Positions 1 to 64,000 of a stretch of 64,000 nt of DNA are shown here, one piece after another. The stretch spans positions 2,459,001 through 2,523,000 of the forward strand of contig NZ_OY776414.1 of assembly GCF_963675585.1 (NCBI RefSeq), in the 5' to 3' direction. Source of the stretch: an uncultured Draconibacterium sp. GTDB lineage: Bacteria > Bacteroidota > Bacteroidia > Bacteroidales > Prolixibacteraceae. Within the stretch, counting starts at the first letter, position 1; every line of letters starts with the position of its first letter. The position numbers and the translations under genes are program-made. Under the pieces are notes generated by a model, which saw only the letters and a program-made list of their open reading frames with translations, made no database searches and was not told where the DNA came from.

Positions 1-131
1 TTATCGGAATATTTCCCCACCCAGTCGATGTAATTATCGGGCAAATGTGTTTTACACTTCCCGCAATACACCAAATACTCCGAATCTACCGGATTAAAGT
101 GACCGCATCTGTCGCATTTCAAAAAATACAT
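1..131 (-). CDS. Zinc-ribbon protein, N-terminal part (runs off the window)
   Basis: The frame opens with ATG at 131-129 on the minus strand and stays open to base 1, giving 43 residues. It starts MYFLKCDRCG and later has YCGKC, so there are two CxxC pairs as in a small zinc ribbon. The rest of the gene lies outside the window. Short proteins with this kind of start are common and uncharacterised in Bacteroidota. No function can be assigned. The next gene on this strand starts upstream at 847, and its stop lies 26 bases before this ATG, so the two may be co-transcribed. Confidence 0.6.
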   Translation of the reverse strand, partial: MYFLKCDRCGHFNPVDSEYLVYCGKCKTHLPDNYIDWVGKYSD

Positions 132-157
132 ATTCTGCTTGGTTTAAGGGCAAACGT

Positions 158-847
158 TTAATCTTCGAATTTTATAGTATAACCCAGTGACAGACGGATA
201 ACGCGGTGTTTGTATTCTTCAATTTCATCTAGATATGCCACATTGGGAAGACCGTAATCGTAGGAAAGTGCAATATTAAAACCGCCGTCCATTAAAAAAC
301 CAATCTTTCCGGTCACTCCATAATCCAAACGTTTAAAGTCGTCTTCGGCTTCATCGCTACCCCAAACCGGCTCGCTGTTTGATGACTGTTCTGCACTGCC
401 CGATTGAAACGTAATATTTGAATTCCCGAATAAACCCAGTCCGACATAAGGACCGGCGCCAAAATAAATTTTATTTAAGGAACGGAAACGATAAATGTAT
501 TTCAGGTAAAGCGGAACGTCCATGTAATACATAGTGGTAGTATTTTTCAAAGTCAGAACATCGGTTTGCACATCCAGGTTAAATCCCTTTGAATCAAAAA
601 TAATTCCCGACTCTACTGAAAGTTCCTGCGACCGGTCCTTTTTTAACACATAATCGTAAAGAACACCGATATTCATACCAAACAACGTTTTATACGAGTC
701 TTCTATTTCGGTATAGGCATCTCCCTGCCTGAATGACATACTTGCTGCGTTGGCTCCTCCAAAGAAAGTTACCGAAGGATATTGTGCATAGGCCATTTGC
801 GTAAAAAACAGAACAAAAAGAATGGTTACAAATCGTGTTGGTTTCAT
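158..847 (-). CDS. Outer-membrane beta-barrel protein (PorT/OmpX-like fold)
   Basis: The protein has 229 residues when started at MKPTRF. This start is preferred over an upstream in-frame ATG at 943 because it gives a clean signal peptide (hydrophobic FVTILFVLFF, then AYAQ cleavage). The mature part alternates polar and aromatic residues in short strands (for example YMDVPLYLKYIYRF and YFGAGPYVGLGLFG). It ends in a strand with terminal aromatics (VIRLSLGYTIKF), as in small outer-membrane barrels of Bacteroidota. The probable location is the outer membrane. The ligand or role is unknown, and a general porin function should not be assumed. Confidence 0.72.
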   Translation of the reverse strand: MKPTRFVTILFVLFFTQMAYAQYPSVTFFGGANAASMSFRQGDAYTEIEDSYKTLFGMNIGVLYDYVLKKDRSQELSVESGIIFDSKGFNLDVQTDVLTLKNTTTMYYMDVPLYLKYIYRFRSLNKIYFGAGPYVGLGLFGNSNITFQSGSAEQSSNSEPVWGSDEAEDDFKRLDYGVTGKIGFLMDGGFNIALSYDYGLPNVAYLDEIEEYKHRVIRLSLGYTIKFED

Positions 848-1008
848 GATGTGTTTAATTAAATTTGCTTGTCGAAGATAAGCATAATTTAACAAAAAGA
901 AATCACCCCTGTGCCTGCAATACAGATCTTTTCCCAACTCCAAATTATCAGTGTCTGGTAAAAATATGCAGTTTGCTCACGTTGTCACAAATGACTGATT
1001 TGAGTACA

Positions 1009-1090
1009 GACCTTGAAACAAGTTCAAGGTGACGCCCTAAACTTTATCTGAAAACCGTTTGAAACGTCATGCTGAACTTGTTTCAGCAAC
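1009..1090. repeat. Inverted pair of a dispersed palindromic repeat
   Basis: Two arms, 1009-1034 and 1065-1089, carry the same motif in opposite orientation: a TGAACTTGTTTCA core flanked by CGTCA. The same family recurs at 43269-43291, 43489-43562 and 43706-43731. It behaves like a REP-type intergenic element. The remainder of the 848-1278 gap shows no other gene I can support. Confidence 0.6.
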
Positions 1091-1278
1091 TCTGCCATCG
1101 TCTCATTATGTCCGACTAAAATTGGGTGAACTCCCGGGATGACAGACTTCAAGGGTCGTTTTGACGTTGAGAGCTTTGGTTTTTCTTCGTGAGCATAGTA
1201 GATTGAAGCGAAAGAATCTTTTAGGTACAAATATTTAAATCGGACAAAATTGATTCTGAATGTTATTATTTTTGTAGC

Positions 1279-2082
1279 ATGAAAAAACAATCCTGTGTTT
1301 TAAAAATAGTTACCGGCCTGCTTTTCCTTCTATCCTGTGCCTCTGTTTTTGCAGCAGATCCGGCCAAAAAACCGGATTGGAACAACCGATATACAAACTC
1401 AGCGTATTCTTTTCATGTAGATTCCACACACCAGCTCAACTTCCGCTATGCCGATAAAAAACGTGGTTTCAAACCCTACATAGCCCCAACCGTTTTAATT
1501 GCCACCGGAACTGCTCTCCATTTCTCCGACATAAAATACAACTTTCACGACTGGGTGCAGGAAAACCATTCCTACTCGGGGAAAGCCGATGACTATTTGC
1601 GCTACGCCCCCCTGGTTGCCGTGTATTCGTTAAATGCTTTTGGCGTAAAAGGAAAAAACAATTTTGGAAACCGAAGCGCCCTCTTTCTAAAAGGATTTTT
1701 GCTGAACGATCTTATTGTGTACAATTTAAAATCGTGGACAGGTGTAGACCGGCCAAACGGAGGTGAACATTCCTTCCCCTCTGGTCACACTTCGGTAGCT
1801 TTTAACCTGGCTCATTTTATGCACAAAGAATACGGTGAACTAAGTCCGTGGTACAGCATTGGAGCCTATTCGTGTGCCACTGCAGTGGGAGTAATGCGGA
1901 TTGCAAAAGGAGCGCACTGGTTGTCGGATGTAGTTGCAGGTGCCGGCATAGGAATGTTATCTTCCGAGCTGGTTTACCTCACCCACTTGTACAAATGGGA
2001 CAAAGCCCACATAAAAAACCTCGACATTTTTCCGTTTCAAACAGGAAAGCAGAAAGGTTTGGCTTTGGTGTATACGTTCTAG
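1279..2082 (+). CDS. PAP2-family phosphatase, exported
   Basis: The protein has 267 residues, with an N-terminal signal peptide (VTGLLFLLSCASVFA). The three signature motifs of PAP2 acid phosphatases are present: KxxxxxxRP at 151-159, PSGH at 167-170, and RxxxxxHxxxD at 207-217 (H213 and D217). These residues form the vanadate-type phosphatase site. Members dephosphorylate lipid phosphates such as undecaprenyl pyrophosphate or phosphatidylglycerol phosphate. Substrate cannot be told from sequence. A link to lipid-carrier recycling near a polysaccharide locus is plausible but inferred. It stands alone on the plus strand between minus-strand genes. Confidence 0.87.
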   Translation: MKKQSCVLKIVTGLLFLLSCASVFAADPAKKPDWNNRYTNSAYSFHVDSTHQLNFRYADKKRGFKPYIAPTVLIATGTALHFSDIKYNFHDWVQENHSYSGKADDYLRYAPLVAVYSLNAFGVKGKNNFGNRSALFLKGFLLNDLIVYNLKSWTGVDRPNGGEHSFPSGHTSVAFNLAHFMHKEYGELSPWYSIGAYSCATAVGVMRIAKGAHWLSDVVAGAGIGMLSSELVYLTHLYKWDKAHIKNLDIFPFQTGKQKGLALVYTF

Positions 2083-2169
2083 TACCTCACAACCCAAACT
2101 CTGAACTCTGAACTCACCCTTACCTTATTCAACAATAAATTTTCAGAACAGGCTAGATACCTTTGGGAC

Positions 2170-2275
2170 GTATAAAAATTACGTGATTTCTATATGGCTA
2201 ACAATCCATCGGTCTTATTCTTCGACCTCCTCCTTTACAATGGAGGACATTCAGCTTTGTATTGGAGAAATGGTT
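2170..2275 (-). repeat. Degenerate inverted copy of the 13-copy capsule-locus element
   Basis: Read on the minus strand, this stretch aligns with the conserved core found at 14.98-22.2 kb. It has a TCCTCC...GGAGG hairpin, then GGTCGAAGAATAAGACCG, then the region around AATTACG. Mismatches are scattered throughout, and the ATG of the micro-ORF has become ATA. It lies in the 2083-2439 gap, which otherwise contains only an ACTCTGAACTCTGAACT run like those beside the other copies. Confidence 0.6.
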
Positions 2276-2439
2276 GCTAGTTGCTGGTTGGTTGTTTATC
2301 GTGAAAAGTGATACAGTATAAATAGTTTTATACTTTGAACTTTTTACTTAGTACTAACTAACTCATTACTTATCTCTAAACTCTATACTAAAAAACAACT
2401 TCTTCTCTATTTTTAATACGCTTTGTCGGATAATCGTAA

Positions 2440-3918
2440 TTATTTTGTCCACGGCAAATATGACTTCCGTGATCTTGCTTTTTCTTCCCTTTTTATAAAG
2501 GAGTAACACAACCCCATTTCCAATCCCATTCTATTCTCATCTGTATTTAACAAATCTCCCGTATATGCGACATGAATATCCAGAGCCACTTTTTTAGGAA
2601 CGTATTTTAAATAAAGTAAAAATGAAGTCTGTCGATGTTCCGGATCAAAAGGTTGCATTCTATCGCCCTTGTGCTCTATATAACTCAACTTTCCTGTCCA
2701 GTAAACTTGAGGAGACAATTGGCCCTTTACTCCGATATGATGTGCTATAAAACGGTTTGAGGCGGGCCCCAGACTGTAAGCATCCTTAACATTTAGTGGA
2801 GAAAAGAAAGGTGAGGCCATCATCATTTGTTGATAAGTTGCTCCTGAACGATAAATTCCATGCGAATAATAATGATCAGTATGATATGCTCTCCAACGTC
2901 CTAAATTTTCGTCATAAACGTGGGTGGTATCCTGCCATAAACTTTGCTGAGTGGTGTGTGTATATTCATACAAAATATGCGATATTACCTGATCTTTCTT
3001 TTTAAATTTTAGGTCAATCCCGATCAGATTATCAGGATAGTTTTCAAATCGCAAACCAGACATATCTTCAAAAGGATGACTAATATTGAGAGAAAGAGTA
3101 AAAGATGAAAAATCTCTAGTTAGTAAAAACTGATACGTACCATATTGGTTACCGGCCACATTTACCTGATCTGTTTCCAGGAAATTTTCATCCCCATGAG
3201 TTCCGGTTATGTAACGCAAATAATCACTGAAATCGTGAGGCAGCTCACCAATCTTTTCAGATTTTGACGTGCCACCCCACATGACAAAATGTTCCAGACC
3301 AGTATGTATTGCCAGGTTATCCGATAATTTTAAGCGAAAGTACAGCGATTTATGATGAAGGCGGGTTTTATCAACATAACGTTCGTCATTTAGAATGCCC
3401 TCTTCATATTCAGCTTTAAAAAAAATAAAATTGCCTAAAAAAGGAACCGGTTTATAATCGGCTATACGAAAACCTATGTTGGGATGTGGTCGTGCATTGC
3501 GACTACTTGCAAGATTTCCATTTGTTGAAGAAAGACCATCAAACTCCAGATCATCGGCATATAATCCGGCATTAAGCTCCCAATTTCTAATATTCAACTT
3601 AGCAAATAATTCATTGGCCTGATAATATGTTTCCTCATTACCAATACCACTAAGTAAATTGGCACCCAGAGCCACAAATGTAACTGATTCGGTAAATTCG
3701 TGTTTCCCCCAAAAACCAGCCTGTGTAAGATTTAAAATGGAGTTAGATTCTATCACCTTGCCATCCTGATTGGCCCACATCCAAAATGGCAACTGTTCTT
3801 CGGAAGATAAATAAGTTGTATTGGAAAGCGAAAGAGTAAGTCCAGCATTTGGATTTTGGCCTCCGACTTTCCTTGCAAAGAGAAAAACAAGAATTATGTA
3901 AAGAAGTGTTTTGTGCAC
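2440..3918 (-). CDS. Wzi-like capsule assembly outer-membrane protein
   Basis: The protein has 492 residues, with a signal peptide (LLYIILVFLFARKVGG) at the start. The body consists of many amphipathic strands with aromatic residues and ends in a strand-rich segment, consistent with an 18-strand Wzi-type barrel. The early motif EEQLPFWMWANQDG is typical of the Bacteroidota Wzi group (residues about 40-55). Wzi proteins anchor capsular polysaccharide at the cell surface in enterobacteria. In Bacteroidota the function is inferred. Its position about 6 kb from the export locus fits a role in surface glycan handling. Confidence 0.8.
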   Translation of the reverse strand: MHKTLLYIILVFLFARKVGGQNPNAGLTLSLSNTTYLSSEEQLPFWMWANQDGKVIESNSILNLTQAGFWGKHEFTESVTFVALGANLLSGIGNEETYYQANELFAKLNIRNWELNAGLYADDLEFDGLSSTNGNLASSRNARPHPNIGFRIADYKPVPFLGNFIFFKAEYEEGILNDERYVDKTRLHHKSLYFRLKLSDNLAIHTGLEHFVMWGGTSKSEKIGELPHDFSDYLRYITGTHGDENFLETDQVNVAGNQYGTYQFLLTRDFSSFTLSLNISHPFEDMSGLRFENYPDNLIGIDLKFKKKDQVISHILYEYTHTTQQSLWQDTTHVYDENLGRWRAYHTDHYYSHGIYRSGATYQQMMMASPFFSPLNVKDAYSLGPASNRFIAHHIGVKGQLSPQVYWTGKLSYIEHKGDRMQPFDPEHRQTSFLLYLKYVPKKVALDIHVAYTGDLLNTDENRMGLEMGLCYSFIKREEKARSRKSYLPWTK

Positions 3919-4125
3919 AGGTAAATCATTTGAATGTAAAATAAGTACATTTATGTGTAAGCGCCAAGTTTCAATCCCTAACTTTAGATCGTAACAGTAA
4001 AGAAGACCGGACTTATTTATGTTTAGAAATCTTCAGCCAATGAAAACAAGTTGAATTAATTTAAACAACATCCACTCAAAAATTATTTCACCAAAACATT
4101 GCACTTAATTTGGGGCTATTTTATA

Positions 4126-4503
4126 TCAAACAATCTCTCTAGTTTTACGATATCGTTTAAACAGATACAAAACAGCTACTCCGAGCGCAAATCCTGTTAT
4201 ATTATAGACAATATCAATCAGTTCAAAACTACGTTTCCCCTCGGTGATAAGGTGTTGTGCAAGCTCAAAAAGAACACTTAAAATACTCCAGACAATAAGT
4301 GTAATTTTAAACGAAGGCAGGCGGAATGCATTGTACGCCAGAATTGCCAGCACAAAGGCTCCAATAAAATGTTTGTGGTCGTTGTGGCAACAGGTAACAA
4401 TTATATTCCCTCGCAGCATTGAATGCGATGCCAGGGCTAAAAAGGCCAAGCCTGCTACCCACAACACCAAAACGATTTGATAAATTAGTCGACTGATATT
4501 CAA
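4126..4503 (-). CDS. VanZ-like small membrane protein
   Basis: The protein has 125 residues and about four hydrophobic segments (LIYQIVLVLWVAGLAFLAL, FIGAFVLAILAYNAF, ITLIVWSILSVLFELAQ, YNITGFALGVAVLYLF). The DHKHFIGAF and ELAQHLITEGRSFELIDIVYN-type patterns (here with KRSFEL) match the VanZ-like family. The biochemical role of this family is not known, although VanZ itself gives low-level teicoplanin resistance. There is no operon partner: the neighbours are 207 and 253 bases away. Confidence 0.78.
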   Translation of the reverse strand: MNISRLIYQIVLVLWVAGLAFLALASHSMLRGNIIVTCCHNDHKHFIGAFVLAILAYNAFRLPSFKITLIVWSILSVLFELAQHLITEGKRSFELIDIVYNITGFALGVAVLYLFKRYRKTREIV

Positions 4504-4611
4504 AATTCTGGTTCTATTATCGTATTAACGGTTAAAATCCTGCGCTTCCATTACAGTTACTTTAGTTTCTATAAACTTTGAAATTTTAAAAGACCGGAGT
4601 CAGAAGTTTGG

Positions 4612-4666
4612 AGACCGAAGAAAGAATTAGGTTAAGGCTTTTTCTTCCGTCTTCGGGCTTCGGTCT
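4612..4666. repeat. Inverted repeat in the 4504-4756 gap
   Basis: Arms AGACCGAAG (4612-4620) and CTTCGGTCT (4658-4666) are exact reverse complements around a 37-base loop. The loop itself contains CTTCGGG/CTTCGG repeats. It lies downstream of the minus-strand gene at 4757. No T-tract follows, so a terminator role is doubtful. Confidence 0.4.
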
Positions 4667-4756
4667 TCTGGGCAACACCGTTCTTTTTAACGAATTTCAT
4701 TTGAATCCGAAACTTTCTATTTTTAATGCATAGTGGTTTATTTGTTCGCTTTTATT

Positions 4757-7700
4757 TCAGAGTTCATCCCAGTCGCAAAGTTCGTTGATGTAATCGGCAG
4801 AACCGTCACGCAGCCATCCGTCGAGCTGCGATACTTCTTTTAATTGTTGCCCTCGTCGCCGGGGTACATGTATGTATTCAGCATTTAATCCCGGCAAAGT
4901 GGTCATATCGCCCCACAATTTTTCGAATTGGGTAATTGGGTAGATATCCTCCTGACCTTTGCCCCAGCGTTTTTTTACTTCTTTCAGAGTAATATATGTT
5001 GGCATTTGCTGCGCAATTTTCATAATGTTTGAGCGCACTTTTTCCGTGTTTTGCAAATCGTCCCGGTTAAGATTGAACGATTTTAACAAAGGATCAATTG
5101 AAATCCAAAATGTCCCGGAATTGTAATAACTCAGGTTAAATTCAATTTTTTCGTTGGGCAGACTCAGGCCTTCCACCAACTGCAATTTGTTGTTTATGGC
5201 AGCCAGTCCACCACCGCGATCGTCGAGCCAGCGCGAAATGACTTCCACAGATAGCGCATTATTGTTGTGAATGTGATTTCCCAACAGCATTGGATCGGCA
5301 TTGGCCCCCAGGGTGTCGATATTGTGCAATAGCAAATATTTCAGATTTGGATTTTTTTCCAGCAATTGCTTCAATGTTCCGTTCAACATCAAATTCGGAA
5401 TTTCGAACCAGTGTCCTACCGGATGAATACATTGTTGTGGCAAATTGTCGGTATAATCTTCGCCTTCGCCATTACTTTTTGCCCAGCCAATCAACGCACT
5501 GTGTAAACTTTCTTTCATTTTCTGAGCCTGCTCATCCAGTATCTGTTGCGAAAGCTCTTCCCAGTAAAAGCGCAAATCACGCTCAGTAGGATAAAGACGC
5601 AGCCCGATAAATTGCCCGGAAGAAAGATAAACAGGCACTTTTTCGCTCTTTACATTGCTTTTCAGGTACGAACTAATCGGTTCGTGGGTGAGGTAGCTGG
5701 TTGTAAAAATATGAGGAATTGTGGCGGAATTGTTTTTGGCAATTTTGTTGTTTTTGGCCAGATGAATTTCGAGAAAATTGCGGTGAATGCCTGAAAATTT
5801 GGAGAATGGATGCAGCGATTTTACTACACCTGCACCTTTGGTCCATCGGCTTCCAACTCCACCAGCCATGGTAACAATAGCCAGTTCGCCATTTTGCAAC
5901 GCTTTTTGTCCGGTAGCAAGCAGCTGTTCTTTATGCTCAAGCTCCGTTTCTTCTATATTTTTTGCCTTCGAGTCATCTATCTTAACATCGGCGCGCAGGC
6001 GGTTGTGCGCCAGTCCGATTTTACCCGATTTTAAAGCTCCCTTTATTTCTTCGTGAAAAACAGAATTAAAACCATTGCTATCGAGCAACTCCTTTAAATT
6101 TTGATGTTGTTGCGTTGTGCTGCTCGAATCTGGTATCATCCGATCGAATAAACCCGAAACGAATAAGCCATACGATCCATTCATTTTATGAGAATGCGAT
6201 AATACCTCCAGTTCATTTCGCTGGCATCTGGACAGCTGATTCATTTCTTTTTTCAAAATGGAAGGCAGCAGCAACGTGTAGTATTTTATGGGGAATAATG
6301 CTTTTTCTCCGGTTTTTAACTGGGCAAATGTTCCGTTCTCGTTGATTTTAAAATCATAAACCACCGGATTCATAGCAAAAGGAACAGCATATTCCATTTC
6401 TTTTTTAATGCCAAGCATGGTTTTTAAAAGCCAGTTTTGGGCTTCCTGTTTTACTTCCGGAGCAAACATAAATCCCATACCTCCGCCCGACATACCGCCC
6501 ATCATCCAAAATCCCCAAAACTTATTGCCATAGGCGGCTTTGGTTTTTTGAATGATTTTTTCGGTATACGCCGTGGTCGCCCAGGGAATTATATCCTGAA
6601 TTGGGCCATCAAAATTTTTCTGAGTTAACTCTCCTAACTTTTGGATGTCTCCCTTTTCCAGCTGTGCTACAATCTGGTCAAAAAGTTCCAGGGCTTCCTT
6701 TCGGGCTTTCCACTCTTTTTCAGAACGCAGAAGGTATTTTTCGGTTACCATTTCCAGAATTGGCCCAACGTCCTGCGCCATTCCTCCATGAACCATTACC
6801 AGAGAATCCTGCAATTTTTTACGGGTTTCCATACTCACCGAATCATGTGTTAGGATGGTATGTTGCGGTAAAAGTTTCCCTTTGCTCACCTTAAATTCAG
6901 GATCGCCGTTTTGTGCCTTGCTTCCCTTAATGGTTTTTATGCCGGGCCAAACTCCTCCCGAATCCTGCCAGCCACCACCTGAGCCGCCAATCCATTCACC
7001 TAAAATGGCTTTTGCCGCCACCAGACGACGTTCGTCTTCTTCAAGACTTCCCTCGAGTTTTTCGGTTTGGCCGGTTGCCCGCATACAGAGTGAAATCAAA
7101 GAGGCAAGTAAATTGGTAGAAACCGCCAGTCGCGAGCCCTTTGGAATGTTATTTACCTGGCTCACAAGTTCGAGTCCAAGCCCGGGGCCAACAAGCCGGT
7201 CGAGTAAAACCGATACCGGTAAATCCACGCCTTCCATTGCCGGCGGTACAATACCTGAAGCAATTAGAGCTGCTTTTAGCAATCCCAGATAATCTTTTGC
7301 AAAATCGAATATTTCAGGAAGATAACGAATGTCAGCACTGGCTTCCAAATCGGTACTCACCAGTCGGATTACGGGCTGGTCGATTACACGAAGCCCTGTT
7401 TGTATAGGTGGAACAGGTGTTTCCGACGATCCGGACACACATAAGTCAACTGAAATGTTTAATACTTTTGCCCCCTCGGGATAATCCATTCCCAGGAAGA
7501 AGATATCACTCCAGCAACTGTGCGACAAATCCATTCGCACGGGTGTTTTTTCGGATAACAAAGGGTAAAGGCCTGTTTTTTTATCCGGAGTTAAAAGTGC
7601 TTTCTGAAATTTTAGCGGATGATCTTCGGGGTGGCCGATACGAAACATCCAGCTGTTTCCGGGTGTGGTACGAACACTCTTTTTAACCTGATCGGCCAGT

Positions 7701-8083
7701 GTTTGAAAAGCGAGCTTATGGTATGCATCGGATAAGGCACTGGATAATCCTTCGTTTACTCCTTTATTTTGCTGAACCGCCAGTAAAGCTTCAATTGCCT
7801 CTTCAAACCTGCGATTCAGAATGTGTTCGTAGGCCGAAAACGGAATAATGGCATCGCGGTTTATGTCGGAATAAGAAGGAATGTAAAAACGATGTATGGC
7901 ATAAAGGAAAAATAAGGCCCGAACCTTGTGGTATAAATTTTGGCTATCGTTACGAAACATTTCCAGGGCAGCACATTCATCCAATAAAAATTCGATGCTC
8001 TTCCCTTCACATACCGATTCCAACGATTGGTTTTTTATTTCTGCCTGCTCCGATGTTATGATATCGATTAAAGTACTTCCCAT
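4757..8083 (-). CDS. Bifunctional GHMP sugar kinase / UDP-sugar pyrophosphorylase fusion
   Basis: The protein has 1108 residues. The N-terminal half carries GHMP-kinase hallmarks: PVRMDLSHSCWSD (181-193, substrate loop), GSRLAVSTN (316-324, a diverged ATP loop), GGSGGGWQDSGG (366-377, as in fucokinases) and a glycine-rich third motif MSGGGMGFMF (531-540). The C-terminal part has the UDPGP nucleotide motif VTMAGGVGSRWTKG (737-750) and a conserved HNIDTLGA region. It would therefore phosphorylate a sugar at C1 and couple the product to a nucleotide. Domain order is kinase then pyrophosphorylase, the reverse of Fkp. Sugar and nucleotide specificity are unknown. It overlaps the upstream gene by one base (TAATG), suggesting translational coupling. 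Confidence 0.75.
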   Translation of the reverse strand: MGSTLIDIITSEQAEIKNQSLESVCEGKSIEFLLDECAALEMFRNDSQNLYHKVRALFFLYAIHRFYIPSYSDINRDAIIPFSAYEHILNRRFEEAIEALLAVQQNKGVNEGLSSALSDAYHKLAFQTLADQVKKSVRTTPGNSWMFRIGHPEDHPLKFQKALLTPDKKTGLYPLLSEKTPVRMDLSHSCWSDIFFLGMDYPEGAKVLNISVDLCVSGSSETPVPPIQTGLRVIDQPVIRLVSTDLEASADIRYLPEIFDFAKDYLGLLKAALIASGIVPPAMEGVDLPVSVLLDRLVGPGLGLELVSQVNNIPKGSRLAVSTNLLASLISLCMRATGQTEKLEGSLEEDERRLVAAKAILGEWIGGSGGGWQDSGGVWPGIKTIKGSKAQNGDPEFKVSKGKLLPQHTILTHDSVSMETRKKLQDSLVMVHGGMAQDVGPILEMVTEKYLLRSEKEWKARKEALELFDQIVAQLEKGDIQKLGELTQKNFDGPIQDIIPWATTAYTEKIIQKTKAAYGNKFWGFWMMGGMSGGGMGFMFAPEVKQEAQNWLLKTMLGIKKEMEYAVPFAMNPVVYDFKINENGTFAQLKTGEKALFPIKYYTLLLPSILKKEMNQLSRCQRNELEVLSHSHKMNGSYGLFVSGLFDRMIPDSSSTTQQHQNLKELLDSNGFNSVFHEEIKGALKSGKIGLAHNRLRADVKIDDSKAKNIEETELEHKEQLLATGQKALQNGELAIVTMAGGVGSRWTKGAGVVKSLHPFSKFSGIHRNFLEIHLAKNNKIAKNNSATIPHIFTTSYLTHEPISSYLKSNVKSEKVPVYLSSGQFIGLRLYPTERDLRFYWEELSQQILDEQAQKMKESLHSALIGWAKSNGEGEDYTDNLPQQCIHPVGHWFEIPNLMLNGTLKQLLEKNPNLKYLLLHNIDTLGANADPMLLGNHIHNNNALSVEVISRWLDDRGGGLAAINNKLQLVEGLSLPNEKIEFNLSYYNSGTFWISIDPLLKSFNLNRDDLQNTEKVRSNIMKIAQQMPTYITLKEVKKRWGKGQEDIYPITQFEKLWGDMTTLPGLNAEYIHVPRRRGQQLKEVSQLDGWLRDGSADYINELCDWDEL

Positions 8084-8946
8084 TAGCTTACTCCTTTATT
8101 TTTCAGATCTTTTTCAACAAAAAACTGCAGTAATTCCGACATCAGATAGTCACGGTCCTGCCCCGAAAGAGACAGAGCCAGTTGCGCTTTTAACAGTCCG
8201 TAATCCAGACCAATATCGTAGCGAATGTTGTTTTGTTCAATGGCGAGGTATTTGCTTTTCTGCGCCAAATCATTTAAGGATTCACTTAATCCGAGTTTTT
8301 CATCGGGAAATTCTTTTGCCCTTTTTTCGAGTAGCTCGAGTAATACCGGGGTAAAAACATGCATACCGTAAAAACACAAATAGTAACCGGCACGTAAACC
8401 CGACACCATTAAGTTCTGCTCTGCATAGGTAGGTGTTGGTTTTTCTTTTACTTTTTTTATCTGAAAAATATTGGTGTCGCCTTGTATTCGTTCTGCTTTA
8501 ATTGTACCGTAGTTCCCAATGGCATTTTCGCGCGTGGGTTGCACGGTAGAAATGGAGCAGTTTTGTTTTTCTGCCATTTCAACCAATTGTTTGGTTACAT
8601 TATCGCCTGACCGGTTCACGTATAAATGGTCGCCTACCAAATGCAAAAAAGGCTGATTGTTTATAAATTCAGCACCCGACAAAAGTGCATGCCCGTATCC
8701 CTTTTTTTCGCTTTGTGGGATAAACTGAACGCCGGAAATGCTACTTGCCTCAATCACTTCTTCAAAACGATTTACATCGGCTTTTTGCACAACGATTCCA
8801 ATTTCTTCAATGCCTGCCGACTGTATTTCGTTGACAAGGATTTCCAGAACTGTTCTTTTTTTTCTGTCTTTATCGATTAAGGTTTGCAGAGGAAGTTCAC
8901 GTTGGCTGGGACCAGCAGCGGTAATCAGGGCTTTTTTTATTTTCAT
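8083..8946 (-). CDS. Sugar-phosphate nucleotidyltransferase, GalU-like
   Basis: The protein has 287 residues and is a single nucleotidyltransferase domain of Rossmann type. The N-terminal nucleotide-binding loop reads ALITAAGPSQRELPLQ (6-21), a variant of the usual AAGxGTRxxP, so the canonical GTR is replaced. LVGDHLY (about 98-104) supplies the metal-binding aspartate. The family joins a sugar-1-phosphate to UTP or another NTP. The altered loop and the missing K in the PK position make exact activity uncertain. It is the first gene of a two-gene unit with the kinase/pyrophosphorylase fusion (TAATG overlap), and both probably act on the same sugar pathway. Confidence 0.78.
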   Translation of the reverse strand: MKIKKALITAAGPSQRELPLQTLIDKDRKKRTVLEILVNEIQSAGIEEIGIVVQKADVNRFEEVIEASSISGVQFIPQSEKKGYGHALLSGAEFINNQPFLHLVGDHLYVNRSGDNVTKQLVEMAEKQNCSISTVQPTRENAIGNYGTIKAERIQGDTNIFQIKKVKEKPTPTYAEQNLMVSGLRAGYYLCFYGMHVFTPVLLELLEKRAKEFPDEKLGLSESLNDLAQKSKYLAIEQNNIRYDIGLDYGLLKAQLALSLSGQDRDYLMSELLQFFVEKDLKNKGVS

Positions 8947-9072
8947 ATTTCGCGATAGGTTTATTGAATGTTTGCCCTAAAAATAGGCATAAATTTGGTG
9001 TTGTAGCAAAGTGTAGGGATGAAATTGCTTGCTCAAAAGGATGATTGTTTGGGGTGAAATTGCTGAATACGG

Positions 9073-9240
9073 GATTGTGGGTTAGTAGTTAGTGGGGTAG
9101 TAGTCAGTGGTCAGTGGTTATTAGTTAGTAGTTATTGGTCATTGGTCATTGGTCATTGGACATTGGTCATTAGTAAGTAGTTGGTGGTTGGTAGTCAGTA
9201 GTCAGTAGTCAGTAGTCAATGGTCAGTAGGAAGTCTTGTG
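9073..9240. repeat. Degenerate heptamer tandem repeats (GTCAGTA/GTCATTG family)
   Basis: The stretch is a run of 7-base units of the form GTMRKTR such as GTCAGTA, GTCATTG and GTTAGTA, with no codon structure. It lies in the 909-base gap 8947-9855 between the divergent GalU-like gene and the UpxY gene. Similar heptamer arrays (STRRs) are known from cyanobacteria, and the resemblance is in form only. Confidence 0.65.
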
Positions 9241-9289
9241 GCAAATACAGGTTACTTGATTCTTGTTACTCGATACTTGATGCTCTCTA

Positions 9290-9317
9290 CTCACTCACTC
9301 ACTCACTCACTCACTCA
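9290..9317. repeat. CTCA tetranucleotide microsatellite, 7 copies
   Basis: Seven perfect CTCA units follow a TGCTCTCTA stretch. The tract is non-coding and about 500 bases upstream of the UpxY promoter. Perfect short tandem repeats of this length can change copy number by slippage. Confidence 0.8.
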
Positions 9318-9481
9318 TTCACAACTTTCCACACTCTCTCATTTGCTCAACCAATTTTGTCATCTCGACGAAAAATGAGGAGAGATCTGTTCTTGAGTTC
9401 ACGGATTTCATGGATAATTTACCCCTAAATTCCCTAAAGGGAGCTTAATCTTGTGCGAGGAATAGTTACCGGTTGCATGAT

Positions 9482-9625
9482 GATGATCGTCATGGGTCAT
9501 TAGTCATTTGTCATTGGATATTGGTTGTTGGACATAGGTCATCGGAGAAAACAAATTGGTGAAATATGTGAAATTAGTGGACAATAATAGTCAATAGTCA
9601 TTAGTTGTTGGATATTGGTTACTGG
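9482..9625. repeat. Second block of GTCATTG-type heptamers
   Basis: The same heptamer family as at 9073-9240 (GTCATTA, GTCATTT, GTCATTG, TTGGATATTGG) continues here, mixed with less regular sequence. No reading frame of coding quality is present. Confidence 0.5.
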
Positions 9626-9697
9626 TGCTTTTTAATTCGTTTTGCTACTCGATACTTGTAGCTTGAAGCTTGCCCCCTCACTCCTCATTTCTCATTT

Positions 9698-9721
9698 CTC
9701 ACTCACTCACTCACTCACTCA
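9698..9721. repeat. CTCA microsatellite, 6 copies
   Basis: Six perfect CTCA units lie 95 bases upstream of the predicted -7 box of the UpxY gene. This is a second copy of the repeat at 9290. Confidence 0.8.
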
Positions 9722-9815
9722 CTTCTCTGGGCTCTGAACTCTAAACTTCAAGCTCCAAGAATAATTTCGGGAACATTACAAGCATTCCCAAAGAGAACCT
9801 TACTTACTTTTTTTG

Positions 9816-9823
9816 TACTTTTG
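9816..9823 (+). promoter_or_regulatory. Predicted -7 element of the UpxY promoter
   Basis: TACTTTTG matches the Bacteroidota -7 consensus TANNTTTG. Transcription would start near 9830, about 26 bases before the ATG at 9856. No TTTG is found at the ideal -33 position, so the call rests on the -7 box and location. Confidence 0.5.
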
Positions 9824-9855
9824 CGTGGTCAAAAAACGAGAACACAAAAACAAAC

Positions 9856-10383
9856 ATGAATATGCCTCAAGAAAATAAACAATGGTTTGTTATTTATACC
9901 CGATCCAGAGCTGAGAAAAAGGTTAAAGAAGAACTTATTGCCAAACATATCGATTGTTTTCTGCCGATGCAAAAACAACTCCGACAGTGGAAGGACCGCA
10001 AAAAATGGGTGGAGACACCACTTATTTCAGGCTATTGTTTTGTGCATATTACACGGAAAGATTACGATAGTGTTCTGCAATCACCCAATGTGGTTTGTTA
10101 TATTACATTCGAAGGTCGGGCAGCGGTAATTCCTGAACAACAAATCTTGTTTTTAAAACAATTGTTAAAACAATACGACTTTGATGTTCAGGTTTCTCAT
10201 GACAATTTTATTCAAGGTGAAAAAGTAGAAATCGTTGAAGGTCCTCTAGTGGGCATGCGTGGAGAGTTGATCGACAACAGGGGAAAGAATAAATTTCTAT
10301 TACGAATTGAACAACTGGAAACCTCATTTTTGGTAGAGATACCGGCAGTTTTTCTAAGCGCACTCCCCAAAAATTCAGTTTAA
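9856..10383 (+). CDS. UpxY-type transcription antiterminator (NusG/RfaH paralogue)
   Basis: The protein has 175 residues. The NusG N-terminal domain starts QWFVIYTRSRAEKKV (9-23), followed by FLPMQ and GYCFVHI, and ends near residue 105. A KOW segment follows (GEKVEIVEGPLVGMRGEL, about 117-134). UpxY proteins in Bacteroides let RNA polymerase read through long capsule operons, each acting on its own locus. As the first gene ahead of the export and polysaccharide genes, it probably controls this locus (inference). Its start is the ATG at 9856. An internal ATG two codons later is also possible. Confidence 0.88.
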   Translation: MNMPQENKQWFVIYTRSRAEKKVKEELIAKHIDCFLPMQKQLRQWKDRKKWVETPLISGYCFVHITRKDYDSVLQSPNVVCYITFEGRAAVIPEQQILFLKQLLKQYDFDVQVSHDNFIQGEKVEIVEGPLVGMRGELIDNRGKNKFLLRIEQLETSFLVEIPAVFLSALPKNSV

Positions 10384-10505
10384 CAGCATACTTTTTTCCA
10401 ATTTCTTCGTTTTAAAATTAACTTTAACGCATTATCTCAAACAAAATAAAAAGCTTTCAAAAACCTGAAAATTATCCTTTCTTTCATAAACCTATTCATT
10501 CATAC

Positions 10506-11312
10506 ATGTCAAAACAATTCCATTTACTTATTATTTTGCTACTACTTAACATTGTAAGCTTTGCGCAGCATCCTAATGCGGGGATGATTATTGGAACCAG
10601 GCTTGGTATTGCCAAAGTAAATACCGAGATCACATCCGGATTCAAATCCACTCCCAATGAATTTATGCATAAAGTAGCCCCTGCTTTTGATTTGGAACTT
10701 TCTAAACTACTATTTGATCATTGGGAACTGGGAACAGATTTTAGCATTACTTTTTTAAGAGGCGACACCGATAATCCCAATTTTTCGGCCGAAGGCATTC
10801 ACCCTTCCATGTTATCTCCCGTAACTGAACCCGTGGAATATAAAAACCAACTTCTGGGACAAAAGGTATTTGTTGGCTACTATTTTAAAAGCATTGAAAG
10901 GTATGAGTACCCCTTTAAATTAGAGCCTTTTATTCGTCTGGGAATTGGTTATGATGCATTTACCTCACAATTTAAGTACATTGAAGCCCCGGATAACGAA
11001 CTCATTTTCGGGAAAAATACAGGAAAATACAAAGCAGCTAAACTATTCTCAAACAATCTGTTTATTACAATGGGAATAAAATCATACACATCCAATCATT
11101 TGTTTTTTACCACTACCTTTTCCTTAATATATTCTGATTATGATTTTTTAGATGTAGTACACAATTACAATGCTGACGGAACTCATGCTAATTTACGTGG
11201 AATCTATTCTGAAATTAAGCTCGGTATTTTTTATCATTCCAATGAATTAGGTAAACACAAAAGCAGAAAAGGTCATTATTCCAAAGAAGTTCTTCCATTT
11301 TCAGGAAAATAA
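10506..11312 (+). CDS. Predicted outer-membrane beta-barrel protein
   Basis: The protein has 268 residues, with a clear signal peptide (LLIILLLLNIVSFAQHP, cleavage after AQ). Strand-like segments with alternating hydrophobics run through the protein (ELGTDFSITFLRG, KVFVGYYFKSI, LEPFIRLGIGYDAF, FFTTTFSLIYSDYDF, SEIKLGIFYH). The C-terminus is basic. This fits a small outer-membrane barrel, although no family is recognised. Its position right after the UpxY gene suggests a part in surface glycan assembly, which is a guess by context. Confidence 0.62.
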   Translation: MSKQFHLLIILLLLNIVSFAQHPNAGMIIGTRLGIAKVNTEITSGFKSTPNEFMHKVAPAFDLELSKLLFDHWELGTDFSITFLRGDTDNPNFSAEGIHPSMLSPVTEPVEYKNQLLGQKVFVGYYFKSIERYEYPFKLEPFIRLGIGYDAFTSQFKYIEAPDNELIFGKNTGKYKAAKLFSNNLFITMGIKSYTSNHLFFTTTFSLIYSDYDFLDVVHNYNADGTHANLRGIYSEIKLGIFYHSNELGKHKSRKGHYSKEVLPFSGK

Positions 11313-11410
11313 TTCGTCGCTTACCAGGCACACTCAACTTACAACCTACACTTCTGTGTTAAGTCTTTAAAAAAAAGATGACCAAGGTAAACGCACAATC
11401 AGTTTTTGAG

Positions 11411-11418
11411 TATATTTG
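11411..11418 (+). promoter_or_regulatory. Possible -7 box upstream of the winged-helix gene
   Basis: TATATTTG matches TANNTTTG. A start near 11425 would give a leader of about 130 bases before the ATG at 11554. No -33 TTTG is seen at the right spacing. Confidence 0.3.
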
Positions 11419-11553
11419 TTACTCAATTTACTACATGTGCAACCTACTCATACAATAATATGTAACTGAGGAGGCGAAGCAGTATTTCAACCCAACATTT
11501 CAATATCCCAATTTTATCTTTATTGTACTATTCCCAAACAACTGCAGTGACTA

Positions 11554-12078
11554 ATGCTTGATTCACTCATTACCAACAAAACCCGATTAAAACTTTTGCT
11601 CAAATTTTTCCTAAACAGCGAAACAACCAGCTACTTACGTAACCTGGAAGGAGAATTTGGGGAGTCGACTAATTCCATTCGTCTGGAGTTAAATCGTTTT
11701 GAAAAAGCAGGATTATTAAACTCAAACTTTGCAGGCAATAAAAAATACTTTAAAGCCAATGCCAATCATCCGCTTTACGAAGAGATAAACAGCATACTAA
11801 AAAAAACCATCGGTATCGATAAGATTGTTGAACAAGTTACGTCCAAAGTCGGCGATTTACAGGAGGCTTACCTGATTGGCGACTTAGCAAAAGGAACAGA
11901 TTCTGAAATAATTGATTTACTGTTGATTGGAAATAACATAGACAAAGTTTATGTAAGCCAGTTGAGCATTAAGGTTGAAACACACATTAACCGAAAAATC
12001 AGATTTCTGATTGTACAATTTGAAGAGAAAGACAAGTATCTGACAAACAACAATGCATTATGCATATGGAAAGGCTGA
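11554..12078 (+). CDS. Winged-helix transcriptional regulator with nucleotidyltransferase-like C-domain
   Basis: The protein has 174 residues. Residues 1-75 look like an ArsR-type winged helix: TRLKLLLKFFLN, SYLRNLEGEFGESTNSIRLELNRFEKAGLL (recognition helix), then the wing NFAGNKKYFKANANHPLY. Residues about 85-165 resemble a degenerate nucleotidyltransferase fold (EAYLIGDLAKG, EIIDLLLIGN), lacking the usual GSxARG catalytic motif. Proteins of this layout often sit just ahead of polysaccharide genes in Bacteroidota. It probably acts as a local DNA-binding regulator. The target is unknown. Confidence 0.65.
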   Translation: MLDSLITNKTRLKLLLKFFLNSETTSYLRNLEGEFGESTNSIRLELNRFEKAGLLNSNFAGNKKYFKANANHPLYEEINSILKKTIGIDKIVEQVTSKVGDLQEAYLIGDLAKGTDSEIIDLLLIGNNIDKVYVSQLSIKVETHINRKIRFLIVQFEEKDKYLTNNNALCIWKG

Positions 12079-12188
12079 ATTGTAAGTACGGCTCAAAATC
12101 TCTTGCTTTACAGCAACTCGCTAAGCTAATATATCAACCCTGATATACCAAATAACCAATTTTTGTTCGCAATAAAAACTCACAAAAT

Positions 12189-14519
12189 ATGAAACGCTTC
12201 CATCAAAAATCCTTAATTCTACTCTTCTGCGCCCTATTCGCCCTTGTTGCTCAGGCACAGGACGTAAAAAATGTTGATGTAAAATCATTGCCTCAATCCG
12301 ACATACAAAAAGCACAAAAGGCCATGCAGGATGCAGGCCTGTCAACGCAGGATGCTGCAAACCTGGCACGCCAGAAAGGAGCAAGTGAACAACAAATTCA
12401 GGATTTTGAAAACAGACTAAATAATGGCAACAACGATGGTCAGACAATTGCCGATCCGGTGAAAGAAGCTACCGAAATGGTGGAAGAGCAGCAGGATGTT
12501 GAAAAATCAACCCGCCAATCGGGATTTGCGGTGAACGGACGTATTTTTGGTTCGTACCTGTTTAACAGTAAAAACCTCACGTTTGAACCTTCTTTAAATA
12601 TTCAAACACCAAAAAACTATGAAATAAGTATTGGCGATCAGCTTTTAATTTCCATCTGGGGAAACTCCCAAAACAACTACCAGCTTACAGTAAACAAAAA
12701 TGGCCAGTTAATGATTCCTGATGTGGGTCCATTGTACATTGCCGGTTTAACCTTTGACAATGCCGAGAAAAAAATAATACAGCGCTTAACAGAAATTTAT
12801 GCTGACATGGGGGGAAATAATCCCGGTACATTTGCACAGATCAATATGGGGCAATTGCGTTCTATTCAAGTGAATATGGTTGGAGAAATCGGCACTCCCG
12901 GTACGTATACTTTGCCTGTAACAGCAACTGTTTTTAATGCCTTGTATCTTTCTGGCGGTCCCAATCCCATCGGTTCTTTTCGAAATATTAAAATCATTCG
13001 AAACAACCAAACGATTAAAACAGTTGATGTATATAAGTTTCTGGTAGATGCCGATCCTACAGACAATGTGCTCTTAAAAGACAACGATATTGTGTTCATT
13101 CCTCCTGCCGAAAAAAGAGTTGAAGTAAATGGTCAGTTTAAACGTAACGGGGTATTTGAATTAAAAGAAGGTGAAATGTTAAACGAGTTAATTCGCTTTA
13201 CCGGAGGTTTTACAGTGGATGCATACCTGTCGAAATCACAAATCAAACGCAAAACACAGCAAGGCCTGCAGATCATCGACATACCTTTTGATAAGATCGC
13301 TTCTACACCTCTTGTAAATGGCGATCAGATCAGTAACGCCACCATAACCGAAAGTTTTGAAAACAGGGTAACTATTTCGGGTGCAGTATACCGCCCCGGC
13401 GAGTACGAATGGACTGCAGGAATGACGCTACTCGATCTCATTAAAAAAGCCGATAACCTCACACCCGATGTATTTCAAAACCGGGGAATTATTACACGTT
13501 TTAATCCCGATTTAAGCACGAGTACCATTGCTTTCGATGTAAATAAAGTAACAAATGGCGAAATAAGTGTCGAATTACAGCAAGAAGATATTGTAAACAT
13601 TAAATCGCATTTTGCCATCGGTGAAAATGCCACCATTCACATTAGTGGAGAGGTAATGTCGCCCGGAGAACTTCCCTGGTCGGAAAAAACAACATTAAGC
13701 GATGTATTATTTATGGCCGGAGGTTTTACCGAAGCAGCAGACAGTACCTACATCGAAATTGCACGTCGCTTAAACTATTCCGAAGCTGCTGAATTAACAG
13801 ATACTCTGGTACATATTTTTTCCATAAAACATTCGAGAAGCCTTAAACCCGGCAACGATCTGGCATTCCGCCTGGAACCTTACGATCGTATTTCAATAAA
13901 ACGGGCACCGGGCTATCGCCGGCAGGCAAGTGCAACCATTACCGGAGAAGTAGTTTACGCAGGGGTGTACGCTTTACGTTTTAAAAACCAGCGCATTTCT
14001 GACCTGGTACAACTGGCAAAGGGAATTACTCCGCAGGCTTTTGTTGATGGTGCTACGCTGCGCCGCTCAACGGAAGAACTTGGAACCGAAAACATCGCTA
14101 TCGACTTAAGAGCCATTCTGGCTAATCCCGGAAGTGAAAAGGATCTTTTGTTACGTGATGGTGATCTGCTTTATATCCCTGAATATATGCAAACCGTTAA
14201 AATTTCGGGAACGGTGTTAAATCCTTACTCGGTAACCTATCAACCCGGACGAAATGCAAAATTTTACATCAATCAAACCGGAGGATTTGCCCACCGGGCG
14301 CACAAAAGTAAAGTATATGTGCAATACGCCAACGGTTATGCGGCACCTACCAAAAGTTTTCTGGGTATAAAAAGTTATCCCGAGGTCTTGCCTGGCAGCC
14401 AGGTAATTATACCTCAAAAACCGGAAAAACAGCCAGGTAACGGGCAATGGATTGCCGTAGTTAGTGTTCTGTCATCACTGGCTCTGTCAGCAGCAACCAT
14501 TGTTAATTTAACCAAGTAG
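12189..14519 (+). CDS. SLBB-domain polysaccharide export protein (Wza-like)
   Basis: The protein has 776 residues, with a signal peptide (SLILLFCALFALVAQAQ). A Gln/Lys/Asp-rich helical linker covers about 24-110. The polysaccharide export domain begins near 143 (YEISIGDQLLISIWG) and is followed by several SLBB beta-grasp repeats, each seen as a VxGEVxxPGxY-like pattern (VNMVGEIGTPGTY, VTISGAVYRPGEY, IHISGEVMSPGEL, ATITGEVVYAGVY, VKISGTVLNPYSV). A C-terminal hydrophobic helix (WIAVVSVLSSLALSAATIV) is present. Wza-type proteins form the outer-membrane export channel. The protein is longer than E. coli Wza, as is usual in Bacteroidota. A 1.3-kb repeat block separates it from wzz. Confidence 0.9.
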   Translation: MKRFHQKSLILLFCALFALVAQAQDVKNVDVKSLPQSDIQKAQKAMQDAGLSTQDAANLARQKGASEQQIQDFENRLNNGNNDGQTIADPVKEATEMVEEQQDVEKSTRQSGFAVNGRIFGSYLFNSKNLTFEPSLNIQTPKNYEISIGDQLLISIWGNSQNNYQLTVNKNGQLMIPDVGPLYIAGLTFDNAEKKIIQRLTEIYADMGGNNPGTFAQINMGQLRSIQVNMVGEIGTPGTYTLPVTATVFNALYLSGGPNPIGSFRNIKIIRNNQTIKTVDVYKFLVDADPTDNVLLKDNDIVFIPPAEKRVEVNGQFKRNGVFELKEGEMLNELIRFTGGFTVDAYLSKSQIKRKTQQGLQIIDIPFDKIASTPLVNGDQISNATITESFENRVTISGAVYRPGEYEWTAGMTLLDLIKKADNLTPDVFQNRGIITRFNPDLSTSTIAFDVNKVTNGEISVELQQEDIVNIKSHFAIGENATIHISGEVMSPGELPWSEKTTLSDVLFMAGGFTEAADSTYIEIARRLNYSEAAELTDTLVHIFSIKHSRSLKPGNDLAFRLEPYDRISIKRAPGYRRQASATITGEVVYAGVYALRFKNQRISDLVQLAKGITPQAFVDGATLRRSTEELGTENIAIDLRAILANPGSEKDLLLRDGDLLYIPEYMQTVKISGTVLNPYSVTYQPGRNAKFYINQTGGFAHRAHKSKVYVQYANGYAAPTKSFLGIKSYPEVLPGSQVIIPQKPEKQPGNGQWIAVVSVLSSLALSAATIVNLTK

Positions 14520-15852
14520 AGAAAGAGCTAAAAAAGAGCTGAAAGCTGAAAGCTAGAGAACACTAAACTCTGAAATTTGAACCACTAGAAAGCGTCAAGC
14601 TTCAAGCATCGAGTATCAAGTATCGAGTATCAAGCATCAAGTATCTAGCAGCGGGCATCAAGGCAAAAGGCAAAAGTTTAAAATATCAAGATTAACTTAA
14701 CACTACTTACTGCGAAACAAATAACTCTGGACCAGCTTCAAGCATCGAGTATCGAGTATCAAGGCAAAAGTTTAAAGTTTAAAGTTTAAAATATCAAGAT
14801 TAACTTAACACTACTTACTGCGAAACAAATAACTCTGGACCAGCTTCAAGCAACAAGCATCAAGCATCGAGTATCAAGTATCGAGTATCAAGTATCTAGC
14901 AGCGGGCATCAAGGCAAAAGGCAAAAGTTTAAAATATCAAGAGAACTTAACACTACTTACTGCGAAACAAATAACTCTCTATTACAAAACGGAACGTCCT
15001 CCTTTGTAAAGGAGGTGGTCGAAGAATGAGACCGGAGGATTGTGAGCAAGGGAGAATTCGCGTAATTAATAGCCAAATAAGATGAAAGATATACTCTGAA
15101 CTTTGAACCAGTATCAAGCAGCAAGCTTCAAGCTTCAAGCATCAAGCATCAAGTATCAAGTATCAAGCATCAAGTATCAAGTATCAAGCATCAAGTATCT
15201 AGCATCAAGTATCTAGCAGCGGGCATCAAGGCAAAAGGCATAAGTTTAAAATATCAAGATTAACTTAACACTACTTACTGCGAAACAAATAACTCTGGAC
15301 CAACTTCAAGCATCGAGTATCAAGTATCGAGTATCGAGTATCAAGCATCAAGTATCTAGCAGCGGGCATCAAGGCAAAAGGCAAAAGTTTAAAATATCAA
15401 GATAACTTAACACTACTTACTGCGAAACAAATAACTCTGGACCAGCTTCAAGTATCGAGTATCGAGTATCAAGGCAAAAGGCAAAAGTTTAAAGTTTAAA
15501 ATATCAAGAGAACTTAACACTACTTACTACTTACTGCGAAACAAATAACTCTGGACCAGCTTCAAGCTTCAAGCATCAAGCATCGAGTATCAAGCATCAA
15601 GTATCTAGCAGCGGGCATCAAGGCAAAAGGCATAAGTTTAAAATATCAAGATTAACTTAACACTACTTACTGCGAAACAAATAACTCTCTATTACAAAAC
15701 GGAACGTCCTCCTTTGTAAAGGAGGTGGTCGAAGAATGAGACCGGAGGATTGTGAGCAAGAGAGAATTCGCGTAATTAACAGCCAAATAAGTTAAGAAAT
15801 ATAACTCTGAACTCTGAGCATTAATAAATCTAACCTTATTAAATATCTCATA
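14520..15852. repeat. Repeat block 1: heptamers, conserved spacer and two core elements
   Basis: No gene lies here. The block mixes three parts. (a) Runs of 7-base units of the form NAGYWTC (AAGCATC, GAGTATC, AAGTATC, TAGCATC). (b) A spacer starting GGCAAAAGTTTAAAATATC and ending AAACAAATAACTCT, present about six times. (c) The core element, with its TCCTCC...GGAGG hairpin starting at 14995 and 15705. The core is followed by a 19-codon micro-ORF (MRPEDCEQ...) preceded by AAAGGAGG. The two cores lie 710 bases apart. Confidence 0.85.
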
Positions 15853-16971
15853 ATGACCAACGAAATAAATAACAATCAGGTTTCTGAGGATGAAATAGAC
15901 CTGATCGCACTGGCGAAGACCATCTGGAAGGGTAGAAAATTAATCATAATAACCGTACTTATTTTTATGGCAATCGGTGTGGCTGTTGCCCTCCTATCGC
16001 CAAAAGAATATAGTTCCTCCACCACCATGGTTCCACAACTTTCAAATAATTCTTCAAAAATGGGAGGACTCTCCTCTCTGGCGGCCATGGCAGGTTTTAA
16101 CCTTGGTGACCTGAACAAAAGCAGCGGCGAACTTTCGCCATATATTTATCCGCAAATCGTTCAGAGCGTGCCCTTTCAGCTGGAACTGATGAATGCTTCC
16201 TATACCTTTAGTGCTGTGGATCATCCGGTTTCTTTTTACGAATACTACACCCAACATTACACTCCGGGGTTCCTGGCATCTTTAAAAAAATACACCATTG
16301 GGTTACCGTTTGTTATCTTAAGTGCAATTAAAGGCGAAGATCAAACATCAGGTAAAACGCTCGAAACCAACGACTATATTTACCTCACAAAAGAACAGGA
16401 AGAGGTGCGGAAGATTTTAGCAAACGGAGTAACGCTGGAAACCAACGACAAGGATGGATATGTTACACTTAGTGTTCGTTCCAACGAAGCAAAACTCTCG
16501 GCGCAAATCGCTCAAAAGGCTCAAATGTTACTGCAAAAATACATTACCACCTTTAAAATAGAAAAGGCATCGGCTCAATTGAAATTTATCGAGGAACGTT
16601 ACGCCGACAACAAAAAAGAATTTGAAGCCGCTCAGGCCGCTTTGGCTGATTTCCGCGACAAAAACAAAAATGTTACATCGGCGCGTGCACGTACGCAGGA
16701 AGAACGTTTACAAAGCGACTACCAACTGGCTTTTGATGTGTATTCGCAATTGGCTCAACAATTGGAGCAGGCCCGTATTCAGGTAAAAGAAGACACACCT
16801 GTATTTTCAATTATTAAACCGGTTACTGTTCCCCTTGAAGACAATGGAAGTGGATTAATGACTTTACTGATTTGGACATTTCTGGGAGGAGTAATCGCCA
16901 TTGGATGGATCTTTGGGAAAGAATTTCTGACTAGTATTAAGGAGAAATGGAACAGTGAAGAGGCAAGATGA
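15853..16971 (+). CDS. wzz: Chain-length determinant (Wzz-family) inner-membrane protein
   Basis: The protein has 372 residues. A transmembrane helix near 35-55 (LIIITVLIFMAIGVAVALL) and another at about 335-357 (LMTLLIWTFLGGVIAIGWIFG) bracket a periplasmic domain with long helices (about 215-310, rich in K, E, A and Q). The N-terminal EIDLIALAKTIWKGRK matches the Wzz start. There are no Walker motifs, so it is a Wzz without a fused tyrosine kinase. Such proteins set glycan chain length together with Wzy and often contact the Wza channel. It lies between two repeat blocks, downstream of the SLBB export gene. Confidence 0.88.
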   Translation: MTNEINNNQVSEDEIDLIALAKTIWKGRKLIIITVLIFMAIGVAVALLSPKEYSSSTTMVPQLSNNSSKMGGLSSLAAMAGFNLGDLNKSSGELSPYIYPQIVQSVPFQLELMNASYTFSAVDHPVSFYEYYTQHYTPGFLASLKKYTIGLPFVILSAIKGEDQTSGKTLETNDYIYLTKEQEEVRKILANGVTLETNDKDGYVTLSVRSNEAKLSAQIAQKAQMLLQKYITTFKIEKASAQLKFIEERYADNKKEFEAAQAALADFRDKNKNVTSARARTQEERLQSDYQLAFDVYSQLAQQLEQARIQVKEDTPVFSIIKPVTVPLEDNGSGLMTLLIWTFLGGVIAIGWIFGKEFLTSIKEKWNSEEAR

Positions 16972-18624
16972 AAGCAAGAAAGAACTTTGAACTCTGAACC
17001 AGTAGCAAGCTTCAAGTAACAAGGCAAAAGTTTAAAACATCAAGATCATCTTAACAATATTTACAACTAAACAAATAACTCTCCATTACAAAACGAAACG
17101 TCCTCCTTTGTAAAGGAGGTGGTCGAAGAATGAGACCGGAGGATTGCGAGCAAGAGAGAATTCGCGTAATTAATAGCCCAATAAGATGAAAGATATACTC
17201 TGAACTTTGAACCAGTAGCAAGCTTCTAGCTTCAAGCTTCAAGCATCGAGCATCGAGCATCGAGTATCGAGTATAGAGGCAAAAGGCAAAAGTTTAAAAC
17301 ATCAAGATCATCTTAATAATATTTACAACTATACAAATAACTCTCCACTACAAAACGGAACGTCCTCCTTTGTAAAGGAGGTGGTCGAAGAATGAGACCG
17401 GAGGATTGCGAGCAAGAGAGAATTCGCGTAATTCATTGCCGAATAAGAAAAGACAGATACTCTGAACCAGCAGCAAGCTTCTAGCTTCAAGCTTCAAGCA
17501 TCGAGCATCGAGCATCGAGTATCGAGTATGGAGGCAAAAGGCAAAAGTTTAAAACATCAAGATCATCTTAACAATATTTACAACTATACAAATAACTCTC
17601 CATTCCAAAACGGAACGTCCTCCTTTGTAAAGGAGGTGGTCGAAGAATGAGACCGGAGGATTGCGAGCAAGAGAGAATTCGCGTAATTCATTGCCGAATA
17701 AGAAAAGACAGATACTCTGAACCAGCAGCAAGCTTCAAGCTTCAAGCATCGAGCATCGAGCATCGAGCATCGAGCATCGAGTATCGAGTATGGAGGCAAA
17801 AGTTGAAAGTTGAAAATATCAAGATTAACTTAACAATACTTACTACTTAGCACTAAACAAATAACTCTCCATTACAAAACGAAACGTCCTCCTTTGTAAA
17901 GGAGGTGGTCGAAGAATGAGACCGGAGGATTGCGAGCAAGAGAGAATTCGCGTAATTAATAGCCCAATAAGATGAAAGATATACTCTGAACTTTGAACCA
18001 GTAGCAAGCTTCTAGCTTCAAGCTTCAAGCATCGAGCATCGAGCATCGAGTATCGAGCATCGAGTATAGAGGCAAAAGGCAAAAGTTTAAAACATCAAGA
18101 TCATCTTAATAATATTTACAACTATACAAATAACTCTCCACTACAAAACGGAACGTCCTCCTTTGTAAAGGAGGTGGTCGAAGAATGAGACCGGAGGATT
18201 GCGAGCAAGAGAGAATTCGCGTAATTCATTGCCGAATAAGAAAAGACAGATACTCTGAACCAGCAGCAAGCTTCTAGCTTCAAGCTTCAAGCATCGAGCA
18301 TCGAGCATCGAGTATCGAGTATGGAGGCAAAAGGCAAAAGTTTAAAACATCAAGATCATCCTAACAATATTTACAACTATACAAATAACTCTCCATTACA
18401 AAACAGAACGTCCTCCTTTGTAAAGGAGGTGGTCGAAGAATGAGACCGGAGGATTGCGAGCAAGAGAGAATTCGCGTAATTCATAGCCTAATAAGATGAA
18501 AGATATACTCTGAACTTTGAACCAGTAGCAAGCTTCAAGTAACAAGCATCAAGTATCCAGCATCCAGTCCCAAGTATCACGCAACCAACAACTATTTTTC
18601 AAACTATTTTTCACACCCTATTTC
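16972..18624. repeat. Repeat block 2: six tandem core elements
   Basis: Six copies of the core element have hairpins starting at 17099, 17361, 17616, 17885, 18154 and 18409. Spacings are 262, 255, 269, 269 and 255 bases. Each unit is: hairpin TCCTCCTTTGTAAAGGAGG, then GGTCGAAGAATGAGACC, a conserved GAGAATTCGCGTAATT stretch, CTCTGAAC, NAGYWTC heptamers, and the spacer ending ATAACTCT. Copies differ at few positions. Frames on both strands stay open by chance through the repeats, and I do not count them as genes. Confidence 0.88.
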
Positions 18625-19410
18625 ATGATCGACACTGCACTAAATGCCGCCATAGAAGCGGGACACGAAATACTCAAAATTTACAACGATCCAAAAGCCG
18701 ATTTTTCGGTTGAAAAAAAAGCAGATCATTCCCCCTTAACAATTGCAGATAAAGCAAGTCACCTTGTAATCGTAAGCCATTTGGAAAAAACAGGCATCCC
18801 AATTCTAAGTGAAGAGGGAAAAACAACTGACTATTCCGAAAGAAAAAAGTGGGAAACCTTTTGGCTGATTGATCCATTGGATGGCACCAAAGAATTTATC
18901 AAAAAAAACGGGGAATTTACCGTAAACATTGCATTCATCAAAAAAGGTAAGCCAGTAATGGGCGTTATTTATGTTCCTGTAAGCGGCACTCTTTATTTCG
19001 GATCAGCAAAACATGGAGCCTGGAAACTGCAACAAACGCCTAAAACCATAACGCTGGAGCAGGTATTGGCGCAAGGCAAGAAACTACCTGCACCTATGAA
19101 TTCCAATGTGTATAAAGTAGTAGGAAGCCGATCGCACATGAGCGAAGAAACCATAACGTATATAAAGGAATTAAAATCCGTTCATTCCAATTTAGAAATT
19201 GTTTCAAAAGGAAGTTCCTTAAAAATATGTATGGTTGCCGAAGGATCTGCACATCAGTATCCGCGTTTTGGACCAACCATGGAATGGGACACGGCAGCAG
19301 GACACGCCATTGCCAATGCCGCAGGAAAGAAACTCTGGTTAACAGACATGAGCGGAGAATTACAGTACAATAAAGAAAACCTTTTAAACCCTTATTTTAT
19401 CGTAAAGTAA
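18625..19410 (+). CDS. cysQ: 3'(2'),5'-bisphosphate nucleotidase CysQ
   Basis: The protein has 261 residues and is an inositol-monophosphatase-fold enzyme. The metal-site motifs are intact: SEEG (62-65), DPLDGTKE (83-90) and WDTAAGHA (221-228). VEKKADHSPLTIADKAS (29-45) is the usual N-terminal signature. CysQ hydrolyses PAP, the by-product of PAPS-dependent sulfotransferases, to AMP. It lies upstream of cysC and within a locus holding five sulfotransferase-like genes, so a housekeeping role for glycan sulfation is likely (inference). It is a cytoplasmic enzyme. The leader consists of repeats. Confidence 0.93.
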   Translation: MIDTALNAAIEAGHEILKIYNDPKADFSVEKKADHSPLTIADKASHLVIVSHLEKTGIPILSEEGKTTDYSERKKWETFWLIDPLDGTKEFIKKNGEFTVNIAFIKKGKPVMGVIYVPVSGTLYFGSAKHGAWKLQQTPKTITLEQVLAQGKKLPAPMNSNVYKVVGSRSHMSEETITYIKELKSVHSNLEIVSKGSSLKICMVAEGSAHQYPRFGPTMEWDTAAGHAIANAAGKKLWLTDMSGELQYNKENLLNPYFIVK

Positions 19411-19559
19411 GAAGAAGTTGTCAACTCGTTGCACTCGCGGATTCAAAGTTGTCCGGTTGTCAAAGTAGCCATGTCAACCAACACACCACAACCGACAACA
19501 ACCGACACCAACGACAACCAACAACCAACATCCAATAACAACTCAACATCATCATCACC

Positions 19560-20177
19560 ATGAATAATAATAACATTTATACAACATTCGACAAAATAAA
19601 GGACCGCTACGCCAAAGAAATCTACCTGAAACAACAAGGAAAAGTAATCTGGTTTACCGGTTTGTCCGGATCAGGAAAAACCACTTTGGCCAGTCAACTG
19701 GAAAAACGACTTTTTGAACTCAACTACTTTTGCCAGATACTGGATGGCGACAATGTGCGTTCCGGGATCAATAAAAACCTGCGTTTTACCGAAGAGGACC
19801 GCATGGAAAACATTCGCAGGATTGCCGAAGTTTCCAAATTGTTTATGAACTGCGGTATCATTCTCATCTGTTCATTTATCAGTCCAACAAACGAAATGCG
19901 TGACTTGGCCCGAAGCATCATTGGCGATGATGATTTTCTGGAAGTATTTGTAAATACTCCTCTGGAGGTTTGTGAGCAACGTGACCCCAAAGGCTTGTAC
20001 AAAAAGGCCCGTGCCGGCGAAATACCAAACTTTACGGGGATCTCTTCTCCCTTCGAACATCCGGAACATCCGTTTATCGAAGTTGATAACTCCAATAAGG
20101 ATGTGGATGAAAACGTACGGGAAATGTTGCTTAAAATTGTTCCCGAAATCAGATGGGATCCCAGTGGAATTATTTAA
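19560..20177 (+). CDS. cysC: Adenylylsulfate kinase CysC
   Basis: The protein has 205 residues. The Walker A motif GLSGSGKT is at 34-41, followed by DGDNVR, FTEEDRMENIRRIAEV and ISPTNEMRD, then DPKGLYKKARAGEIPNFTG, all characteristic of APS kinase. It makes PAPS from APS and ATP. No ATP sulfurylase gene (cysD/cysN or sat) lies in the window, so APS must come from elsewhere. The ATG at 19560 follows a 150-base leader of CAACC/ACAAC repeats. It follows cysQ in the same orientation and probably supplies the downstream sulfotransferases. Confidence 0.95.
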   Translation: MNNNNIYTTFDKIKDRYAKEIYLKQQGKVIWFTGLSGSGKTTLASQLEKRLFELNYFCQILDGDNVRSGINKNLRFTEEDRMENIRRIAEVSKLFMNCGIILICSFISPTNEMRDLARSIIGDDDFLEVFVNTPLEVCEQRDPKGLYKKARAGEIPNFTGISSPFEHPEHPFIEVDNSNKDVDENVREMLLKIVPEIRWDPSGII

Positions 20178-20344
20178 GCTGAAAGCAACAGAACTCTGAA
20201 CCGGTAGCAAGCTTCAAGCATCGAGTATCAAGCATCAAGCATCATGTATCCAGCATCGAGCAGCAAGTATCAAGGCAAAAGGCAAAAGTTTAGAATATCA
20301 AGATTTACTTAACAATACTTACCACTAATAACTAACAACTAACC

Positions 20345-20644
20345 ATGTCTGTACTACCAAGAAGACACCTGGCAAAAGCCATTACCTGGAGAATTGTTGC
20401 CTCACTCACTACATTTCTGATTGGATGGATTGTTACCGGTGACCTGAATTTTGGGATGGCCATTGGAGCTGCCGATGTACTCATTAAAATAGCGCTTTAC
20501 TATTTTCACGAACGACTGTGGTACCACTCCAATTTTGGTGTGGTGGAAGATGGCAAACACATTTATAAACCCATATTCCGTTTTCGAAAGAAAAAAGTTC
20601 GGGAAGCAGCTGTCCCCGTAAAAAGCAATGAGAATAAAAGCTGA
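20345..20644 (+). CDS. DUF2061 small membrane protein
   Basis: The protein has 99 residues. It starts RRHLAKAITWRIVASLTTFLIGWIVTGD, then AIGAADVLIKIALYYFHERLWYH, the hallmark pattern of DUF2061 with two membrane segments. A basic C-terminal tail follows (residues about 78-99). DUF2061 genes are often found beside sulfate-activation genes, and the biochemical role is unknown. Here it follows cysC, in line with that association. The upstream 165 bases contain heptamers and the GGCAAAAGTTTAGAATATC spacer right before the start. Confidence 0.88.
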   Translation: MSVLPRRHLAKAITWRIVASLTTFLIGWIVTGDLNFGMAIGAADVLIKIALYYFHERLWYHSNFGVVEDGKHIYKPIFRFRKKKVREAAVPVKSNENKS

Positions 20645-22440
20645 AAGAACTTTGAACTCTGAACTCTGAACTCTGGACCAGCACAAGCTTCAAGTAACAA
20701 GGCAAAAGGAAGAAGGCAAAAGTTTAAAACATCAAGATCATCTTAACAATACTTACTACTTAGCACTAAACAAATAACTCTCCATTACAAAACGAAACGT
20801 CCTCCTTTGAAAAGGAGGTGGTCGAAGAATGAGACCGGAGGATTGTGAGCAAGGGAGAATTCGCGTAATTCATTGCTGAATATGATAAGAAATATAACTC
20901 TGAACTTTGAACCAGTAGTAAGCATCAAGCTTCTAGCTTCTAGCTTCTAGCTTCAAGTATCGAGTATCAAGCATCCAGCAGCAAGCTTCTAGCATCAAGT
21001 ATCCAGTATCAAGTATCCAGTATCGGGCATCAAGGCAAAAGGCAAAAGTTTAAAATATCAAGATTTACTTTTCAATGCATACTTCTAACTAACATACAAA
21101 TAACTCTCCATTATAAAACGGAACGTCCTCCTTTGAAAAGGAGGTGGTCGAAGAATGAGACCGGAGGATTGTGAGCAAGGGAGAATTCGCGTAATTAATA
21201 GCCAAATAAGATGAAAGATATACTCTGAACTTTGAACCAGTATCAAGCAGCAAGCTTCAAGCTTCTAGCTTCAAGTATCGAGTATCAAGCATCAAGCATC
21301 CAGCAGCAAGCATCAAGTATCCAGTATCAAGTATCCAGTATCGGGCATCCAGTATCGGGCATCAAGGCAAAAGTTAAAAGTTGAAAATATCAAGATTAAC
21401 TTAACAATACTTACTACTTAGCACTAAACAAATAACTCTCCATTATAAAACGGAACGTCCTCCTTTGTAAAGGAGGTGGTCGAAGAATGAGACCGGAGGA
21501 TTGTGAGCAAGGGAGAATTCGCGTAATTAATAGCCGAATAAGATGAAAGATATACTCTGAACTTTGAACCAGTAGCAAGCATCAAGCTTCAAGCTTCTAG
21601 CTTCAAGTATCGAGTATCAAGCATCAAGCATCCAGCAGCAAGCTTCTAGCATCAAGTATCCAGTATCAAGTATCCAGTATCGGGCATCAAGGCAAAAGTT
21701 AAAAGTTGAAAATATCAAGATCATCTTAACAATACTTACTACTTAGCACTAAACAAATAACTCTCCATTATAAAACGGAACGTCCTCCTTTGTAAAGGAG
21801 GTGGTCGAAGAATGAGACCGGAGGATTGTGAGCAGAAGAGAATTCGCGTAATTAATAGCCCAATAAGATGAAAGATATACTCTGAACCAGCAGCAAGCTT
21901 CTAGCTTCAAGCTTCTAGCTTCAAGTATCGAGTATCAAGCATCCAGCAGCAAGCTTCTAGCATCAAGTATCCAGTATCAAGTATCCAGTATCGGGCATCA
22001 AGGCAAAAGGCAAAAGGCAAAAGGCAAAAGTTTAAAACATCAAGATTAACTTAACAATACTTACTACTTAGCACTAAACAAATAACTCTCCATTATAAAA
22101 CGGAACGTCCTCCTTTGTATAGGAGGTGGTCGAAGAATGAGACCGGAGGATTGTGAGCAAGAGAGAATTCGCGTAATTAATAGCCCAATAAGATGAAAGA
22201 TATACTCTGAACCAGCAGCAAGCTTCTAGCTTCAAGCTTCTAGCTTCAAGTATCGAGTATCAAGCATCCAGCAGCAAGCTTCTAGCTTCAAGTATCGAGT
22301 AGCAAGCATCCAGCAGCAAGCTTCTAGCATCAAGCTTCTAGCTTCAAGTATCTAGCATCGAGCATCGAGTATCGAGTATGGAGGCAAAAGTTGAAAGTTG
22401 AAAATATCAAGATCATCTTAACAATATTTATTACTATACA
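20645..22440. repeat. Repeat block 3: five tandem core elements
   Basis: The core hairpins start at 20798, 21124, 21456, 21781 and 22106, with a longer period of 325-332 bases caused by longer NAGYWTC heptamer runs. Two copies have TTTGAAAAGG and one TTTGTATAGG in place of the usual TTTGTAAAGG, slightly weakening the hairpin. The remaining 22441-22733 has no repeat core or gene. It holds a CCGGTG/CACCGG hairpin at about 22648-22675. Confidence 0.87.
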
Positions 22441-22733
22441 AATAACTCTGAACTCTAAAAAAGAAGGACATAAAATAAAAAGAGTTTTAAAAATTAATCC
22501 GTCAACAAGTTGTAAAACACCTCAATGCTATTGTTTGAAAACGATTATTGGTGTATATTGAAATCAATCATTTACCCAAATAACAAATTCCAAATTAGTA
22601 ACGATCACCCTCATTAAAGGAAAACATTGAAAAATTACAACAAAAAAACCGGTGAGTTCTGAATCAACCCACCGGCAGTGTTAATAAACGTCCTGAAAAG
22701 GACACATTTAAAACTTTTTAAATTTAATATTTT

Positions 22734-23489
22734 ATGGCGAATAGTGAAGATTATTTAGCAAAACTGGAAACCATTAAGGCCATTCCTGACGAAGAAACTT
22801 TAGTTCCGAATCTTCCCATGGACAACTATTTACAAAGTTGTGAGAATTTATACCATTGGGCTTTGGACGATCTCCCAAAGCTAACGGTAGTGGGATTAAA
22901 AAAGAGTATGATTGATGATCTGCCTGTTAGAACCGGTGCTGCCCGTTATGCACAGAGTGTTTGGAACAAGGACTACAACTCGCAGCAGGAAGCACAAAAA
23001 CGCTGGACAGAAGAAGCACCCGCCGCTTACGAGCTACGCGATATGCTGCTCCGTACCTTTCGGTATGCTTACCGTAAAGACGAAGCCCTTTTAAACCGCG
23101 TAAGGGCCATTGCCGAGGGAGAAGGTAACGATGATCTGGTGCAGGACTTAAGCGATTTAAGTGTATTGGGAAAAGAAAATCCTGATCCACTTACTGCGAT
23201 GGGTTTTGATTTAGCCCTACTCGATACCGCCGAAAGTGAATCGGATGCCAAAGCCACCCTGCTGGCGGAAGCCAATGGCGACAAAGCCATTCAAAATGAA
23301 TCGAAAGTAATACGCGACAAAGCCTATACGCATTTAAAAGAACTGGCCGATGAAATTCGGGAAGCCGGAAAGTATCTTTTTTTTAAAGATAAAACACGCT
23401 ACAAAGGCTACACTTTGTCGTACTGGTCGCACCGAAAACGAAAAAGTAGCCCGGATGAGACTACTGTAACCAACGAAACAGATGAATAA
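22734..23489 (+). CDS. Hypothetical protein
   Basis: The protein has 251 residues and is not recognised. There is no signal peptide or membrane segment. It is acidic and mostly helical in appearance. A conserved-looking segment near the end (VIRDKAYTHLKELADEIREAGKYLFFKDKTRYKGY) resembles the tail of uncharacterised Bacteroidota proteins of similar size, but I cannot name a family. It is preceded by TTTAATATTTT and followed by a strong inverted repeat. It has no evident operon partner and is probably unrelated to polysaccharide synthesis. Confidence 0.6.
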   Translation: MANSEDYLAKLETIKAIPDEETLVPNLPMDNYLQSCENLYHWALDDLPKLTVVGLKKSMIDDLPVRTGAARYAQSVWNKDYNSQQEAQKRWTEEAPAAYELRDMLLRTFRYAYRKDEALLNRVRAIAEGEGNDDLVQDLSDLSVLGKENPDPLTAMGFDLALLDTAESESDAKATLLAEANGDKAIQNESKVIRDKAYTHLKELADEIREAGKYLFFKDKTRYKGYTLSYWSHRKRKSSPDETTVTNETDE

Positions 23490-23495
23490 TAGTTT

Positions 23496-23530
23496 GCAGG
23501 CGGCTCCTGTCAATCCGGGAGCCGTCCTGC
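23496..23530. repeat. Inverted repeat after the hypothetical gene
   Basis: GCAGG-GGCTCC pairs with GGAGCC-CCTGC around a short loop. It could act as a transcript-end hairpin, although no T-tract follows. The rest of 23531-23816 holds CAGGAAG and CCTGCC motifs and no supported gene. Confidence 0.5.
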
Positions 23531-23816
23531 AACCCATATACCCTTCCTGCCACAGGGGCACAGCTTCCTGCCCGGCAGAAAAGGGAACAACAACAACAGG
23601 AAGGATTTTCACCCCGACAGGAAGCCCAAAAACAAACAACAGAACCACTCTCCCCTTAACAGGACGGGTAAACCAATGACAGGAAGTGCTGCCGGAACAG
23701 CAGGAGAAGATCAAAAGCAATAAAAAAAGACTCCATAATAAAGGTAAGCCCTCCAATTGGGAATGAGATCACTTTTTCATCAGCTGGCGTACATTTGCAA
23801 TGTGAGTTTCCCTGTT

Positions 23817-23839
23817 GGTGCGGATTTGTAATCCGTACC
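23817..23839. repeat. Palindromic dispersed repeat, copy 1
   Basis: GGTGCGGATTTGTAATCCG is centred on a GGATT-TGT-AATCC palindrome and preceded by CTGTT. A related ATCTGCGCCAACGA motif follows at about 23977. The same pair of motifs occurs on the far side of the toxin-antitoxin genes. Confidence 0.65.
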
Positions 23840-24062
23840 CCGGCATAAAAGACAGGAATATACCTTTGATAAGTTTAAAGTGAAGAGCACCAAAAACTGC
23901 ACAACAGTCACTAACGTTACTAATTCGTTGCCCTGCACGCAATGACACAAATTGCATTTGCCTGCGGCAGGCAGGAATCTGCGCCAACGAGAGGAATAAC
24001 ACATGGATTTCAAACGACGCGGGCGGGATTATTTGAATGAATCAATTTTTGCACTCTTTTCG

Positions 24063-24070
24063 TATATTTG
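24063..24070 (+). promoter_or_regulatory. Predicted -7 box of the toxin-antitoxin operon
   Basis: TATATTTG matches TANNTTTG and lies 27 bases before the antitoxin ATG at 24098. A TTTTTG at 24046-24051 is too close to be a standard -33 box. Confidence 0.4.
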
Positions 24071-24097
24071 ACAAAGTAAAAAGCTAAAAGGAAAACA

Positions 24098-24343
24098 ATG
24101 GAAGCGATATTTAAAATAGAACCCAAAGAATTTAACGAAGAGCTGTTTCAACGCTTAAAAAAGTTGTTTGAAGGAAAAACCGTGACCATCGCTATTTCAA
24201 CCGAAATGGATGAAACTGATTATTTAATGGCCAGTTCTGCAAACAGAAAACATCTGCTTGAAAATATGGTTCAGGAGTCGACTGTCAGATTCACACCCGA
24301 AAAATTCGACAAACACTTTGAAAAGCTAGTGAAAGATTCATAA
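24098..24343 (+). CDS. Antitoxin of a YoeB-type toxin-antitoxin pair
   Basis: The protein has 81 residues and is acidic, with MEAIFKIEPKEFNEELFQRLKKLFEG at the start and a C-terminal part rich in charged residues (STVRFTPEKFDKHFEKL). It is not a clear YefM sequence. The assignment rests on size and on the YoeB-like gene starting 13 bases after its stop. Such antitoxins bind and neutralise the toxin and usually repress their own promoter. Confidence 0.7.
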   Translation: MEAIFKIEPKEFNEELFQRLKKLFEGKTVTIAISTEMDETDYLMASSANRKHLLENMVQESTVRFTPEKFDKHFEKLVKDS

Positions 24344-24356
24344 GTATTTTTCCCAA

Positions 24357-24617
24357 ATGAGAAATATCACGTTCACACCCGGAGCATACAAGGATTATAT
24401 CGAATGGCTGAAAACAGACAAAAAGCTTTTCGTAAAAATAAGCGGTTTAATCAGTGAAATAGCCAAAACACCCTTTGAAGGTACGGGCAAACCGGAAGCC
24501 TTAAAACACCAGTTAACCGGAACCTGGTCGAGAAGAATAAACAATGAACACCGTTTAGTATATTCCGTTTCCGATCTGGAGATAAAAATAATTGCCTGCA
24601 AATACCATTACAAATAA
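24357..24617 (+). CDS. YoeB/Txe-family mRNA interferase toxin
   Basis: The protein has 86 residues, the usual YoeB length. The conserved run FTPGAYKDYIEWLKTDKK, then LISEIAKTPFEGTGKPEALKH, WSRRINNEHRLVYSV and CKYHYK matches the family. The catalytic Glu (in GKPE), Arg (in NNEHRLVY) and C-terminal His (in KYHY) are all present, so it looks active. YoeB cleaves mRNA at the ribosome. The gene lies between two copies of the same palindromic repeat, ahead of the polysaccharide operon. Confidence 0.93.
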   Translation: MRNITFTPGAYKDYIEWLKTDKKLFVKISGLISEIAKTPFEGTGKPEALKHQLTGTWSRRINNEHRLVYSVSDLEIKIIACKYHYK

Positions 24618-24740
24618 AACCGTTTAGAGCAAGCCCCGTGAAATGTAAAGTATATTTCAGCAATGGCACAACCTGTCCCGCATTTCAATCGGGAGATTGC
24701 AAATCTGCGCCAGCGACAATACTAGCGGACCACAACTGCT

Positions 24741-24763
24741 GGTGCGGATTTGTAATCCGTACC
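24741..24763. repeat. Palindromic dispersed repeat, copy 2
   Basis: This copy is identical to copy 1 at 23817-23839 over GGTGCGGATTTGTAATCCG and beyond, with one change in the CTGCT lead-in. A matching ATCTGCGCCAGCGA motif lies upstream at about 24705. The gap 24618-24847 holds nothing else. Confidence 0.65.
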
Positions 24764-24847
24764 TTAGCCAAAAGACTTAAGAATATTGCAGATTGACACA
24801 CCGATTTCAAATTGGCGCGAGTGGAGTCTCCACACAAAAAAACTGAA

Positions 24848-26170
24848 ATGAGAATAAAAAATACCCTCAATAAATACTTAAACAAACTCGACATTCATAC
24901 ACTGGAGGTGGTGAAAAAGTCTTCAGCCTCTACAGTGGTGAAAGTGGCAGGTATGGCCATTGGCCTGGGGGTAAGTATTTTTTTGGGAAGAACTATTGGC
25001 GCTGATGGCTTGGGAATAATTAATTTAAGCCATAGAATTGTTAATATTCTTATTGTTGTAGGCTTATTAGGCATGCAACAGGTAATTGTAAAAGAAGTGG
25101 CCATAGCTCATGGAAAAAAGGATTACGAACACATTGGCAATGTAATGTATTCTGCTTACTGGTTAAATGTAGGAATTACACTTAGCATATCCATCATTCT
25201 GATTCTGTTTGCTCCCTGGGTGGCTGAAAATGTTTTTCATGAACCACGTCTCACTTATCCACTGATTATCGCAATTATTGTGTTGACTCCACAAGTCTTC
25301 TCCCGAATATTTGCTTCAGGATTGAATGGATACAGAAAAATTTGGCAAAGCAATTTAGTTGATAAAACCTTAAGCATATTTGCAACAGGTATTTTTTTGT
25401 TATTATGCACGTGGTTAAACATTAAGATTGATATAATCAATGTTGCTGTTTGCTATGGTTTAGGAAGATTAGTCGTAACAGTAAGTATTGGTTTATACTG
25501 GCGTTCACTCAATAAGCTAAAATTTAAGAGAAAATATATTGGGAAGCAATTATGGAACACGTCACGGCATCTTTTCATAGCTGCTTTTGCAAATATTTTT
25601 TCGACGAATATTGATGTTTTAATGCTTGGCAATTTAGCCAGTTCAAGTGAGGTTGGCACCTATACAGTTGCATCGAGACTTGCCTTGTTGATAAGCTTTT
25701 TTCTTCAAGTTACCAACTCGTCTATATCGCCCAAAATAGCTGCATTGTATGAAAAAGGCAGCATGAAAGAATTGGAACTCATGATACAAAAGGTAACCCG
25801 TGGATTGGGATTAATTGCTCTTATTCCATTGATAACATTTATCATTGCTGGTAAATTTATTTTAGGAATTTGGGGAAACGAGTTTATAGATGCATATCTT
25901 ATTTTAATCATTCTTGCAGTTGGTCAATTTTTTAATATATCTACAGGTGCGGCAGGGCTTATGCTAACAATGACTGGCCATGAAAAGACAATTAAAAATA
26001 TTTCTCTTGCATTTGTAATTATAAACATTTTCCTTAATTATTTTCTAATAAGATTCTGGGGAGCATTGGGTGCCGCACTTTCTATGGCGATAGTTGTTAG
26101 TTCTCAGAATTTAATCAAGGTTATATATGTAAAAAGATTTACAAAAATCACCACTGTTAGACTAATTTAG
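24848..26170 (+). CDS. wzx: Polysaccharide flippase (Wzx, MOP superfamily)
   Basis: The protein has 440 residues from the ATG at 24848 (MRIKNTLNKYL). An upstream in-frame ATG at 24812 would add a hydrophilic stretch and is less likely. About 12-14 hydrophobic segments are spread over the length, starting VVKVAGMAIGLGVSIFLGRTIGADGLG, the typical start of Wzx. It moves lipid-linked oligosaccharide units across the inner membrane. It is the first gene of the long plus-strand polysaccharide operon, followed after about 20 bases by a sulfotransferase gene. Base composition becomes AT-rich from here on. Confidence 0.9.
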   Translation: MRIKNTLNKYLNKLDIHTLEVVKKSSASTVVKVAGMAIGLGVSIFLGRTIGADGLGIINLSHRIVNILIVVGLLGMQQVIVKEVAIAHGKKDYEHIGNVMYSAYWLNVGITLSISIILILFAPWVAENVFHEPRLTYPLIIAIIVLTPQVFSRIFASGLNGYRKIWQSNLVDKTLSIFATGIFLLLCTWLNIKIDIINVAVCYGLGRLVVTVSIGLYWRSLNKLKFKRKYIGKQLWNTSRHLFIAAFANIFSTNIDVLMLGNLASSSEVGTYTVASRLALLISFFLQVTNSSISPKIAALYEKGSMKELELMIQKVTRGLGLIALIPLITFIIAGKFILGIWGNEFIDAYLILIILAVGQFFNISTGAAGLMLTMTGHEKTIKNISLAFVIINIFLNYFLIRFWGALGAALSMAIVVSSQNLIKVIYVKRFTKITTVRLI

Positions 26171-26191
26171 ATAAAGAAAAAATTGAAAATC

Positions 26192-26833
26192 ATGCATATA
26201 ATAGGAAATGACCATATAACACGTTTAAAAATTTTCCTCAACCCAAAGAAATATTCTCCTGTTAGAAGGATCGGAAATGAAAAAATTATATTTATTCATA
26301 TCAACAAAACCGCAGGAACAAGCATAGCTAAGTCAATTGGGTTACCTTTTAAAATGCACTATACATGCAAAGAAATAATTGATATTGTCAATAAGAAAGA
26401 TTGGGATGAAGCTTATAAATTTACTGTAGTCAGAAATCCATGGGACAGAGTTGTTTCACATTATAAATACAGATTAAAAACAAATCAAACAGGATTGGGT
26501 GCCCAACCAATATCTTTTAAAGATTGGATTAGACATACCTATTCTGAAGAAAAAAATCCAAAATATTATAATAATCCAAAAATGTTTCAGCAACAAATTG
26601 AATGGATAAAAGATTATAATAACAATGTGTGTGTAAATAAAATCATACGATTTGAGAATATTGAGAATGAATATAATTTTTTTGCAGAACAAATTGGAAT
26701 TTCAAATAGATTACCACATTTGAACAAGACAAAACATGAAGATTATAAAAAATATTATGACGACGAGACTATTTCAATAATACAAAACTGGTTTAGAGAC
26801 GATATAGAACTTTGGGGATACACATTTGAGTAA
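26192..26833 (+). CDS. Sulfotransferase-family protein (Sulfotransfer_2 type)
   Basis: The protein has 213 residues from the ATG at 26192. A TTG three codons upstream is also possible. The 5'-phosphosulfate loop is NKTAGTS (38-44, after IFIHI) and the 3'-phosphate motif is RNPWDRVVSHY (81-91). These are the two PAPS-binding signatures. The protein would transfer sulfate to a carbohydrate acceptor in the cytoplasm or at the inner membrane. Acceptor sugar cannot be predicted. It is AT-rich and is flanked by flippase and a second sulfotransferase. Confidence 0.85.
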   Translation: MHIIGNDHITRLKIFLNPKKYSPVRRIGNEKIIFIHINKTAGTSIAKSIGLPFKMHYTCKEIIDIVNKKDWDEAYKFTVVRNPWDRVVSHYKYRLKTNQTGLGAQPISFKDWIRHTYSEEKNPKYYNNPKMFQQQIEWIKDYNNNVCVNKIIRFENIENEYNFFAEQIGISNRLPHLNKTKHEDYKKYYDDETISIIQNWFRDDIELWGYTFE

Positions 26834-26871
26834 TTTCCTTTATTATAAATCATAAAAAATATTACTTGCGA

Positions 26872-27558
26872 ATGAGATTAAAACTTCAATTTGTTAGAAA
26901 AAAACTTGATGTGCCAATATATATATTTAGTTATCACAAATCTGGAACTAAATTCATAAGTAGAATATTTAGAGAAATATGCTCTGAATTCAATTGGAAA
27001 TTCAAAGTAGTAACTGGGAAGCCCACTAAAATCCCAAATGCGGATATTATATTTTTTATCCACGGCTTGGCTGATCCAAAATCAATTAAACACGATTTTA
27101 TTGGTATACATATTATTCGAGATCCCAGAGACATAATTATTTCAGGGTATTTATACCACAAAAGAACATCCGAATTGTGGTGTAACAATAAAAATTTCCA
27201 AATAAACAAAAAGATAAAATTTCCTCAGGTTCCATACTCGCAGGAACATAAATCAGAGGAATGGAAAAAAAGCTATATAGAAAGTCTTCAAAATAGATCA
27301 TATCAGGATATTATGAACACTTTATCTGAAGAGGAGGGTATATTGTTTGAAATGAATCATTATGGACAATGGACAATTTCAGAAATGATTAAATGGAATT
27401 ATAATCATCCGGCATTCCTTGAACTGAAGTTCGAAAATATTATGGATAATTATGAACAAGAATTTTTAAAGATATTTGAACATTGTAAATTCAATGAAAA
27501 GGTAAAAAAATACTCAATGAACATTGCCCAAAAAGAAAATATCCATACCATGTTGTAA
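26872..27558 (+). pseudogene. Sulfotransferase gene, 5' part, interrupted by an IS3 element
   Basis: The frame codes for 228 residues from the ATG at 26872. PAPS-site motifs are present: HKSGTKF (22-28) and RDPRDIIISGY (83-93). The frame ends in IHTML followed by a stop at the IS3 left end. The missing C-terminal part appears downstream of the element at about 28780-29034. The intact gene would have been a sulfotransferase of roughly 300 residues. The insertion probably inactivated it. Confidence 0.82.
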
Positions 27559-27602
27559 GCTTCCCCAAAAACAGGACAGTTTAAAAGTAGACAAATAAAC
27601 GT

Positions 27603-27610
27603 TAATTTTG
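27603..27610 (+). promoter_or_regulatory. Predicted -7 box of the IS3 transposase
   Basis: TAATTTTG matches TANNTTTG, 12 bases before the orfA ATG. A TTTA lies at the -33 distance of 19 bases, one base off TTTG. Confidence 0.45.
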
Positions 27611-27622
27611 AACTGTTAGAAG

Positions 27623-27889
27623 ATGAAGAAGAAAAGATTTACACCACAGCAAATCTCCTCGATTTTGAAGGAGTACGAAAACGGCAAAAGCGTAGAAGAA
27701 ATTGTTCGTGACCATAGCGTTAGCCGAGCTACATTTTACAAATGGCGGCAACGATATGGCGGCATGGAAGCCTCAGAGTTGAAAAGGCTCAAGGAACTCG
27801 AAGAGGAGAATCGCAAGTTAAAAATGATGTATGCCGAACAAGCTCTTGATTTAAAACTTGCCAAAGAGATTATCGAAAAAAAGCTTTAA
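27623..27889 (+). CDS. IS3-family transposase OrfA
   Basis: The protein has 88 residues. A helix-turn-helix ([17 protein letters not shown], then [16 protein letters not shown]) is followed by a leucine-zipper-like coiled coil ([37 protein letters not shown]). The end of the gene holds the slippery heptamer A AAA AAG (27877-27883), where a -1 shift would fuse OrfA to OrfB. Confidence 0.93.
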
Positions 27890-28755
27890 AGCCTTGTGAG
27901 AAAAGAGAGATTGCAGAAGAAGTTTGCATCAATCCAACAGTTGGCATCCGCAGGGCGTGCCGTGTGTTAAATATGAGTCGTTCCGTTTACTACTACGAGT
28001 CGATAAAAGACGATGCTGAGGTAATTGATGCACTTACCATAAAAGCGAAAGACCACCCTACAGAAGGTTTTTGGAAGGCATATGGCCGATTGCGCCTGGA
28101 AGGCAATGAGTGGAACCACAAGCGGGTGTATCGGGTTTATTGCATGATGAAACTGAATATGCGAAGGAAAGTAAAGAAAAGGCTCCCTGCCAGGGTAAAA
28201 GTTCCTTTGGTAATCCCCGAAAACATCAATAATTGCTGGTCAATTGATTTTATGCACGATGCTCTGGAGAATGGACGGAAGATAAAAAGTTTCAATATTA
28301 TGGATGACTTTAACCGAGAAGCGCTCCATGTTGAACTTGACCATTCCATCCGAAGCAATAAAGTAGTTTATGTTCTGAATCACTTGATAAAACGCAGGGG
28401 CAAACCATCACAAATAAGGATGGATAACGGCCCCGAGTTTATTGCTGAGTTGTTAAAAGAATGGAGCAAATTTCAAGGAATTGAACTTTTATATACCCAG
28501 CCAGGAAAACCAACACAAAATGCTTTTGTAGAGCGTTTAAACGGAACCTACCGCAGGGCAGTACTGGATGCTTACCTGTTTCAGTCATTGGATGAAGCCA
28601 GGGATGAAACTGAAAGATGGATATTTGATTACAACAATAGAAGACCGCATGATTCATTGGGAGGAATGACTCCGATAGGTTATGCCAATAAAATGAAAAA
28701 CCAAAAGCTGAAAAGCAAAGAAAATGTGATTTATGAACCTGTCAAGGGTATATAA
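27883..28755 (+). CDS. IS3-family transposase OrfB (DDE integrase), made by -1 frameshift
   Basis: The -1 frame entered at 27883 reads [14 protein letters not shown] and then [18 protein letters not shown], the usual start of OrfB. The rve core has the three catalytic residues: D in WSIDFM, D in MDNGPEF and E in AFVERLNGT, so DDE is intact. A GTG at 27964 (or ATG at 27973) could start OrfB alone. The combined OrfAB protein would have about 377 residues and would catalyse transposition. Confidence 0.92.
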
Positions 28756-28779
28756 ACGACTTCGCTAACTCAGTCGCCC

Positions 28780-29034
28780 TTGACAGAACCCAAAATCACC
28801 TTAATAAAGCTTTCAGAATTTGGTTATGAAAAAGAAAATAATCTATTTTTAAGTAGTCCTAAAAAGGGGAAGCTTAAAATGTCATCTGAATTAATAAATA
28901 AAAATCCACATGTGTCTTCCACAAAGACTTCGAAATGGAAAGATTTTTTTACTCCAAGAATAGATGACGAGTTTAATAAGTTATTTGGATCGACATTAGA
29001 GATATTAGGATATAGTGATAAAAATGGCAAGTAG
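28780..29034 (+). pseudogene. Sulfotransferase gene, 3' part beyond the IS3 element
   Basis: The frame has no proper start of its own. It reads LIKLSEFGYEKEN and ends with NPHVSSTKTSKWKDFF, then ILGY, the C-terminal signature of cytosolic-type sulfotransferases (HVS..KTxxWKxxF). It is in the frame that would continue the 5' part at 26872-27558 if the element were removed at a shared ACC. It overlaps the next gene's start by 11 bases. Confidence 0.75.
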
Positions 29035-29836
29035 TATGGTTTTAAGATTTATCAAGCATTTGATTTATTACAATAAACATTCTTATAAATTTTATAAGAC
29101 CTTGCGTTCCTTATTGACGCAAAAAAGCAAAAACGCTACTCATCCTCAAGACATTATAGTTTGCGGGATGTTCAGATCAGGATCAACACTCGTTTATAAT
29201 CTTGTGTCAGAAATATTAAAAAGTTCCTATAATCCATCAGCAGGATTTTTTCATAATTACAAGGAATATGTTGAACTATCAGCACAGCCAAATTTCTTTA
29301 TCGTGAGAAAAACTCATTATTTTTCAATTAAATTAAAAAATAGGATTTCGAGAAAAAAAACATTGGGATTGTTTACACATCGAAATCTTTTGGATGTAAT
29401 TGCTTCAATGGTTCAAAAAAATATGATTACAAATCTTCAAAATTTTATTGATGATTTTGGAGTTGAGAGGCTTGCATATGATGCTATTGCGATTGCAGAA
29501 ACGCAGAATATTATAAATATTCCGTACTCTGATCTTCTAAATAATAAATCAATTATTATTAATCAGTTATGTGATAAACTTGAAGTATCGTTGAATCCTG
29601 AAGAGATGGATAAAATCATAGACAATACTTCAATCGCAAAAACGAAAAAGCAAATTGAGGTACTAAAAATAGATGATAAAAAGATTGACTCGATCTCTGG
29701 CCTACATTTTAATCACATCAACGATCCATCAATTGGAAAATGGAATAAAGTCTTATCGAATAAAGAAGTAGAATTAATTTCAAACAAAAGAGCCTTTAAG
29801 GAATATAATAAATTCTTCAATTACAAAATCTCATAA
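29024..29836 (+). CDS. Sulfotransferase-family protein
   Basis: The protein has 270 residues from the ATG at 29024. A GTG at 29015 is an alternative. The P-loop-like motif FRSGSTL (50-56, after DIIVCGM) is the 5'-phosphosulfate loop. The 3'-phosphate region reads THRNLLDVIASMV (118-130), a looser variant without an RDP. Overall similarity is to bacterial sulfotransferases, and the nearest family is uncertain. It is AT-rich, like its neighbours. It follows the split gene directly. Confidence 0.72.
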   Translation: MASSMVLRFIKHLIYYNKHSYKFYKTLRSLLTQKSKNATHPQDIIVCGMFRSGSTLVYNLVSEILKSSYNPSAGFFHNYKEYVELSAQPNFFIVRKTHYFSIKLKNRISRKKTLGLFTHRNLLDVIASMVQKNMITNLQNFIDDFGVERLAYDAIAIAETQNIINIPYSDLLNNKSIIINQLCDKLEVSLNPEEMDKIIDNTSIAKTKKQIEVLKIDDKKIDSISGLHFNHINDPSIGKWNKVLSNKEVELISNKRAFKEYNKFFNYKIS

Positions 29837-29837
29837 G

Positions 29838-30848
29838 GTGAAACTCTATATTGGCTACATAATAACTCCAAATACGTTTGTATCGGGTCTTTCAAACGGA
29901 GTTCGATCGCAGGCTTTGCAATATAAAAAAGCACTGGAAAAATTGGGTCATAAAGTTGAACTAATCAATTCATGGGATATTTATGATTTAAATTCATTTG
30001 ATATAGTACACATTTTTGGTTCAGGATCTTTTTTAAGCCAACTCATTCCGGATCTATTTCGGAAAAAAATCAAAATTGTACTTTCACCCATTTTAGATAC
30101 AAACGAATCCAGCATTCTTATTAGGTTAAAATCGTATTTAGGAATAAAAAAAATAAACCTACACAACAACTTCTCCAGTTTAAGAAGTCTGGATTCGTTG
30201 ATTACAGGCTATATGTGCAGGTCTGAATATGAATTTAATATAGTCAAGAAAGGTTTTGCTGTCAAAAAAAATAAAATTGGAATAGTACCTGTAGGACACG
30301 AAAAAACGACAAGTGAAATAGACCTTTCACAAAAAGAACCGTTTTGTTTGCATGTTAGTTCTCTATATCAGGAAAGAAAAAATGTAATCCGTTTGATAAG
30401 AGCAGCCTCTACATCTAAAATTAAACTAAAACTAGTTGGATCAACTGGCAATAAAGCCCAGCAAGCGAAGTTAAAACAAGTAGTTGAGCAAAACCCTAAT
30501 GTTGAACTGATCGGTTTTGTATCAGAAGAAGAACTCATATCTTTATACAAAAGAGCAAAATGCTTTGCTCTCCCAAGCTTAATGGAAGGTGTTGGCATTG
30601 TAGCACTTGACGCTGCTTCATACGGATGTGAAGTAGTTCTAACAAAAAGAGGCGGACCAAAGGAATATTTTCGAGACTTGGCACATTTTGTTGATCCATT
30701 AAGCATTAAAAGCATTAAAAAAGGTCTTGAGGCAGGGATGAAAAGTAACTTTCAACCAGGGTTAAAAGATTATATTTATACACAATACTCTGAAACAATG
30801 GTTGTGGAAAAATTATTATCGTATTATTTCGAAATAATTAACAGATGA
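29838..30848 (+). CDS. Glycosyltransferase family 4 protein
   Basis: The protein has 336 residues and starts with GTG (MKLYIGYIITPN), one base after the previous stop codon. The GT-B fold is suggested by an N-terminal SGLSNGVRSQALQYKKALEKLGHKVELI and a C-terminal CLHVSSLYQERKN, then SLMEGVGIVALDAASYGCEVVLTKRGG with the E-x7-type nucleotide-sugar site. It transfers a sugar to the growing glycan. The sugar is unknown. The stop overlaps the start of the polymerase gene (ATGA). Confidence 0.85.
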   Translation: MKLYIGYIITPNTFVSGLSNGVRSQALQYKKALEKLGHKVELINSWDIYDLNSFDIVHIFGSGSFLSQLIPDLFRKKIKIVLSPILDTNESSILIRLKSYLGIKKINLHNNFSSLRSLDSLITGYMCRSEYEFNIVKKGFAVKKNKIGIVPVGHEKTTSEIDLSQKEPFCLHVSSLYQERKNVIRLIRAASTSKIKLKLVGSTGNKAQQAKLKQVVEQNPNVELIGFVSEEELISLYKRAKCFALPSLMEGVGIVALDAASYGCEVVLTKRGGPKEYFRDLAHFVDPLSIKSIKKGLEAGMKSNFQPGLKDYIYTQYSETMVVEKLLSYYFEIINR

Positions 30849-32077
30849 AAATAAGTATTACCAAATATTTTCAGAAGATTCATCTACCGCTTATTTTAAT
30901 AATTGGATCCTTATACATTTCTTTAATATCAAATTATTTAGGACCTCCAAACATGGTCCTTACTGCTCCTGTTCTTTTTGTAGGATTTGCAATGAGTATT
31001 TATCTTATTCACAAAACAAAATTCTTTTCTCAACATTTTAATTTAACCGAACAAATCTTCTTCCTGTTTACACTTATCTATTTTTCTAATCTTTTTATTG
31101 ATACTATTCTTCTACCGCAAAAGAAGATACTTACAAGTTATGCAACCAGTGGCATGCTTCTCTTATATATAACTTGTTTCGGATTCATAACTAGCCTATC
31201 TGTAAAAAACAAAAACAATTTTGACGAAAAAACTATCCTAAGAATATTCTTTTTTCTTGGAACATTAGGAATGCTGATTGCTCTTCCTGCAATGAAAAAC
31301 GTAGTTCGTGGAGTATCTCAATATGATACTGGAAGAGCCGATGTAGGAGAAGGCCTAAACGCCATTACAATGGGAAGGTTTTCAATTTCGATTTTTATTA
31401 TTGCATTTTATGTATTTCTTAAAGAAAAAAAGGTCTCATATAGAATTCTATCTGTATTTTCGATGCTACTGTGCTTATTGGTTGCAGCATTAACCGGTTC
31501 AAGAGGACCATTCGTAACATTGGCTCTTGTTATTCTATTCTTTTTTTTAGTACAAAAGAACACAAAAAATGTATTGCGTTTTATGGTGGTTTCACTTTTA
31601 TTGTTTGTGTTGCTAAAAGGAACAATTTTGAATTTTCTTGAAAGTAGAGGGGCTTCTATTTTCATTCGTATGGAACAAGCAATTTATGAACAAAATTTTA
31701 GCGGACGAACTCAAAAATACCTGGATGCCCTGCACTCATTTCAGGAAAATCCAATTTTCGGACACTACTTTGTCTTGGATAAAGGAGAGAATGCCGGAGG
31801 TCATCCGCATAACCTTTTGCTTGAAGTACTTATTACAACCGGACTTTTGGGAATAATTCCATTCCTGTATATTCTATTAAGTAACTTAAAAAAGTCAGTT
31901 TGGGTCATAAGTAAAGATGCGCCATGGGCATGGATACATTTGCTTTCAATACAATATATACTTGCAAGTATGTTTTCTTTCTCCTTAACAAAATCACCTG
32001 GAGTTTGGATTCTAATTTATTTTGTTGCGTCTTATAATAAAAATATATTGAAACAAGCTGATTCAAAAAATGAATAA
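30845..32077 (+). CDS. wzy: O-antigen/polysaccharide polymerase (Wzy-like)
   Basis: The protein has 410 residues and about 10-12 hydrophobic segments. A loop with GRTQKYLDALHSFQENPIFGHY, then GGHPHNLLLEVLITTGLLG is the mark of the O-antigen ligase/Wzy_C family (the H in PHN is conserved). It would polymerise repeat units at the outer face of the inner membrane. The ATG overlaps the upstream glycosyltransferase stop (ATGA), and its own end overlaps the next gene by 8 bases. Ligase versus polymerase cannot be told by sequence. With Wzx and Wzz present, polymerase is preferred. Confidence 0.85.
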   Translation: MKISITKYFQKIHLPLILIIGSLYISLISNYLGPPNMVLTAPVLFVGFAMSIYLIHKTKFFSQHFNLTEQIFFLFTLIYFSNLFIDTILLPQKKILTSYATSGMLLLYITCFGFITSLSVKNKNNFDEKTILRIFFFLGTLGMLIALPAMKNVVRGVSQYDTGRADVGEGLNAITMGRFSISIFIIAFYVFLKEKKVSYRILSVFSMLLCLLVAALTGSRGPFVTLALVILFFFLVQKNTKNVLRFMVVSLLLFVLLKGTILNFLESRGASIFIRMEQAIYEQNFSGRTQKYLDALHSFQENPIFGHYFVLDKGENAGGHPHNLLLEVLITTGLLGIIPFLYILLSNLKKSVWVISKDAPWAWIHLLSIQYILASMFSFSLTKSPGVWILIYFVASYNKNILKQADSKNE

Positions 32078-32786
32078 ATATCACCCGAATATGAATGAAT
32101 TATATGTTTTCTATGCCATTCCCAAAACTGGCGGTACTACAATAAATAAAGCATTAATAAATAAGTTGAATTCAGATGAATCCTTTATGCTCGTTAATGA
32201 TAAATATTCTGAATATAAACTATTGTCAAATGAAGATAAGGGCAAAATAAAGTTTATTGCCGGACATCGTTCATCTTACCAGTTAATAAATGACAATCCA
32301 GGTAGAGAAATTAAATTCATAACCTTTTTCAGAGAACCTGCTAAACAAATTATATCACATTATAATTTTCAAATGAATTCAAAATTTGAAAAACCAATTA
32401 GTTTTAAAAGATGGTACTACCTCCATAATCTCAGAAATCCGCAAGCCTCTCACTTAATGCGTAGATTTAGGGGCGATTTTTTAAAGAGCTTTTTGGTCAC
32501 AAAAAAGGATACAGATGCGATTAAAGAACTGCTACAAAGTTTTTATTTTGTGGGCGTTACAGAGCATATCGATATGGATGCGCCGCTGATATTTAAAACA
32601 TTTAATATACAAAAAGCTGATCTAATTAGAAAAAAAGTTGCAGGGCAACATTATACAATCTTTGAAGAGTTAAACAATGATCTGCGAATGAAACTCAATA
32701 AGGAAAACAAATACGACTTTGATTTATATACATTCGCTCAAAAGTTAAGGGAAGACTTTTATAAATCAAATAGCGACATGCCATAG
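32070..32786 (+). CDS. Sulfotransferase-family protein
   Basis: The protein has 238 residues. The 5'-phosphosulfate loop is PKTGGTT (18-24), and the second motif is FFREPAKQIISHY (86-98), with R and S conserved. The downstream GHRSSYQL segment is also seen in family members. It probably sulfates the glycan with PAPS as donor. It overlaps the polymerase gene by 8 bases, indicating co-translation. Confidence 0.8.
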   Translation: MNKYHPNMNELYVFYAIPKTGGTTINKALINKLNSDESFMLVNDKYSEYKLLSNEDKGKIKFIAGHRSSYQLINDNPGREIKFITFFREPAKQIISHYNFQMNSKFEKPISFKRWYYLHNLRNPQASHLMRRFRGDFLKSFLVTKKDTDAIKELLQSFYFVGVTEHIDMDAPLIFKTFNIQKADLIRKKVAGQHYTIFEELNNDLRMKLNKENKYDFDLYTFAQKLREDFYKSNSDMP

Positions 32787-32845
32787 CACATTTTATTTTA
32801 CTTAATCTTTATAATCGAGTACCATCATTAGATAAATTCAATAGT

Positions 32846-33652
32846 ATGACATTTCTATTTCTAAAAAGAAAATTACATACTTATATAAATATCAAAAAAA
32901 TCATTGATTCACATAAATTAGTCAATGAGCATAAACCGTTTAATAGCTACGCCAGGGTTTATCACCATCACTTAATGAAAACGGGAGGAACTTCTCTAAA
33001 CCATATGTTTCTCAATCTTTCTTCAACAAACAATGAAAACCTTTACAATAAATTGATGGCAAGCTCGGATCTTCGGATTATTAATAATCGCTGGGTATTC
33101 TCTGCCTGGAATCAATCAGTAATAAGATCGGGATTGTTCCATTATGCATGGTCTCATAGGCCTTTTGACAAATTACATATGCCAGAAAAAACATTTATTT
33201 TTTCATGTTTTCGAGATCCACAGGAACGCATATTTTCGAGATACAATCATTTAAAAAAGGAATACAACTCTACAAATCCAAGGAAGGATATTAATAAAGA
33301 ATATCAATTATTAGGAAATTGTTTTGAAGATTATTTAAAAAATATTCCAAAGCAAGAAATCTGTCATCAACTATATATGTTTTCAACCAAACTTGACTTA
33401 AACGAAGCTTTAGCAAGACTTTTCATATTAAATTATATTGTCACGTTAAATACTTTTGAATCTGATATTGATAACCTTAACTCCATCTTAAACATTAATT
33501 TGCATCCGATTCATATCCGCCGATCAAATAACAAAGAAAATAACTTATCTCAAACATCTATTAACTGTATAAAGAATCATTTACAATCAGAAAATGATTT
33601 CTTTAAGTATGTTATTGAATTAAAGCAATTAATAAACGATCTCTCTAAATAA
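32846..33652 (+). CDS. Sulfotransferase-family protein
   Basis: The protein has 268 residues. Motifs are MKTGGTS (44-50) and CFRDPQERIFSRY (121-133), matching the two PAPS-binding signatures. The HHHLMKTGG context and following NHMF are family-like. The first 35 residues are basic with no convincing membrane segment. It is the fifth sulfotransferase-type gene in the operon, following the fourth after 59 bases. Confidence 0.8.
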   Translation: MTFLFLKRKLHTYINIKKIIDSHKLVNEHKPFNSYARVYHHHLMKTGGTSLNHMFLNLSSTNNENLYNKLMASSDLRIINNRWVFSAWNQSVIRSGLFHYAWSHRPFDKLHMPEKTFIFSCFRDPQERIFSRYNHLKKEYNSTNPRKDINKEYQLLGNCFEDYLKNIPKQEICHQLYMFSTKLDLNEALARLFILNYIVTLNTFESDIDNLNSILNINLHPIHIRRSNNKENNLSQTSINCIKNHLQSENDFFKYVIELKQLINDLSK

Positions 33653-33677
33653 TAAATCTAGTAAAATCCAATTGCAC

Positions 33678-34394
33678 ATGACTAAATTTTTATCATACTT
33701 GAAACATATTATAAAAGTAATTCTAAGAAAAGATATTCATGTAAAAAAAGAAATCAACCTAAGAACCAATTGGTACGGGCAGAAATACCTAGGCTTTTTT
33801 GTCTATGATAAATATATAAATTCAAGTAGTATTGTATATTCATTCGGAGTCGGTGAAGATATTTCATTTGATATAGCACTTATTAATAAATTTAATTGTA
33901 CGGTTTTTGGTTTTGACCCAACCCCAAAATCAATTGAATTTATAAAAAGAATAAAACCTTCACCCAATTTTGTTTTTTCGCCCATAGGCATTTATAAATT
34001 TGATGGGATTGTAAAGTTCTATTTACCTTCTAATCCTGAACATGTTAGCTGTTCTACGAGTAATGTATGGAATAATAAATCCTCCAAGGCAAATTCTATT
34101 GATGTACCTGTCAAAATGTTTTCCACCATATTAAAAGAACTGCAACACAAAGAAATTGATATTTTAAAACTCGACATAGAAGGTTCTGAATATCAGGCTC
34201 TGAATGATATTCTGAATTCAAAGTGCATTATAAAACAAATTTTAATTGAATTTCATCATAGATTTCCTACCATAGGAATAAAACAAACAAAAAAAGCTAT
34301 TAATAAACTTACCGAAGCTGGATATAAATTAGCTGCTGTCTCCGTGAATTATGAAGAATTCACTTTTGTGAATTCAAAATTAATAAATAGCTAA
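33678..34394 (+). CDS. FkbM-family methyltransferase
   Basis: The protein has 238 residues from the ATG at 33678. A TTG two codons earlier is possible. SAM-binding motifs are FGVGEDISFD (56-65) and GFDPTP (78-83). LKLDIEGSEY (163-172) is the FkbM hallmark. The family adds methyl groups to sugars, often O-methylating a glycan residue. The substrate is presumably a sugar of the repeat unit (inference). Confidence 0.85.
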   Translation: MTKFLSYLKHIIKVILRKDIHVKKEINLRTNWYGQKYLGFFVYDKYINSSSIVYSFGVGEDISFDIALINKFNCTVFGFDPTPKSIEFIKRIKPSPNFVFSPIGIYKFDGIVKFYLPSNPEHVSCSTSNVWNNKSSKANSIDVPVKMFSTILKELQHKEIDILKLDIEGSEYQALNDILNSKCIIKQILIEFHHRFPTIGIKQTKKAINKLTEAGYKLAAVSVNYEEFTFVNSKLINS

Positions 34395-34442
34395 GTTTTA
34401 TCCTCTTCATAGATAAATTAATAACTATTGCTTCATCATAAT

Positions 34443-35333
34443 ATGAAACAAAATGAATTAGCCCCAATTGCTCTATTTGTATACAACCGTTTGGAACAAT
34501 GTATACACACCATCAGGAAATTACAGAACAATTATCTTGCTAATAAAACTGCTTTATACGTTTTTTCCGATGGAGCAAGAACTAAAATAGATGAGAGCAA
34601 AATCAGCCAAATTAGATGTTTTTTAAAAACTATTGAAGGATTCAAAGAAATATCAATAATTGAGTCTCCGGTAAATAAAGGTTTAGCAAATTCGATTATT
34701 TCAGGAGTTTCTGAAATAATGAACAGGTATGGAAAAGTAATCGTTCTTGAAGATGATCTGATCACATCTCCGAATTTCCTAAATTTCATGAATCAGGCCT
34801 TGGACTATTATAAAGATAACGAAAAGATTCATTCAATTTCCGGCTACAGCATGGATCTGTCATCCTTAAAAACAAATCCATTAGATTATTATGTTGGACT
34901 TAGGGCAACTTCATGGGGATGGGCGACATGGGATAAAGTTTGGCAGGAAGTTGATTGGGAAGTTAATACCTACCCGGAATTTAAAGCCAGTATTAAAAGT
35001 CAGTTCAAGTTATTTCAAATTGGAAGTGATATGCCAAGGATGCTAAGACATCAGATGAACGGAAAAATTGATTCATGGGCAATAAGATGGTGTTATCATC
35101 AATTCTTAAATAAGTCCTACACAATATTTCCTACAATATCAAAAGTGCAAAATATTGGATTTGGAGGACAAGCCACTCACACAATTAAAGGATCCCGATT
35201 TAAGACCACTCTTGATAAAGGAGAGCAAACTAACTTCGATTTCAATCAGAATTGTATTCCAGATAGTCAAATAATAAAAGAATTTCGTAGGAAGTATTCA
35301 ATTTCGGCAAGAGCTAAAGAAAGGTTTTTATAG
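34443..35333 (+). CDS. Glycosyltransferase, GT-A fold (GT2/GNT-I-like)
   Basis: The protein has 296 residues from the ATG at 34443. A TTG five codons earlier is less likely. It starts LAPIALFVYNRLEQCIHTIRKL. A metal-binding DxD-like motif appears as VIVLEDDLITSPNFL (about 100-114). A later conserved block is RATSWGWATWDKVW. The pattern resembles the GNT-I-like bacterial group. It would add a sugar to the repeat unit. It ends one base before the next ATG. Confidence 0.8.
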   Translation: MKQNELAPIALFVYNRLEQCIHTIRKLQNNYLANKTALYVFSDGARTKIDESKISQIRCFLKTIEGFKEISIIESPVNKGLANSIISGVSEIMNRYGKVIVLEDDLITSPNFLNFMNQALDYYKDNEKIHSISGYSMDLSSLKTNPLDYYVGLRATSWGWATWDKVWQEVDWEVNTYPEFKASIKSQFKLFQIGSDMPRMLRHQMNGKIDSWAIRWCYHQFLNKSYTIFPTISKVQNIGFGGQATHTIKGSRFKTTLDKGEQTNFDFNQNCIPDSQIIKEFRRKYSISARAKERFL

Positions 35334-35334
35334 A

Positions 35335-36459
35335 ATGCATAGTAGACCCAAAATTCTTTTTGTATTACAAACTCCTCCACCATATCACGGATCATCTATC
35401 ATGGGCCAGATTATTAAAGAAAGCCCAAAAATAAACAATTCTTTTGAATGCAAATTTATTAACTCTCTCACTTCAAGAGAAATTGATCAGGTTGGGAAAG
35501 CACAAATTAGAAAATTTTTTTTGTATCTCAGAATTGCATGGTCCCTGTTAAACCATCTTTTATCTTTTAAACCTCAAATTTGTTATTATTCTATAACAGC
35601 ATCAGGCATTGGATTTTATAAGGATGCCTTTCTTATTACGATCATCAAGCTTTTTCGACTTCCAATTGTTTTCCATTTCCATAATAAAGGCATTCGAAAT
35701 AAACAGGATAATCTTGTTGATAATTTTTTGTACAAGTTTGTTCTCAAAAATTCTCAGGTCATTTTATTGTCCGAGAATTTATACTCAGATATTGAGAAAT
35801 ATGTATCTATAAAATTGGTCCACTTATGTCCGAATGGTATACCGAACAATAATATACCTTTAAAATTAAAAACTGGGAAAACGGAGAAGGTAACTGTTCT
35901 GTTTCTGTCTAACCTCATTAAGTCAAAAGGTGTGTTTATCTTATTGGAAGCATGCAAAATGCTTAAAAATAGGAAAGTAGATTTCAAGTGTAATTTCATC
36001 GGTGGTTTTGGAGATATAACCGAAGAACAGTTTAACAAGAAAATTGATGAACTGGGGATCCTTGATATTGCTACCTATGGTGGCAAAAAATACAATCAAG
36101 AGAAAGAAGAAGCTTACACATCTTCAGATATTTTTGCCTTTCCAACCTATTACCACAATGAGTGCTTTCCTCTTGTTATTTTAGAAGCAATGCAACACAG
36201 TCTTCCTGTAATTTCTACGTTTGAAGGAGGAATACCAAGTATGGTTGATGATGGAGTTACAGGATTTCTAACAATGCAGCAAGATGTTAACGCCTTTGCT
36301 GATAAACTTGAAGTTTTAATTAATAACAAGAAACTTAGAGATGAGATGGGAAAGGCTGCACGTATAAAATTTGAAAAAAATTATACAATTGAGATATTTG
36401 AAAATAATCTTTCTCAAATACTAAGTAAGATCTTAAAAATCACTTCATCTCAGAAATAA
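35335..36459 (+). CDS. Glycosyltransferase family 4 (GT-B) protein
   Basis: The protein has 374 residues. The N-terminal PPPYHGSSIMGQII resembles the acceptor-binding loop of GT4. The C-terminal AYTSSDIFAFPTYYHNECFPLVILEAMQHSLPVISTFEGG has the E-x7-E site for the nucleotide-sugar donor. The sugar is unknown. It starts two bases after the previous stop and is translated together with its neighbours. Confidence 0.9.
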   Translation: MHSRPKILFVLQTPPPYHGSSIMGQIIKESPKINNSFECKFINSLTSREIDQVGKAQIRKFFLYLRIAWSLLNHLLSFKPQICYYSITASGIGFYKDAFLITIIKLFRLPIVFHFHNKGIRNKQDNLVDNFLYKFVLKNSQVILLSENLYSDIEKYVSIKLVHLCPNGIPNNNIPLKLKTGKTEKVTVLFLSNLIKSKGVFILLEACKMLKNRKVDFKCNFIGGFGDITEEQFNKKIDELGILDIATYGGKKYNQEKEEAYTSSDIFAFPTYYHNECFPLVILEAMQHSLPVISTFEGGIPSMVDDGVTGFLTMQQDVNAFADKLEVLINNKKLRDEMGKAARIKFEKNYTIEIFENNLSQILSKILKITSSQK

Positions 36460-36467
36460 TTTCAAAA

Positions 36468-37211
36468 ATGATAAGAATTGTAAATGTTTTGGGATTAAAC
36501 GTATTTTCCGATGATCTTATGTCTATAAGTCTCGATAAAAAAAATCTTCTTCTGAATACAATTAGCCCTAATTCTTATGGTATTTCAACCAAAGATCTGA
36601 AATTCCAAAAATCATTAAAAAACTCAGATTATTTAGTACTTGATGGCACATACTTTGCGTTAGCCTCAATTCTTCTAAACAGAACAAATATTAAAAAGAA
36701 TCAGGGGCCAGATGTTTTCTATCATTTCATGGAGAGGATTAATTCCCAAAATGGTAAAGTATTTTTTCTTGGATCGTCTGAAAAGACTCTTAATAAAATA
36801 AAAGAAAAAGCTGCTATCGATTATCCATTTTTAGAGACAGGCTTCTTCTCACCTCCTTACAAAGCAGAATTTTCTTCAGAAGATACCCAAAGAATGATTA
36901 ATGCAGTTAACGAATTTAAACCTGACGTATTATTCATTGGAATGACCTGTCCAAAACAGGAAAAGTGGGCTTATGAAAACAAAAATGAAATGGAATCAAA
37001 TTTAATTTGCTGTATCGGAGCAGTTTTTGACTGGTACGCAGGAAATGAAAAACGAATTTCTCCTATTTGGTGGAAATTACGGCTAGCCTGGCTTATTAGA
37101 ACGATACATCGTCCAGAAATTTTAAAAAGATATCCAAATATAGGTATCTTTTTCTGGCATTTACTTTTAGCATTACTTGGTTTTAAAAAATATAAAAATG
37201 GAAAAATCTAA
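36468..37211 (+). CDS. WecG/TagA/CpsF-family glycosyltransferase (GT26)
   Basis: The protein has 247 residues. Family hallmarks are the central GPDVFYHFMERI, the GKVFFLGSSEKTL segment, VLFIGMTCPKQEKW and CIGAVFDWYAGNEKRISPIWW near the end. GT26 enzymes add the second sugar to an undecaprenyl-linked primer, so this protein may work with the WecA-like enzyme at 61.5 kb (inference). It overlaps the following oxidoreductase gene by 14 bases. Confidence 0.9.
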   Translation: MIRIVNVLGLNVFSDDLMSISLDKKNLLLNTISPNSYGISTKDLKFQKSLKNSDYLVLDGTYFALASILLNRTNIKKNQGPDVFYHFMERINSQNGKVFFLGSSEKTLNKIKEKAAIDYPFLETGFFSPPYKAEFSSEDTQRMINAVNEFKPDVLFIGMTCPKQEKWAYENKNEMESNLICCIGAVFDWYAGNEKRISPIWWKLRLAWLIRTIHRPEILKRYPNIGIFFWHLLLALLGFKKYKNGKI

Positions 37212-38238
37212 AATAAAACTTGCAATAATAGGTGCAGGCCGAATGGGGATCACACACTATTCCATCATAAACAGTCATCCAAATGCAGAAGTGGTTGCGG
37301 TTGCAGATCCATCTACCATTGTGCTTACCATGATGAAGAAATACCTGACCGTTAAAACCTTTAAAGATTATAATGAACTTTTTGAAACAACGTATTTGGA
37401 TGGAGTATTAGTATGTACCCCACCCAATCTGCATTACCCAATTATTAAGAAAGCGGCTGAGAAAGACGTCCATGTATTTGTGGAAAAACCTTTTACAACA
37501 AAAAGAAATGAAGCTTTAAAACTGGCTGAATTATTCAATAAAAAGAACCTGATTAATCAGGTAGGTTATGTGCTCCGGTTCAACGATTGTTTTGTAAAAA
37601 GCAAACAGTTGATCGATGATGGAGTACTCGGAAAAATAAAACGCTTCAAGATAGAAAAATACAGTGCCACCATTACTTCAGGTGATGATAGTTCAGGATG
37701 GAGGGCTACGCGTGAAAATGGAGGCGGGGCAGTATTTGAAATGGCCTCCCACGCCATTGATCTGGTCAATTATTTAATTGGAACACCGGACAAGGTAATT
37801 GGATCAAGTTTAACAAAAATCTTTTCAAAAAACGTTGAAGATGCCGTTAGTTCAACCTTCTTATACACGAATGGGAAATCGGGATATATTGACATTAACT
37901 GGAGTGATACCAGTTACCGCAAGCCTGCCAGTAAAATTGAAGTTTTTGGAGCAAATGGTAAATTGATTGTGAATGAACATAGTATCAAGGTGTTTTTGAA
38001 CGAGGCAAACGAAGAAGAGAAATTGCAAAAAGGGTGGAATACTTTGTACATAACCGATGTCTTCAGAAATGTTCCATTCTATGTTCGTGGAAATGAGTTT
38101 ACGCGTCAGTTATATGAGTTTGCAAACAGTATTCTAGAAAACAAATTTGATACATTGTGTACCTTCGATGACGGAGTAAAAACACTGGATATTATTGAAA
38201 AAATATTCGTTGATTACGAACAGAATGAAATGCGTTAA
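37198..38238 (+). CDS. Gfo/Idh/MocA-family NAD-dependent oxidoreductase
   Basis: The protein has 346 residues from the ATG at 37198. The upstream in-frame start would lie within the preceding gene. The NAD-binding motif GAGRMG is at 12-17, and the catalytic-site EKP is at 96-98. A later segment GGGAVFEMASHAIDLVNYLIG contains the conserved HxxD-type pair. The family oxidises or reduces sugars, including sugar nucleotides. It probably modifies a precursor of the glycan. Confidence 0.9.
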   Translation: MEKSKIKLAIIGAGRMGITHYSIINSHPNAEVVAVADPSTIVLTMMKKYLTVKTFKDYNELFETTYLDGVLVCTPPNLHYPIIKKAAEKDVHVFVEKPFTTKRNEALKLAELFNKKNLINQVGYVLRFNDCFVKSKQLIDDGVLGKIKRFKIEKYSATITSGDDSSGWRATRENGGGAVFEMASHAIDLVNYLIGTPDKVIGSSLTKIFSKNVEDAVSSTFLYTNGKSGYIDINWSDTSYRKPASKIEVFGANGKLIVNEHSIKVFLNEANEEEKLQKGWNTLYITDVFRNVPFYVRGNEFTRQLYEFANSILENKFDTLCTFDDGVKTLDIIEKIFVDYEQNEMR

Positions 38239-38305
38239 ATACAGCCAATATATTATTAGCTCAGTTGAAATTATTTCAGTATCCTAAAAAATACAAAAAT
38301 TAAAT

Positions 38306-39184
38306 ATGCAACAGATAGATAAGATCATATTCGGAGACAATCAGTTTTTTGGAATTAACCACATGTCGCAGGATAAGGCCCAGCAACTTGCGGAAAAATT
38401 TTATGATATTCAGAATATTTACAGAATCTACGACATGGCAATTGATGCCGGAATAAAAGGCATTATGCTTAACTCAAACGATCGGGCTAAAGATATTTGT
38501 AATCATTTTAGGGAACATAAAGACAAATACGCCGATATCAACTGGTATCCTTCTATTCCTTATCCACATAAATATGCTAATCTGGTAGCCGAAAAAGGAA
38601 TTATGCCGGCTATTAATGAAGTTTTGTTCAAAGATAATTCAGCAGGAGGTGTATTGGGAATGATGGCTCAAGGAGGAATGGCCTTGCTTGGGAAAGATGC
38701 AATTAAAATGATGCAGATGCTCATTGATGTTGAAATGAAAATGTTCAAAGGCCTCAATGTCAAAGTGGTATTTCTACAGAATGTAATCACTGACTTGATA
38801 CTCGGCTATGATATAAAAGAGGTATTTAAAGAATACTGTGACCACATTCATAAAAAGTACAACGCTCTGCCAGGACTAATTACCCAGAATATGCCCTACC
38901 TGAAAAATAAATTAGAACAATGGGGTATTAACGAAGTCGTTATCTGCAGTTCTTTCAATAAAATTGGCTATTTAATGTCTCCTGGTGTTGATGAATACAT
39001 AGAGGTTGCTACAAATAATAATCCTGAAAAATACCAATTGATGGCAATGTCAACGATGGCATCCGGAGCCATACCTGCCAAAGATGCTTATGAGTTTATT
39101 AATCGCCAAAATATTCAATCAGTTGTTTTTGGGGCTTCGTCACAAATTCATATTAATGAAACCTTTAAACTTCTCAATATTTAG
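38306..39184 (+). CDS. TIM-barrel-like protein, possible aldo/keto-reductase relative
   Basis: The protein has 292 residues and is not firmly assigned. It begins IDKIIFGDNQFFGINHMS, has repeated beta-alpha-like segments and ends TMASGAIPAKDAYEFINRQNIQSVVFGASSQIHI, resembling the final strands of aldo/keto reductases (SVVFGAS). The usual AKR Asp-Tyr-Lys-His tetrad is not obvious. It lies after the Gfo/Idh/MocA gene as the last gene of the operon. A role in sugar-precursor synthesis is suggested by context only. Confidence 0.55.
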   Translation: MQQIDKIIFGDNQFFGINHMSQDKAQQLAEKFYDIQNIYRIYDMAIDAGIKGIMLNSNDRAKDICNHFREHKDKYADINWYPSIPYPHKYANLVAEKGIMPAINEVLFKDNSAGGVLGMMAQGGMALLGKDAIKMMQMLIDVEMKMFKGLNVKVVFLQNVITDLILGYDIKEVFKEYCDHIHKKYNALPGLITQNMPYLKNKLEQWGINEVVICSSFNKIGYLMSPGVDEYIEVATNNNPEKYQLMAMSTMASGAIPAKDAYEFINRQNIQSVVFGASSQIHINETFKLLNI

Positions 39185-39235
39185 ATAACATTATTTTATT
39201 GCAATTTTGACTATCGCCTTCAACTCAAACAAATA

Positions 39236-39270
39236 AAAACCACCTCAACTTAGATTTGAAGTGGTTTTTT
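39236..39270. terminator. Bidirectional terminator between converging transcripts
   Basis: The stem AAAACCACCTCAA pairs with TTGAAGTGGTTTT with one mismatch, around a six-base loop. T6 follows on the plus strand and an A-rich lead gives T's on the minus strand. It separates the plus-strand polysaccharide operon (ending 39184) from the minus-strand BACON gene (stop at 39293). Confidence 0.85.
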
Positions 39271-39292
39271 ACTATCTAAAAAGAACTCTTTC

Positions 39293-42200
39293 TTATTCTC
39301 CCTGAAAAACTACTTTAAAGTTTTCTCTTCGCAAATCGGATTGTAACTGAATCAGATACATTCCCGATTGCACCTTTCTACCATTTCCATCTTTGGCGTC
39401 CCATAATATACTATTTAATCCTTCACTTAGCTCAATATCCATATTGCGAATTATTCTCCCCTGTATATCATAGATTCTTAGACTCACCTTCTCTCCTTTA
39501 TACTTATTTAAGTCAATTTTTAACTCCCTGCTAAATGGATTAGGATACATTTTGCTTTTGATTAGCTGATTATCAAAAGAAATTAATTCTTGAGACGTTA
39601 CAACCTGAGTACTTTTTGCGTCAATACCCAATTGATTAATTGTCAAAGAAACTGTAGCATCATCACATGTAGAAAACGTAACTACTCCACTGCGGTATAC
39701 TCCGCTATTTACACCCAAAGTGACTCTTATCCACATGGTGTCTACTCCACTCTCCTTATTTAAAGTTACCCAATCCGGATAATCAGTTACAACCCATTCA
39801 GAATTGCAGTATACCTTTACCAATCCAGTGCAACCTTCCGATGGCAAATCCAAAACACTTTTGTTTAAGGATATTTCACACGGAATTAATCCAGACTGAT
39901 TGATTATCAAAACAGCAGTTGCATTTTCACACGTAGTAAACGTTACTTCTCCACTAATATTCCCTCCAGTATTCTCTCCAATACTTACCTGAATCCACAT
40001 AGTATCTACTCCACTCTCCTTATTTAATGTAACCCAGTCAGGGTAATCTGTTACAACCCATTCTGAATTACAATAAACTTTAACCAATCCCGTATATCCT
40101 TCCGATGGTAAATCCAAAACACTCTTGTTTAAAGAAATCTCGCATGGAATTAATCCTTGTTGATTAATTATTAAGGTATCAGTTACTGCATCACATGCCC
40201 CAACTATAATAAATCCACTTCTACTTACGCCTGTATTCTCATCTATCGTAATATTAAGTAATGCGTCACCCGTACCTTCTTCTTTATCCAAGGTTAACCA
40301 GGATGAATATTCTAATACCTGCCAAGTAGAATTTGAAAGAACGTCTACGCTTGCAACCGTACCCTCATAACTTTCATCAATACTAATCGGTGAAAATGAA
40401 ACTTCACATGCTTGTTGTCCGACCTGATTCACAAGCAAGGTCGCTGCGGCATCATCACATGTTGATACAGTAATTGTGCCGCTACGATAAACCCCGGCAT
40501 TCGCTCCTATGGATACCTGAAGCCACATCGTACCTTCCCCACTTTCTTTATTCAATGTTACCCAGTCCGGATAATCGGTTACAACCCATTCTGAATTACA
40601 ATAAACTTTAACCAATCCCGTATATCCTTCCGATGGTAAATCCAAAACACTCTTGTTTAAAGAAATCTCGCATGGAATTAATCCTTGTTGATTAATTATT
40701 AAGGTATCAGTTACTGCATCACATGCCCCAACTATAATAAATCCACTTCTACTTACGCCTGTATTCTCATCTATCGTAATATTAAGTAATGCGTCACCCG
40801 TACCTTCTTCTTTATCCAAGGTTAACCAGGATGAATATTCTAATACCTGCCAAGTAGAATTTGAAAGAACGTCTACGCTTGCAACCGTACCCTCATAACT
40901 TTCATCAATACTAATCGGTGAAAATGAAACTTCACATGCTTGTTGTCCGACCTGATTCACAAGCAAGGTCGCTGCGGCATCATCACATGTTGATACAGTA
41001 ATTGTGCCGCTACGATAAACCCCGGCATTCGCTCCTATGGATACCTGAAGCCACATCGTACCTTCCCCACTTTCTTTATTCAATGTTACCCAGTCCGGAT
41101 AATCGGTTACAACCCATTCTGAATTACAATATACTTTAACCAAACCGGTATACCCGTCTTGAGGAATATCCAAAACACTCTTGTTTAAAGAAATCTCGCA
41201 TGGAATTAATCCTTGTTGATTAATTATTAAGGTATCAGTTACTGCATCACATGCCCCAACTATAATAAATCCACTTCTACTTACGCCTGTATTCTCATCT
41301 ATCGTAATATTAAGTAATGCGTCACCCGTACCTTCTTCTTTATCCAAGGTTAACCAGGATGAATATTCTAATACCTGCCAAGTAGAATTTGAAAGAACGT
41401 CTACGCTTGCAACCGTACCCTCATAACTTTCATCAATACTAATCGGTGAAAATGAAACTTCACATGCTTGTTGTCCGACCTGATTCACAAGCAAGGTCGC
41501 TGCGGCATCATCACATGTTGATACAGTAATTGTGCCGCTACGATAAACCCCGGCATTCGCTCCTATGGATACCTGAAGCCACATCGTACCTTCCCCACTT
41601 TCTTTATTCAATGTTACCCAGTCCGGATAATCGGTTACAACCCATTCTGAATTACAATAAACTTTAACCAATCCCGTATATCCTTCCGATGGTAAATCCA
41701 AAACACTCTTGTTTAAAGAAATCTCGCATGGAATTAATCCTTGTTGATTAATTATTAAGGTATCAGTTACTGCATCACATGCCCCAACTATAATAAATCC
41801 ACTTCTACTTACGCCTGTATTCTCATCTATCGTAATATTAAGTAATGCGTCACCCGTACCTTCTTCTTTATCCAAGGTTAACCAGGATGAATATTCTAAT
41901 ACCTGCCAAGTAGAATTTGAAAGAACGTCTACGCTTGCAACCGTACCCTCATAACTTTCATCAATACTAATCGGTGAAAATGAAACTTCACATGCTTGTT
42001 GTCCGACCTGATTCACAAGCAAGGTCGCTGCGGCATCATCACATGTTGATACAGTAATTGTGCCGCTACGATAAACCCCGGCATTCGCTCCTATGGATAC
42101 CTGAAGCCACATCGTACCTTCCCCACTTTCTTTATTCAATGTTACCCAGTCCGGATAATCGGTTACAACCCATTCTGAATTACAATATACTTTAACCAAA

Positions 42201-42970
42201 CCGGTATACCCGTCTTGAGGAATATCCAAAACACTCTTGTTTAAAGAAATCTCGCATGCCTCAGGCCCATCCTGCACCACCTCAATATTCGCCGTTATAC
42301 CATCGCAACCTTCCAATTCAACAACACCCGAGCGATCAGTGCCGTGGTTGGCACTTACCAGAAAACCTAAGGAATCGGTACCTGAACCGGAAGTGCGGTA
42401 AGGTGTAATCCAGTCGGGAGAAGACAACACGCTCCAGTCGTTGTAGGAAGTAATACCAACCGCAATACTTGTCTGTACAGAATCCAGAAGAAATGTAGTA
42501 GGATCCACCTCAAAAACACAAGGCAGGTCAACTTCCAGTTCCACAAAAGCCGTCCCACTTTCGGTATAAGGCACAGGATCGAGGGTACTTCCGCTGTCAT
42601 TATCCACAAAGGTGCTCAGCACATCGCTGTATTCGGTTTGTTCGCTGGCGTCCCAGAATTTAAAGCTAATGGTGTTGCCTACCTCGTAGCCGTTACCGGC
42701 TCCAATAGAATCGGCTTTGGAAGCTACAATCATGCCCAGCGTACTGTCAATCAGCGGCTCTGTTAACACAAAAACTCCGGTACAGATATCGCCGTCGAAT
42801 GCGGCAATTTCATCACCTGCTTCCAGTGGCACGCCTTCAACAATAGCGGCCGTTATGTAAATGTTCATGTGGTCCTGGCCGTTGCCGTCCCAGGCAGGCT
42901 GAAAATGCGTCTGTGCTCCGGCTGTCACAAAGCAGATCACAGCTGTCAGTAGGATGTAAAATTTTTTCAT
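39293..42970 (-). CDS. Secreted T9SS cargo protein with 11 BACON-like repeats
   Basis: The protein has 1225 residues, with a signal peptide (FYILLTAVICFVTAGAQ). Next comes a module beginning THFQPAWDGNGQDHMN with GDEIAAFDGD (about 22-150). Eleven BACON-type Ig-like repeats follow, each with a W, a CD pair and a final xxxVNQxG. Nine are of two alternating types (CEISLNKS and CEVSFSPI). The C-terminus (about 1140-1225) is a T9SS type-A sorting domain (YPNPFSRELKIDL, then GRKVQSGMYLIQL). It is probably exported and anchored at the cell surface. BACON domains may bind glycans or mucin-like ligands. The specific role is unknown. Confidence 0.88.
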   Translation of the reverse strand: MKKFYILLTAVICFVTAGAQTHFQPAWDGNGQDHMNIYITAAIVEGVPLEAGDEIAAFDGDICTGVFVLTEPLIDSTLGMIVASKADSIGAGNGYEVGNTISFKFWDASEQTEYSDVLSTFVDNDSGSTLDPVPYTESGTAFVELEVDLPCVFEVDPTTFLLDSVQTSIAVGITSYNDWSVLSSPDWITPYRTSGSGTDSLGFLVSANHGTDRSGVVELEGCDGITANIEVVQDGPEACEISLNKSVLDIPQDGYTGLVKVYCNSEWVVTDYPDWVTLNKESGEGTMWLQVSIGANAGVYRSGTITVSTCDDAAATLLVNQVGQQACEVSFSPISIDESYEGTVASVDVLSNSTWQVLEYSSWLTLDKEEGTGDALLNITIDENTGVSRSGFIIVGACDAVTDTLIINQQGLIPCEISLNKSVLDLPSEGYTGLVKVYCNSEWVVTDYPDWVTLNKESGEGTMWLQVSIGANAGVYRSGTITVSTCDDAAATLLVNQVGQQACEVSFSPISIDESYEGTVASVDVLSNSTWQVLEYSSWLTLDKEEGTGDALLNITIDENTGVSRSGFIIVGACDAVTDTLIINQQGLIPCEISLNKSVLDIPQDGYTGLVKVYCNSEWVVTDYPDWVTLNKESGEGTMWLQVSIGANAGVYRSGTITVSTCDDAAATLLVNQVGQQACEVSFSPISIDESYEGTVASVDVLSNSTWQVLEYSSWLTLDKEEGTGDALLNITIDENTGVSRSGFIIVGACDAVTDTLIINQQGLIPCEISLNKSVLDLPSEGYTGLVKVYCNSEWVVTDYPDWVTLNKESGEGTMWLQVSIGANAGVYRSGTITVSTCDDAAATLLVNQVGQQACEVSFSPISIDESYEGTVASVDVLSNSTWQVLEYSSWLTLDKEEGTGDALLNITIDENTGVSRSGFIIVGACDAVTDTLIINQQGLIPCEISLNKSVLDLPSEGYTGLVKVYCNSEWVVTDYPDWVTLNKESGVDTMWIQVSIGENTGGNISGEVTFTTCENATAVLIINQSGLIPCEISLNKSVLDLPSEGCTGLVKVYCNSEWVVTDYPDWVTLNKESGVDTMWIRVTLGVNSGVYRSGVVTFSTCDDATVSLTINQLGIDAKSTQVVTSQELISFDNQLIKSKMYPNPFSRELKIDLNKYKGEKVSLRIYDIQGRIIRNMDIELSEGLNSILWDAKDGNGRKVQSGMYLIQLQSDLRRENFKVVFQGE
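40146..42258 (-). repeat. 528-bp tandem repeat array, four near-identical units
   Basis: Identical marker sequences recur at 40146, 40674, 41202 and 41730, each exactly 528 bases apart (176 codons, two BACON domains). The unit carries either a DLPSEG or a DIPQDG variant, alternating along the array. This suggests duplication of a two-unit, 1056-base block. Such identity favours recombination and copy-number change. Confidence 0.92.
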
Positions 42971-43164
42971 AGTCGTATATTTTTTCAGTTTGTTATTATT
43001 TTCTTTTTACTCTCCCTCACTCTCCCGATAAATCGGGACAAGCTCTCTCTATCCGTCAGTTGACGGAGTGGACGATTGTGTCCGTCGGCTGACGGATCGC
43101 AATCAGGGTGAGTCAGTTATATTTTATCTTTAATTCTTAACATTTCTTTTTTCATTTTCTCCTA

Positions 43165-43291
43165 CCCTCAATATTCCTTCTTTCTCCCCATCCTTTCACT
43201 GCCTAAAAGTCCCCTCTAGGGGATTTAGGGGTGACAAAGAGGTCCAATCTCATTTTTTATTTTTAGATCCTGAATCGAGTTCAGGATGACG
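43165..43291. repeat. Intergenic segment, first copy of a 120-bp duplicated stretch
   Basis: TTCCTTCTTTCTCCCCATCC, then a CCCCTCTAGGGGATTTAGGGG palindromic motif, then the REP-type CCTGAATCGAGTTCAGGATG. It is almost identical to 43607-43731. The 42971-43779 gap has no gene and also holds CGGACACAA/GACGGA repeats near 43055-43100 and GGGCTAAAGCCC and CCGGGGAT..ATCCCCGG palindromes at 43318-43374. Confidence 0.75.
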
Positions 43292-43488
43292 TTCTTTTGT
43301 TCATCTTTCTTCTTATTAAGGGCTAAAGCCCGTTCATCTTTTCTGCTTCTTTACCCGGGGATGAATCCCCGGGCTATTGATAAATTCTTTTTCCATCATG
43401 GCCTTCCTGCTCTTCTCCCTTTTCACTGCCTCAAGTCCCCCTTGGGGGATTTAGGGGTAAAAACCCACACTTTAATATTTATTTATAC

Positions 43489-43562
43489 GTCATGCTGAAC
43501 TTGATTCAGCATCTTATTTTATTGTCTTTATACAGACCCTGAATCGAGTTCAGGGTGACGTC
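43489..43562. repeat. Inverted pair of the CGTCA-TGAACTTG repeat
   Basis: Arms CGTCATGCTGAACTTGATTC and GACCCTGAATCGAGTTCAGG, in opposite orientation, match the family at 1009-1090. A TCCCC..GGGGATTTAGGGG element lies beside it at 43434-43457. Confidence 0.65.
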
Positions 43563-43606
43563 ACTCATTATTTATCTATTTATAAATTCACTTTTTCAAT
43601 CCTACA

Positions 43607-43731
43607 AAATTTCCTTCTTTCTCCCCATCCTTTCACTGTCTAAAAGTCCCCTCCAGGGGATTTAGGGGTGACAGAGAGGTCCAATCTCATTTTTATATTT
43701 TTAGACCCTGAATCTAGTTCAGGGTGACGTT
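43607..43731. repeat. Intergenic segment, second copy of the 120-bp duplicated stretch
   Basis: It has the same order of motifs as at 43165-43291, with scattered substitutions (CCCCTCCAGGGG for CCCCTCTAGGGG, CTAGTTCAGG for CGAGTTCAGG). It ends about 50 bases from the stop of the giant minus-strand gene. Confidence 0.75.
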
Positions 43732-43779
43732 CTTTTATTTATTCTCTTTTCCATTCTTACAACTTCCAACTTCTTTCTC

Positions 43780-46700
43780 TTATTGAGTAAGAACCACTTT
43801 CCGAACCGACTGAATTCCGTTTAAATCAATACTGATGTAATAAATTCCGGGATTCACTTTTTGCCCACCGGCATTTGTTCCCTCCCAAATCAACTGATGA
43901 TTTCCTGAATTTAACGCTTGCCGGTGCAGAACAGAACTAACTTCTTGTCCAAACTGATTAACAACCTTTATCTCTGTTGTGGCATTTTCGGAGAGTTTCA
44001 GTTGAATGGTGAGTTCGTTGTTAAATGGATTGGGATAACATCGTATTTCCATGTTTCCAAACAAGGCCTCGCCGGCATTGCTTATTCCATATTTAAACAA
44101 ACTTAAAACAACAGATTCGTTTTTGGTAAATACCATCTCACCTTTTATTAACTCAGTTGCAAGCAGCTCTTCCCTGTTCTTGTTTGGGCTCCACCATACC
44201 AATTCGTAGGTATTCCCTTCGTAAAATCCGGGTGTGCCCAAACGATCGTTTGCCGAAGCAGGTACAGATACAATCCCTTTTGCCAAATGTTCGGGCAGTA
44301 AGCATACAGCTCCAACGCAAACCGTTCCATCGAAAACGGCCAGTTCGTCGCCGGCAGAGAACAAACCTGCAGGCAAGTCCACCAGGTTAAAGTTCATATG
44401 GTCAACTCCATTCCCTGTATACGCTGTTTTAAAATGAACAAGAGCTGCTTCCGGAGTATATGTCAAGCCCGATTTTGCAAAACTTTCATAGATCCACAAA
44501 GTATCGCGGGCACTCACTTTTACTTTGTATCCTTTACCTGTATTGCAGGTACCCATAAAGTTTGTCCATCCTCCAAATACGCCCAGATCTTCAATCGATT
44601 TCCCGGTTTCATCCTGTACTTTAAGCAAAGTTCCCCGATCGATCAACTGCTGCACCACTTCCATGGCATCGGCGGATTGCATGTGGGGATAACCCATGAT
44701 ATTCCATCCTGCGTACAAATAAATCGGATAAGGGTAGGTCACCGGAGTTCCACATACCTGAATACTGTCATCGGTATTCACATTTATTTTATACCCGTCG
44801 TAGGGGTAAATTCCTTTGATTTCGGAATCGTCCCAGCCTCCGAATATTCCTCTGTCTTCAAACGAGTTCCCTAACTCATCCTGAATTTTCACCAGCGTTC
44901 CATTGTCGATAAGCGTCTGGAAATTGTAGCCCATTCGTGTAGAATCGAGCTGAACCGGTGAGGAGAAAATATTCCAACCGTTTTGGAAATGTAGTGTATG
45001 GCAAATTTCGTCGGTAGGAATGGTAAATTTACTGATGCCTCCATTATAGGTTCCGATCCATACATTTCCTTTGGTATCGGCATACACAGCATAAATATCA
45101 GCTATCTGAGCAGCAGCCAAACCTTCGTTTGCAGTATATAAGGTCCAGTCGGAACCATCGAACATCGCCAACTCCCGGCCTCCTCCAAACCATATATTTC
45201 CGTAAATATCTTCGCTGATGTCATCACACCAACCGGGAACATCATTATCGTTCGCATAAAAGGTCCAATTCACTCCATCGTACCGGGTAATTAAACCGGA
45301 AGAAGCAAACCATGTATTTTTGTTGGAATCATAATAAATTTCGGAGACATATACGCCATCTGCTTCGCCGGGCAATGCCATTTGTTGCCAACTGGCTCCA
45401 TCGAATCGGAACACAAAGTTGGAAGTACCGTTACAGGCTACCCAAATATTACCGTTTACATCTTCGCCAATACTGGTAATATTACCATTAAAGCCCACCT
45501 CTTCACTCATAAAATAAGTCCAGGTTTGTCCATCAAAACGAGCGACACCGTTACCATCCCATGCTCCGAACCAAACATTACCCTGTGAATCAGTATAAAT
45601 ACATTCTTCAAATACTGCAGGCAAATTATAAACCGTAAAATCGGTTCCATCGTATTTGGTTACGGTTGGATTTCCGGAACCCGAAAACCACAAGTTTCCA
45701 TCTTTATCTTTGTCAATAGCCCAGTTGAAATTTTCGGCAAGGCCATCCTCTGCTGTAAATGGAGTCCATTCATCTCCGTTAAAACGGTCGGCTCCATAAA
45801 AAGCAGTTGACCAAATGTTTCCGTCACTGTCTTCAGTGATGGAAAATGAGATATCTGAAATTAATCCATCGCAGGAATTGTATGTTGTCCAGCCAGGAGC
45901 ATCTTCAAAATCGCCATCCACTCTCAAACTTCCACTGATGGAGTTATCGGAAGCATCACCAAACTCTTCTTCAACAAATATTTTTAGCAGGTACGTTCTC
46001 ATTAAATCGGTGTGGTAAAAGTCTGCACCGGTAGTAAAAGTATAATCTACTGTATCACCGGGTTGAAGTACAAAATCGAGGGTATCTATTGCAATTGTCA
46101 CATCGTCAAGCGAATAGCCCAATCGTGCATTTTCGATGGGGGAATCACCGTTGTTAAATACCCGCACGTTGATGGGTTCGTTATTGCTTAATCCACAGTA
46201 CAAATAGTAGGGATATTTATTTCGCGTTGGACTTACCAAACCTGCTATTCCTAAATTTTCGTACGGCTGGTCAAAACGGGAAAGTCCTCCTCCCTGTGTT
46301 CCAATCCATATATCGCCTTTAATAACGGCCAATGAATTAATACCTCCACCCAAAGCAGCTGTCATTCCATCTTCGGGGCCATATTTGGTCCAGCTTGTGC
46401 CATCGTATTTTACAAGCTCGTCACCACCGCCAAACCAGATATTTCCGTACAAATCTTCGACAATATCGGCACAATTCATAATTATCTGTTCCGGATCTGA
46501 AATCTCTTCGTAGAGCGATCCGTCAAAGCGATAAAACTTATTCCAGGTTGTAAACCATGTAAAGCCTTTTGAATCCAGAAAAATCTTAATAATAATATCA
46601 TCGTTCCCGGGAATTTGAATCGGAACCCAGTTGTAACCATCAAACACCGACAAACCGTCTATGGATGAAAAGTACAGGATGCCATTTACATCCTCACCTA

Positions 46701-49700
46701 TACTTAATACATTATTCCCAAGATTGGCTTGAGCTGCATCGTAATAATTCCAGCTAAACGAAGTATTCAAGCGGGCTACGCCAGAACCATACCGTGAGCC
46801 AAACCAGATGTTTCCATTGCTGTCTTCGTAAATACAAGAAGAATAGCTACCATCGGTTGTCATAGTATAAAAGCTACTTCCTGTGTACCTGGTAACCGCA
46901 CTGGATCCACTTCCTGAAAACCAGGTCCATCCGCGACTATCGGTAAGGATAGCCTGATTGGCTGCATCAGCAAGTCCATCGAGATTTGTATATTTTTCCC
47001 ATTCGAAACCGTTAAATTTATAGGCGCCATCGTTAGCTACACTCCACACCTGATCGTTTTTATCTTCTGCTATTCCATAGGAGATATTTCCTGGTAAGCC
47101 GGTGCAGGTGTTGTAAGTCGTCCATTCGGGAGTATCAGGAATGTATTTAATGGCGTCAAAAGTCTGTGTTCTTCTCCAGCCACCTATCATACCTCCCTCC
47201 CAGCGCAGGTATACATTCAATGTATAATGATCCATGTATATTTCGGGTTGTAAGTCGGCACTCACCATAAACTGATAATCAATGGTATCGCCAGGATATA
47301 CAATTTCAGGATATGATTCCAGATCAATACTGTCTCCATTGAGTACATAAAATAATTGTACTCCCTCCACCGGTTCAATTCCATCGTTGCAGAACCGCAA
47401 TATAAGCGGATCATTTGGTTCCGGATAACAAAGGACACCATTGGCAAGTTCGGGTGCAATTATATTGATTGTTTTTAAACTTGGCAACATACATTCCTGT
47501 GTCAATTCTATTCCATTCAATTGCGTTTGTAAGGTGTCGCCCGCAAATACAACATCATTTTCTTTCAAACAACGGATAACGTTACAACTGTATATGTGGA
47601 AGTAGTTTTGCTCCAGGTTGATTTCACCCAATGGCAAAGCACAAAAACCTTCCGGAATAGTTCCGGAGAGTTCATTGTGGTTTAAATACAAAACATTTAA
47701 GTTTTCCAAAGCGTCAAAGGAAGACGGAATGACACCGGAGAGCCTGTTGCTCTGAAGAAATAGATAATTCAGCTGTGTCAACAAGCCCAATTCACCGGGG
47801 ATGGAACCACTAAACTGGTTTCCATCGAGTGCCAGTGTATGTAAATTGCTAAGTTGTCCCAGAGACGACGGGATCGAACCAGTTAACTGGGATCCACTTC
47901 CCAGAAACAGCGTTTCAAGCCTGCTTAAATTTCCGAAGGAAGAAGGTAACTCACCAAAGAATTGGTTCACGCCCAGATCCAGCGTAACCAGATTGATCAT
48001 ATCGCCAATTTCGGCAGGTAGTTCTCCTGTTAACCCATTGCCCCATACCACAAAACTTTCCATGGCAGTTAGTTTTCCAATTCGTGAAGGAAGCGTGCCC
48101 ACCAGGTTATTGTTGTTCAGATCTAGCGAAACCACTCTTCCATTAGCAATGCCAACTCCATACCAGGTATCCAGCGGACTTGTCAGCCAGTTTGTATTGT
48201 TCGTCCAGTTGGGGCCGTCACTGGCATTGTATAGTGCAACCAATGCCAGCGAATCCATTTCAATGCTGTTATTGGGTGCAAGAGTAAAGGATGAAGTTTG
48301 AGAAGCGATACATCCGTTGGCATCCTTTATTTCAATAGTTGCCTCGTACTTCATCAGTTGAGCCAGGTTACCAATATTGAAATAATTTTCGGTTTGCCAG
48401 CTGTATTCCCAACACAAGCTATCTTCGCGACATAGTGTGATTTGATACGCATAAGGAGGAATACCTCCGAATCCAAAGATGGAATACATTACAGATGTTT
48501 CATCCAACTCTTCTTCGACATCCAGTTCCAAAAGATCGGGTTGTGCAATGTAAAACTGCTCCACGTCGCTGTAACTTGTTCCATATTCATTTTCAGCATA
48601 GGCGCAGAGGTAATATGTTCCGGCCTCCAGACCACCAATAGTTGTTGGGATAGTTCCGGCCCCGCTTCCTTCGCTTAATACGGTTGAACTGTATAAGAGA
48701 TTGGGATGAGAACCGATTAAAATTCCTTTGTCCTGAATTGTACCTACACCACTAACGGTATACTGTACAAAAACTTCACCGGTAGCTCCATAACAATTGG
48801 CAATTGTCTCTTGCAATTCATCTATTCCGGCCAAAGGTAAATTCGGATTTACAGAATCGCAAGCTATACATTTAGCAAAACATACCGGATCGAGAATAAC
48901 TGTACCTCCAGGCGTTGTCAAGGATCGATCAGCATTTTCTCCCACAACACAATCCCCTAAAACAATCTCCCAATAAGGTCCGTTTTTAAACTTGTAACTA
49001 ATGGTTTGCCAACTTGGAATATTAATGGTTGCCGCGTATATATCTCCACTTGCTGTTAGTTGCACAGGATCGTTCCACGACATCCACGAATTCCAATCGC
49101 CTCCCACAAAAACACCGGTTTCATCAACCAATTCGTTTTGCATGTCAACCTGAAATGTAACCAAGGTTGCTTCAAGACTCGTTATCCGCGCTTTCCAACC
49201 CGATGAGGTAACTGATCCGTCGGAGTAAAAATGAAAAGTAAGTGCTCCCTCCGGATTACTTGCGGTAATTGGTTCGTTAATGGCATCAGTCCCCCAATAC
49301 TTACCAATCAGATGACTTTCTGTTCCAACTCCATCGAACACTTCCAGGTAGTCGTAACCAAATTCAGTGTCGAATTCCAGAAAATCAAACCGAAGAATAT
49401 TCCCTTCCGTTAGCGGATAAAAAATTATTGTTTCATCTTCATTATCTAAATAATTTGAATCGAATTGGGAATCGTAAAACAGACCGTTGTCAGTTCGAAC
49501 TGTATCGGTAGTATTGTTGGCAAATCCATACACTGCAATTATACCGGCTTGTGCCCTTGGATTTACCCGGTATGCTCCATATTGATAATCGACAATACCG
49601 TAAATATTGTATCTGGTTCCAATCTCCATTTCCGGCTGAATAAGATAATTGTCAATAATGGTAGTGTCTCCCTGATCTGAAACAACAATGTATTCGAGGT

Positions 49701-52700
49701 AGTCGTTTTGTGCAATTACACGCACGTTCGATAAAGCAATAAACACACCTTCATAATCTTCATTTATTTCGGCAACATCGATATAGGCGAGAGAAACACC
49801 AATGTACTCGTCGGTATAATCGAGCCACTGTGTATTTAATAATTCTGTTTTGCCATTGTATTCCATCACTTCGGCAATCATCTCTATATTATCTCCCTGG
49901 TTCAGTTGAGCTGCCAAATCCGGGTCATAAATAAATATTCCGTTTCTTGCCCCCGTTGCATCCTGCATAAAAAATCCGTACTCATTTATTCCGGTGATTC
50001 GTCCTTTAGTTCGTACCACTTGTCCCGCCAGTGGCGAAATATCCCCATCTCCCTGTATTTCGGAAATGGAATAATAGGGAACCGAATTGTCGGGACAGTT
50101 CTCACAGGCAGCAAAACAAACCACGTCGAGTACAGTATTTTCCGGAGCTACAATAATTTCACGGTCATGAGTATCTCCGGTGGTACAATTTGAAGGAGGT
50201 ATCTCATAAAAATCCCATTCAAATGTCCCTCCATTCACAAATTTATAGGTATATGTTTCTCCAACTGCCAACGGAATGGTAACCGTATAAATTTCAGCAG
50301 AATCTAAAATCATCGGGATTGCCTCTGCCCAGCTAAAAAAGCTTCCATTTAGGTGAATACCATTGGAAGAAACCACTTCATTTTGCATGTTTACCTGAAA
50401 TGTAACCAATACAGTGTCAGGCGAACTCATACAATCCAAAATTGTTAATCCATTTTTTTGAGTCTGAACTGAGTCACCGCTAAAAACAACTCCGTTTGCC
50501 GCCAAACAATTAATTGCATCACAACTCTGAGCATCAAAATAGTTGGCAGTAAAATTAACAGAATTCAAATACTGAAGGTTACAGAGCTCAACAGGAATGC
50601 CGCCTTCCAGGTTGTTCCAATCGAGGTTGATTTCGTTCAAATTTGAACACAAAGCAATTTCAGACGGTATGTTCCCTGTCAGCTCATTTCCATTTAAACT
50701 CAAAGTATTCAGTAGAGTGAGTTGACCAAAAGAAGTTGGTATACGACCTGTCAGCTGGTTTCCCCATAAAAACATGGCGCCTAGATTTGTAAGATTCCCA
50801 AACTCATCGGGAAGAGTCCCTGTTAATCCATTACCACCCAGGGCCATAATTTCCAGCTTGTCGAGCTGCCCGAGAGTAGCCGGCAAACTACCATTTAGAT
50901 TATTCAAATCGAGCCAGATTTGAGTGACTCTATTGTTGTTCACAATAACACCATTCCACGAAGATACTGGTCCGGTTAACCAATTATCGTTATTTGTCCA
51001 GCCAGATCCGTTGGTGGCATTATACAAAGCCACAAGGGCCAACGAATCGGTATATCTTGAAGGTCCTTCCAGGGATAATTGAACATTCTGATAGATTGAA
51101 GAATCGGTAATATTCACGACTCCCTCAGTATTGTCATAACCTGTTGCAGAGACTGAAAACGCGATGTTTGATCCAGCCCAAACACTATCATAAACGACGA
51201 TTCCTGCTCCATTGGTTAATTTGGTTCCGTATTCGTAAAAGTTAACTTCGGCACCTTCAATCGGAGATAAACCCGCATCGTTTACAGAAAAAGTAGCGTA
51301 ATAAGAAAATACTGCATTGCAAGTAGCGTTGGTCGTTACACTACCTGCCGGATAATTTGTTCCATTTACATTCCAGTAATTAAATATTTTACCGGCAATA
51401 TCCGGTCTGGGTAAAATAATTTCTCCTGGAGAATTATAAAAGGCGTAAACACCAATATCAGTAAGCTGAGAGCAATCACTCAAATCAACAATTCTTAGAT
51501 TGTTATCCCAAAATGCATTTTGTTCAATGTATTGTAATGTCGTGGGGAAAACTACATTTGAAAGGTTCCGGGTTAAAAAAGCCTGCTGACCAATACCTAC
51601 AACAGTCTGTCCGTCGAGTGTATCAGGAATATCTATATATAAAAAAGGAAAATGTTCAACACTGCTAACTATTTTTCCATTTTCCACGACTACATCATCA
51701 TCGGTTAATGTGTAATAAATAATAGCGCTGTATTGTGTTCGCTCTGTGGTTACGGTGTCTCCAGCTTGCCACACTGTCCCGTTTTTATCTTCCCAGCCTT
51801 GAAAACCTCCGTAATTTGAAACAGGTAGTTCAAATTCTTTAACTGTAGACATTGCTCCACTAAATGCATCGCTACCGATGTAGGTTAGTTTTTGGATATG
51901 ACCAAGATTTAATGCAGATATTCCACTTCCATTATTATAGAATGCACCATCTCCAATTGTGATTAGTGCAGTGCAATTACTTAAGTCCAGATTCCCAACT
52001 TTTGTATATTTGAAGGCTCCCAAACCAATTTCCAGTAATGATGAGCAGTCATTAAAATTTACTGTTTGAAGACTAGAACAGTTACTAAAGGCACTGGTTC
52101 CAATATATTTTAAAGACGAACATCCTGTAAAATCAACTTCGGTCAATAAATTATGATAGAATGCATTTTCGCCTATTGATTCCAATGAACTACAGCCACT
52201 AAAATCGATCGATGTTATACCTGCGTAATAAAAAGCACTTTGTTCAATTTGTATTAGAGAGGGACAATTACTAAGACTTAACACCCCTATCTGGCTACCA
52301 CTAAAAGCCTGTTCTTCAATAAATTCGAGAGAAGATGAATTTAGATTAAGAGACCGAATGGAATTCCCTTTGAATGCATTACTACCGATAACGATTAAAG
52401 CTGAACAAGAGCTTACATCCAGTGTGTCGATATTATTTTGTGAAAATGCATAACCTCCAATTTTCGATAATAAAGAGCAACCTTCCAAATTTAATTCAAC
52501 CAAATTATTGTTGTAAAAGGCATAATCTCCAATAGAATCCAACATGGCACACGAACTTATATCTAAAGTGTCAAGCCCAATGTTATTAAATGCATGTGCA
52601 TCAATATAAACGACAGAAGAAGGAAGCTCCAACTTAGTTATGGCAGTCATTTTACCATTAAAAACTGCCGTTCCGATTCCAGTCACCAATTGCCCGTCCA

Positions 52701-53007
52701 AAAAATCAGGAATTATTATTGCCTCACCTGAGAAATAATTAGAACAATTAGTAATAACTCCATTCTCCACAACCACATCAGCATCAGTCAGAGTATAGCT
52801 TTGCGCGGAACTGATTCGTGCACCGCCTAAAATGAAATAAATAATCAATAAAAGTCCAAAAATAAATTTTGGAAAGAAAGTATGTCTTATTAAACCTGGC
52901 AAATTCAGTATTTTCACACGGCCTGTTCTAACAAAATCACGATTAATGCATAATAAATACGGTAATACATGCAAATATAAAACAATTAAAGCGTACAGTT
53001 TTTTCAT
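43780..53007 (-). CDS. Giant multidomain T9SS cargo protein (LRR, propeller, CUB-like)
   Basis: The protein has 3075 residues. Approximate order: N-terminal membrane/signal region (about 1-70, cleavage near ISSAQ); BspA-type LRR_5 repeats (about 80-400 and 430-530); a carboxypeptidase-regulatory-like domain (about 590-665); plant-type LRRs (about 680-860 and 1490-1700); beta-sandwich modules (FQVNMQNEVV, about 870 and 1245); an OB-like domain (about 990-1110); a CUB-like domain (about 1120-1235); two beta-propeller blocks of the two-component-regulator type (about 1840-2160 and 2280-2560, units such as DSNGNIWFGS); a duplicated GWNIFSSP module (about 2580-2770); a GDELAVFDG module (about 2790-2920); and a C-terminal T9SS sorting domain. 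It is probably exposed on the surface. The unusually long N-terminus before the signal helix is odd. Confidence 0.85.
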   Translation of the reverse strand: MKKLYALIVLYLHVLPYLLCINRDFVRTGRVKILNLPGLIRHTFFPKFIFGLLLIIYFILGGARISSAQSYTLTDADVVVENGVITNCSNYFSGEAIIIPDFLDGQLVTGIGTAVFNGKMTAITKLELPSSVVYIDAHAFNNIGLDTLDISSCAMLDSIGDYAFYNNNLVELNLEGCSLLSKIGGYAFSQNNIDTLDVSSCSALIVIGSNAFKGNSIRSLNLNSSSLEFIEEQAFSGSQIGVLSLSNCPSLIQIEQSAFYYAGITSIDFSGCSSLESIGENAFYHNLLTEVDFTGCSSLKYIGTSAFSNCSSLQTVNFNDCSSLLEIGLGAFKYTKVGNLDLSNCTALITIGDGAFYNNGSGISALNLGHIQKLTYIGSDAFSGAMSTVKEFELPVSNYGGFQGWEDKNGTVWQAGDTVTTERTQYSAIIYYTLTDDDVVVENGKIVSSVEHFPFLYIDIPDTLDGQTVVGIGQQAFLTRNLSNVVFPTTLQYIEQNAFWDNNLRIVDLSDCSQLTDIGVYAFYNSPGEIILPRPDIAGKIFNYWNVNGTNYPAGSVTTNATCNAVFSYYATFSVNDAGLSPIEGAEVNFYEYGTKLTNGAGIVVYDSVWAGSNIAFSVSATGYDNTEGVVNITDSSIYQNVQLSLEGPSRYTDSLALVALYNATNGSGWTNNDNWLTGPVSSWNGVIVNNNRVTQIWLDLNNLNGSLPATLGQLDKLEIMALGGNGLTGTLPDEFGNLTNLGAMFLWGNQLTGRIPTSFGQLTLLNTLSLNGNELTGNIPSEIALCSNLNEINLDWNNLEGGIPVELCNLQYLNSVNFTANYFDAQSCDAINCLAANGVVFSGDSVQTQKNGLTILDCMSSPDTVLVTFQVNMQNEVVSSNGIHLNGSFFSWAEAIPMILDSAEIYTVTIPLAVGETYTYKFVNGGTFEWDFYEIPPSNCTTGDTHDREIIVAPENTVLDVVCFAACENCPDNSVPYYSISEIQGDGDISPLAGQVVRTKGRITGINEYGFFMQDATGARNGIFIYDPDLAAQLNQGDNIEMIAEVMEYNGKTELLNTQWLDYTDEYIGVSLAYIDVAEINEDYEGVFIALSNVRVIAQNDYLEYIVVSDQGDTTIIDNYLIQPEMEIGTRYNIYGIVDYQYGAYRVNPRAQAGIIAVYGFANNTTDTVRTDNGLFYDSQFDSNYLDNEDETIIFYPLTEGNILRFDFLEFDTEFGYDYLEVFDGVGTESHLIGKYWGTDAINEPITASNPEGALTFHFYSDGSVTSSGWKARITSLEATLVTFQVDMQNELVDETGVFVGGDWNSWMSWNDPVQLTASGDIYAATINIPSWQTISYKFKNGPYWEIVLGDCVVGENADRSLTTPGGTVILDPVCFAKCIACDSVNPNLPLAGIDELQETIANCYGATGEVFVQYTVSGVGTIQDKGILIGSHPNLLYSSTVLSEGSGAGTIPTTIGGLEAGTYYLCAYAENEYGTSYSDVEQFYIAQPDLLELDVEEELDETSVMYSIFGFGGIPPYAYQITLCREDSLCWEYSWQTENYFNIGNLAQLMKYEATIEIKDANGCIASQTSSFTLAPNNSIEMDSLALVALYNASDGPNWTNNTNWLTSPLDTWYGVGIANGRVVSLDLNNNNLVGTLPSRIGKLTAMESFVVWGNGLTGELPAEIGDMINLVTLDLGVNQFFGELPSSFGNLSRLETLFLGSGSQLTGSIPSSLGQLSNLHTLALDGNQFSGSIPGELGLLTQLNYLFLQSNRLSGVIPSSFDALENLNVLYLNHNELSGTIPEGFCALPLGEINLEQNYFHIYSCNVIRCLKENDVVFAGDTLQTQLNGIELTQECMLPSLKTINIIAPELANGVLCYPEPNDPLILRFCNDGIEPVEGVQLFYVLNGDSIDLESYPEIVYPGDTIDYQFMVSADLQPEIYMDHYTLNVYLRWEGGMIGGWRRTQTFDAIKYIPDTPEWTTYNTCTGLPGNISYGIAEDKNDQVWSVANDGAYKFNGFEWEKYTNLDGLADAANQAILTDSRGWTWFSGSGSSAVTRYTGSSFYTMTTDGSYSSCIYEDSNGNIWFGSRYGSGVARLNTSFSWNYYDAAQANLGNNVLSIGEDVNGILYFSSIDGLSVFDGYNWVPIQIPGNDDIIIKIFLDSKGFTWFTTWNKFYRFDGSLYEEISDPEQIIMNCADIVEDLYGNIWFGGGDELVKYDGTSWTKYGPEDGMTAALGGGINSLAVIKGDIWIGTQGGGLSRFDQPYENLGIAGLVSPTRNKYPYYLYCGLSNNEPINVRVFNNGDSPIENARLGYSLDDVTIAIDTLDFVLQPGDTVDYTFTTGADFYHTDLMRTYLLKIFVEEEFGDASDNSISGSLRVDGDFEDAPGWTTYNSCDGLISDISFSITEDSDGNIWSTAFYGADRFNGDEWTPFTAEDGLAENFNWAIDKDKDGNLWFSGSGNPTVTKYDGTDFTVYNLPAVFEECIYTDSQGNVWFGAWDGNGVARFDGQTWTYFMSEEVGFNGNITSIGEDVNGNIWVACNGTSNFVFRFDGASWQQMALPGEADGVYVSEIYYDSNKNTWFASSGLITRYDGVNWTFYANDNDVPGWCDDISEDIYGNIWFGGGRELAMFDGSDWTLYTANEGLAAAQIADIYAVYADTKGNVWIGTYNGGISKFTIPTDEICHTLHFQNGWNIFSSPVQLDSTRMGYNFQTLIDNGTLVKIQDELGNSFEDRGIFGGWDDSEIKGIYPYDGYKINVNTDDSIQVCGTPVTYPYPIYLYAGWNIMGYPHMQSADAMEVVQQLIDRGTLLKVQDETGKSIEDLGVFGGWTNFMGTCNTGKGYKVKVSARDTLWIYESFAKSGLTYTPEAALVHFKTAYTGNGVDHMNFNLVDLPAGLFSAGDELAVFDGTVCVGAVCLLPEHLAKGIVSVPASANDRLGTPGFYEGNTYELVWWSPNKNREELLATELIKGEMVFTKNESVVLSLFKYGISNAGEALFGNMEIRCYPNPFNNELTIQLKLSENATTEIKVVNQFGQEVSSVLHRQALNSGNHQLIWEGTNAGGQKVNPGIYYISIDLNGIQSVRKVVLTQ

Positions 53008-53685
53008 TATTAGTTGATTTTGTTTGGTAACTATTATTTTGAATATATTTTTTGTGATGATTCGTTTTTAAATCATGACTCGAAAGAAGGTCATTCTTCG
53101 GAGCTACTCATTTTGTATTTTCGATTAAGCCGTGTTCTGACTAGTCGAAAAACCAACAATCATTTCACTGAAAATCAATATCTATTCTCATAACGCAGAG
53201 TAATTTTGAGTGATGTTTGAGCGTACATATTTATCCCAATTGCAGGGGATATTGGAAGGGGATACATCCTTTAAATATCCTTCATAACATTGTATGGAGA
53301 AAAGGATCGGAGTTACGATAAGCAAACAGATGTGAGTTGATGAGTCGACAGTCATTATTTTTACACGTTTTAGGTTAGTAACTAATGGCTCAATAAAAAT
53401 TCAGACCTGTTTAATAGCAATCGGACAAACCCATCCTACTATTCAGTTCTGAACCGGCAATTGTTTGGCTAAAAAATGATGGATTGTTTAATCTTCCCTA
53501 TTCTTTTTCAATCCGTTATATAAAGTAAAAAAAGACTGATGACAAAAACCAGTAGAATTATTCTAAATTGCATGAAATGTTAAACTTTTGCTCATTTTCT
53601 TAACCAAAATAAAATCGTTATGTTTTATACAAATACAAATTAAGTTTTTGGCACACCTGCTTTAAAAACCAGAAAATAAAACAGG
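53008..53685. other. Intergenic region without recognised features
   Basis: The stretch between the giant gene (start at 53007) and the terminator of the M6 protease gene holds no frame of coding quality and no match to the repeat families. It must contain the promoter of the giant gene, but no TANNTTTG box is convincing. Confidence 0.5.
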
Positions 53686-53717
53686 AAAAGCAGCCCGGTT
53701 GAGCTGCTTTCTGTTTT
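53686..53717 (-). terminator. Terminator after the M6 protease gene
   Basis: AAAGCAGC (53687-53694) pairs with GCTGCTTT (53703-53710) around an eight-base loop. On the minus strand it follows the TAA at 53718 directly and leads into a T-rich run. T6 on the other side could make it bidirectional. Confidence 0.8.
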
Positions 53718-56700
53718 TTACTTGTTATATACTATTTTTCTATTGTAAATCTGGTCGTTTATTGTTATTCGCAGATAATATATTCCGGTACTAACAGGCT
53801 GTCCTCCTTCATTCCTTCCTGTCCAAATCAAGTTTTGTGTTCCCTGCTTGAAATTGTGTCTTTCGACTAACCGTTTTATACACTGACCGGTTTGATTCAT
53901 TACCAGTACTTCCACCATTGCATCGGTTGCCAGGTGAATATCAACCGTTATTTCTTGATTAAACGGATTCGGATAACAATCTACTGCATTTGTATTAAAA
54001 ACATCGTTAAGCCCGGTAAATGAAACAGTCTTAAAATTTAAAATTACCGACTCATGTTTTACAAAAACATGATCGCCTTTAACTACTTCCGGAATTATTT
54101 CCAACTCCGCCTGTTGGGCCGATTGCCACAATCTGAAAGAATAAGTATTTCCTTCTAAAAATCCCGACATACCCTTATTATCGGCAGCCGATGCCGGTAT
54201 TGAAACTACATTTGTTTTAATATGCCCGGGTAATAGTGTTAGTACTCCTACACAATTGTCGCCGTCGAATACGGCTAACTCGTCGCCAACCCGAACAATT
54301 CCAGACTGTAGATTTACAAAATTAAAGTTCATGTGATCTACTCCATTCCCTTCGAATACAGGTTTAAAGTGAACAGGGGCAGTTGTCCCGGGTAAAAGAA
54401 CAGCCGATTTGGAATAAGTCTCAGATACCCACAAGGTGTCGTATGTGCTTACTTTTACTTTATATCCTTTCCCCGGATAGAAGTTTCCAATGTAGTTCTG
54501 CCAACCACCAAAAATACCAAGATTTTCAATCGAACGTCCTTGTTCATCCTGAACTTTAAGCAAAGTTCCGTTTTCAATAAGCGAAGCTACAACCTCCATC
54601 CCATCAGCAGACTGCAACGCTGGATAACCAACAATGTTCCAGCCGGTATTCAGGTGAATCGCATACGGGTAACCAACCTTCCTGCCACAAATTTGAATAC
54701 TATCGTTGCTGTTTAATTTTATTTTATAACCTTCATCCGGAAGTATATCTCCGATATCATTCTGCCAGCCTCCAAATATTCCCCTATCTTCCAGTGAAGC
54801 ACCAGTTTCATCCTGAACTTTTAACAGTATATTGGTATTGATTAATTCCTGAAAATTAAATTTCATATCAGCTGAATCTAACAACAACGGTGATGAAAAT
54901 ATATTCCAGCCGGTTTGGAAGTCAATTCCCCAACAAACCTCGGTTGAAACTCCCAGTTGAACATATGAGCTGGCACCAGACTGAAACGCAATACAATTCA
55001 CTCCGTTTAACTGGTTGTCGAAACAGTTTACTTCATCAACATAATATTCCAATTCTTTGCTGCAACTCCACACTCTGTATGAAACTTCATGTCCGGGAGT
55101 AAACCCATTACCTGTTCCATCGTCGGTACTTACCACAATACTCAGAATGTTTTGATGATTGATCGTATGGAGTATTTTTCCATATCCAACGCACAAATCA
55201 CCATCAAATACACCCAGTTCGTCACCCTCTTCCAAATCAATTCCATCCACTTTGGCTTCAATAATAAAAATATTCATCGCATCGTTCGGATTTCCTTCCC
55301 AAACCGGATAAAAATGTTGCGGACAGGCAATATTCGGTTCAATAAAAATGGTTTCATCAAGCACACACATATGCGCGTCAATAAGTTGAATGGAATGGTA
55401 ACCCGTACTTACCGTTTGTTGCAAATTCTGTATTTCCATACCATCAAGGAAAACCTGGTAGGGAGCAACTCCACCTTGAATAGCAATCTGAATATCAGCA
55501 TCCAACTCACGTACTTCAAGTACCTCATAACTAAACACAAGCTCTTCACCTACAGGTTCAAAAATTTTGACAAATTCATCAATTAAACAACCTGCGGAAT
55601 TTGATATTGTAAAAACATACATAATATCGTAATTCGGATTGATGTCAAACTCCAAACCTGTAATAAGAATTTCTGATTCAAAAAACGCAGTTGATCTCCT
55701 ATCAATCAATGAATCATTACTATACTGAGCGTAAGAAACCTGGTAAGAATCTCCGGGTTCTCCTTCCATTCGTATCAATACAGTTCCCGATTGTTCTCCA
55801 TAACAGGTTACGTTTGATAAACTAAAGTTTACCGGAGGAGCAAGTTCTAAAACAAAGGTTTCCTCAGCCATACATCCATTAGCGTCAACAACAACCAAAT
55901 TGTATACGCCCTCACCAATTAAGGATTGTTCTGAATTTTCCGTAAAGTCGGCATATAAAACTCCATTTTTATTGATGATGTATTGATAGGGTTCTGTTCC
56001 TCCAAAAGCTAACAGTTCAAGGTTCATAACAGTATCGCCGGGGCAAAGAAACGAAAAGAGATCAACAATTAGTTCAAGCGGCTCGGGTTCCATTATCACC
56101 GCCAAATTTTCGATTTCATTTCCAGCAGCATCTTCGACTAATACAGTATAGGAACCGGCTTCAACCATTATTGATGTTTCATTCTGATTATCGTCTAAAA
56201 CTATTGAATTTGCAGCACTTCCTCCTTCGGGAATAAGTACAACAACATAAGAATTGGAGTCATTCTCGGCTTCGGGGATGTTACCTCCAATGCCGTAGGT
56301 ACCTCCCAGGCCTCCCTCAATTTGAATGCTGAGTATACCATGATCACCGTAACAATATGCATCAGTAGTTGTTAAGGTCAATTCCAAAGGTAAAAGCTCA
56401 CTTTGATTAAAATTAGCCTGGTACCAAACATCAAGAGCAGTAGTTAATGCCCCTCCCTGATAGATATTTTGATTCCCATCGGTCCAGTTTTCAAATTCCA
56501 TACCATTCAATTCGGGCGTTGGCAAATAAAAACTGGAAAAATTATTTGAAGAAAAGGCAGCGCCTCCAATAAAAGTAAGTTTTTTACACATATTTAAGTC
56601 GATGGTATCTAAACCGGAGTACAAAAATCCGCTGTTGCCAATGGTTTGCAACGAGCTGCACGTGCTTAAATCAATAGATGGAATTTCATTTGCAAAGAAA

Positions 56701-58778
56701 GTCCTGAATCCGATTTCGGTCAATCCGATACATAAACTCAAATCAACTCTTGTTAAACCACAGGTATTTAATGCATGATCGCCAAGCTTTTGAACATGAG
56801 CCGGAATTGTAACATTTGTCGTATTCATGGTATAAGAAATAAGCTCGGTGCCATCGGTTAAAGCATACATAAAACCGTCAAACAGCTGCCCGTTTAATTG
56901 GGTAATATTATTTCCATTAAATACACCACCTCCTAAATATGTTAGATTTTCGGGAAGATTTATGCTTGTTAAATTGTTTGCCATAAATGCCAAAGGCCCA
57001 ATATATGTGAGGTTTGTACACCTGCTAAAATCAACACTGCTTAAGTTATTGTGTTCAAAAACAGATTCAGCAATGGTTTGCAAAGTGGCAGGTAATTGTA
57101 CCGAAGTCATAACATTTTTAAAACGAAATAAATGATAACCAAGTCCAATAACCGGTTGATCGCAGAGCGTATCAGGAATTATTATATCCGTATTTGAGAA
57201 ATCGTAGGAACAGGATGTAATTACTCCATCTACAATTGTAACATCGTTACAAGTTAGCGTATAACCCGATTCCGGACTTCCCACCTTAAACTCGATGGAA
57301 TCACCGACAAATCCAATATCATAAATGCTTAAAGAGGTATTTGATCCATCAGAAAGCAGGGCCACAGGATCGGAATCTGCGTTGATTAAAATTCGACCTT
57401 GATCGGCAGAGAATGCTGCATCAGTCCAACTTCCATTTGGAGATTCGTCAGTTACTCCAGGCCGCAAAACATATAACTCGTCAGGTGGTCCGTTTCGGTT
57501 ACCAGAGGTAACAGATGTATTCACGCGATACACCAGGAGACCTTCATCGTATGAGGCAGATAAATGGGTATCATACCCAACCTTTTTTCGGTACTCAACC
57601 ATAAAAAACTCAGTTGTTGATTCCTGTACAGGAATTTTATAACAAGCAAAGGAACTGTTACCAACAGCAGGAAGTTTATATGTTCCTCCCTCTGTTATTT
57701 CCGGAATTTCATTAAACCAGTTGCCATACTGGTATTTCATCCAGGTTAGCATGTGTTGAGCATAGTCCCAGGCCATTAAATCCCAACCAGCAACAGGATA
57801 CAGATTGGAGGATTCATCGCTATAATGGTAAAGATCAGGTGCACCCAATGTATGAAACATCTCATGGCACAATACAGACACATCAGTTACTGCACTCAGC
57901 TGAAAATTATATTCCCATACCCGGGCTCCGGAAATAGTCACTGTTTTTGAATATAGCGCCCATTTATGCGGCCACAACAGTTCACTCCAGCCTTCAGTTG
58001 TTCCCTGAACAATAAAACAAATATTATCTACATAGCCATCGGCATCAGAGTCAAAATTTATTCCACTTGTCTCAAGATCTGGCTTAACAGAATTTATTGC
58101 ACTCTCCAGCAAAGTATGCTCTCTCTCTGTTCGCTCAGCATCATCGACATATCCGATAGGATTGGTGACATAATCATAAGGAACATAATAATTACGAGGC
58201 TGTGCATCTTGATAGGAAACAATTGAACTGCTTTCCGAAATAGGATAAAAAGTTGAATAAACATCCAATTGACTCCCTGACACTTCAGAAAAGTATCCTC
58301 GCAACGAATAGTTCTGTCCGTTGAATTGCTCTTCATAGACTGATAGCTCCTCGGTAAATTCGGCCTGATCTGCAAAACGTATAAAGAGTACGATATTATT
58401 GTAATCACCCGTTTTGGGAGCATATGAAACATCATCAATCATTCCTGATTTTAGTGAAAAACGATCCGGGATTATCTTTAAACCAGGATCTATCCCTACG
58501 GATTCCGGATTTACACTCCCAACCAAATGCTCCGATGCTATTAATTGCCCATCTTTAATTATCGCGTAGGCATAATATCCTGTAGTTTTGTCCTTAATGA
58601 TGGTAAAATTATTTGCATCGTGAAGCCAGTTAAAATATTCGTCACCACTGGCAAAACAATGAATAATCTCACCAGAAGGTTGCTTTACTGAAACAGGAAC
58701 ATTATTCAGGTAAGCTGCAAAAGCATTAAAGAACAAACTAAAAATAAAAACGACAATAAGGGGTATAACTTTTTTCAT
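53718..58778 (-). CDS. Secreted M6-family metalloprotease with LRR and T9SS domains
   Basis: The protein has 1686 residues. There is a signal peptide (VIPLIVVFIFSLFFNAFA). The M6-type protease domain (about 80-500) contains the zinc motif HEMFH at 305-309 with a following GAPDLYH. BspA-type LRR_5 repeats lie at about 540-800. SprB-like repeats (DAYCYGDHGILSIQIEGG, VTCYGEQSGTVLI) lie at about 810-1150. Next come a GDELGVFDG module (about 1180-1290), two GWNIxSxP modules (about 1310-1480), a second FDGDNCVG module (about 1490-1600) and the T9SS sorting domain. It is probably a surface or released protease. The HExxH core is intact, so activity is plausible. Confidence 0.88.
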   Translation of the reverse strand: MKKVIPLIVVFIFSLFFNAFAAYLNNVPVSVKQPSGEIIHCFASGDEYFNWLHDANNFTIIKDKTTGYYAYAIIKDGQLIASEHLVGSVNPESVGIDPGLKIIPDRFSLKSGMIDDVSYAPKTGDYNNIVLFIRFADQAEFTEELSVYEEQFNGQNYSLRGYFSEVSGSQLDVYSTFYPISESSSIVSYQDAQPRNYYVPYDYVTNPIGYVDDAERTEREHTLLESAINSVKPDLETSGINFDSDADGYVDNICFIVQGTTEGWSELLWPHKWALYSKTVTISGARVWEYNFQLSAVTDVSVLCHEMFHTLGAPDLYHYSDESSNLYPVAGWDLMAWDYAQHMLTWMKYQYGNWFNEIPEITEGGTYKLPAVGNSSFACYKIPVQESTTEFFMVEYRKKVGYDTHLSASYDEGLLVYRVNTSVTSGNRNGPPDELYVLRPGVTDESPNGSWTDAAFSADQGRILINADSDPVALLSDGSNTSLSIYDIGFVGDSIEFKVGSPESGYTLTCNDVTIVDGVITSCSYDFSNTDIIIPDTLCDQPVIGLGYHLFRFKNVMTSVQLPATLQTIAESVFEHNNLSSVDFSRCTNLTYIGPLAFMANNLTSINLPENLTYLGGGVFNGNNITQLNGQLFDGFMYALTDGTELISYTMNTTNVTIPAHVQKLGDHALNTCGLTRVDLSLCIGLTEIGFRTFFANEIPSIDLSTCSSLQTIGNSGFLYSGLDTIDLNMCKKLTFIGGAAFSSNNFSSFYLPTPELNGMEFENWTDGNQNIYQGGALTTALDVWYQANFNQSELLPLELTLTTTDAYCYGDHGILSIQIEGGLGGTYGIGGNIPEAENDSNSYVVVLIPEGGSAANSIVLDDNQNETSIMVEAGSYTVLVEDAAGNEIENLAVIMEPEPLELIVDLFSFLCPGDTVMNLELLAFGGTEPYQYIINKNGVLYADFTENSEQSLIGEGVYNLVVVDANGCMAEETFVLELAPPVNFSLSNVTCYGEQSGTVLIRMEGEPGDSYQVSYAQYSNDSLIDRRSTAFFESEILITGLEFDINPNYDIMYVFTISNSAGCLIDEFVKIFEPVGEELVFSYEVLEVRELDADIQIAIQGGVAPYQVFLDGMEIQNLQQTVSTGYHSIQLIDAHMCVLDETIFIEPNIACPQHFYPVWEGNPNDAMNIFIIEAKVDGIDLEEGDELGVFDGDLCVGYGKILHTINHQNILSIVVSTDDGTGNGFTPGHEVSYRVWSCSKELEYYVDEVNCFDNQLNGVNCIAFQSGASSYVQLGVSTEVCWGIDFQTGWNIFSSPLLLDSADMKFNFQELINTNILLKVQDETGASLEDRGIFGGWQNDIGDILPDEGYKIKLNSNDSIQICGRKVGYPYAIHLNTGWNIVGYPALQSADGMEVVASLIENGTLLKVQDEQGRSIENLGIFGGWQNYIGNFYPGKGYKVKVSTYDTLWVSETYSKSAVLLPGTTAPVHFKPVFEGNGVDHMNFNFVNLQSGIVRVGDELAVFDGDNCVGVLTLLPGHIKTNVVSIPASAADNKGMSGFLEGNTYSFRLWQSAQQAELEIIPEVVKGDHVFVKHESVILNFKTVSFTGLNDVFNTNAVDCYPNPFNQEITVDIHLATDAMVEVLVMNQTGQCIKRLVERHNFKQGTQNLIWTGRNEGGQPVSTGIYYLRITINDQIYNRKIVYNK

Positions 58779-59109
58779 ATATTTTGACTTTAATTATTTC
58801 TAACAAAGAAAATTAATTACACTATTTATATTCATACAATATACATTTCCAAAATATTATAAGTCGACTTCGGCATAAATCTAATCACTATTTTGAGGAA
58901 TAACGTTTTGTATAACTGTTACCGAAAAATAACCTATTGACATAATCCAATGCGCAGTATTACGAATAATAGGGGATATAAAAAATAGTGAAATTGAGAG
59001 TCTTTTCATAAGGTTTGGATTTCGAATCAGGATACACGTATTTCTATTTCAGTTTAAAAATAAGTAATATATGTTCAAAAAAAAGAAGGTATTATAATTT
59101 ATACAGATT
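58779..59109. other. Intergenic region, nothing recognised
   Basis: The stretch is AT-rich, between the stop of the minus-strand gene at 59110 and the start of the M6 protease at 58778. No hairpin with a T-tract, gene or repeat family was recognised. Confidence 0.5.
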
Positions 59110-61251
59110 CTAATTTATAAGTAATTTTAATGTTTTCAGTTTTGTATTTTCGGTAATCAATTCAAGCAAATAAACTCCTCTACTAAATTCGCTCACATCA
59201 TAATTCAATATTTTATCTACTATTAACTCTTCGCGTACTAAAACGCCTGAGGCAGTATAAAATCGCAATATAGATCCCTTATTTAATGGTTTATCAAACT
59301 GAATAGTTATCCATTCGTTTGATGGATTTGGAAATATCATAAAAGAAGGAAGCTCGATTTTATTTGAAAAAGTTACAACACCTACATGCAGCGTAAAGCT
59401 GGTATCTACAGAAATATAACCATCACTTATTTGAAGTACTATATCCCAATCTCCTTTTATACCATCGACGCCTGGTATGGAATCGGCATATAGTTCAGCT
59501 GTTCCATCTCCGTGATCTGTCATGGTTAACCAACCTGGCATTCCATAAGCCGTAATTTTTAATGCATCCAAAAGGTCTGGATCATATGCTTCTATAAATC
59601 CCATATATGCTCTTTCTAAAAAGGCAGAGTCGGCAGGTAACGCTAACCAAACGGGTACCTTATTTACTTGCCTGATATGAACCTCCAGAGTATCGGGAAC
59701 TGACCACAACTCACCATCATTTACTTTTAAGCTGAGAAATACCGTTGTATCCTTTTCCTGTTCCGGTGCTATAAACTGAGGGAATGGGCTAGTAAAATCA
59801 TTCAGATCCAAACAATCCGAGTTCCATTCATAAATAAGTTCTTTCCCTTCGGGATCGAAAGATGAACTACTATTTAGTACAACTTCGCCACCCTCATCAA
59901 CAATAATGTCGAACCCTGCATTTGCAGTAGGCGACAAATTTGTATGTAATACTTTTACTGCAATTGTATCCGGAGGTGAGTCTATATCCCCATCATTAAC
60001 CACAAGCGTGAACAAAAAAGTTGAATCTAACAACAAAAATGGTGCAGAAAATACCGCATATATCTCATTGCGATTATTAAGTTCTCCTCCATTTAAGCTG
60101 TTCCAATTATATCTTAAATGTGACGGACCACTGTCCTGATCATGAGAATGACTGCCATCGAGCACAACCTCCTCTCCTTCTTTAACAACATTGGAACCAA
60201 CAACAATTACAGCCATAGGTGCAATATTTACATTATGAATAGTTATTTCAACCGTATCACTTGCAGTTAATCCAGCAGAATTTATTATTGTAAGATAGGC
60301 GTAAATAGTTGTATCATTCCGAACTTCGGGAGCATAAAAAGATGCTACTGCAGAATTGTTATTTACCAATTCAATGGTATTTTCAGAGAGCTCCCAGTGC
60401 CACGTAATCGGCATATCTTCAGGATCATAGGATTTACTTCCGTTAAGAATTATTTTTTTTAGTTCGTTTACTTCAATTGATTTGACGCCAGCATTGGCAA
60501 CAGGTTCAGATACAACATTTAATACTGTCACACCAGTCGTATCAGGCTCCGAATACTTCGATCCGTCATTCACAATTAAAACCAATCGAAAATGTTTGTC
60601 TGAATCAACTTTTGGGGCAGAAAATGTTGGCTTCACTACATTAAAATCCTTTAATCCAATGGAATCCAAATCGTACCACACATAAGACAAATCATCTTCA
60701 TTTAGGTCGAAAGATCCTGTTCCATCAAGCATTCCTGATTCTCCTTCGCGCAAAACCTGATCAGTACCTGCATTCGACTTTGGAGCATAATTAAATGTTG
60801 TATTTAAAGAGACATATCTAGTTGCACCAACAGCAAAATGTTGCTCTTCAATTTCACTCCCATCAATAGGGTTGTAGTACTTAACCGTTTCTATTTCGAT
60901 TAACTGATTTTCTGACTTATCCCATATTTTGAAGGATATTGTATTTTCTGTAATGAAACCATCTTTCTCGTATGTTTCGGAATCATCGCCTCCAGCAACA
61001 AGCGACTTAATAACATTATCAAATATTTCTTCCAGACTTTTTTCCAGTACCACAGCCCCCACACAAAGCTCCCCATCAAAAACGCCTATTTCATCGCCTT
61101 CTCGCAGATTTACTCCATTAATTTTTGCTTCAAGCAAGTTTACATTCATGGCATTGGTAAGATTTCCAACAGGATAAAAATGAGTTTGAGCAAAGGAATT
61201 ATTTACAAAAATAAAAAGAGAAAGCAGGATTGGAAGTAAATATAATCTCAC
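59110..61251 (-). CDS. Secreted T9SS cargo protein with PKD/Ig-like domains
   Basis: The protein has 713 residues, with a signal peptide (LYLLPILLSLFIFVNNSFAQ). The N-terminal module contains THFYPVGNLTNAMN and GDEIGVFDGELCVG (about 22-150). Four Ig-like PKD/REJ-type repeats follow (about 155-530), each with a NAGxDxxVxEGxxxxLDGxxSxD-type pattern, as in K319L-like repeats. A putative Ig domain (about 535-625, PVWLALPADSAF) precedes the C-terminal sorting domain (MIFPNPSNEWITIQF, about 640-713). It is probably a surface adhesin-like or matrix protein. No enzymatic motif was seen. Confidence 0.85.
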   Translation of the reverse strand: MRLYLLPILLSLFIFVNNSFAQTHFYPVGNLTNAMNVNLLEAKINGVNLREGDEIGVFDGELCVGAVVLEKSLEEIFDNVIKSLVAGGDDSETYEKDGFITENTISFKIWDKSENQLIEIETVKYYNPIDGSEIEEQHFAVGATRYVSLNTTFNYAPKSNAGTDQVLREGESGMLDGTGSFDLNEDDLSYVWYDLDSIGLKDFNVVKPTFSAPKVDSDKHFRLVLIVNDGSKYSEPDTTGVTVLNVVSEPVANAGVKSIEVNELKKIILNGSKSYDPEDMPITWHWELSENTIELVNNNSAVASFYAPEVRNDTTIYAYLTIINSAGLTASDTVEITIHNVNIAPMAVIVVGSNVVKEGEEVVLDGSHSHDQDSGPSHLRYNWNSLNGGELNNRNEIYAVFSAPFLLLDSTFLFTLVVNDGDIDSPPDTIAVKVLHTNLSPTANAGFDIIVDEGGEVVLNSSSSFDPEGKELIYEWNSDCLDLNDFTSPFPQFIAPEQEKDTTVFLSLKVNDGELWSVPDTLEVHIRQVNKVPVWLALPADSAFLERAYMGFIEAYDPDLLDALKITAYGMPGWLTMTDHGDGTAELYADSIPGVDGIKGDWDIVLQISDGYISVDTSFTLHVGVVTFSNKIELPSFMIFPNPSNEWITIQFDKPLNKGSILRFYTASGVLVREELIVDKILNYDVSEFSRGVYLLELITENTKLKTLKLLIN

Positions 61252-61283
61252 AATTTTACATTTTTAGAAATGAATCAACTTTA

Positions 61284-61291
61284 CAAAACTA
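61284..61291 (-). promoter_or_regulatory. Predicted -7 box of the PKD-protein gene
   Basis: On the minus strand TAGTTTTG matches TANNTTTG and lies 33 bases before the ATG at 61251. No -33 TTTG at the ideal 19-base spacing. Confidence 0.4.
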
Positions 61292-61465
61292 TAGTAAAAA
61301 ATAATATCATCCTCCAGTTTTTCATCACTTTCATTCCTAAAAACACAACAAGATGCCACACTCCCCACCAAATTTCACTAAAGCCAATCTATATTTCAAT
61401 ATTAATAAAAATTAAAAAAAGCCAAATTATCTAACATAAGTCCAATAATTCCAACAAATATTTTA

Positions 61466-61473
61466 TATTTTTG
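61466..61473 (+). promoter_or_regulatory. Predicted -7 box of the WecA-like gene
   Basis: TATTTTTG matches TANNTTTG, 56 bases before the ATG at 61529. No matching -33 box. Confidence 0.4.
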
Positions 61474-61528
61474 AAATGCCTCAATGTGATTCATAAATCA
61501 GAAATACTGTTATACCCAAATTACTATT

Positions 61529-62626
61529 ATGGAAATATTATTAATCCTCGCAGCATTCATTCTTGGTTTTACAATCGTAATTATTACCGTGCCTCCTATA
61601 TTAAGGGTTGCAAAGGCTAAACGCTTATACGACTCTTTTGATGAGCGGAAAATACATACACAAGTAGTCCCTCCCCTAGGTGGAATTGCCATTTTTATTG
61701 CTTTCATAATTAGTACAATTGTGGCTTCTGATGGCTTAACTTTTTTTTCTCTAAAATACATTATAGCTGCCGTTATGATTATGTTTTTTATAGGATTAAA
61801 AGATGACCTGCTTGTTATTTCCGCACGTAAAAAACTGATGATACAAATTATTGCAGCCATACTTTTAATCACTCTGGGAGATATTCGGTTTACTAATTTG
61901 CATGGAATATTAGGCACCTATCAAATTCATTTTTTTGAGAGTTTTACAATAACATTATTTGCAATAGTGGGTATTATAAACGCGTTTAATCTGATTGATG
62001 GGATTGATGGTCTGGCATCGGGTCTTTCAATGCTGGCTGCTACTGTTTTTGGCACCTGGTTTTATATCAGTGGCAACTATCAACTATCGATAATGTCTTT
62101 TGCTCTTGTGGGCAGTGTATCCGCGTTTTTCCTTTACAATGTATTTGGCAATACCAATAAACTATTTATGGGAGATACAGGTTCATTGATTATTGGCACT
62201 ATCATTTCAATATTAGTCATAAAATTTAATGAGCTTAATATTAGCCAACAAACATTATTTTACATTGGTGCTGCACCGTCTGTTTCGTTTGCTATCATTA
62301 TTGTTCCGCTGATCGATACGCTACGGGTGATGTCGATCCGAATCAGACAAAAACGTTCACCGTTTTCTCCGGACAACAATCATATCCATCATCGGTTGCT
62401 GACTCTGATCCCCAATCACCTAAAAGTTACTTTAATAATCGTTACAGTAAATGTAATGTTAATTGCAGTAGCACTTCTTTTTAACCATATTGGACTTAAT
62501 GTCAACATTCAAATGGTTTGTATTTTCTTATTGGGAGTCGCTTTATCGTTTGTTCCTTCCATACTGATTAAGCACAAATCAATTAAGAAAACGACCAAAG
62601 CAAAGATCGAGTACTCGAAGTTGTAA
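61529..62626 (+). CDS. Undecaprenyl-phosphate sugar-1-phosphate transferase (WecA/MraY family)
   Basis: The protein has 365 residues with about 10-11 transmembrane helices. Signature motifs are GLKDD (89-93), NAFNLIDGIDGLASG (151-165), GDTGSL and the cytoplasmic HIHHR (about 288-292). The family transfers a sugar-1-phosphate such as GlcNAc-1-P to undecaprenyl phosphate, starting glycan synthesis at the inner membrane. It lies far from the 24.8-39.2 kb operon but is the only initiating enzyme in the window, and it may pair with the GT26 gene at 36468 (inference). It is transcribed from its own promoter. Confidence 0.92.
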   Translation: MEILLILAAFILGFTIVIITVPPILRVAKAKRLYDSFDERKIHTQVVPPLGGIAIFIAFIISTIVASDGLTFFSLKYIIAAVMIMFFIGLKDDLLVISARKKLMIQIIAAILLITLGDIRFTNLHGILGTYQIHFFESFTITLFAIVGIINAFNLIDGIDGLASGLSMLAATVFGTWFYISGNYQLSIMSFALVGSVSAFFLYNVFGNTNKLFMGDTGSLIIGTIISILVIKFNELNISQQTLFYIGAAPSVSFAIIIVPLIDTLRVMSIRIRQKRSPFSPDNNHIHHRLLTLIPNHLKVTLIIVTVNVMLIAVALLFNHIGLNVNIQMVCIFLLGVALSFVPSILIKHKSIKKTTKAKIEYSKL

Positions 62627-62700
62627 AGCATTCACATGGGGTAACATTCATTTGTCGATTCAGATTTCTTTCATAAAATCTTACTTCAGGCAATAACGTC

Positions 62701-62745
62701 CGGATTTTAAAAGGACGGTGAATTAGGGATTACCCTTAAAATCCG
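62701..62745. repeat. Hairpin in the 62627-63390 gap
   Basis: CGGATTTTAA (62701-62710) and TTAAAATCCG (62736-62745) are exact reverse complements with a 25-base loop. It lies 75 bases after the WecA-like stop, so it could protect or end that transcript. No clear T-tract follows. Confidence 0.5.
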
Positions 62746-62854
62746 ATGGATTTCAATTTTTTATGCAATTATTTTCGCTACTATTCTGGCCCGAAATATA
62801 AATTAATCATCGAATAGATTGTTTAAAAGTGGTGCTTTCTTTCCTGCCGGAGGC

Positions 62855-62906
62855 CATACTATTTGGCTTCCTGCCCGTTCGGTCAGACGGGGATCCCAAT
62901 AGTATG
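62855..62906. repeat. Second inverted repeat in the same gap
   Basis: CATACTATT (62855-62863) pairs with AATAGTATG (62898-62906). The region from here to 63300 also has a GAAAAAAGT/ACTTTTTT hairpin at about 63258-63285 and no gene I can support. A 79-codon frame at 62829-63068 lacks coding features. Confidence 0.45.
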
Positions 62907-63391
62907 CACAAAGATCAAGGCTTCTTTTGTCCTTCACACATCATCTTTACAAAACCTAACTTCGGACGGGTGATCTTCTCACACGTTCGAAGCTTCCCGC
63001 TCTCAGTAAGGCTTTGTTTTGATTCAGCGCTTGATCAAAAGAGGCCAACTCACGACCGGATGTTATAAAATATTGCATGGTTTGTAGCCCGCAAGTCCGC
63101 CTTCAGGAAAATGCGTTAAGAAATTTTGGGAATGCAGCGTTAAAAAAGAAAAGCTGTTTGACACTGACCGGAAGAATGGAGTGTCAGTGGAGTTCTTTTC
63201 TTTTAGCGGAGTTCGCTAAATTTTAGCAATTTTCATGTCAGCGGTGGCATTTTTGCTGACTTTTTTTGCTGAAGAAAAAAGTTAGTCGCAGCGTAGCGAG
63301 AAAAATGTTTTATCCAGGTGAATTAATAATTCCTCCACCGGCGTTTAAATGTGATCCTGAATTAGAAGGAGAATTCCGTATAAAATAAAAT

Positions 63392-63427
63392 AAAAAAAAA
63401 GCCCTTCATCATTTGATGAAAGGCTTT
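63392..63427 (-). terminator. Rho-independent terminator after tRNA-Tyr
   Basis: AAAGCCCTTCATCA pairs with TGATGAAAGGCTTT (63398-63427), followed on the minus strand by a run of nine T (63392-63400). It lies directly after the tRNA-Tyr 3' end, so it ends the tRNA transcript. Confidence 0.92.
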
Positions 63428-63435
63428 CGGGATTG

Positions 63436-63517
63436 TGGGAAGAGCAGGATTCGAACCTACGAAGGCTGAGCCAACAGATTTACAGTCTGCCCCGTTTGAC
63501 CGCTTCGGTATCTTCCC
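63436..63517 (-). tRNA. tRNA-Tyr (GTA)
   Basis: The 82-base minus-strand gene has the acceptor GGGAAGA with TCTTCCC at the 3' end, anticodon GTA within GACTGTAAATC, a long variable arm (class II) and the GGTTCGAATCC T-arm. CCA is not encoded. It is followed by a strong terminator and lies 13 bases from tRNA-Thr. Confidence 0.95.
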
Positions 63518-63530
63518 AATATTTTTATAG

Positions 63531-63604
63531 AGCCGAATCCCAGATTCGAACTGGGGACCCCGAGATTACAAATCACGTGCTCTGGCCAACTGAGCTAATT
63601 CGGC
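63531..63604 (-). tRNA. tRNA-Thr (TGT)
   Basis: The 74-base minus-strand gene has acceptor GCCGAAT/ATTCGGC, D-arm GCTCAGTTGGCCAGAGC, anticodon loop TTTGTAA (anticodon TGT) and T-arm CCCAGTTCGAATCTGGG. One anticodon-stem pair (T-T at 29-41) is mismatched. It is probably co-transcribed with tRNA-Tyr. Confidence 0.93.
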
Positions 63605-63746
63605 TTAATATTGTTATCAGTTTTTTTTTAGAACGTTTGCTTTTTTCATTTCAGCGGCTGCAAAGGAAATAATTATTTCTAATTCTGCAAAACTTTTATT
63701 CAACTTTTTTACCACTTTTTTTTAGAACGTTTTCTTTTCGAAAAAA

Positions 63747-63844
63747 GTGGGTAAGCTACCTGTGTCGCACCGCTCAACCACCTACCCTTGCTGCCTTCCG
63801 ACCCTGGGGGGATTCAGCAGGAGCTGGTCGCACAGGACTTACCC
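63747..63844 (-). ncRNA. ffs: Signal recognition particle RNA (4.5S-type)
   Basis: On the minus strand, the core GGAAGGCAGCAAGGGTAGGT (Ffh-binding apical loop) is flanked by complementary arms (GGGTAAGTCCTGTGC with GACACAGGTAGCTTACCC). The 98-base size fits bacterial small SRP RNA. A T6 tract at 63741-63746 ends it. The start is placed by the promoter immediately upstream. Confidence 0.93.
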
Positions 63845-63849
63845 GGCGA

Positions 63850-63880
63850 CAAAAGTAGATATTTTTTCTTTCCCTCCAAA
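63850..63880 (-). promoter_or_regulatory. Promoter of the SRP RNA gene
   Basis: On the minus strand TTTG (63880-63877), exactly 19 bases, then TACTTTTG (63857-63850). This matches the Bacteroidota consensus TTTG-N19-TANNTTTG. The predicted start at about 63844 coincides with the first base of the SRP RNA. Confidence 0.85.
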
Positions 63881-64000
63881 TAAAAAATTCAGATCGCGTA
63901 ATTTTAATACATCCATCCCTACTTATAAGTCTGAAAATGTGAATCTAATATGTGGTATTTTTTTTTATATTTTTATAATATTGTACTCGTTCAACAACAC

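Follow-up and report, generated by a model that had tools for sequence, protein, structure and literature searches.

Does a member of the Bacteroidota, a phylum best known for degrading sulfated glycans, also produce such a glycan itself? The question is raised by a gene cluster of an uncultured Draconibacterium sp., in which sulfate-donor genes, sulfotransferase (ST)-type genes and glycan-building genes occur together in the window, i.e., the whole stretch of 64,000 nucleotides that was analysed. Judging from its gene content, the locus quite probably makes a sulfated Wzx/Wzy-type surface polysaccharide.

Front half of the locus and sulfate-donor genes

Profile searches with Pfam and NCBIfam place the 5' end of the locus at the gene encoding an UpxY-family antiterminator (9856..10383, + strand, as for all features below unless indicated; NF033644, 161.6 bits, cut-off 100), whose identity in three relatives (G003, G029 and G007) is 64–67%. 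As in Bacteroides-type UpxY-regulated capsule loci, UpxY is encoded by the first gene. Further downstream, the front half encodes a conserved protein with no Pfam match (11554..12078; 58–68% identity in five related loci), an SLBB/Poly_export outer-membrane exporter (12189..14519; PF10531, 138 bits; PF02563, 52 bits) and the Wzz chain-length protein (15853..16971; PF02706, 53.2 bits). The same searches confirmed the set of CysQ, CysC, DUF2061, Wzx, Wzy, four glycosyltransferases, FkbM and five ST-type genes that an initial annotation had listed for positions 18625–39184, but Wzz and the SLBB protein, which it had counted in, both lie outside this interval. Its description of the locus as complete-looking has to be amended on two points, as the candidate initiating enzyme is encoded 22 kb downstream and the APS supply would come from CysD/CysNC encoded elsewhere. 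A flippase, a polymerase, a chain-length protein and an outer-membrane exporter are all present, as expected of a Wzx/Wzy-dependent locus.

The donor genes follow Wzz. CysQ, a 3'(2'),5'-bisphosphate nucleotidase (18625..19410; TIGR01331, 268 bits, above cut-off), is an accessory paralogue that matches CysQ 3b8b in the PDB with 313.7 bits. The accessory, standalone CysC, an APS kinase (19560..20177; PF01583, APS_kinase, 215 bits; TIGR00455, above cut-off), matches APS kinases in the PDB (best E 1.1e-53). Next lies the genome's second copy of a DUF2061 membrane protein gene (20345..20644; PF09834, 73.5 bits). An APS kinase, a PAP phosphatase and STs within a polysaccharide cluster are the gene set of a sulfated-polysaccharide locus, with ATP sulfurylase encoded elsewhere: a different contig of the same genome carries CysD and CysNC, and a CysH-like gene also lies elsewhere. 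This genome contains one further locus in which CysC and CysQ occur with Wzx and an ST. At the junction with the back half, a conserved 251-aa protein (22734..23489) shows 84% identity in G003 and G036 and has no match in Pfam, NCBIfam or PADLOC.

Sulfotransferase and glycan genes of the back half

The GC content drops from 0.396 in the front half to 0.326 in the back half and to 0.28–0.31 in the ST genes. The low-GC, variable back half begins with the Wzx flippase gene (24812..26170; PF01943, Polysacc_synt, 93.7 bits; GC 0.35), and from there to 39184 the genes are tightly packed, with intergenic gaps of -35 to +67 bases apart from one insertion. Three ST proteins score above the cut-off of 22 bits set for the Sulfotransfer models: ST1 (26183..26833; Sulfotransfer_2, 44 bits; motifs KTAGTS and RNPWDRVVSHY), ST3 (29015..29836; Sulfotransfer_1, 40.2 bits) and ST4 (32070..32786; Sulfotransfer_2, 23 bits; motifs KTGGTT and REPAKQIISHY). 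The split ST2 falls below it, its two pieces being scored separately: the N-terminal piece (26866..27558; motifs KSGTK and RDPRDIIISGY) reaches 20.3 bits with Sulfotransfer_1, and the C-terminal piece (28780..29034) 15.2 bits at positions 199–252 of the same model. The divergent ST5 (32846..33652) matches no sulfotransferase model directly and is a putative member, supported only via a homologue with 31% identity (L139; Sulfotransfer_2, 27.9 bits, above 22), while a closer homologue piece (L138) gives no match; KTGG and RDPxxRxxSxY are invariant in a three-row alignment. Each of the five ST genes encodes a motif resembling the 5'-PSB and another resembling the 3'-PB. The HMM searches, named in the initial annotation as a possible refutation, did not contradict its reading, with 3/5 above the cut-off, ST2 slightly under it and ST5 reached via its homologue. 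Sequence comparison with the PDB gave nothing significant for ST1 and ST3, and the best match of ST5, heparan sulfate 2-O-sulfotransferase, was not significant (E 0.085). Single-sequence AlphaFold models had a pLDDT of 39.6 for ST5 and 33.2 for ST4. A regular-expression screen for sulfotransferase motifs, which recovered none among 368 ORFs and, after the pattern was relaxed, 9 among 422, was clearly incomplete, and Pfam was used instead.

ST2 is interrupted by an IS3-type insertion with estimated ends (27553..28879), bordered by an imperfect 14-nt inverted repeat (27553–27566 and 28866–28879). The insertion holds two transposase ORFs (27623–27889 and 27964–28755), their type judged by eye, and the ORF start of the C-terminal ST2 piece falls within its estimated extent. 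Together with the repeat arrays that occupy the gaps around Wzz, CysQ and DUF2061, this interruption could mean that the locus is decaying and yields little or no sulfated glycan now. We regard such decay as improbable: the remaining ORFs of the locus are uninterrupted, and the front-half proteins are conserved among relatives, though G029 encodes Wzz as two separate pieces.

Glycan-building genes are interleaved with the ST genes. They encode two GT4 glycosyltransferases (29838..30848; PF00534, 86 bits; and 35335..36459; PF00534, 115 bits), the Wzy polymerase (30845..32077; PF04932, 64.5 bits), recognised by a Wzy_C domain that does not distinguish polymerases from ligases, an FkbM methyltransferase (33672..34394; PF05050, 62 bits) and a GT26 glycosyltransferase of the WecG/TagA/CpsF type (36468..37211; PF03808, 140 bits; TIGR00696, above cut-off). 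The GT-A glycosyltransferase GTx (34428..35333) has only matches under cut-off itself and was assigned through a 57% identical homologue (L138 of G342; PF00535, Glycos_transf_2, 28.3 bits, cut-off 23.3); GTx homologues occur in 81/395 genomes of the phylum, its own included. As a general companion of sulfotransferases GTx was rejected, since among 29 GTx loci (L144–L172), judged from the first 50 residues of neighbouring ORFs, an ST was recognised in L144 alone, which is the ST5-bearing G342 locus. The operon ends with a Gfo/Idh/MocA oxidoreductase, likely acting in a sugar-nucleotide step (37177..38238; PF01408, 88 bits), and a protein with no Pfam or NCBIfam family above cut-off (38306..39184), whose 45% identical homologue in the G007 locus also lies 3' of a Gfo/Idh homologue.

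No initiating enzyme is encoded within 18625–39184. A WecA/TagO-type transferase gene missed by the initial annotation (61529..62626; PF00953, 126.6 bits) lies outside the operon and may serve the Wzx/Wzy locus; the sole other PF00953-type match in the genome adjoins a murD-like ORF (by eye) and was therefore taken as MraY. PF02397 initiating enzymes are absent from the window, the genome's two PF02397 genes being located outside it. The analysis itself shows which families the genes belong to, their order, accessory status and co-occurrence, and the contrast between front and back halves. In the pathway that we infer from these gene families, including its sugars, the order and positions of sulfation and the placing of sulfate on the Wzx/Wzy glycan, the WecA-type enzyme would put HexNAc-phosphate onto undecaprenyl phosphate, and the repeat unit would be completed by WecG together with GTx and both GT4 enzymes and methylated by FkbM. 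Local CysC would convert APS, provided by CysD/CysNC, to PAPS, from which ST1, ST3, ST4 and ST5 would sulfate the unit in the cytoplasm, while local CysQ would clear PAP, otherwise inhibitory to sulfotransferases. Wzx would then flip the unit, Wzy polymerise it and Wzz set the chain length before export by the SLBB protein. PAPS could come from CysNC too, so that CysC is possibly dispensable.

Accessory CysC and CysQ across the genus

The comparison covered 37 congeneric genomes, 15 with and 22 without an accessory CysC, and 24 genomes outside the genus. A standalone CysC was defined as an open frame of <300 aa scoring >170 bits. In the genus, G011:C143 (157 bits; an ST ~6 kb off) and G014:C6 (154 bits) fell below this limit; fragmentary matches from G031 and G021 and ~21-bit matches within other proteins were likewise left out. 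Three PF03567 rows overlapping PF00685 (G003, G013 and G034) were counted once and sub-cut-off PF00685 rows retained; the ST counts are low estimates, as PF13469 and PF17784 were left out of the genome-wide search. Of the 80 loci found, L037–L050 were compared and contribute to no count. CysC of this type is an accessory copy alongside the usual CysNC, found in 31/37 genomes. On large contigs, accessory CysC lies within 25 kb of an ST in 8/9 cases (0.16 expected), a count that takes in the locus of the window itself as well as the one in G012, which lies outside glycan loci; none of 20,000 random placements reached 8 such neighbours, and this test ignores phylogeny. CysNC lies within 20 kb of an ST in 1/32 cases. 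With phylogeny likewise ignored, STs occur in 13/15 genomes with accessory CysC vs 3/22 without, and accessory CysQ (at least 57% identity) in 13/15 vs 0/22. Six genomes of the genus carry a second full DUF2061 copy, in each <0.4 kb from accessory CysC. Outside the genus, 3/24 genomes (G047, G050 and G053) have this CysQ type at 49–58% identity and no standalone CysC. The earlier proposal of a sulfated glycan gains support from these patterns: accessory CysC and CysQ co-occur, near STs above chance and apart from CysD/CysNC.

Accessory CysC is not an invariable marker of glycan loci, an idea rejected on 7/17 copies outside them: the G012 copy lies in a peptide-like cluster, that of G026 beside an ST in surroundings where glycan genes were not seen, and five (G010, the second copy of G031 and, on contigs of 7–15 kb, G014, G018 and G021) with neither glycan genes nor STs seen nearby. 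The latter 5/17, and the fact that both families are common to assimilation, would fit CysC and CysQ serving sulfate assimilation (PAPS to sulfite), with an incidental glycan neighbourhood. This is very unlikely given that CysD, CysNC and the CysH-like gene are all elsewhere, that most genomes of the genus already have CysNC, and that a more distant CysQ-like protein (36–41% identity) occurs in 27/37, the window's own included. Moreover, the genome's own CysH-like protein carries KECC and GCQPC, presumably marking an APS-reductase type for which PAPS is not needed.

Among relatives possessing it, the UpxY-SLBB-Wzz-CysQ-CysC front shows 58–90% identity (CysC 81–90%, SLBB 58–75%). In contrast, the window's STs, Wzy and FkbM had no relative in six other capsule loci (tblastn, E 1e-5), and the back halves of 4/6 of these loci contain other kinds of ST. 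In 2/7 capsule loci with this CysC (G007 and G020), no ST was found near CysC or among the 6 and 5 back-half proteins scanned. In this genus, the locus joins a conserved front of PAPS and export genes to a replaceable back half of glycan and sulfotransferase genes. As relatives keep donor and export genes and exchange those for sugar building and sulfation, the sulfation pattern of the coat may vary among strains.

That the STs act on lipids or small molecules instead of a polysaccharide has a precedent in BT_0416 of Bacteroides, which sulfates cholesterol and is encoded beside a putative PAPS cluster (PMC9417993); the G026 copy would agree with it. Here, such targets are highly improbable: the ST genes are interleaved with GT, Wzy and FkbM genes (overlaps or gaps <70 bases) and missing jointly with them from relatives' loci, and both clear distant relatives of ST5 (L138 and L139) adjoin a GTx.

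Related systems and biological meaning

Other phyla have known loci in which PAPS genes accompany the synthesis of a sulfated polysaccharide, and the locus analysed here is a Bacteroidota variant. The xss cluster for synechan of Synechocystis PCC 6803 is likewise Wzx/Wzy-dependent. Its product, a sulfated extracellular polysaccharide, and its mutants have been studied, and it encodes eight glycosyltransferases and two sulfotransferases, each from a distinct subfamily; it differs in being cyanobacterial, plasmid-borne and regulated by XssS/R/Q, with PAPS unmentioned in the available text (PMC8205485), whereas here UpxY, CysQ-CysC and five STs are found. Vibrio sp. KMM 8419, with a sulfated capsule structure solved by NMR, shares a second cysC copy with sulfotransferase and glycosyltransferase genes, although it uses ABC (Kps) export and its own cysN and cysD; when found inside a polysaccharide cluster, PAPS and ST genes are regarded by its authors as a hallmark of sulfated polysaccharides (PMC11641403). 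In Cobetia marina KMM 1449, cysQ, assigned a role in PAP removal, and an APS kinase gene also adjoin genes for a sulfated capsule, but cysN/cysC are fused, cysD and a permease are in the cluster and export is of the ABC type (PMC11766843). Campylobacter jejuni HS:19 has PAPS genes and a putative sulfotransferase near its capsule locus (cysD-cysN-permease-cysC-sulfotransferase), yet with this one putative ST, kps capsule genes and a putative product (PMC8743553). Within Bacteroidota, Bacteroides BT_0411–BT_0416 also combines putative PAPS genes with an adjoining sulfotransferase, but its demonstrated substrate is cholesterol, not a polysaccharide (PMC9417993). For Lacinutrix sediment strains (Flavobacteriaceae), cellular sulfated materials were inferred from an APS kinase, a putative sulfotransferase and a PAP phosphatase, although the available text names neither polysaccharide locus nor substrate (PMC4755562). 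The titles and abstract beginnings of the open-licence papers retrieved describe no sulfated polysaccharide locus from Bacteroidota, in agreement with the earlier remark that such polysaccharides are little described there; Lacinutrix is one partial forerunner (PMC4755562).

The 3' border of the locus is formed by a BACON-repeat protein with a type IX secretion tail (39293..42970, - strand; PF13004, 224 bits; PF18962, 35.7 bits, cut-off 27), and in G003 and G036, too, a related protein flanks the locus. The stretch that separates the Wzx/Wzy operon from the WecA gene encodes three large proteins (BACON, LRR and PKD types) with type IX secretion tails above cut-off, and a fourth slightly under. 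In Porphyromonas, anionic LPS anchors type IX cargo. A comparable anchoring role of the sulfated glycan for such cargo is a speculative and unlikely proposal; if true, a swap of the back half would alter the matrix holding surface proteins as well as the sulfation pattern.

The locus offers a set of testable, putative new carbohydrate sulfotransferases, the divergent ST5 among them, and an accessory CysQ-CysC pair behind an UpxY/SLBB/Wzz front may serve as a genomic marker to find further loci. The genomic evidence suggests that one genus of Bacteroidota also produces sulfated glycans, with the donor supply kept in the conserved front of the capsule locus and the sulfating enzymes exchanged along with the glycan genes.

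Organisation of the polysaccharide locus

The genome, 6.03 Mb in four contigs, carries the window on contig C4. The initial annotation had listed genes for a sulfated Wzx/Wzy-type surface polysaccharide here, and profile searches (Pfam, NCBIfam) confirmed this list in substance. The gene for an UpxY antiterminator at 9856 opens the locus and is followed by those for an SLBB exporter, Wzz, CysQ, CysC, a DUF2061 protein and a conserved 251-aa protein. Next come the genes for Wzx, sulfotransferases, glycosyltransferases, Wzy, FkbM, a GT26 glycosyltransferase, a Gfo/Idh oxidoreductase and a protein of unknown family, with which the locus ends at 39184. The border is marked by a convergent gene whose product has BACON repeats and carries a type IX secretion tail. 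GC content falls from 0.396 in the front half to 0.326 in the back half, the sulfotransferase genes reaching 0.28–0.31. The 251-aa protein (22734–23489) belongs to no known family and has relatives of 39–84% identity in the capsule loci of five congeners (G003, G036, G029, G007 and G020).

Three gaps of the front half contain thirteen copies of a 31-bp core, all on the plus strand, twelve of them exact and one with a single mismatch: 15008–15748 (SLBB to Wzz), 17112–18452 (Wzz to CysQ) and 20811–22149 (DUF2061 to the gene at 22734). In the last two gaps the core sits within tandemly repeated units, roughly 255 and 325 bp long. An exact search for a 28-bp part of it in 187 other loci, including the relatives' front halves, found none. 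Where the conserved front meets the variable back half, two small genes (24098–24617), one encoding a YoeB-like toxin (PF06769, 118 bits), probably form a toxin-antitoxin pair.

Within the window, no initiating enzyme of the PF02397 type was found, and a WecA-type PF00953 enzyme is encoded at 61529. The sole other PF00953 match is taken as MraY because it adjoins an ORF that looks murD-like by eye. WecA and a WecG/TagA enzyme constitute a coherent start of a repeat unit, and we infer that the WecA at 61529 serves the polysaccharide locus. Inspection by eye of the 20 kb beyond the G003 and G029 loci revealed no WecA-like gene. The interval from the operon to the WecA gene (39293–61251, minus strand) is occupied by genes for four large proteins (1225, 3075, 1686 and 713 aa) of BACON, LRR/BspA and PKD types; the type IX secretion tail exceeds the cut-off in three of them, the 1686-aa protein scoring 26.2 bits vs. 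27.

Sulfotransferases

Among the five sulfotransferase-type genes, ST1 (26183), ST3 (29015) and ST4 (32070) exceed Pfam cut-offs. ST2 (26866) is split by an IS3-type insertion (27553–28879, ends estimated): its N-terminal piece extends up to the left boundary of the insertion and its C-terminal piece resumes beyond it, both falling under the cut-off when searched apart. ST5 (32846) matched no sulfotransferase model directly; a 31% identical homologue encoded elsewhere in the Bacteroidota reaches 27.9 bits with the Sulfotransfer_2 model, and KTGG and RDPxxRxxSxY are kept in a three-row alignment. The first piece of a closer homologue (48%) likewise matches no sulfotransferase model. Relatives of ST5 (E ≤ 0.001) occur in 6 of 395 genomes of the phylum, its own included, and two are clear (48% and 31%). 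Since a homologue of GTx, the glycosyltransferase encoded at 34428, adjoins the ST5 relative in both clear cases, there is a hint that ST5 and GTx act on a common sugar. Homologues of GTx occur in 81 of the 395 genomes, mostly without a sulfotransferase neighbour in the loci inspected.

Supply of the sulfate donor

The genome encodes three APS kinases: the CysC of the locus, a second standalone CysC (C4:4106564) and a CysNC fusion on contig C3 near CysD. A CysH-like protein (C4:805375) has KECC and GCQPC, which we take to be typical marks of APS reductase. Of the 37 genomes searched in the genus, the window's own included, 31 have CysNC and 15 have standalone CysC, the latter in 17 copies. On large contigs, eight of nine standalone copies lie within 25 kb of a sulfotransferase gene, with 0.16 expected on average under random placement and eight reached in none of 20,000 trials (shared ancestry uncorrected). 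Sulfotransferases (PF00685, PF03567) occur in 13/15 genomes with standalone CysC vs. 3/22 without, and CysQ of at least 57% identity in 13/15 vs. 0/22 (Fisher 3e-8), both counts uncorrected for shared ancestry. All 14 copies of this CysQ have a standalone CysC no more than 3 kb away; a distant CysQ-like protein (36–41% identity) is present in 27 of the 37 genomes. A second full DUF2061 copy, found in six genomes of the genus, is always less than 0.4 kb from a standalone CysC. The CysQ-CysC pairing is looser beyond the genus: among 24 other genomes of the order, 11 have a CysQ of 48–58% identity and 9 a standalone CysC, eight having both and three that CysQ only.

Related loci and known sulfated polysaccharides

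According to ORF lists that were in part verified with Pfam, seven of the 17 standalone CysC genes sit in capsule loci, three in a second locus type, five away from glycan genes with no sulfotransferase seen (three of these on 7–15 kb contigs), one in a peptide-like cluster with several sulfotransferases, and one near a sulfotransferase without glycan genes. In the second type, CysC-CysQ lies beside ORFs that by eye resemble Gfo/Idh and sugar-nucleotide dehydrogenases, and sulfotransferases are present (G000, G034, G013). At L121 and L122 (G012:C1:1366000-1405999), a standalone APS kinase accompanied by several sulfotransferases (PF00685 matches) shares a cluster with ORFs that by eye look PqqD-like, asparagine-synthase-like, HprK-like or like ABC transporters; the cluster is possibly one for a sulfated lasso-type peptide. 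At L182, L183 and L185 (G010, G031, G014), an accessory CysQ-CysC pair has recurring neighbours, by eye a 651-aa GNAT-like and a 484–486-aa oxidoreductase-like ORF, and no glycan or sulfotransferase gene was seen around it.

The seven capsule-type loci are those of the window, G003, G029, G007, G036, G031 and G020. The first four have the full UpxY-SLBB-Wzz-CysQ-CysC front; the G036 contig ends beyond CysQ, and matches in the variants G031 and G020 are limited to CysC, the 11554-type protein and, in G031, DUF2061, this variant carrying its own CysD and CysNC as extra. Where present, UpxY, SLBB, Wzz, CysQ, CysC and DUF2061 are 58–90% identical to those of the window. ST1–ST5, Wzy and FkbM have no counterpart in the other six loci (E 1e-5), of which two contain a Wzx relative (47–48%) and only G007 the Gfo/Idh (41%) and last (45%) genes. 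Among back-half proteins picked by eye for scanning, sulfotransferases of other kinds were found in G003 (one), G029 (two) and G031 (two), and G036 had one over the cut-off and one under. The front half can occur without a recognised sulfotransferase, since none was found among the six and five back-half proteins scanned in G007 and G020.

Sulfotransferase-bearing clusters for sulfated polysaccharides are described in reports on Synechocystis (PMC8205485), Vibrio (PMC11641403) and Cobetia (PMC11766843), and one is proposed for Campylobacter (PMC8743553). Pontiella (Kiritimatiellae) is described as making sulfated glycosaminoglycan-like exopolymers and having a putative sulfotransferase-bearing cluster. 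A Shark Bay study reports sulfotransferase genes as absent from its Bacteroidetes MAGs. A PAPS-sulfotransferase cluster of Bacteroides is described as sulfating cholesterol (PMC9417993), and in Lacinutrix sediment strains, APS kinase, sulfotransferase and PAP phosphatase are inferred to serve sulfated materials (PMC4755562).
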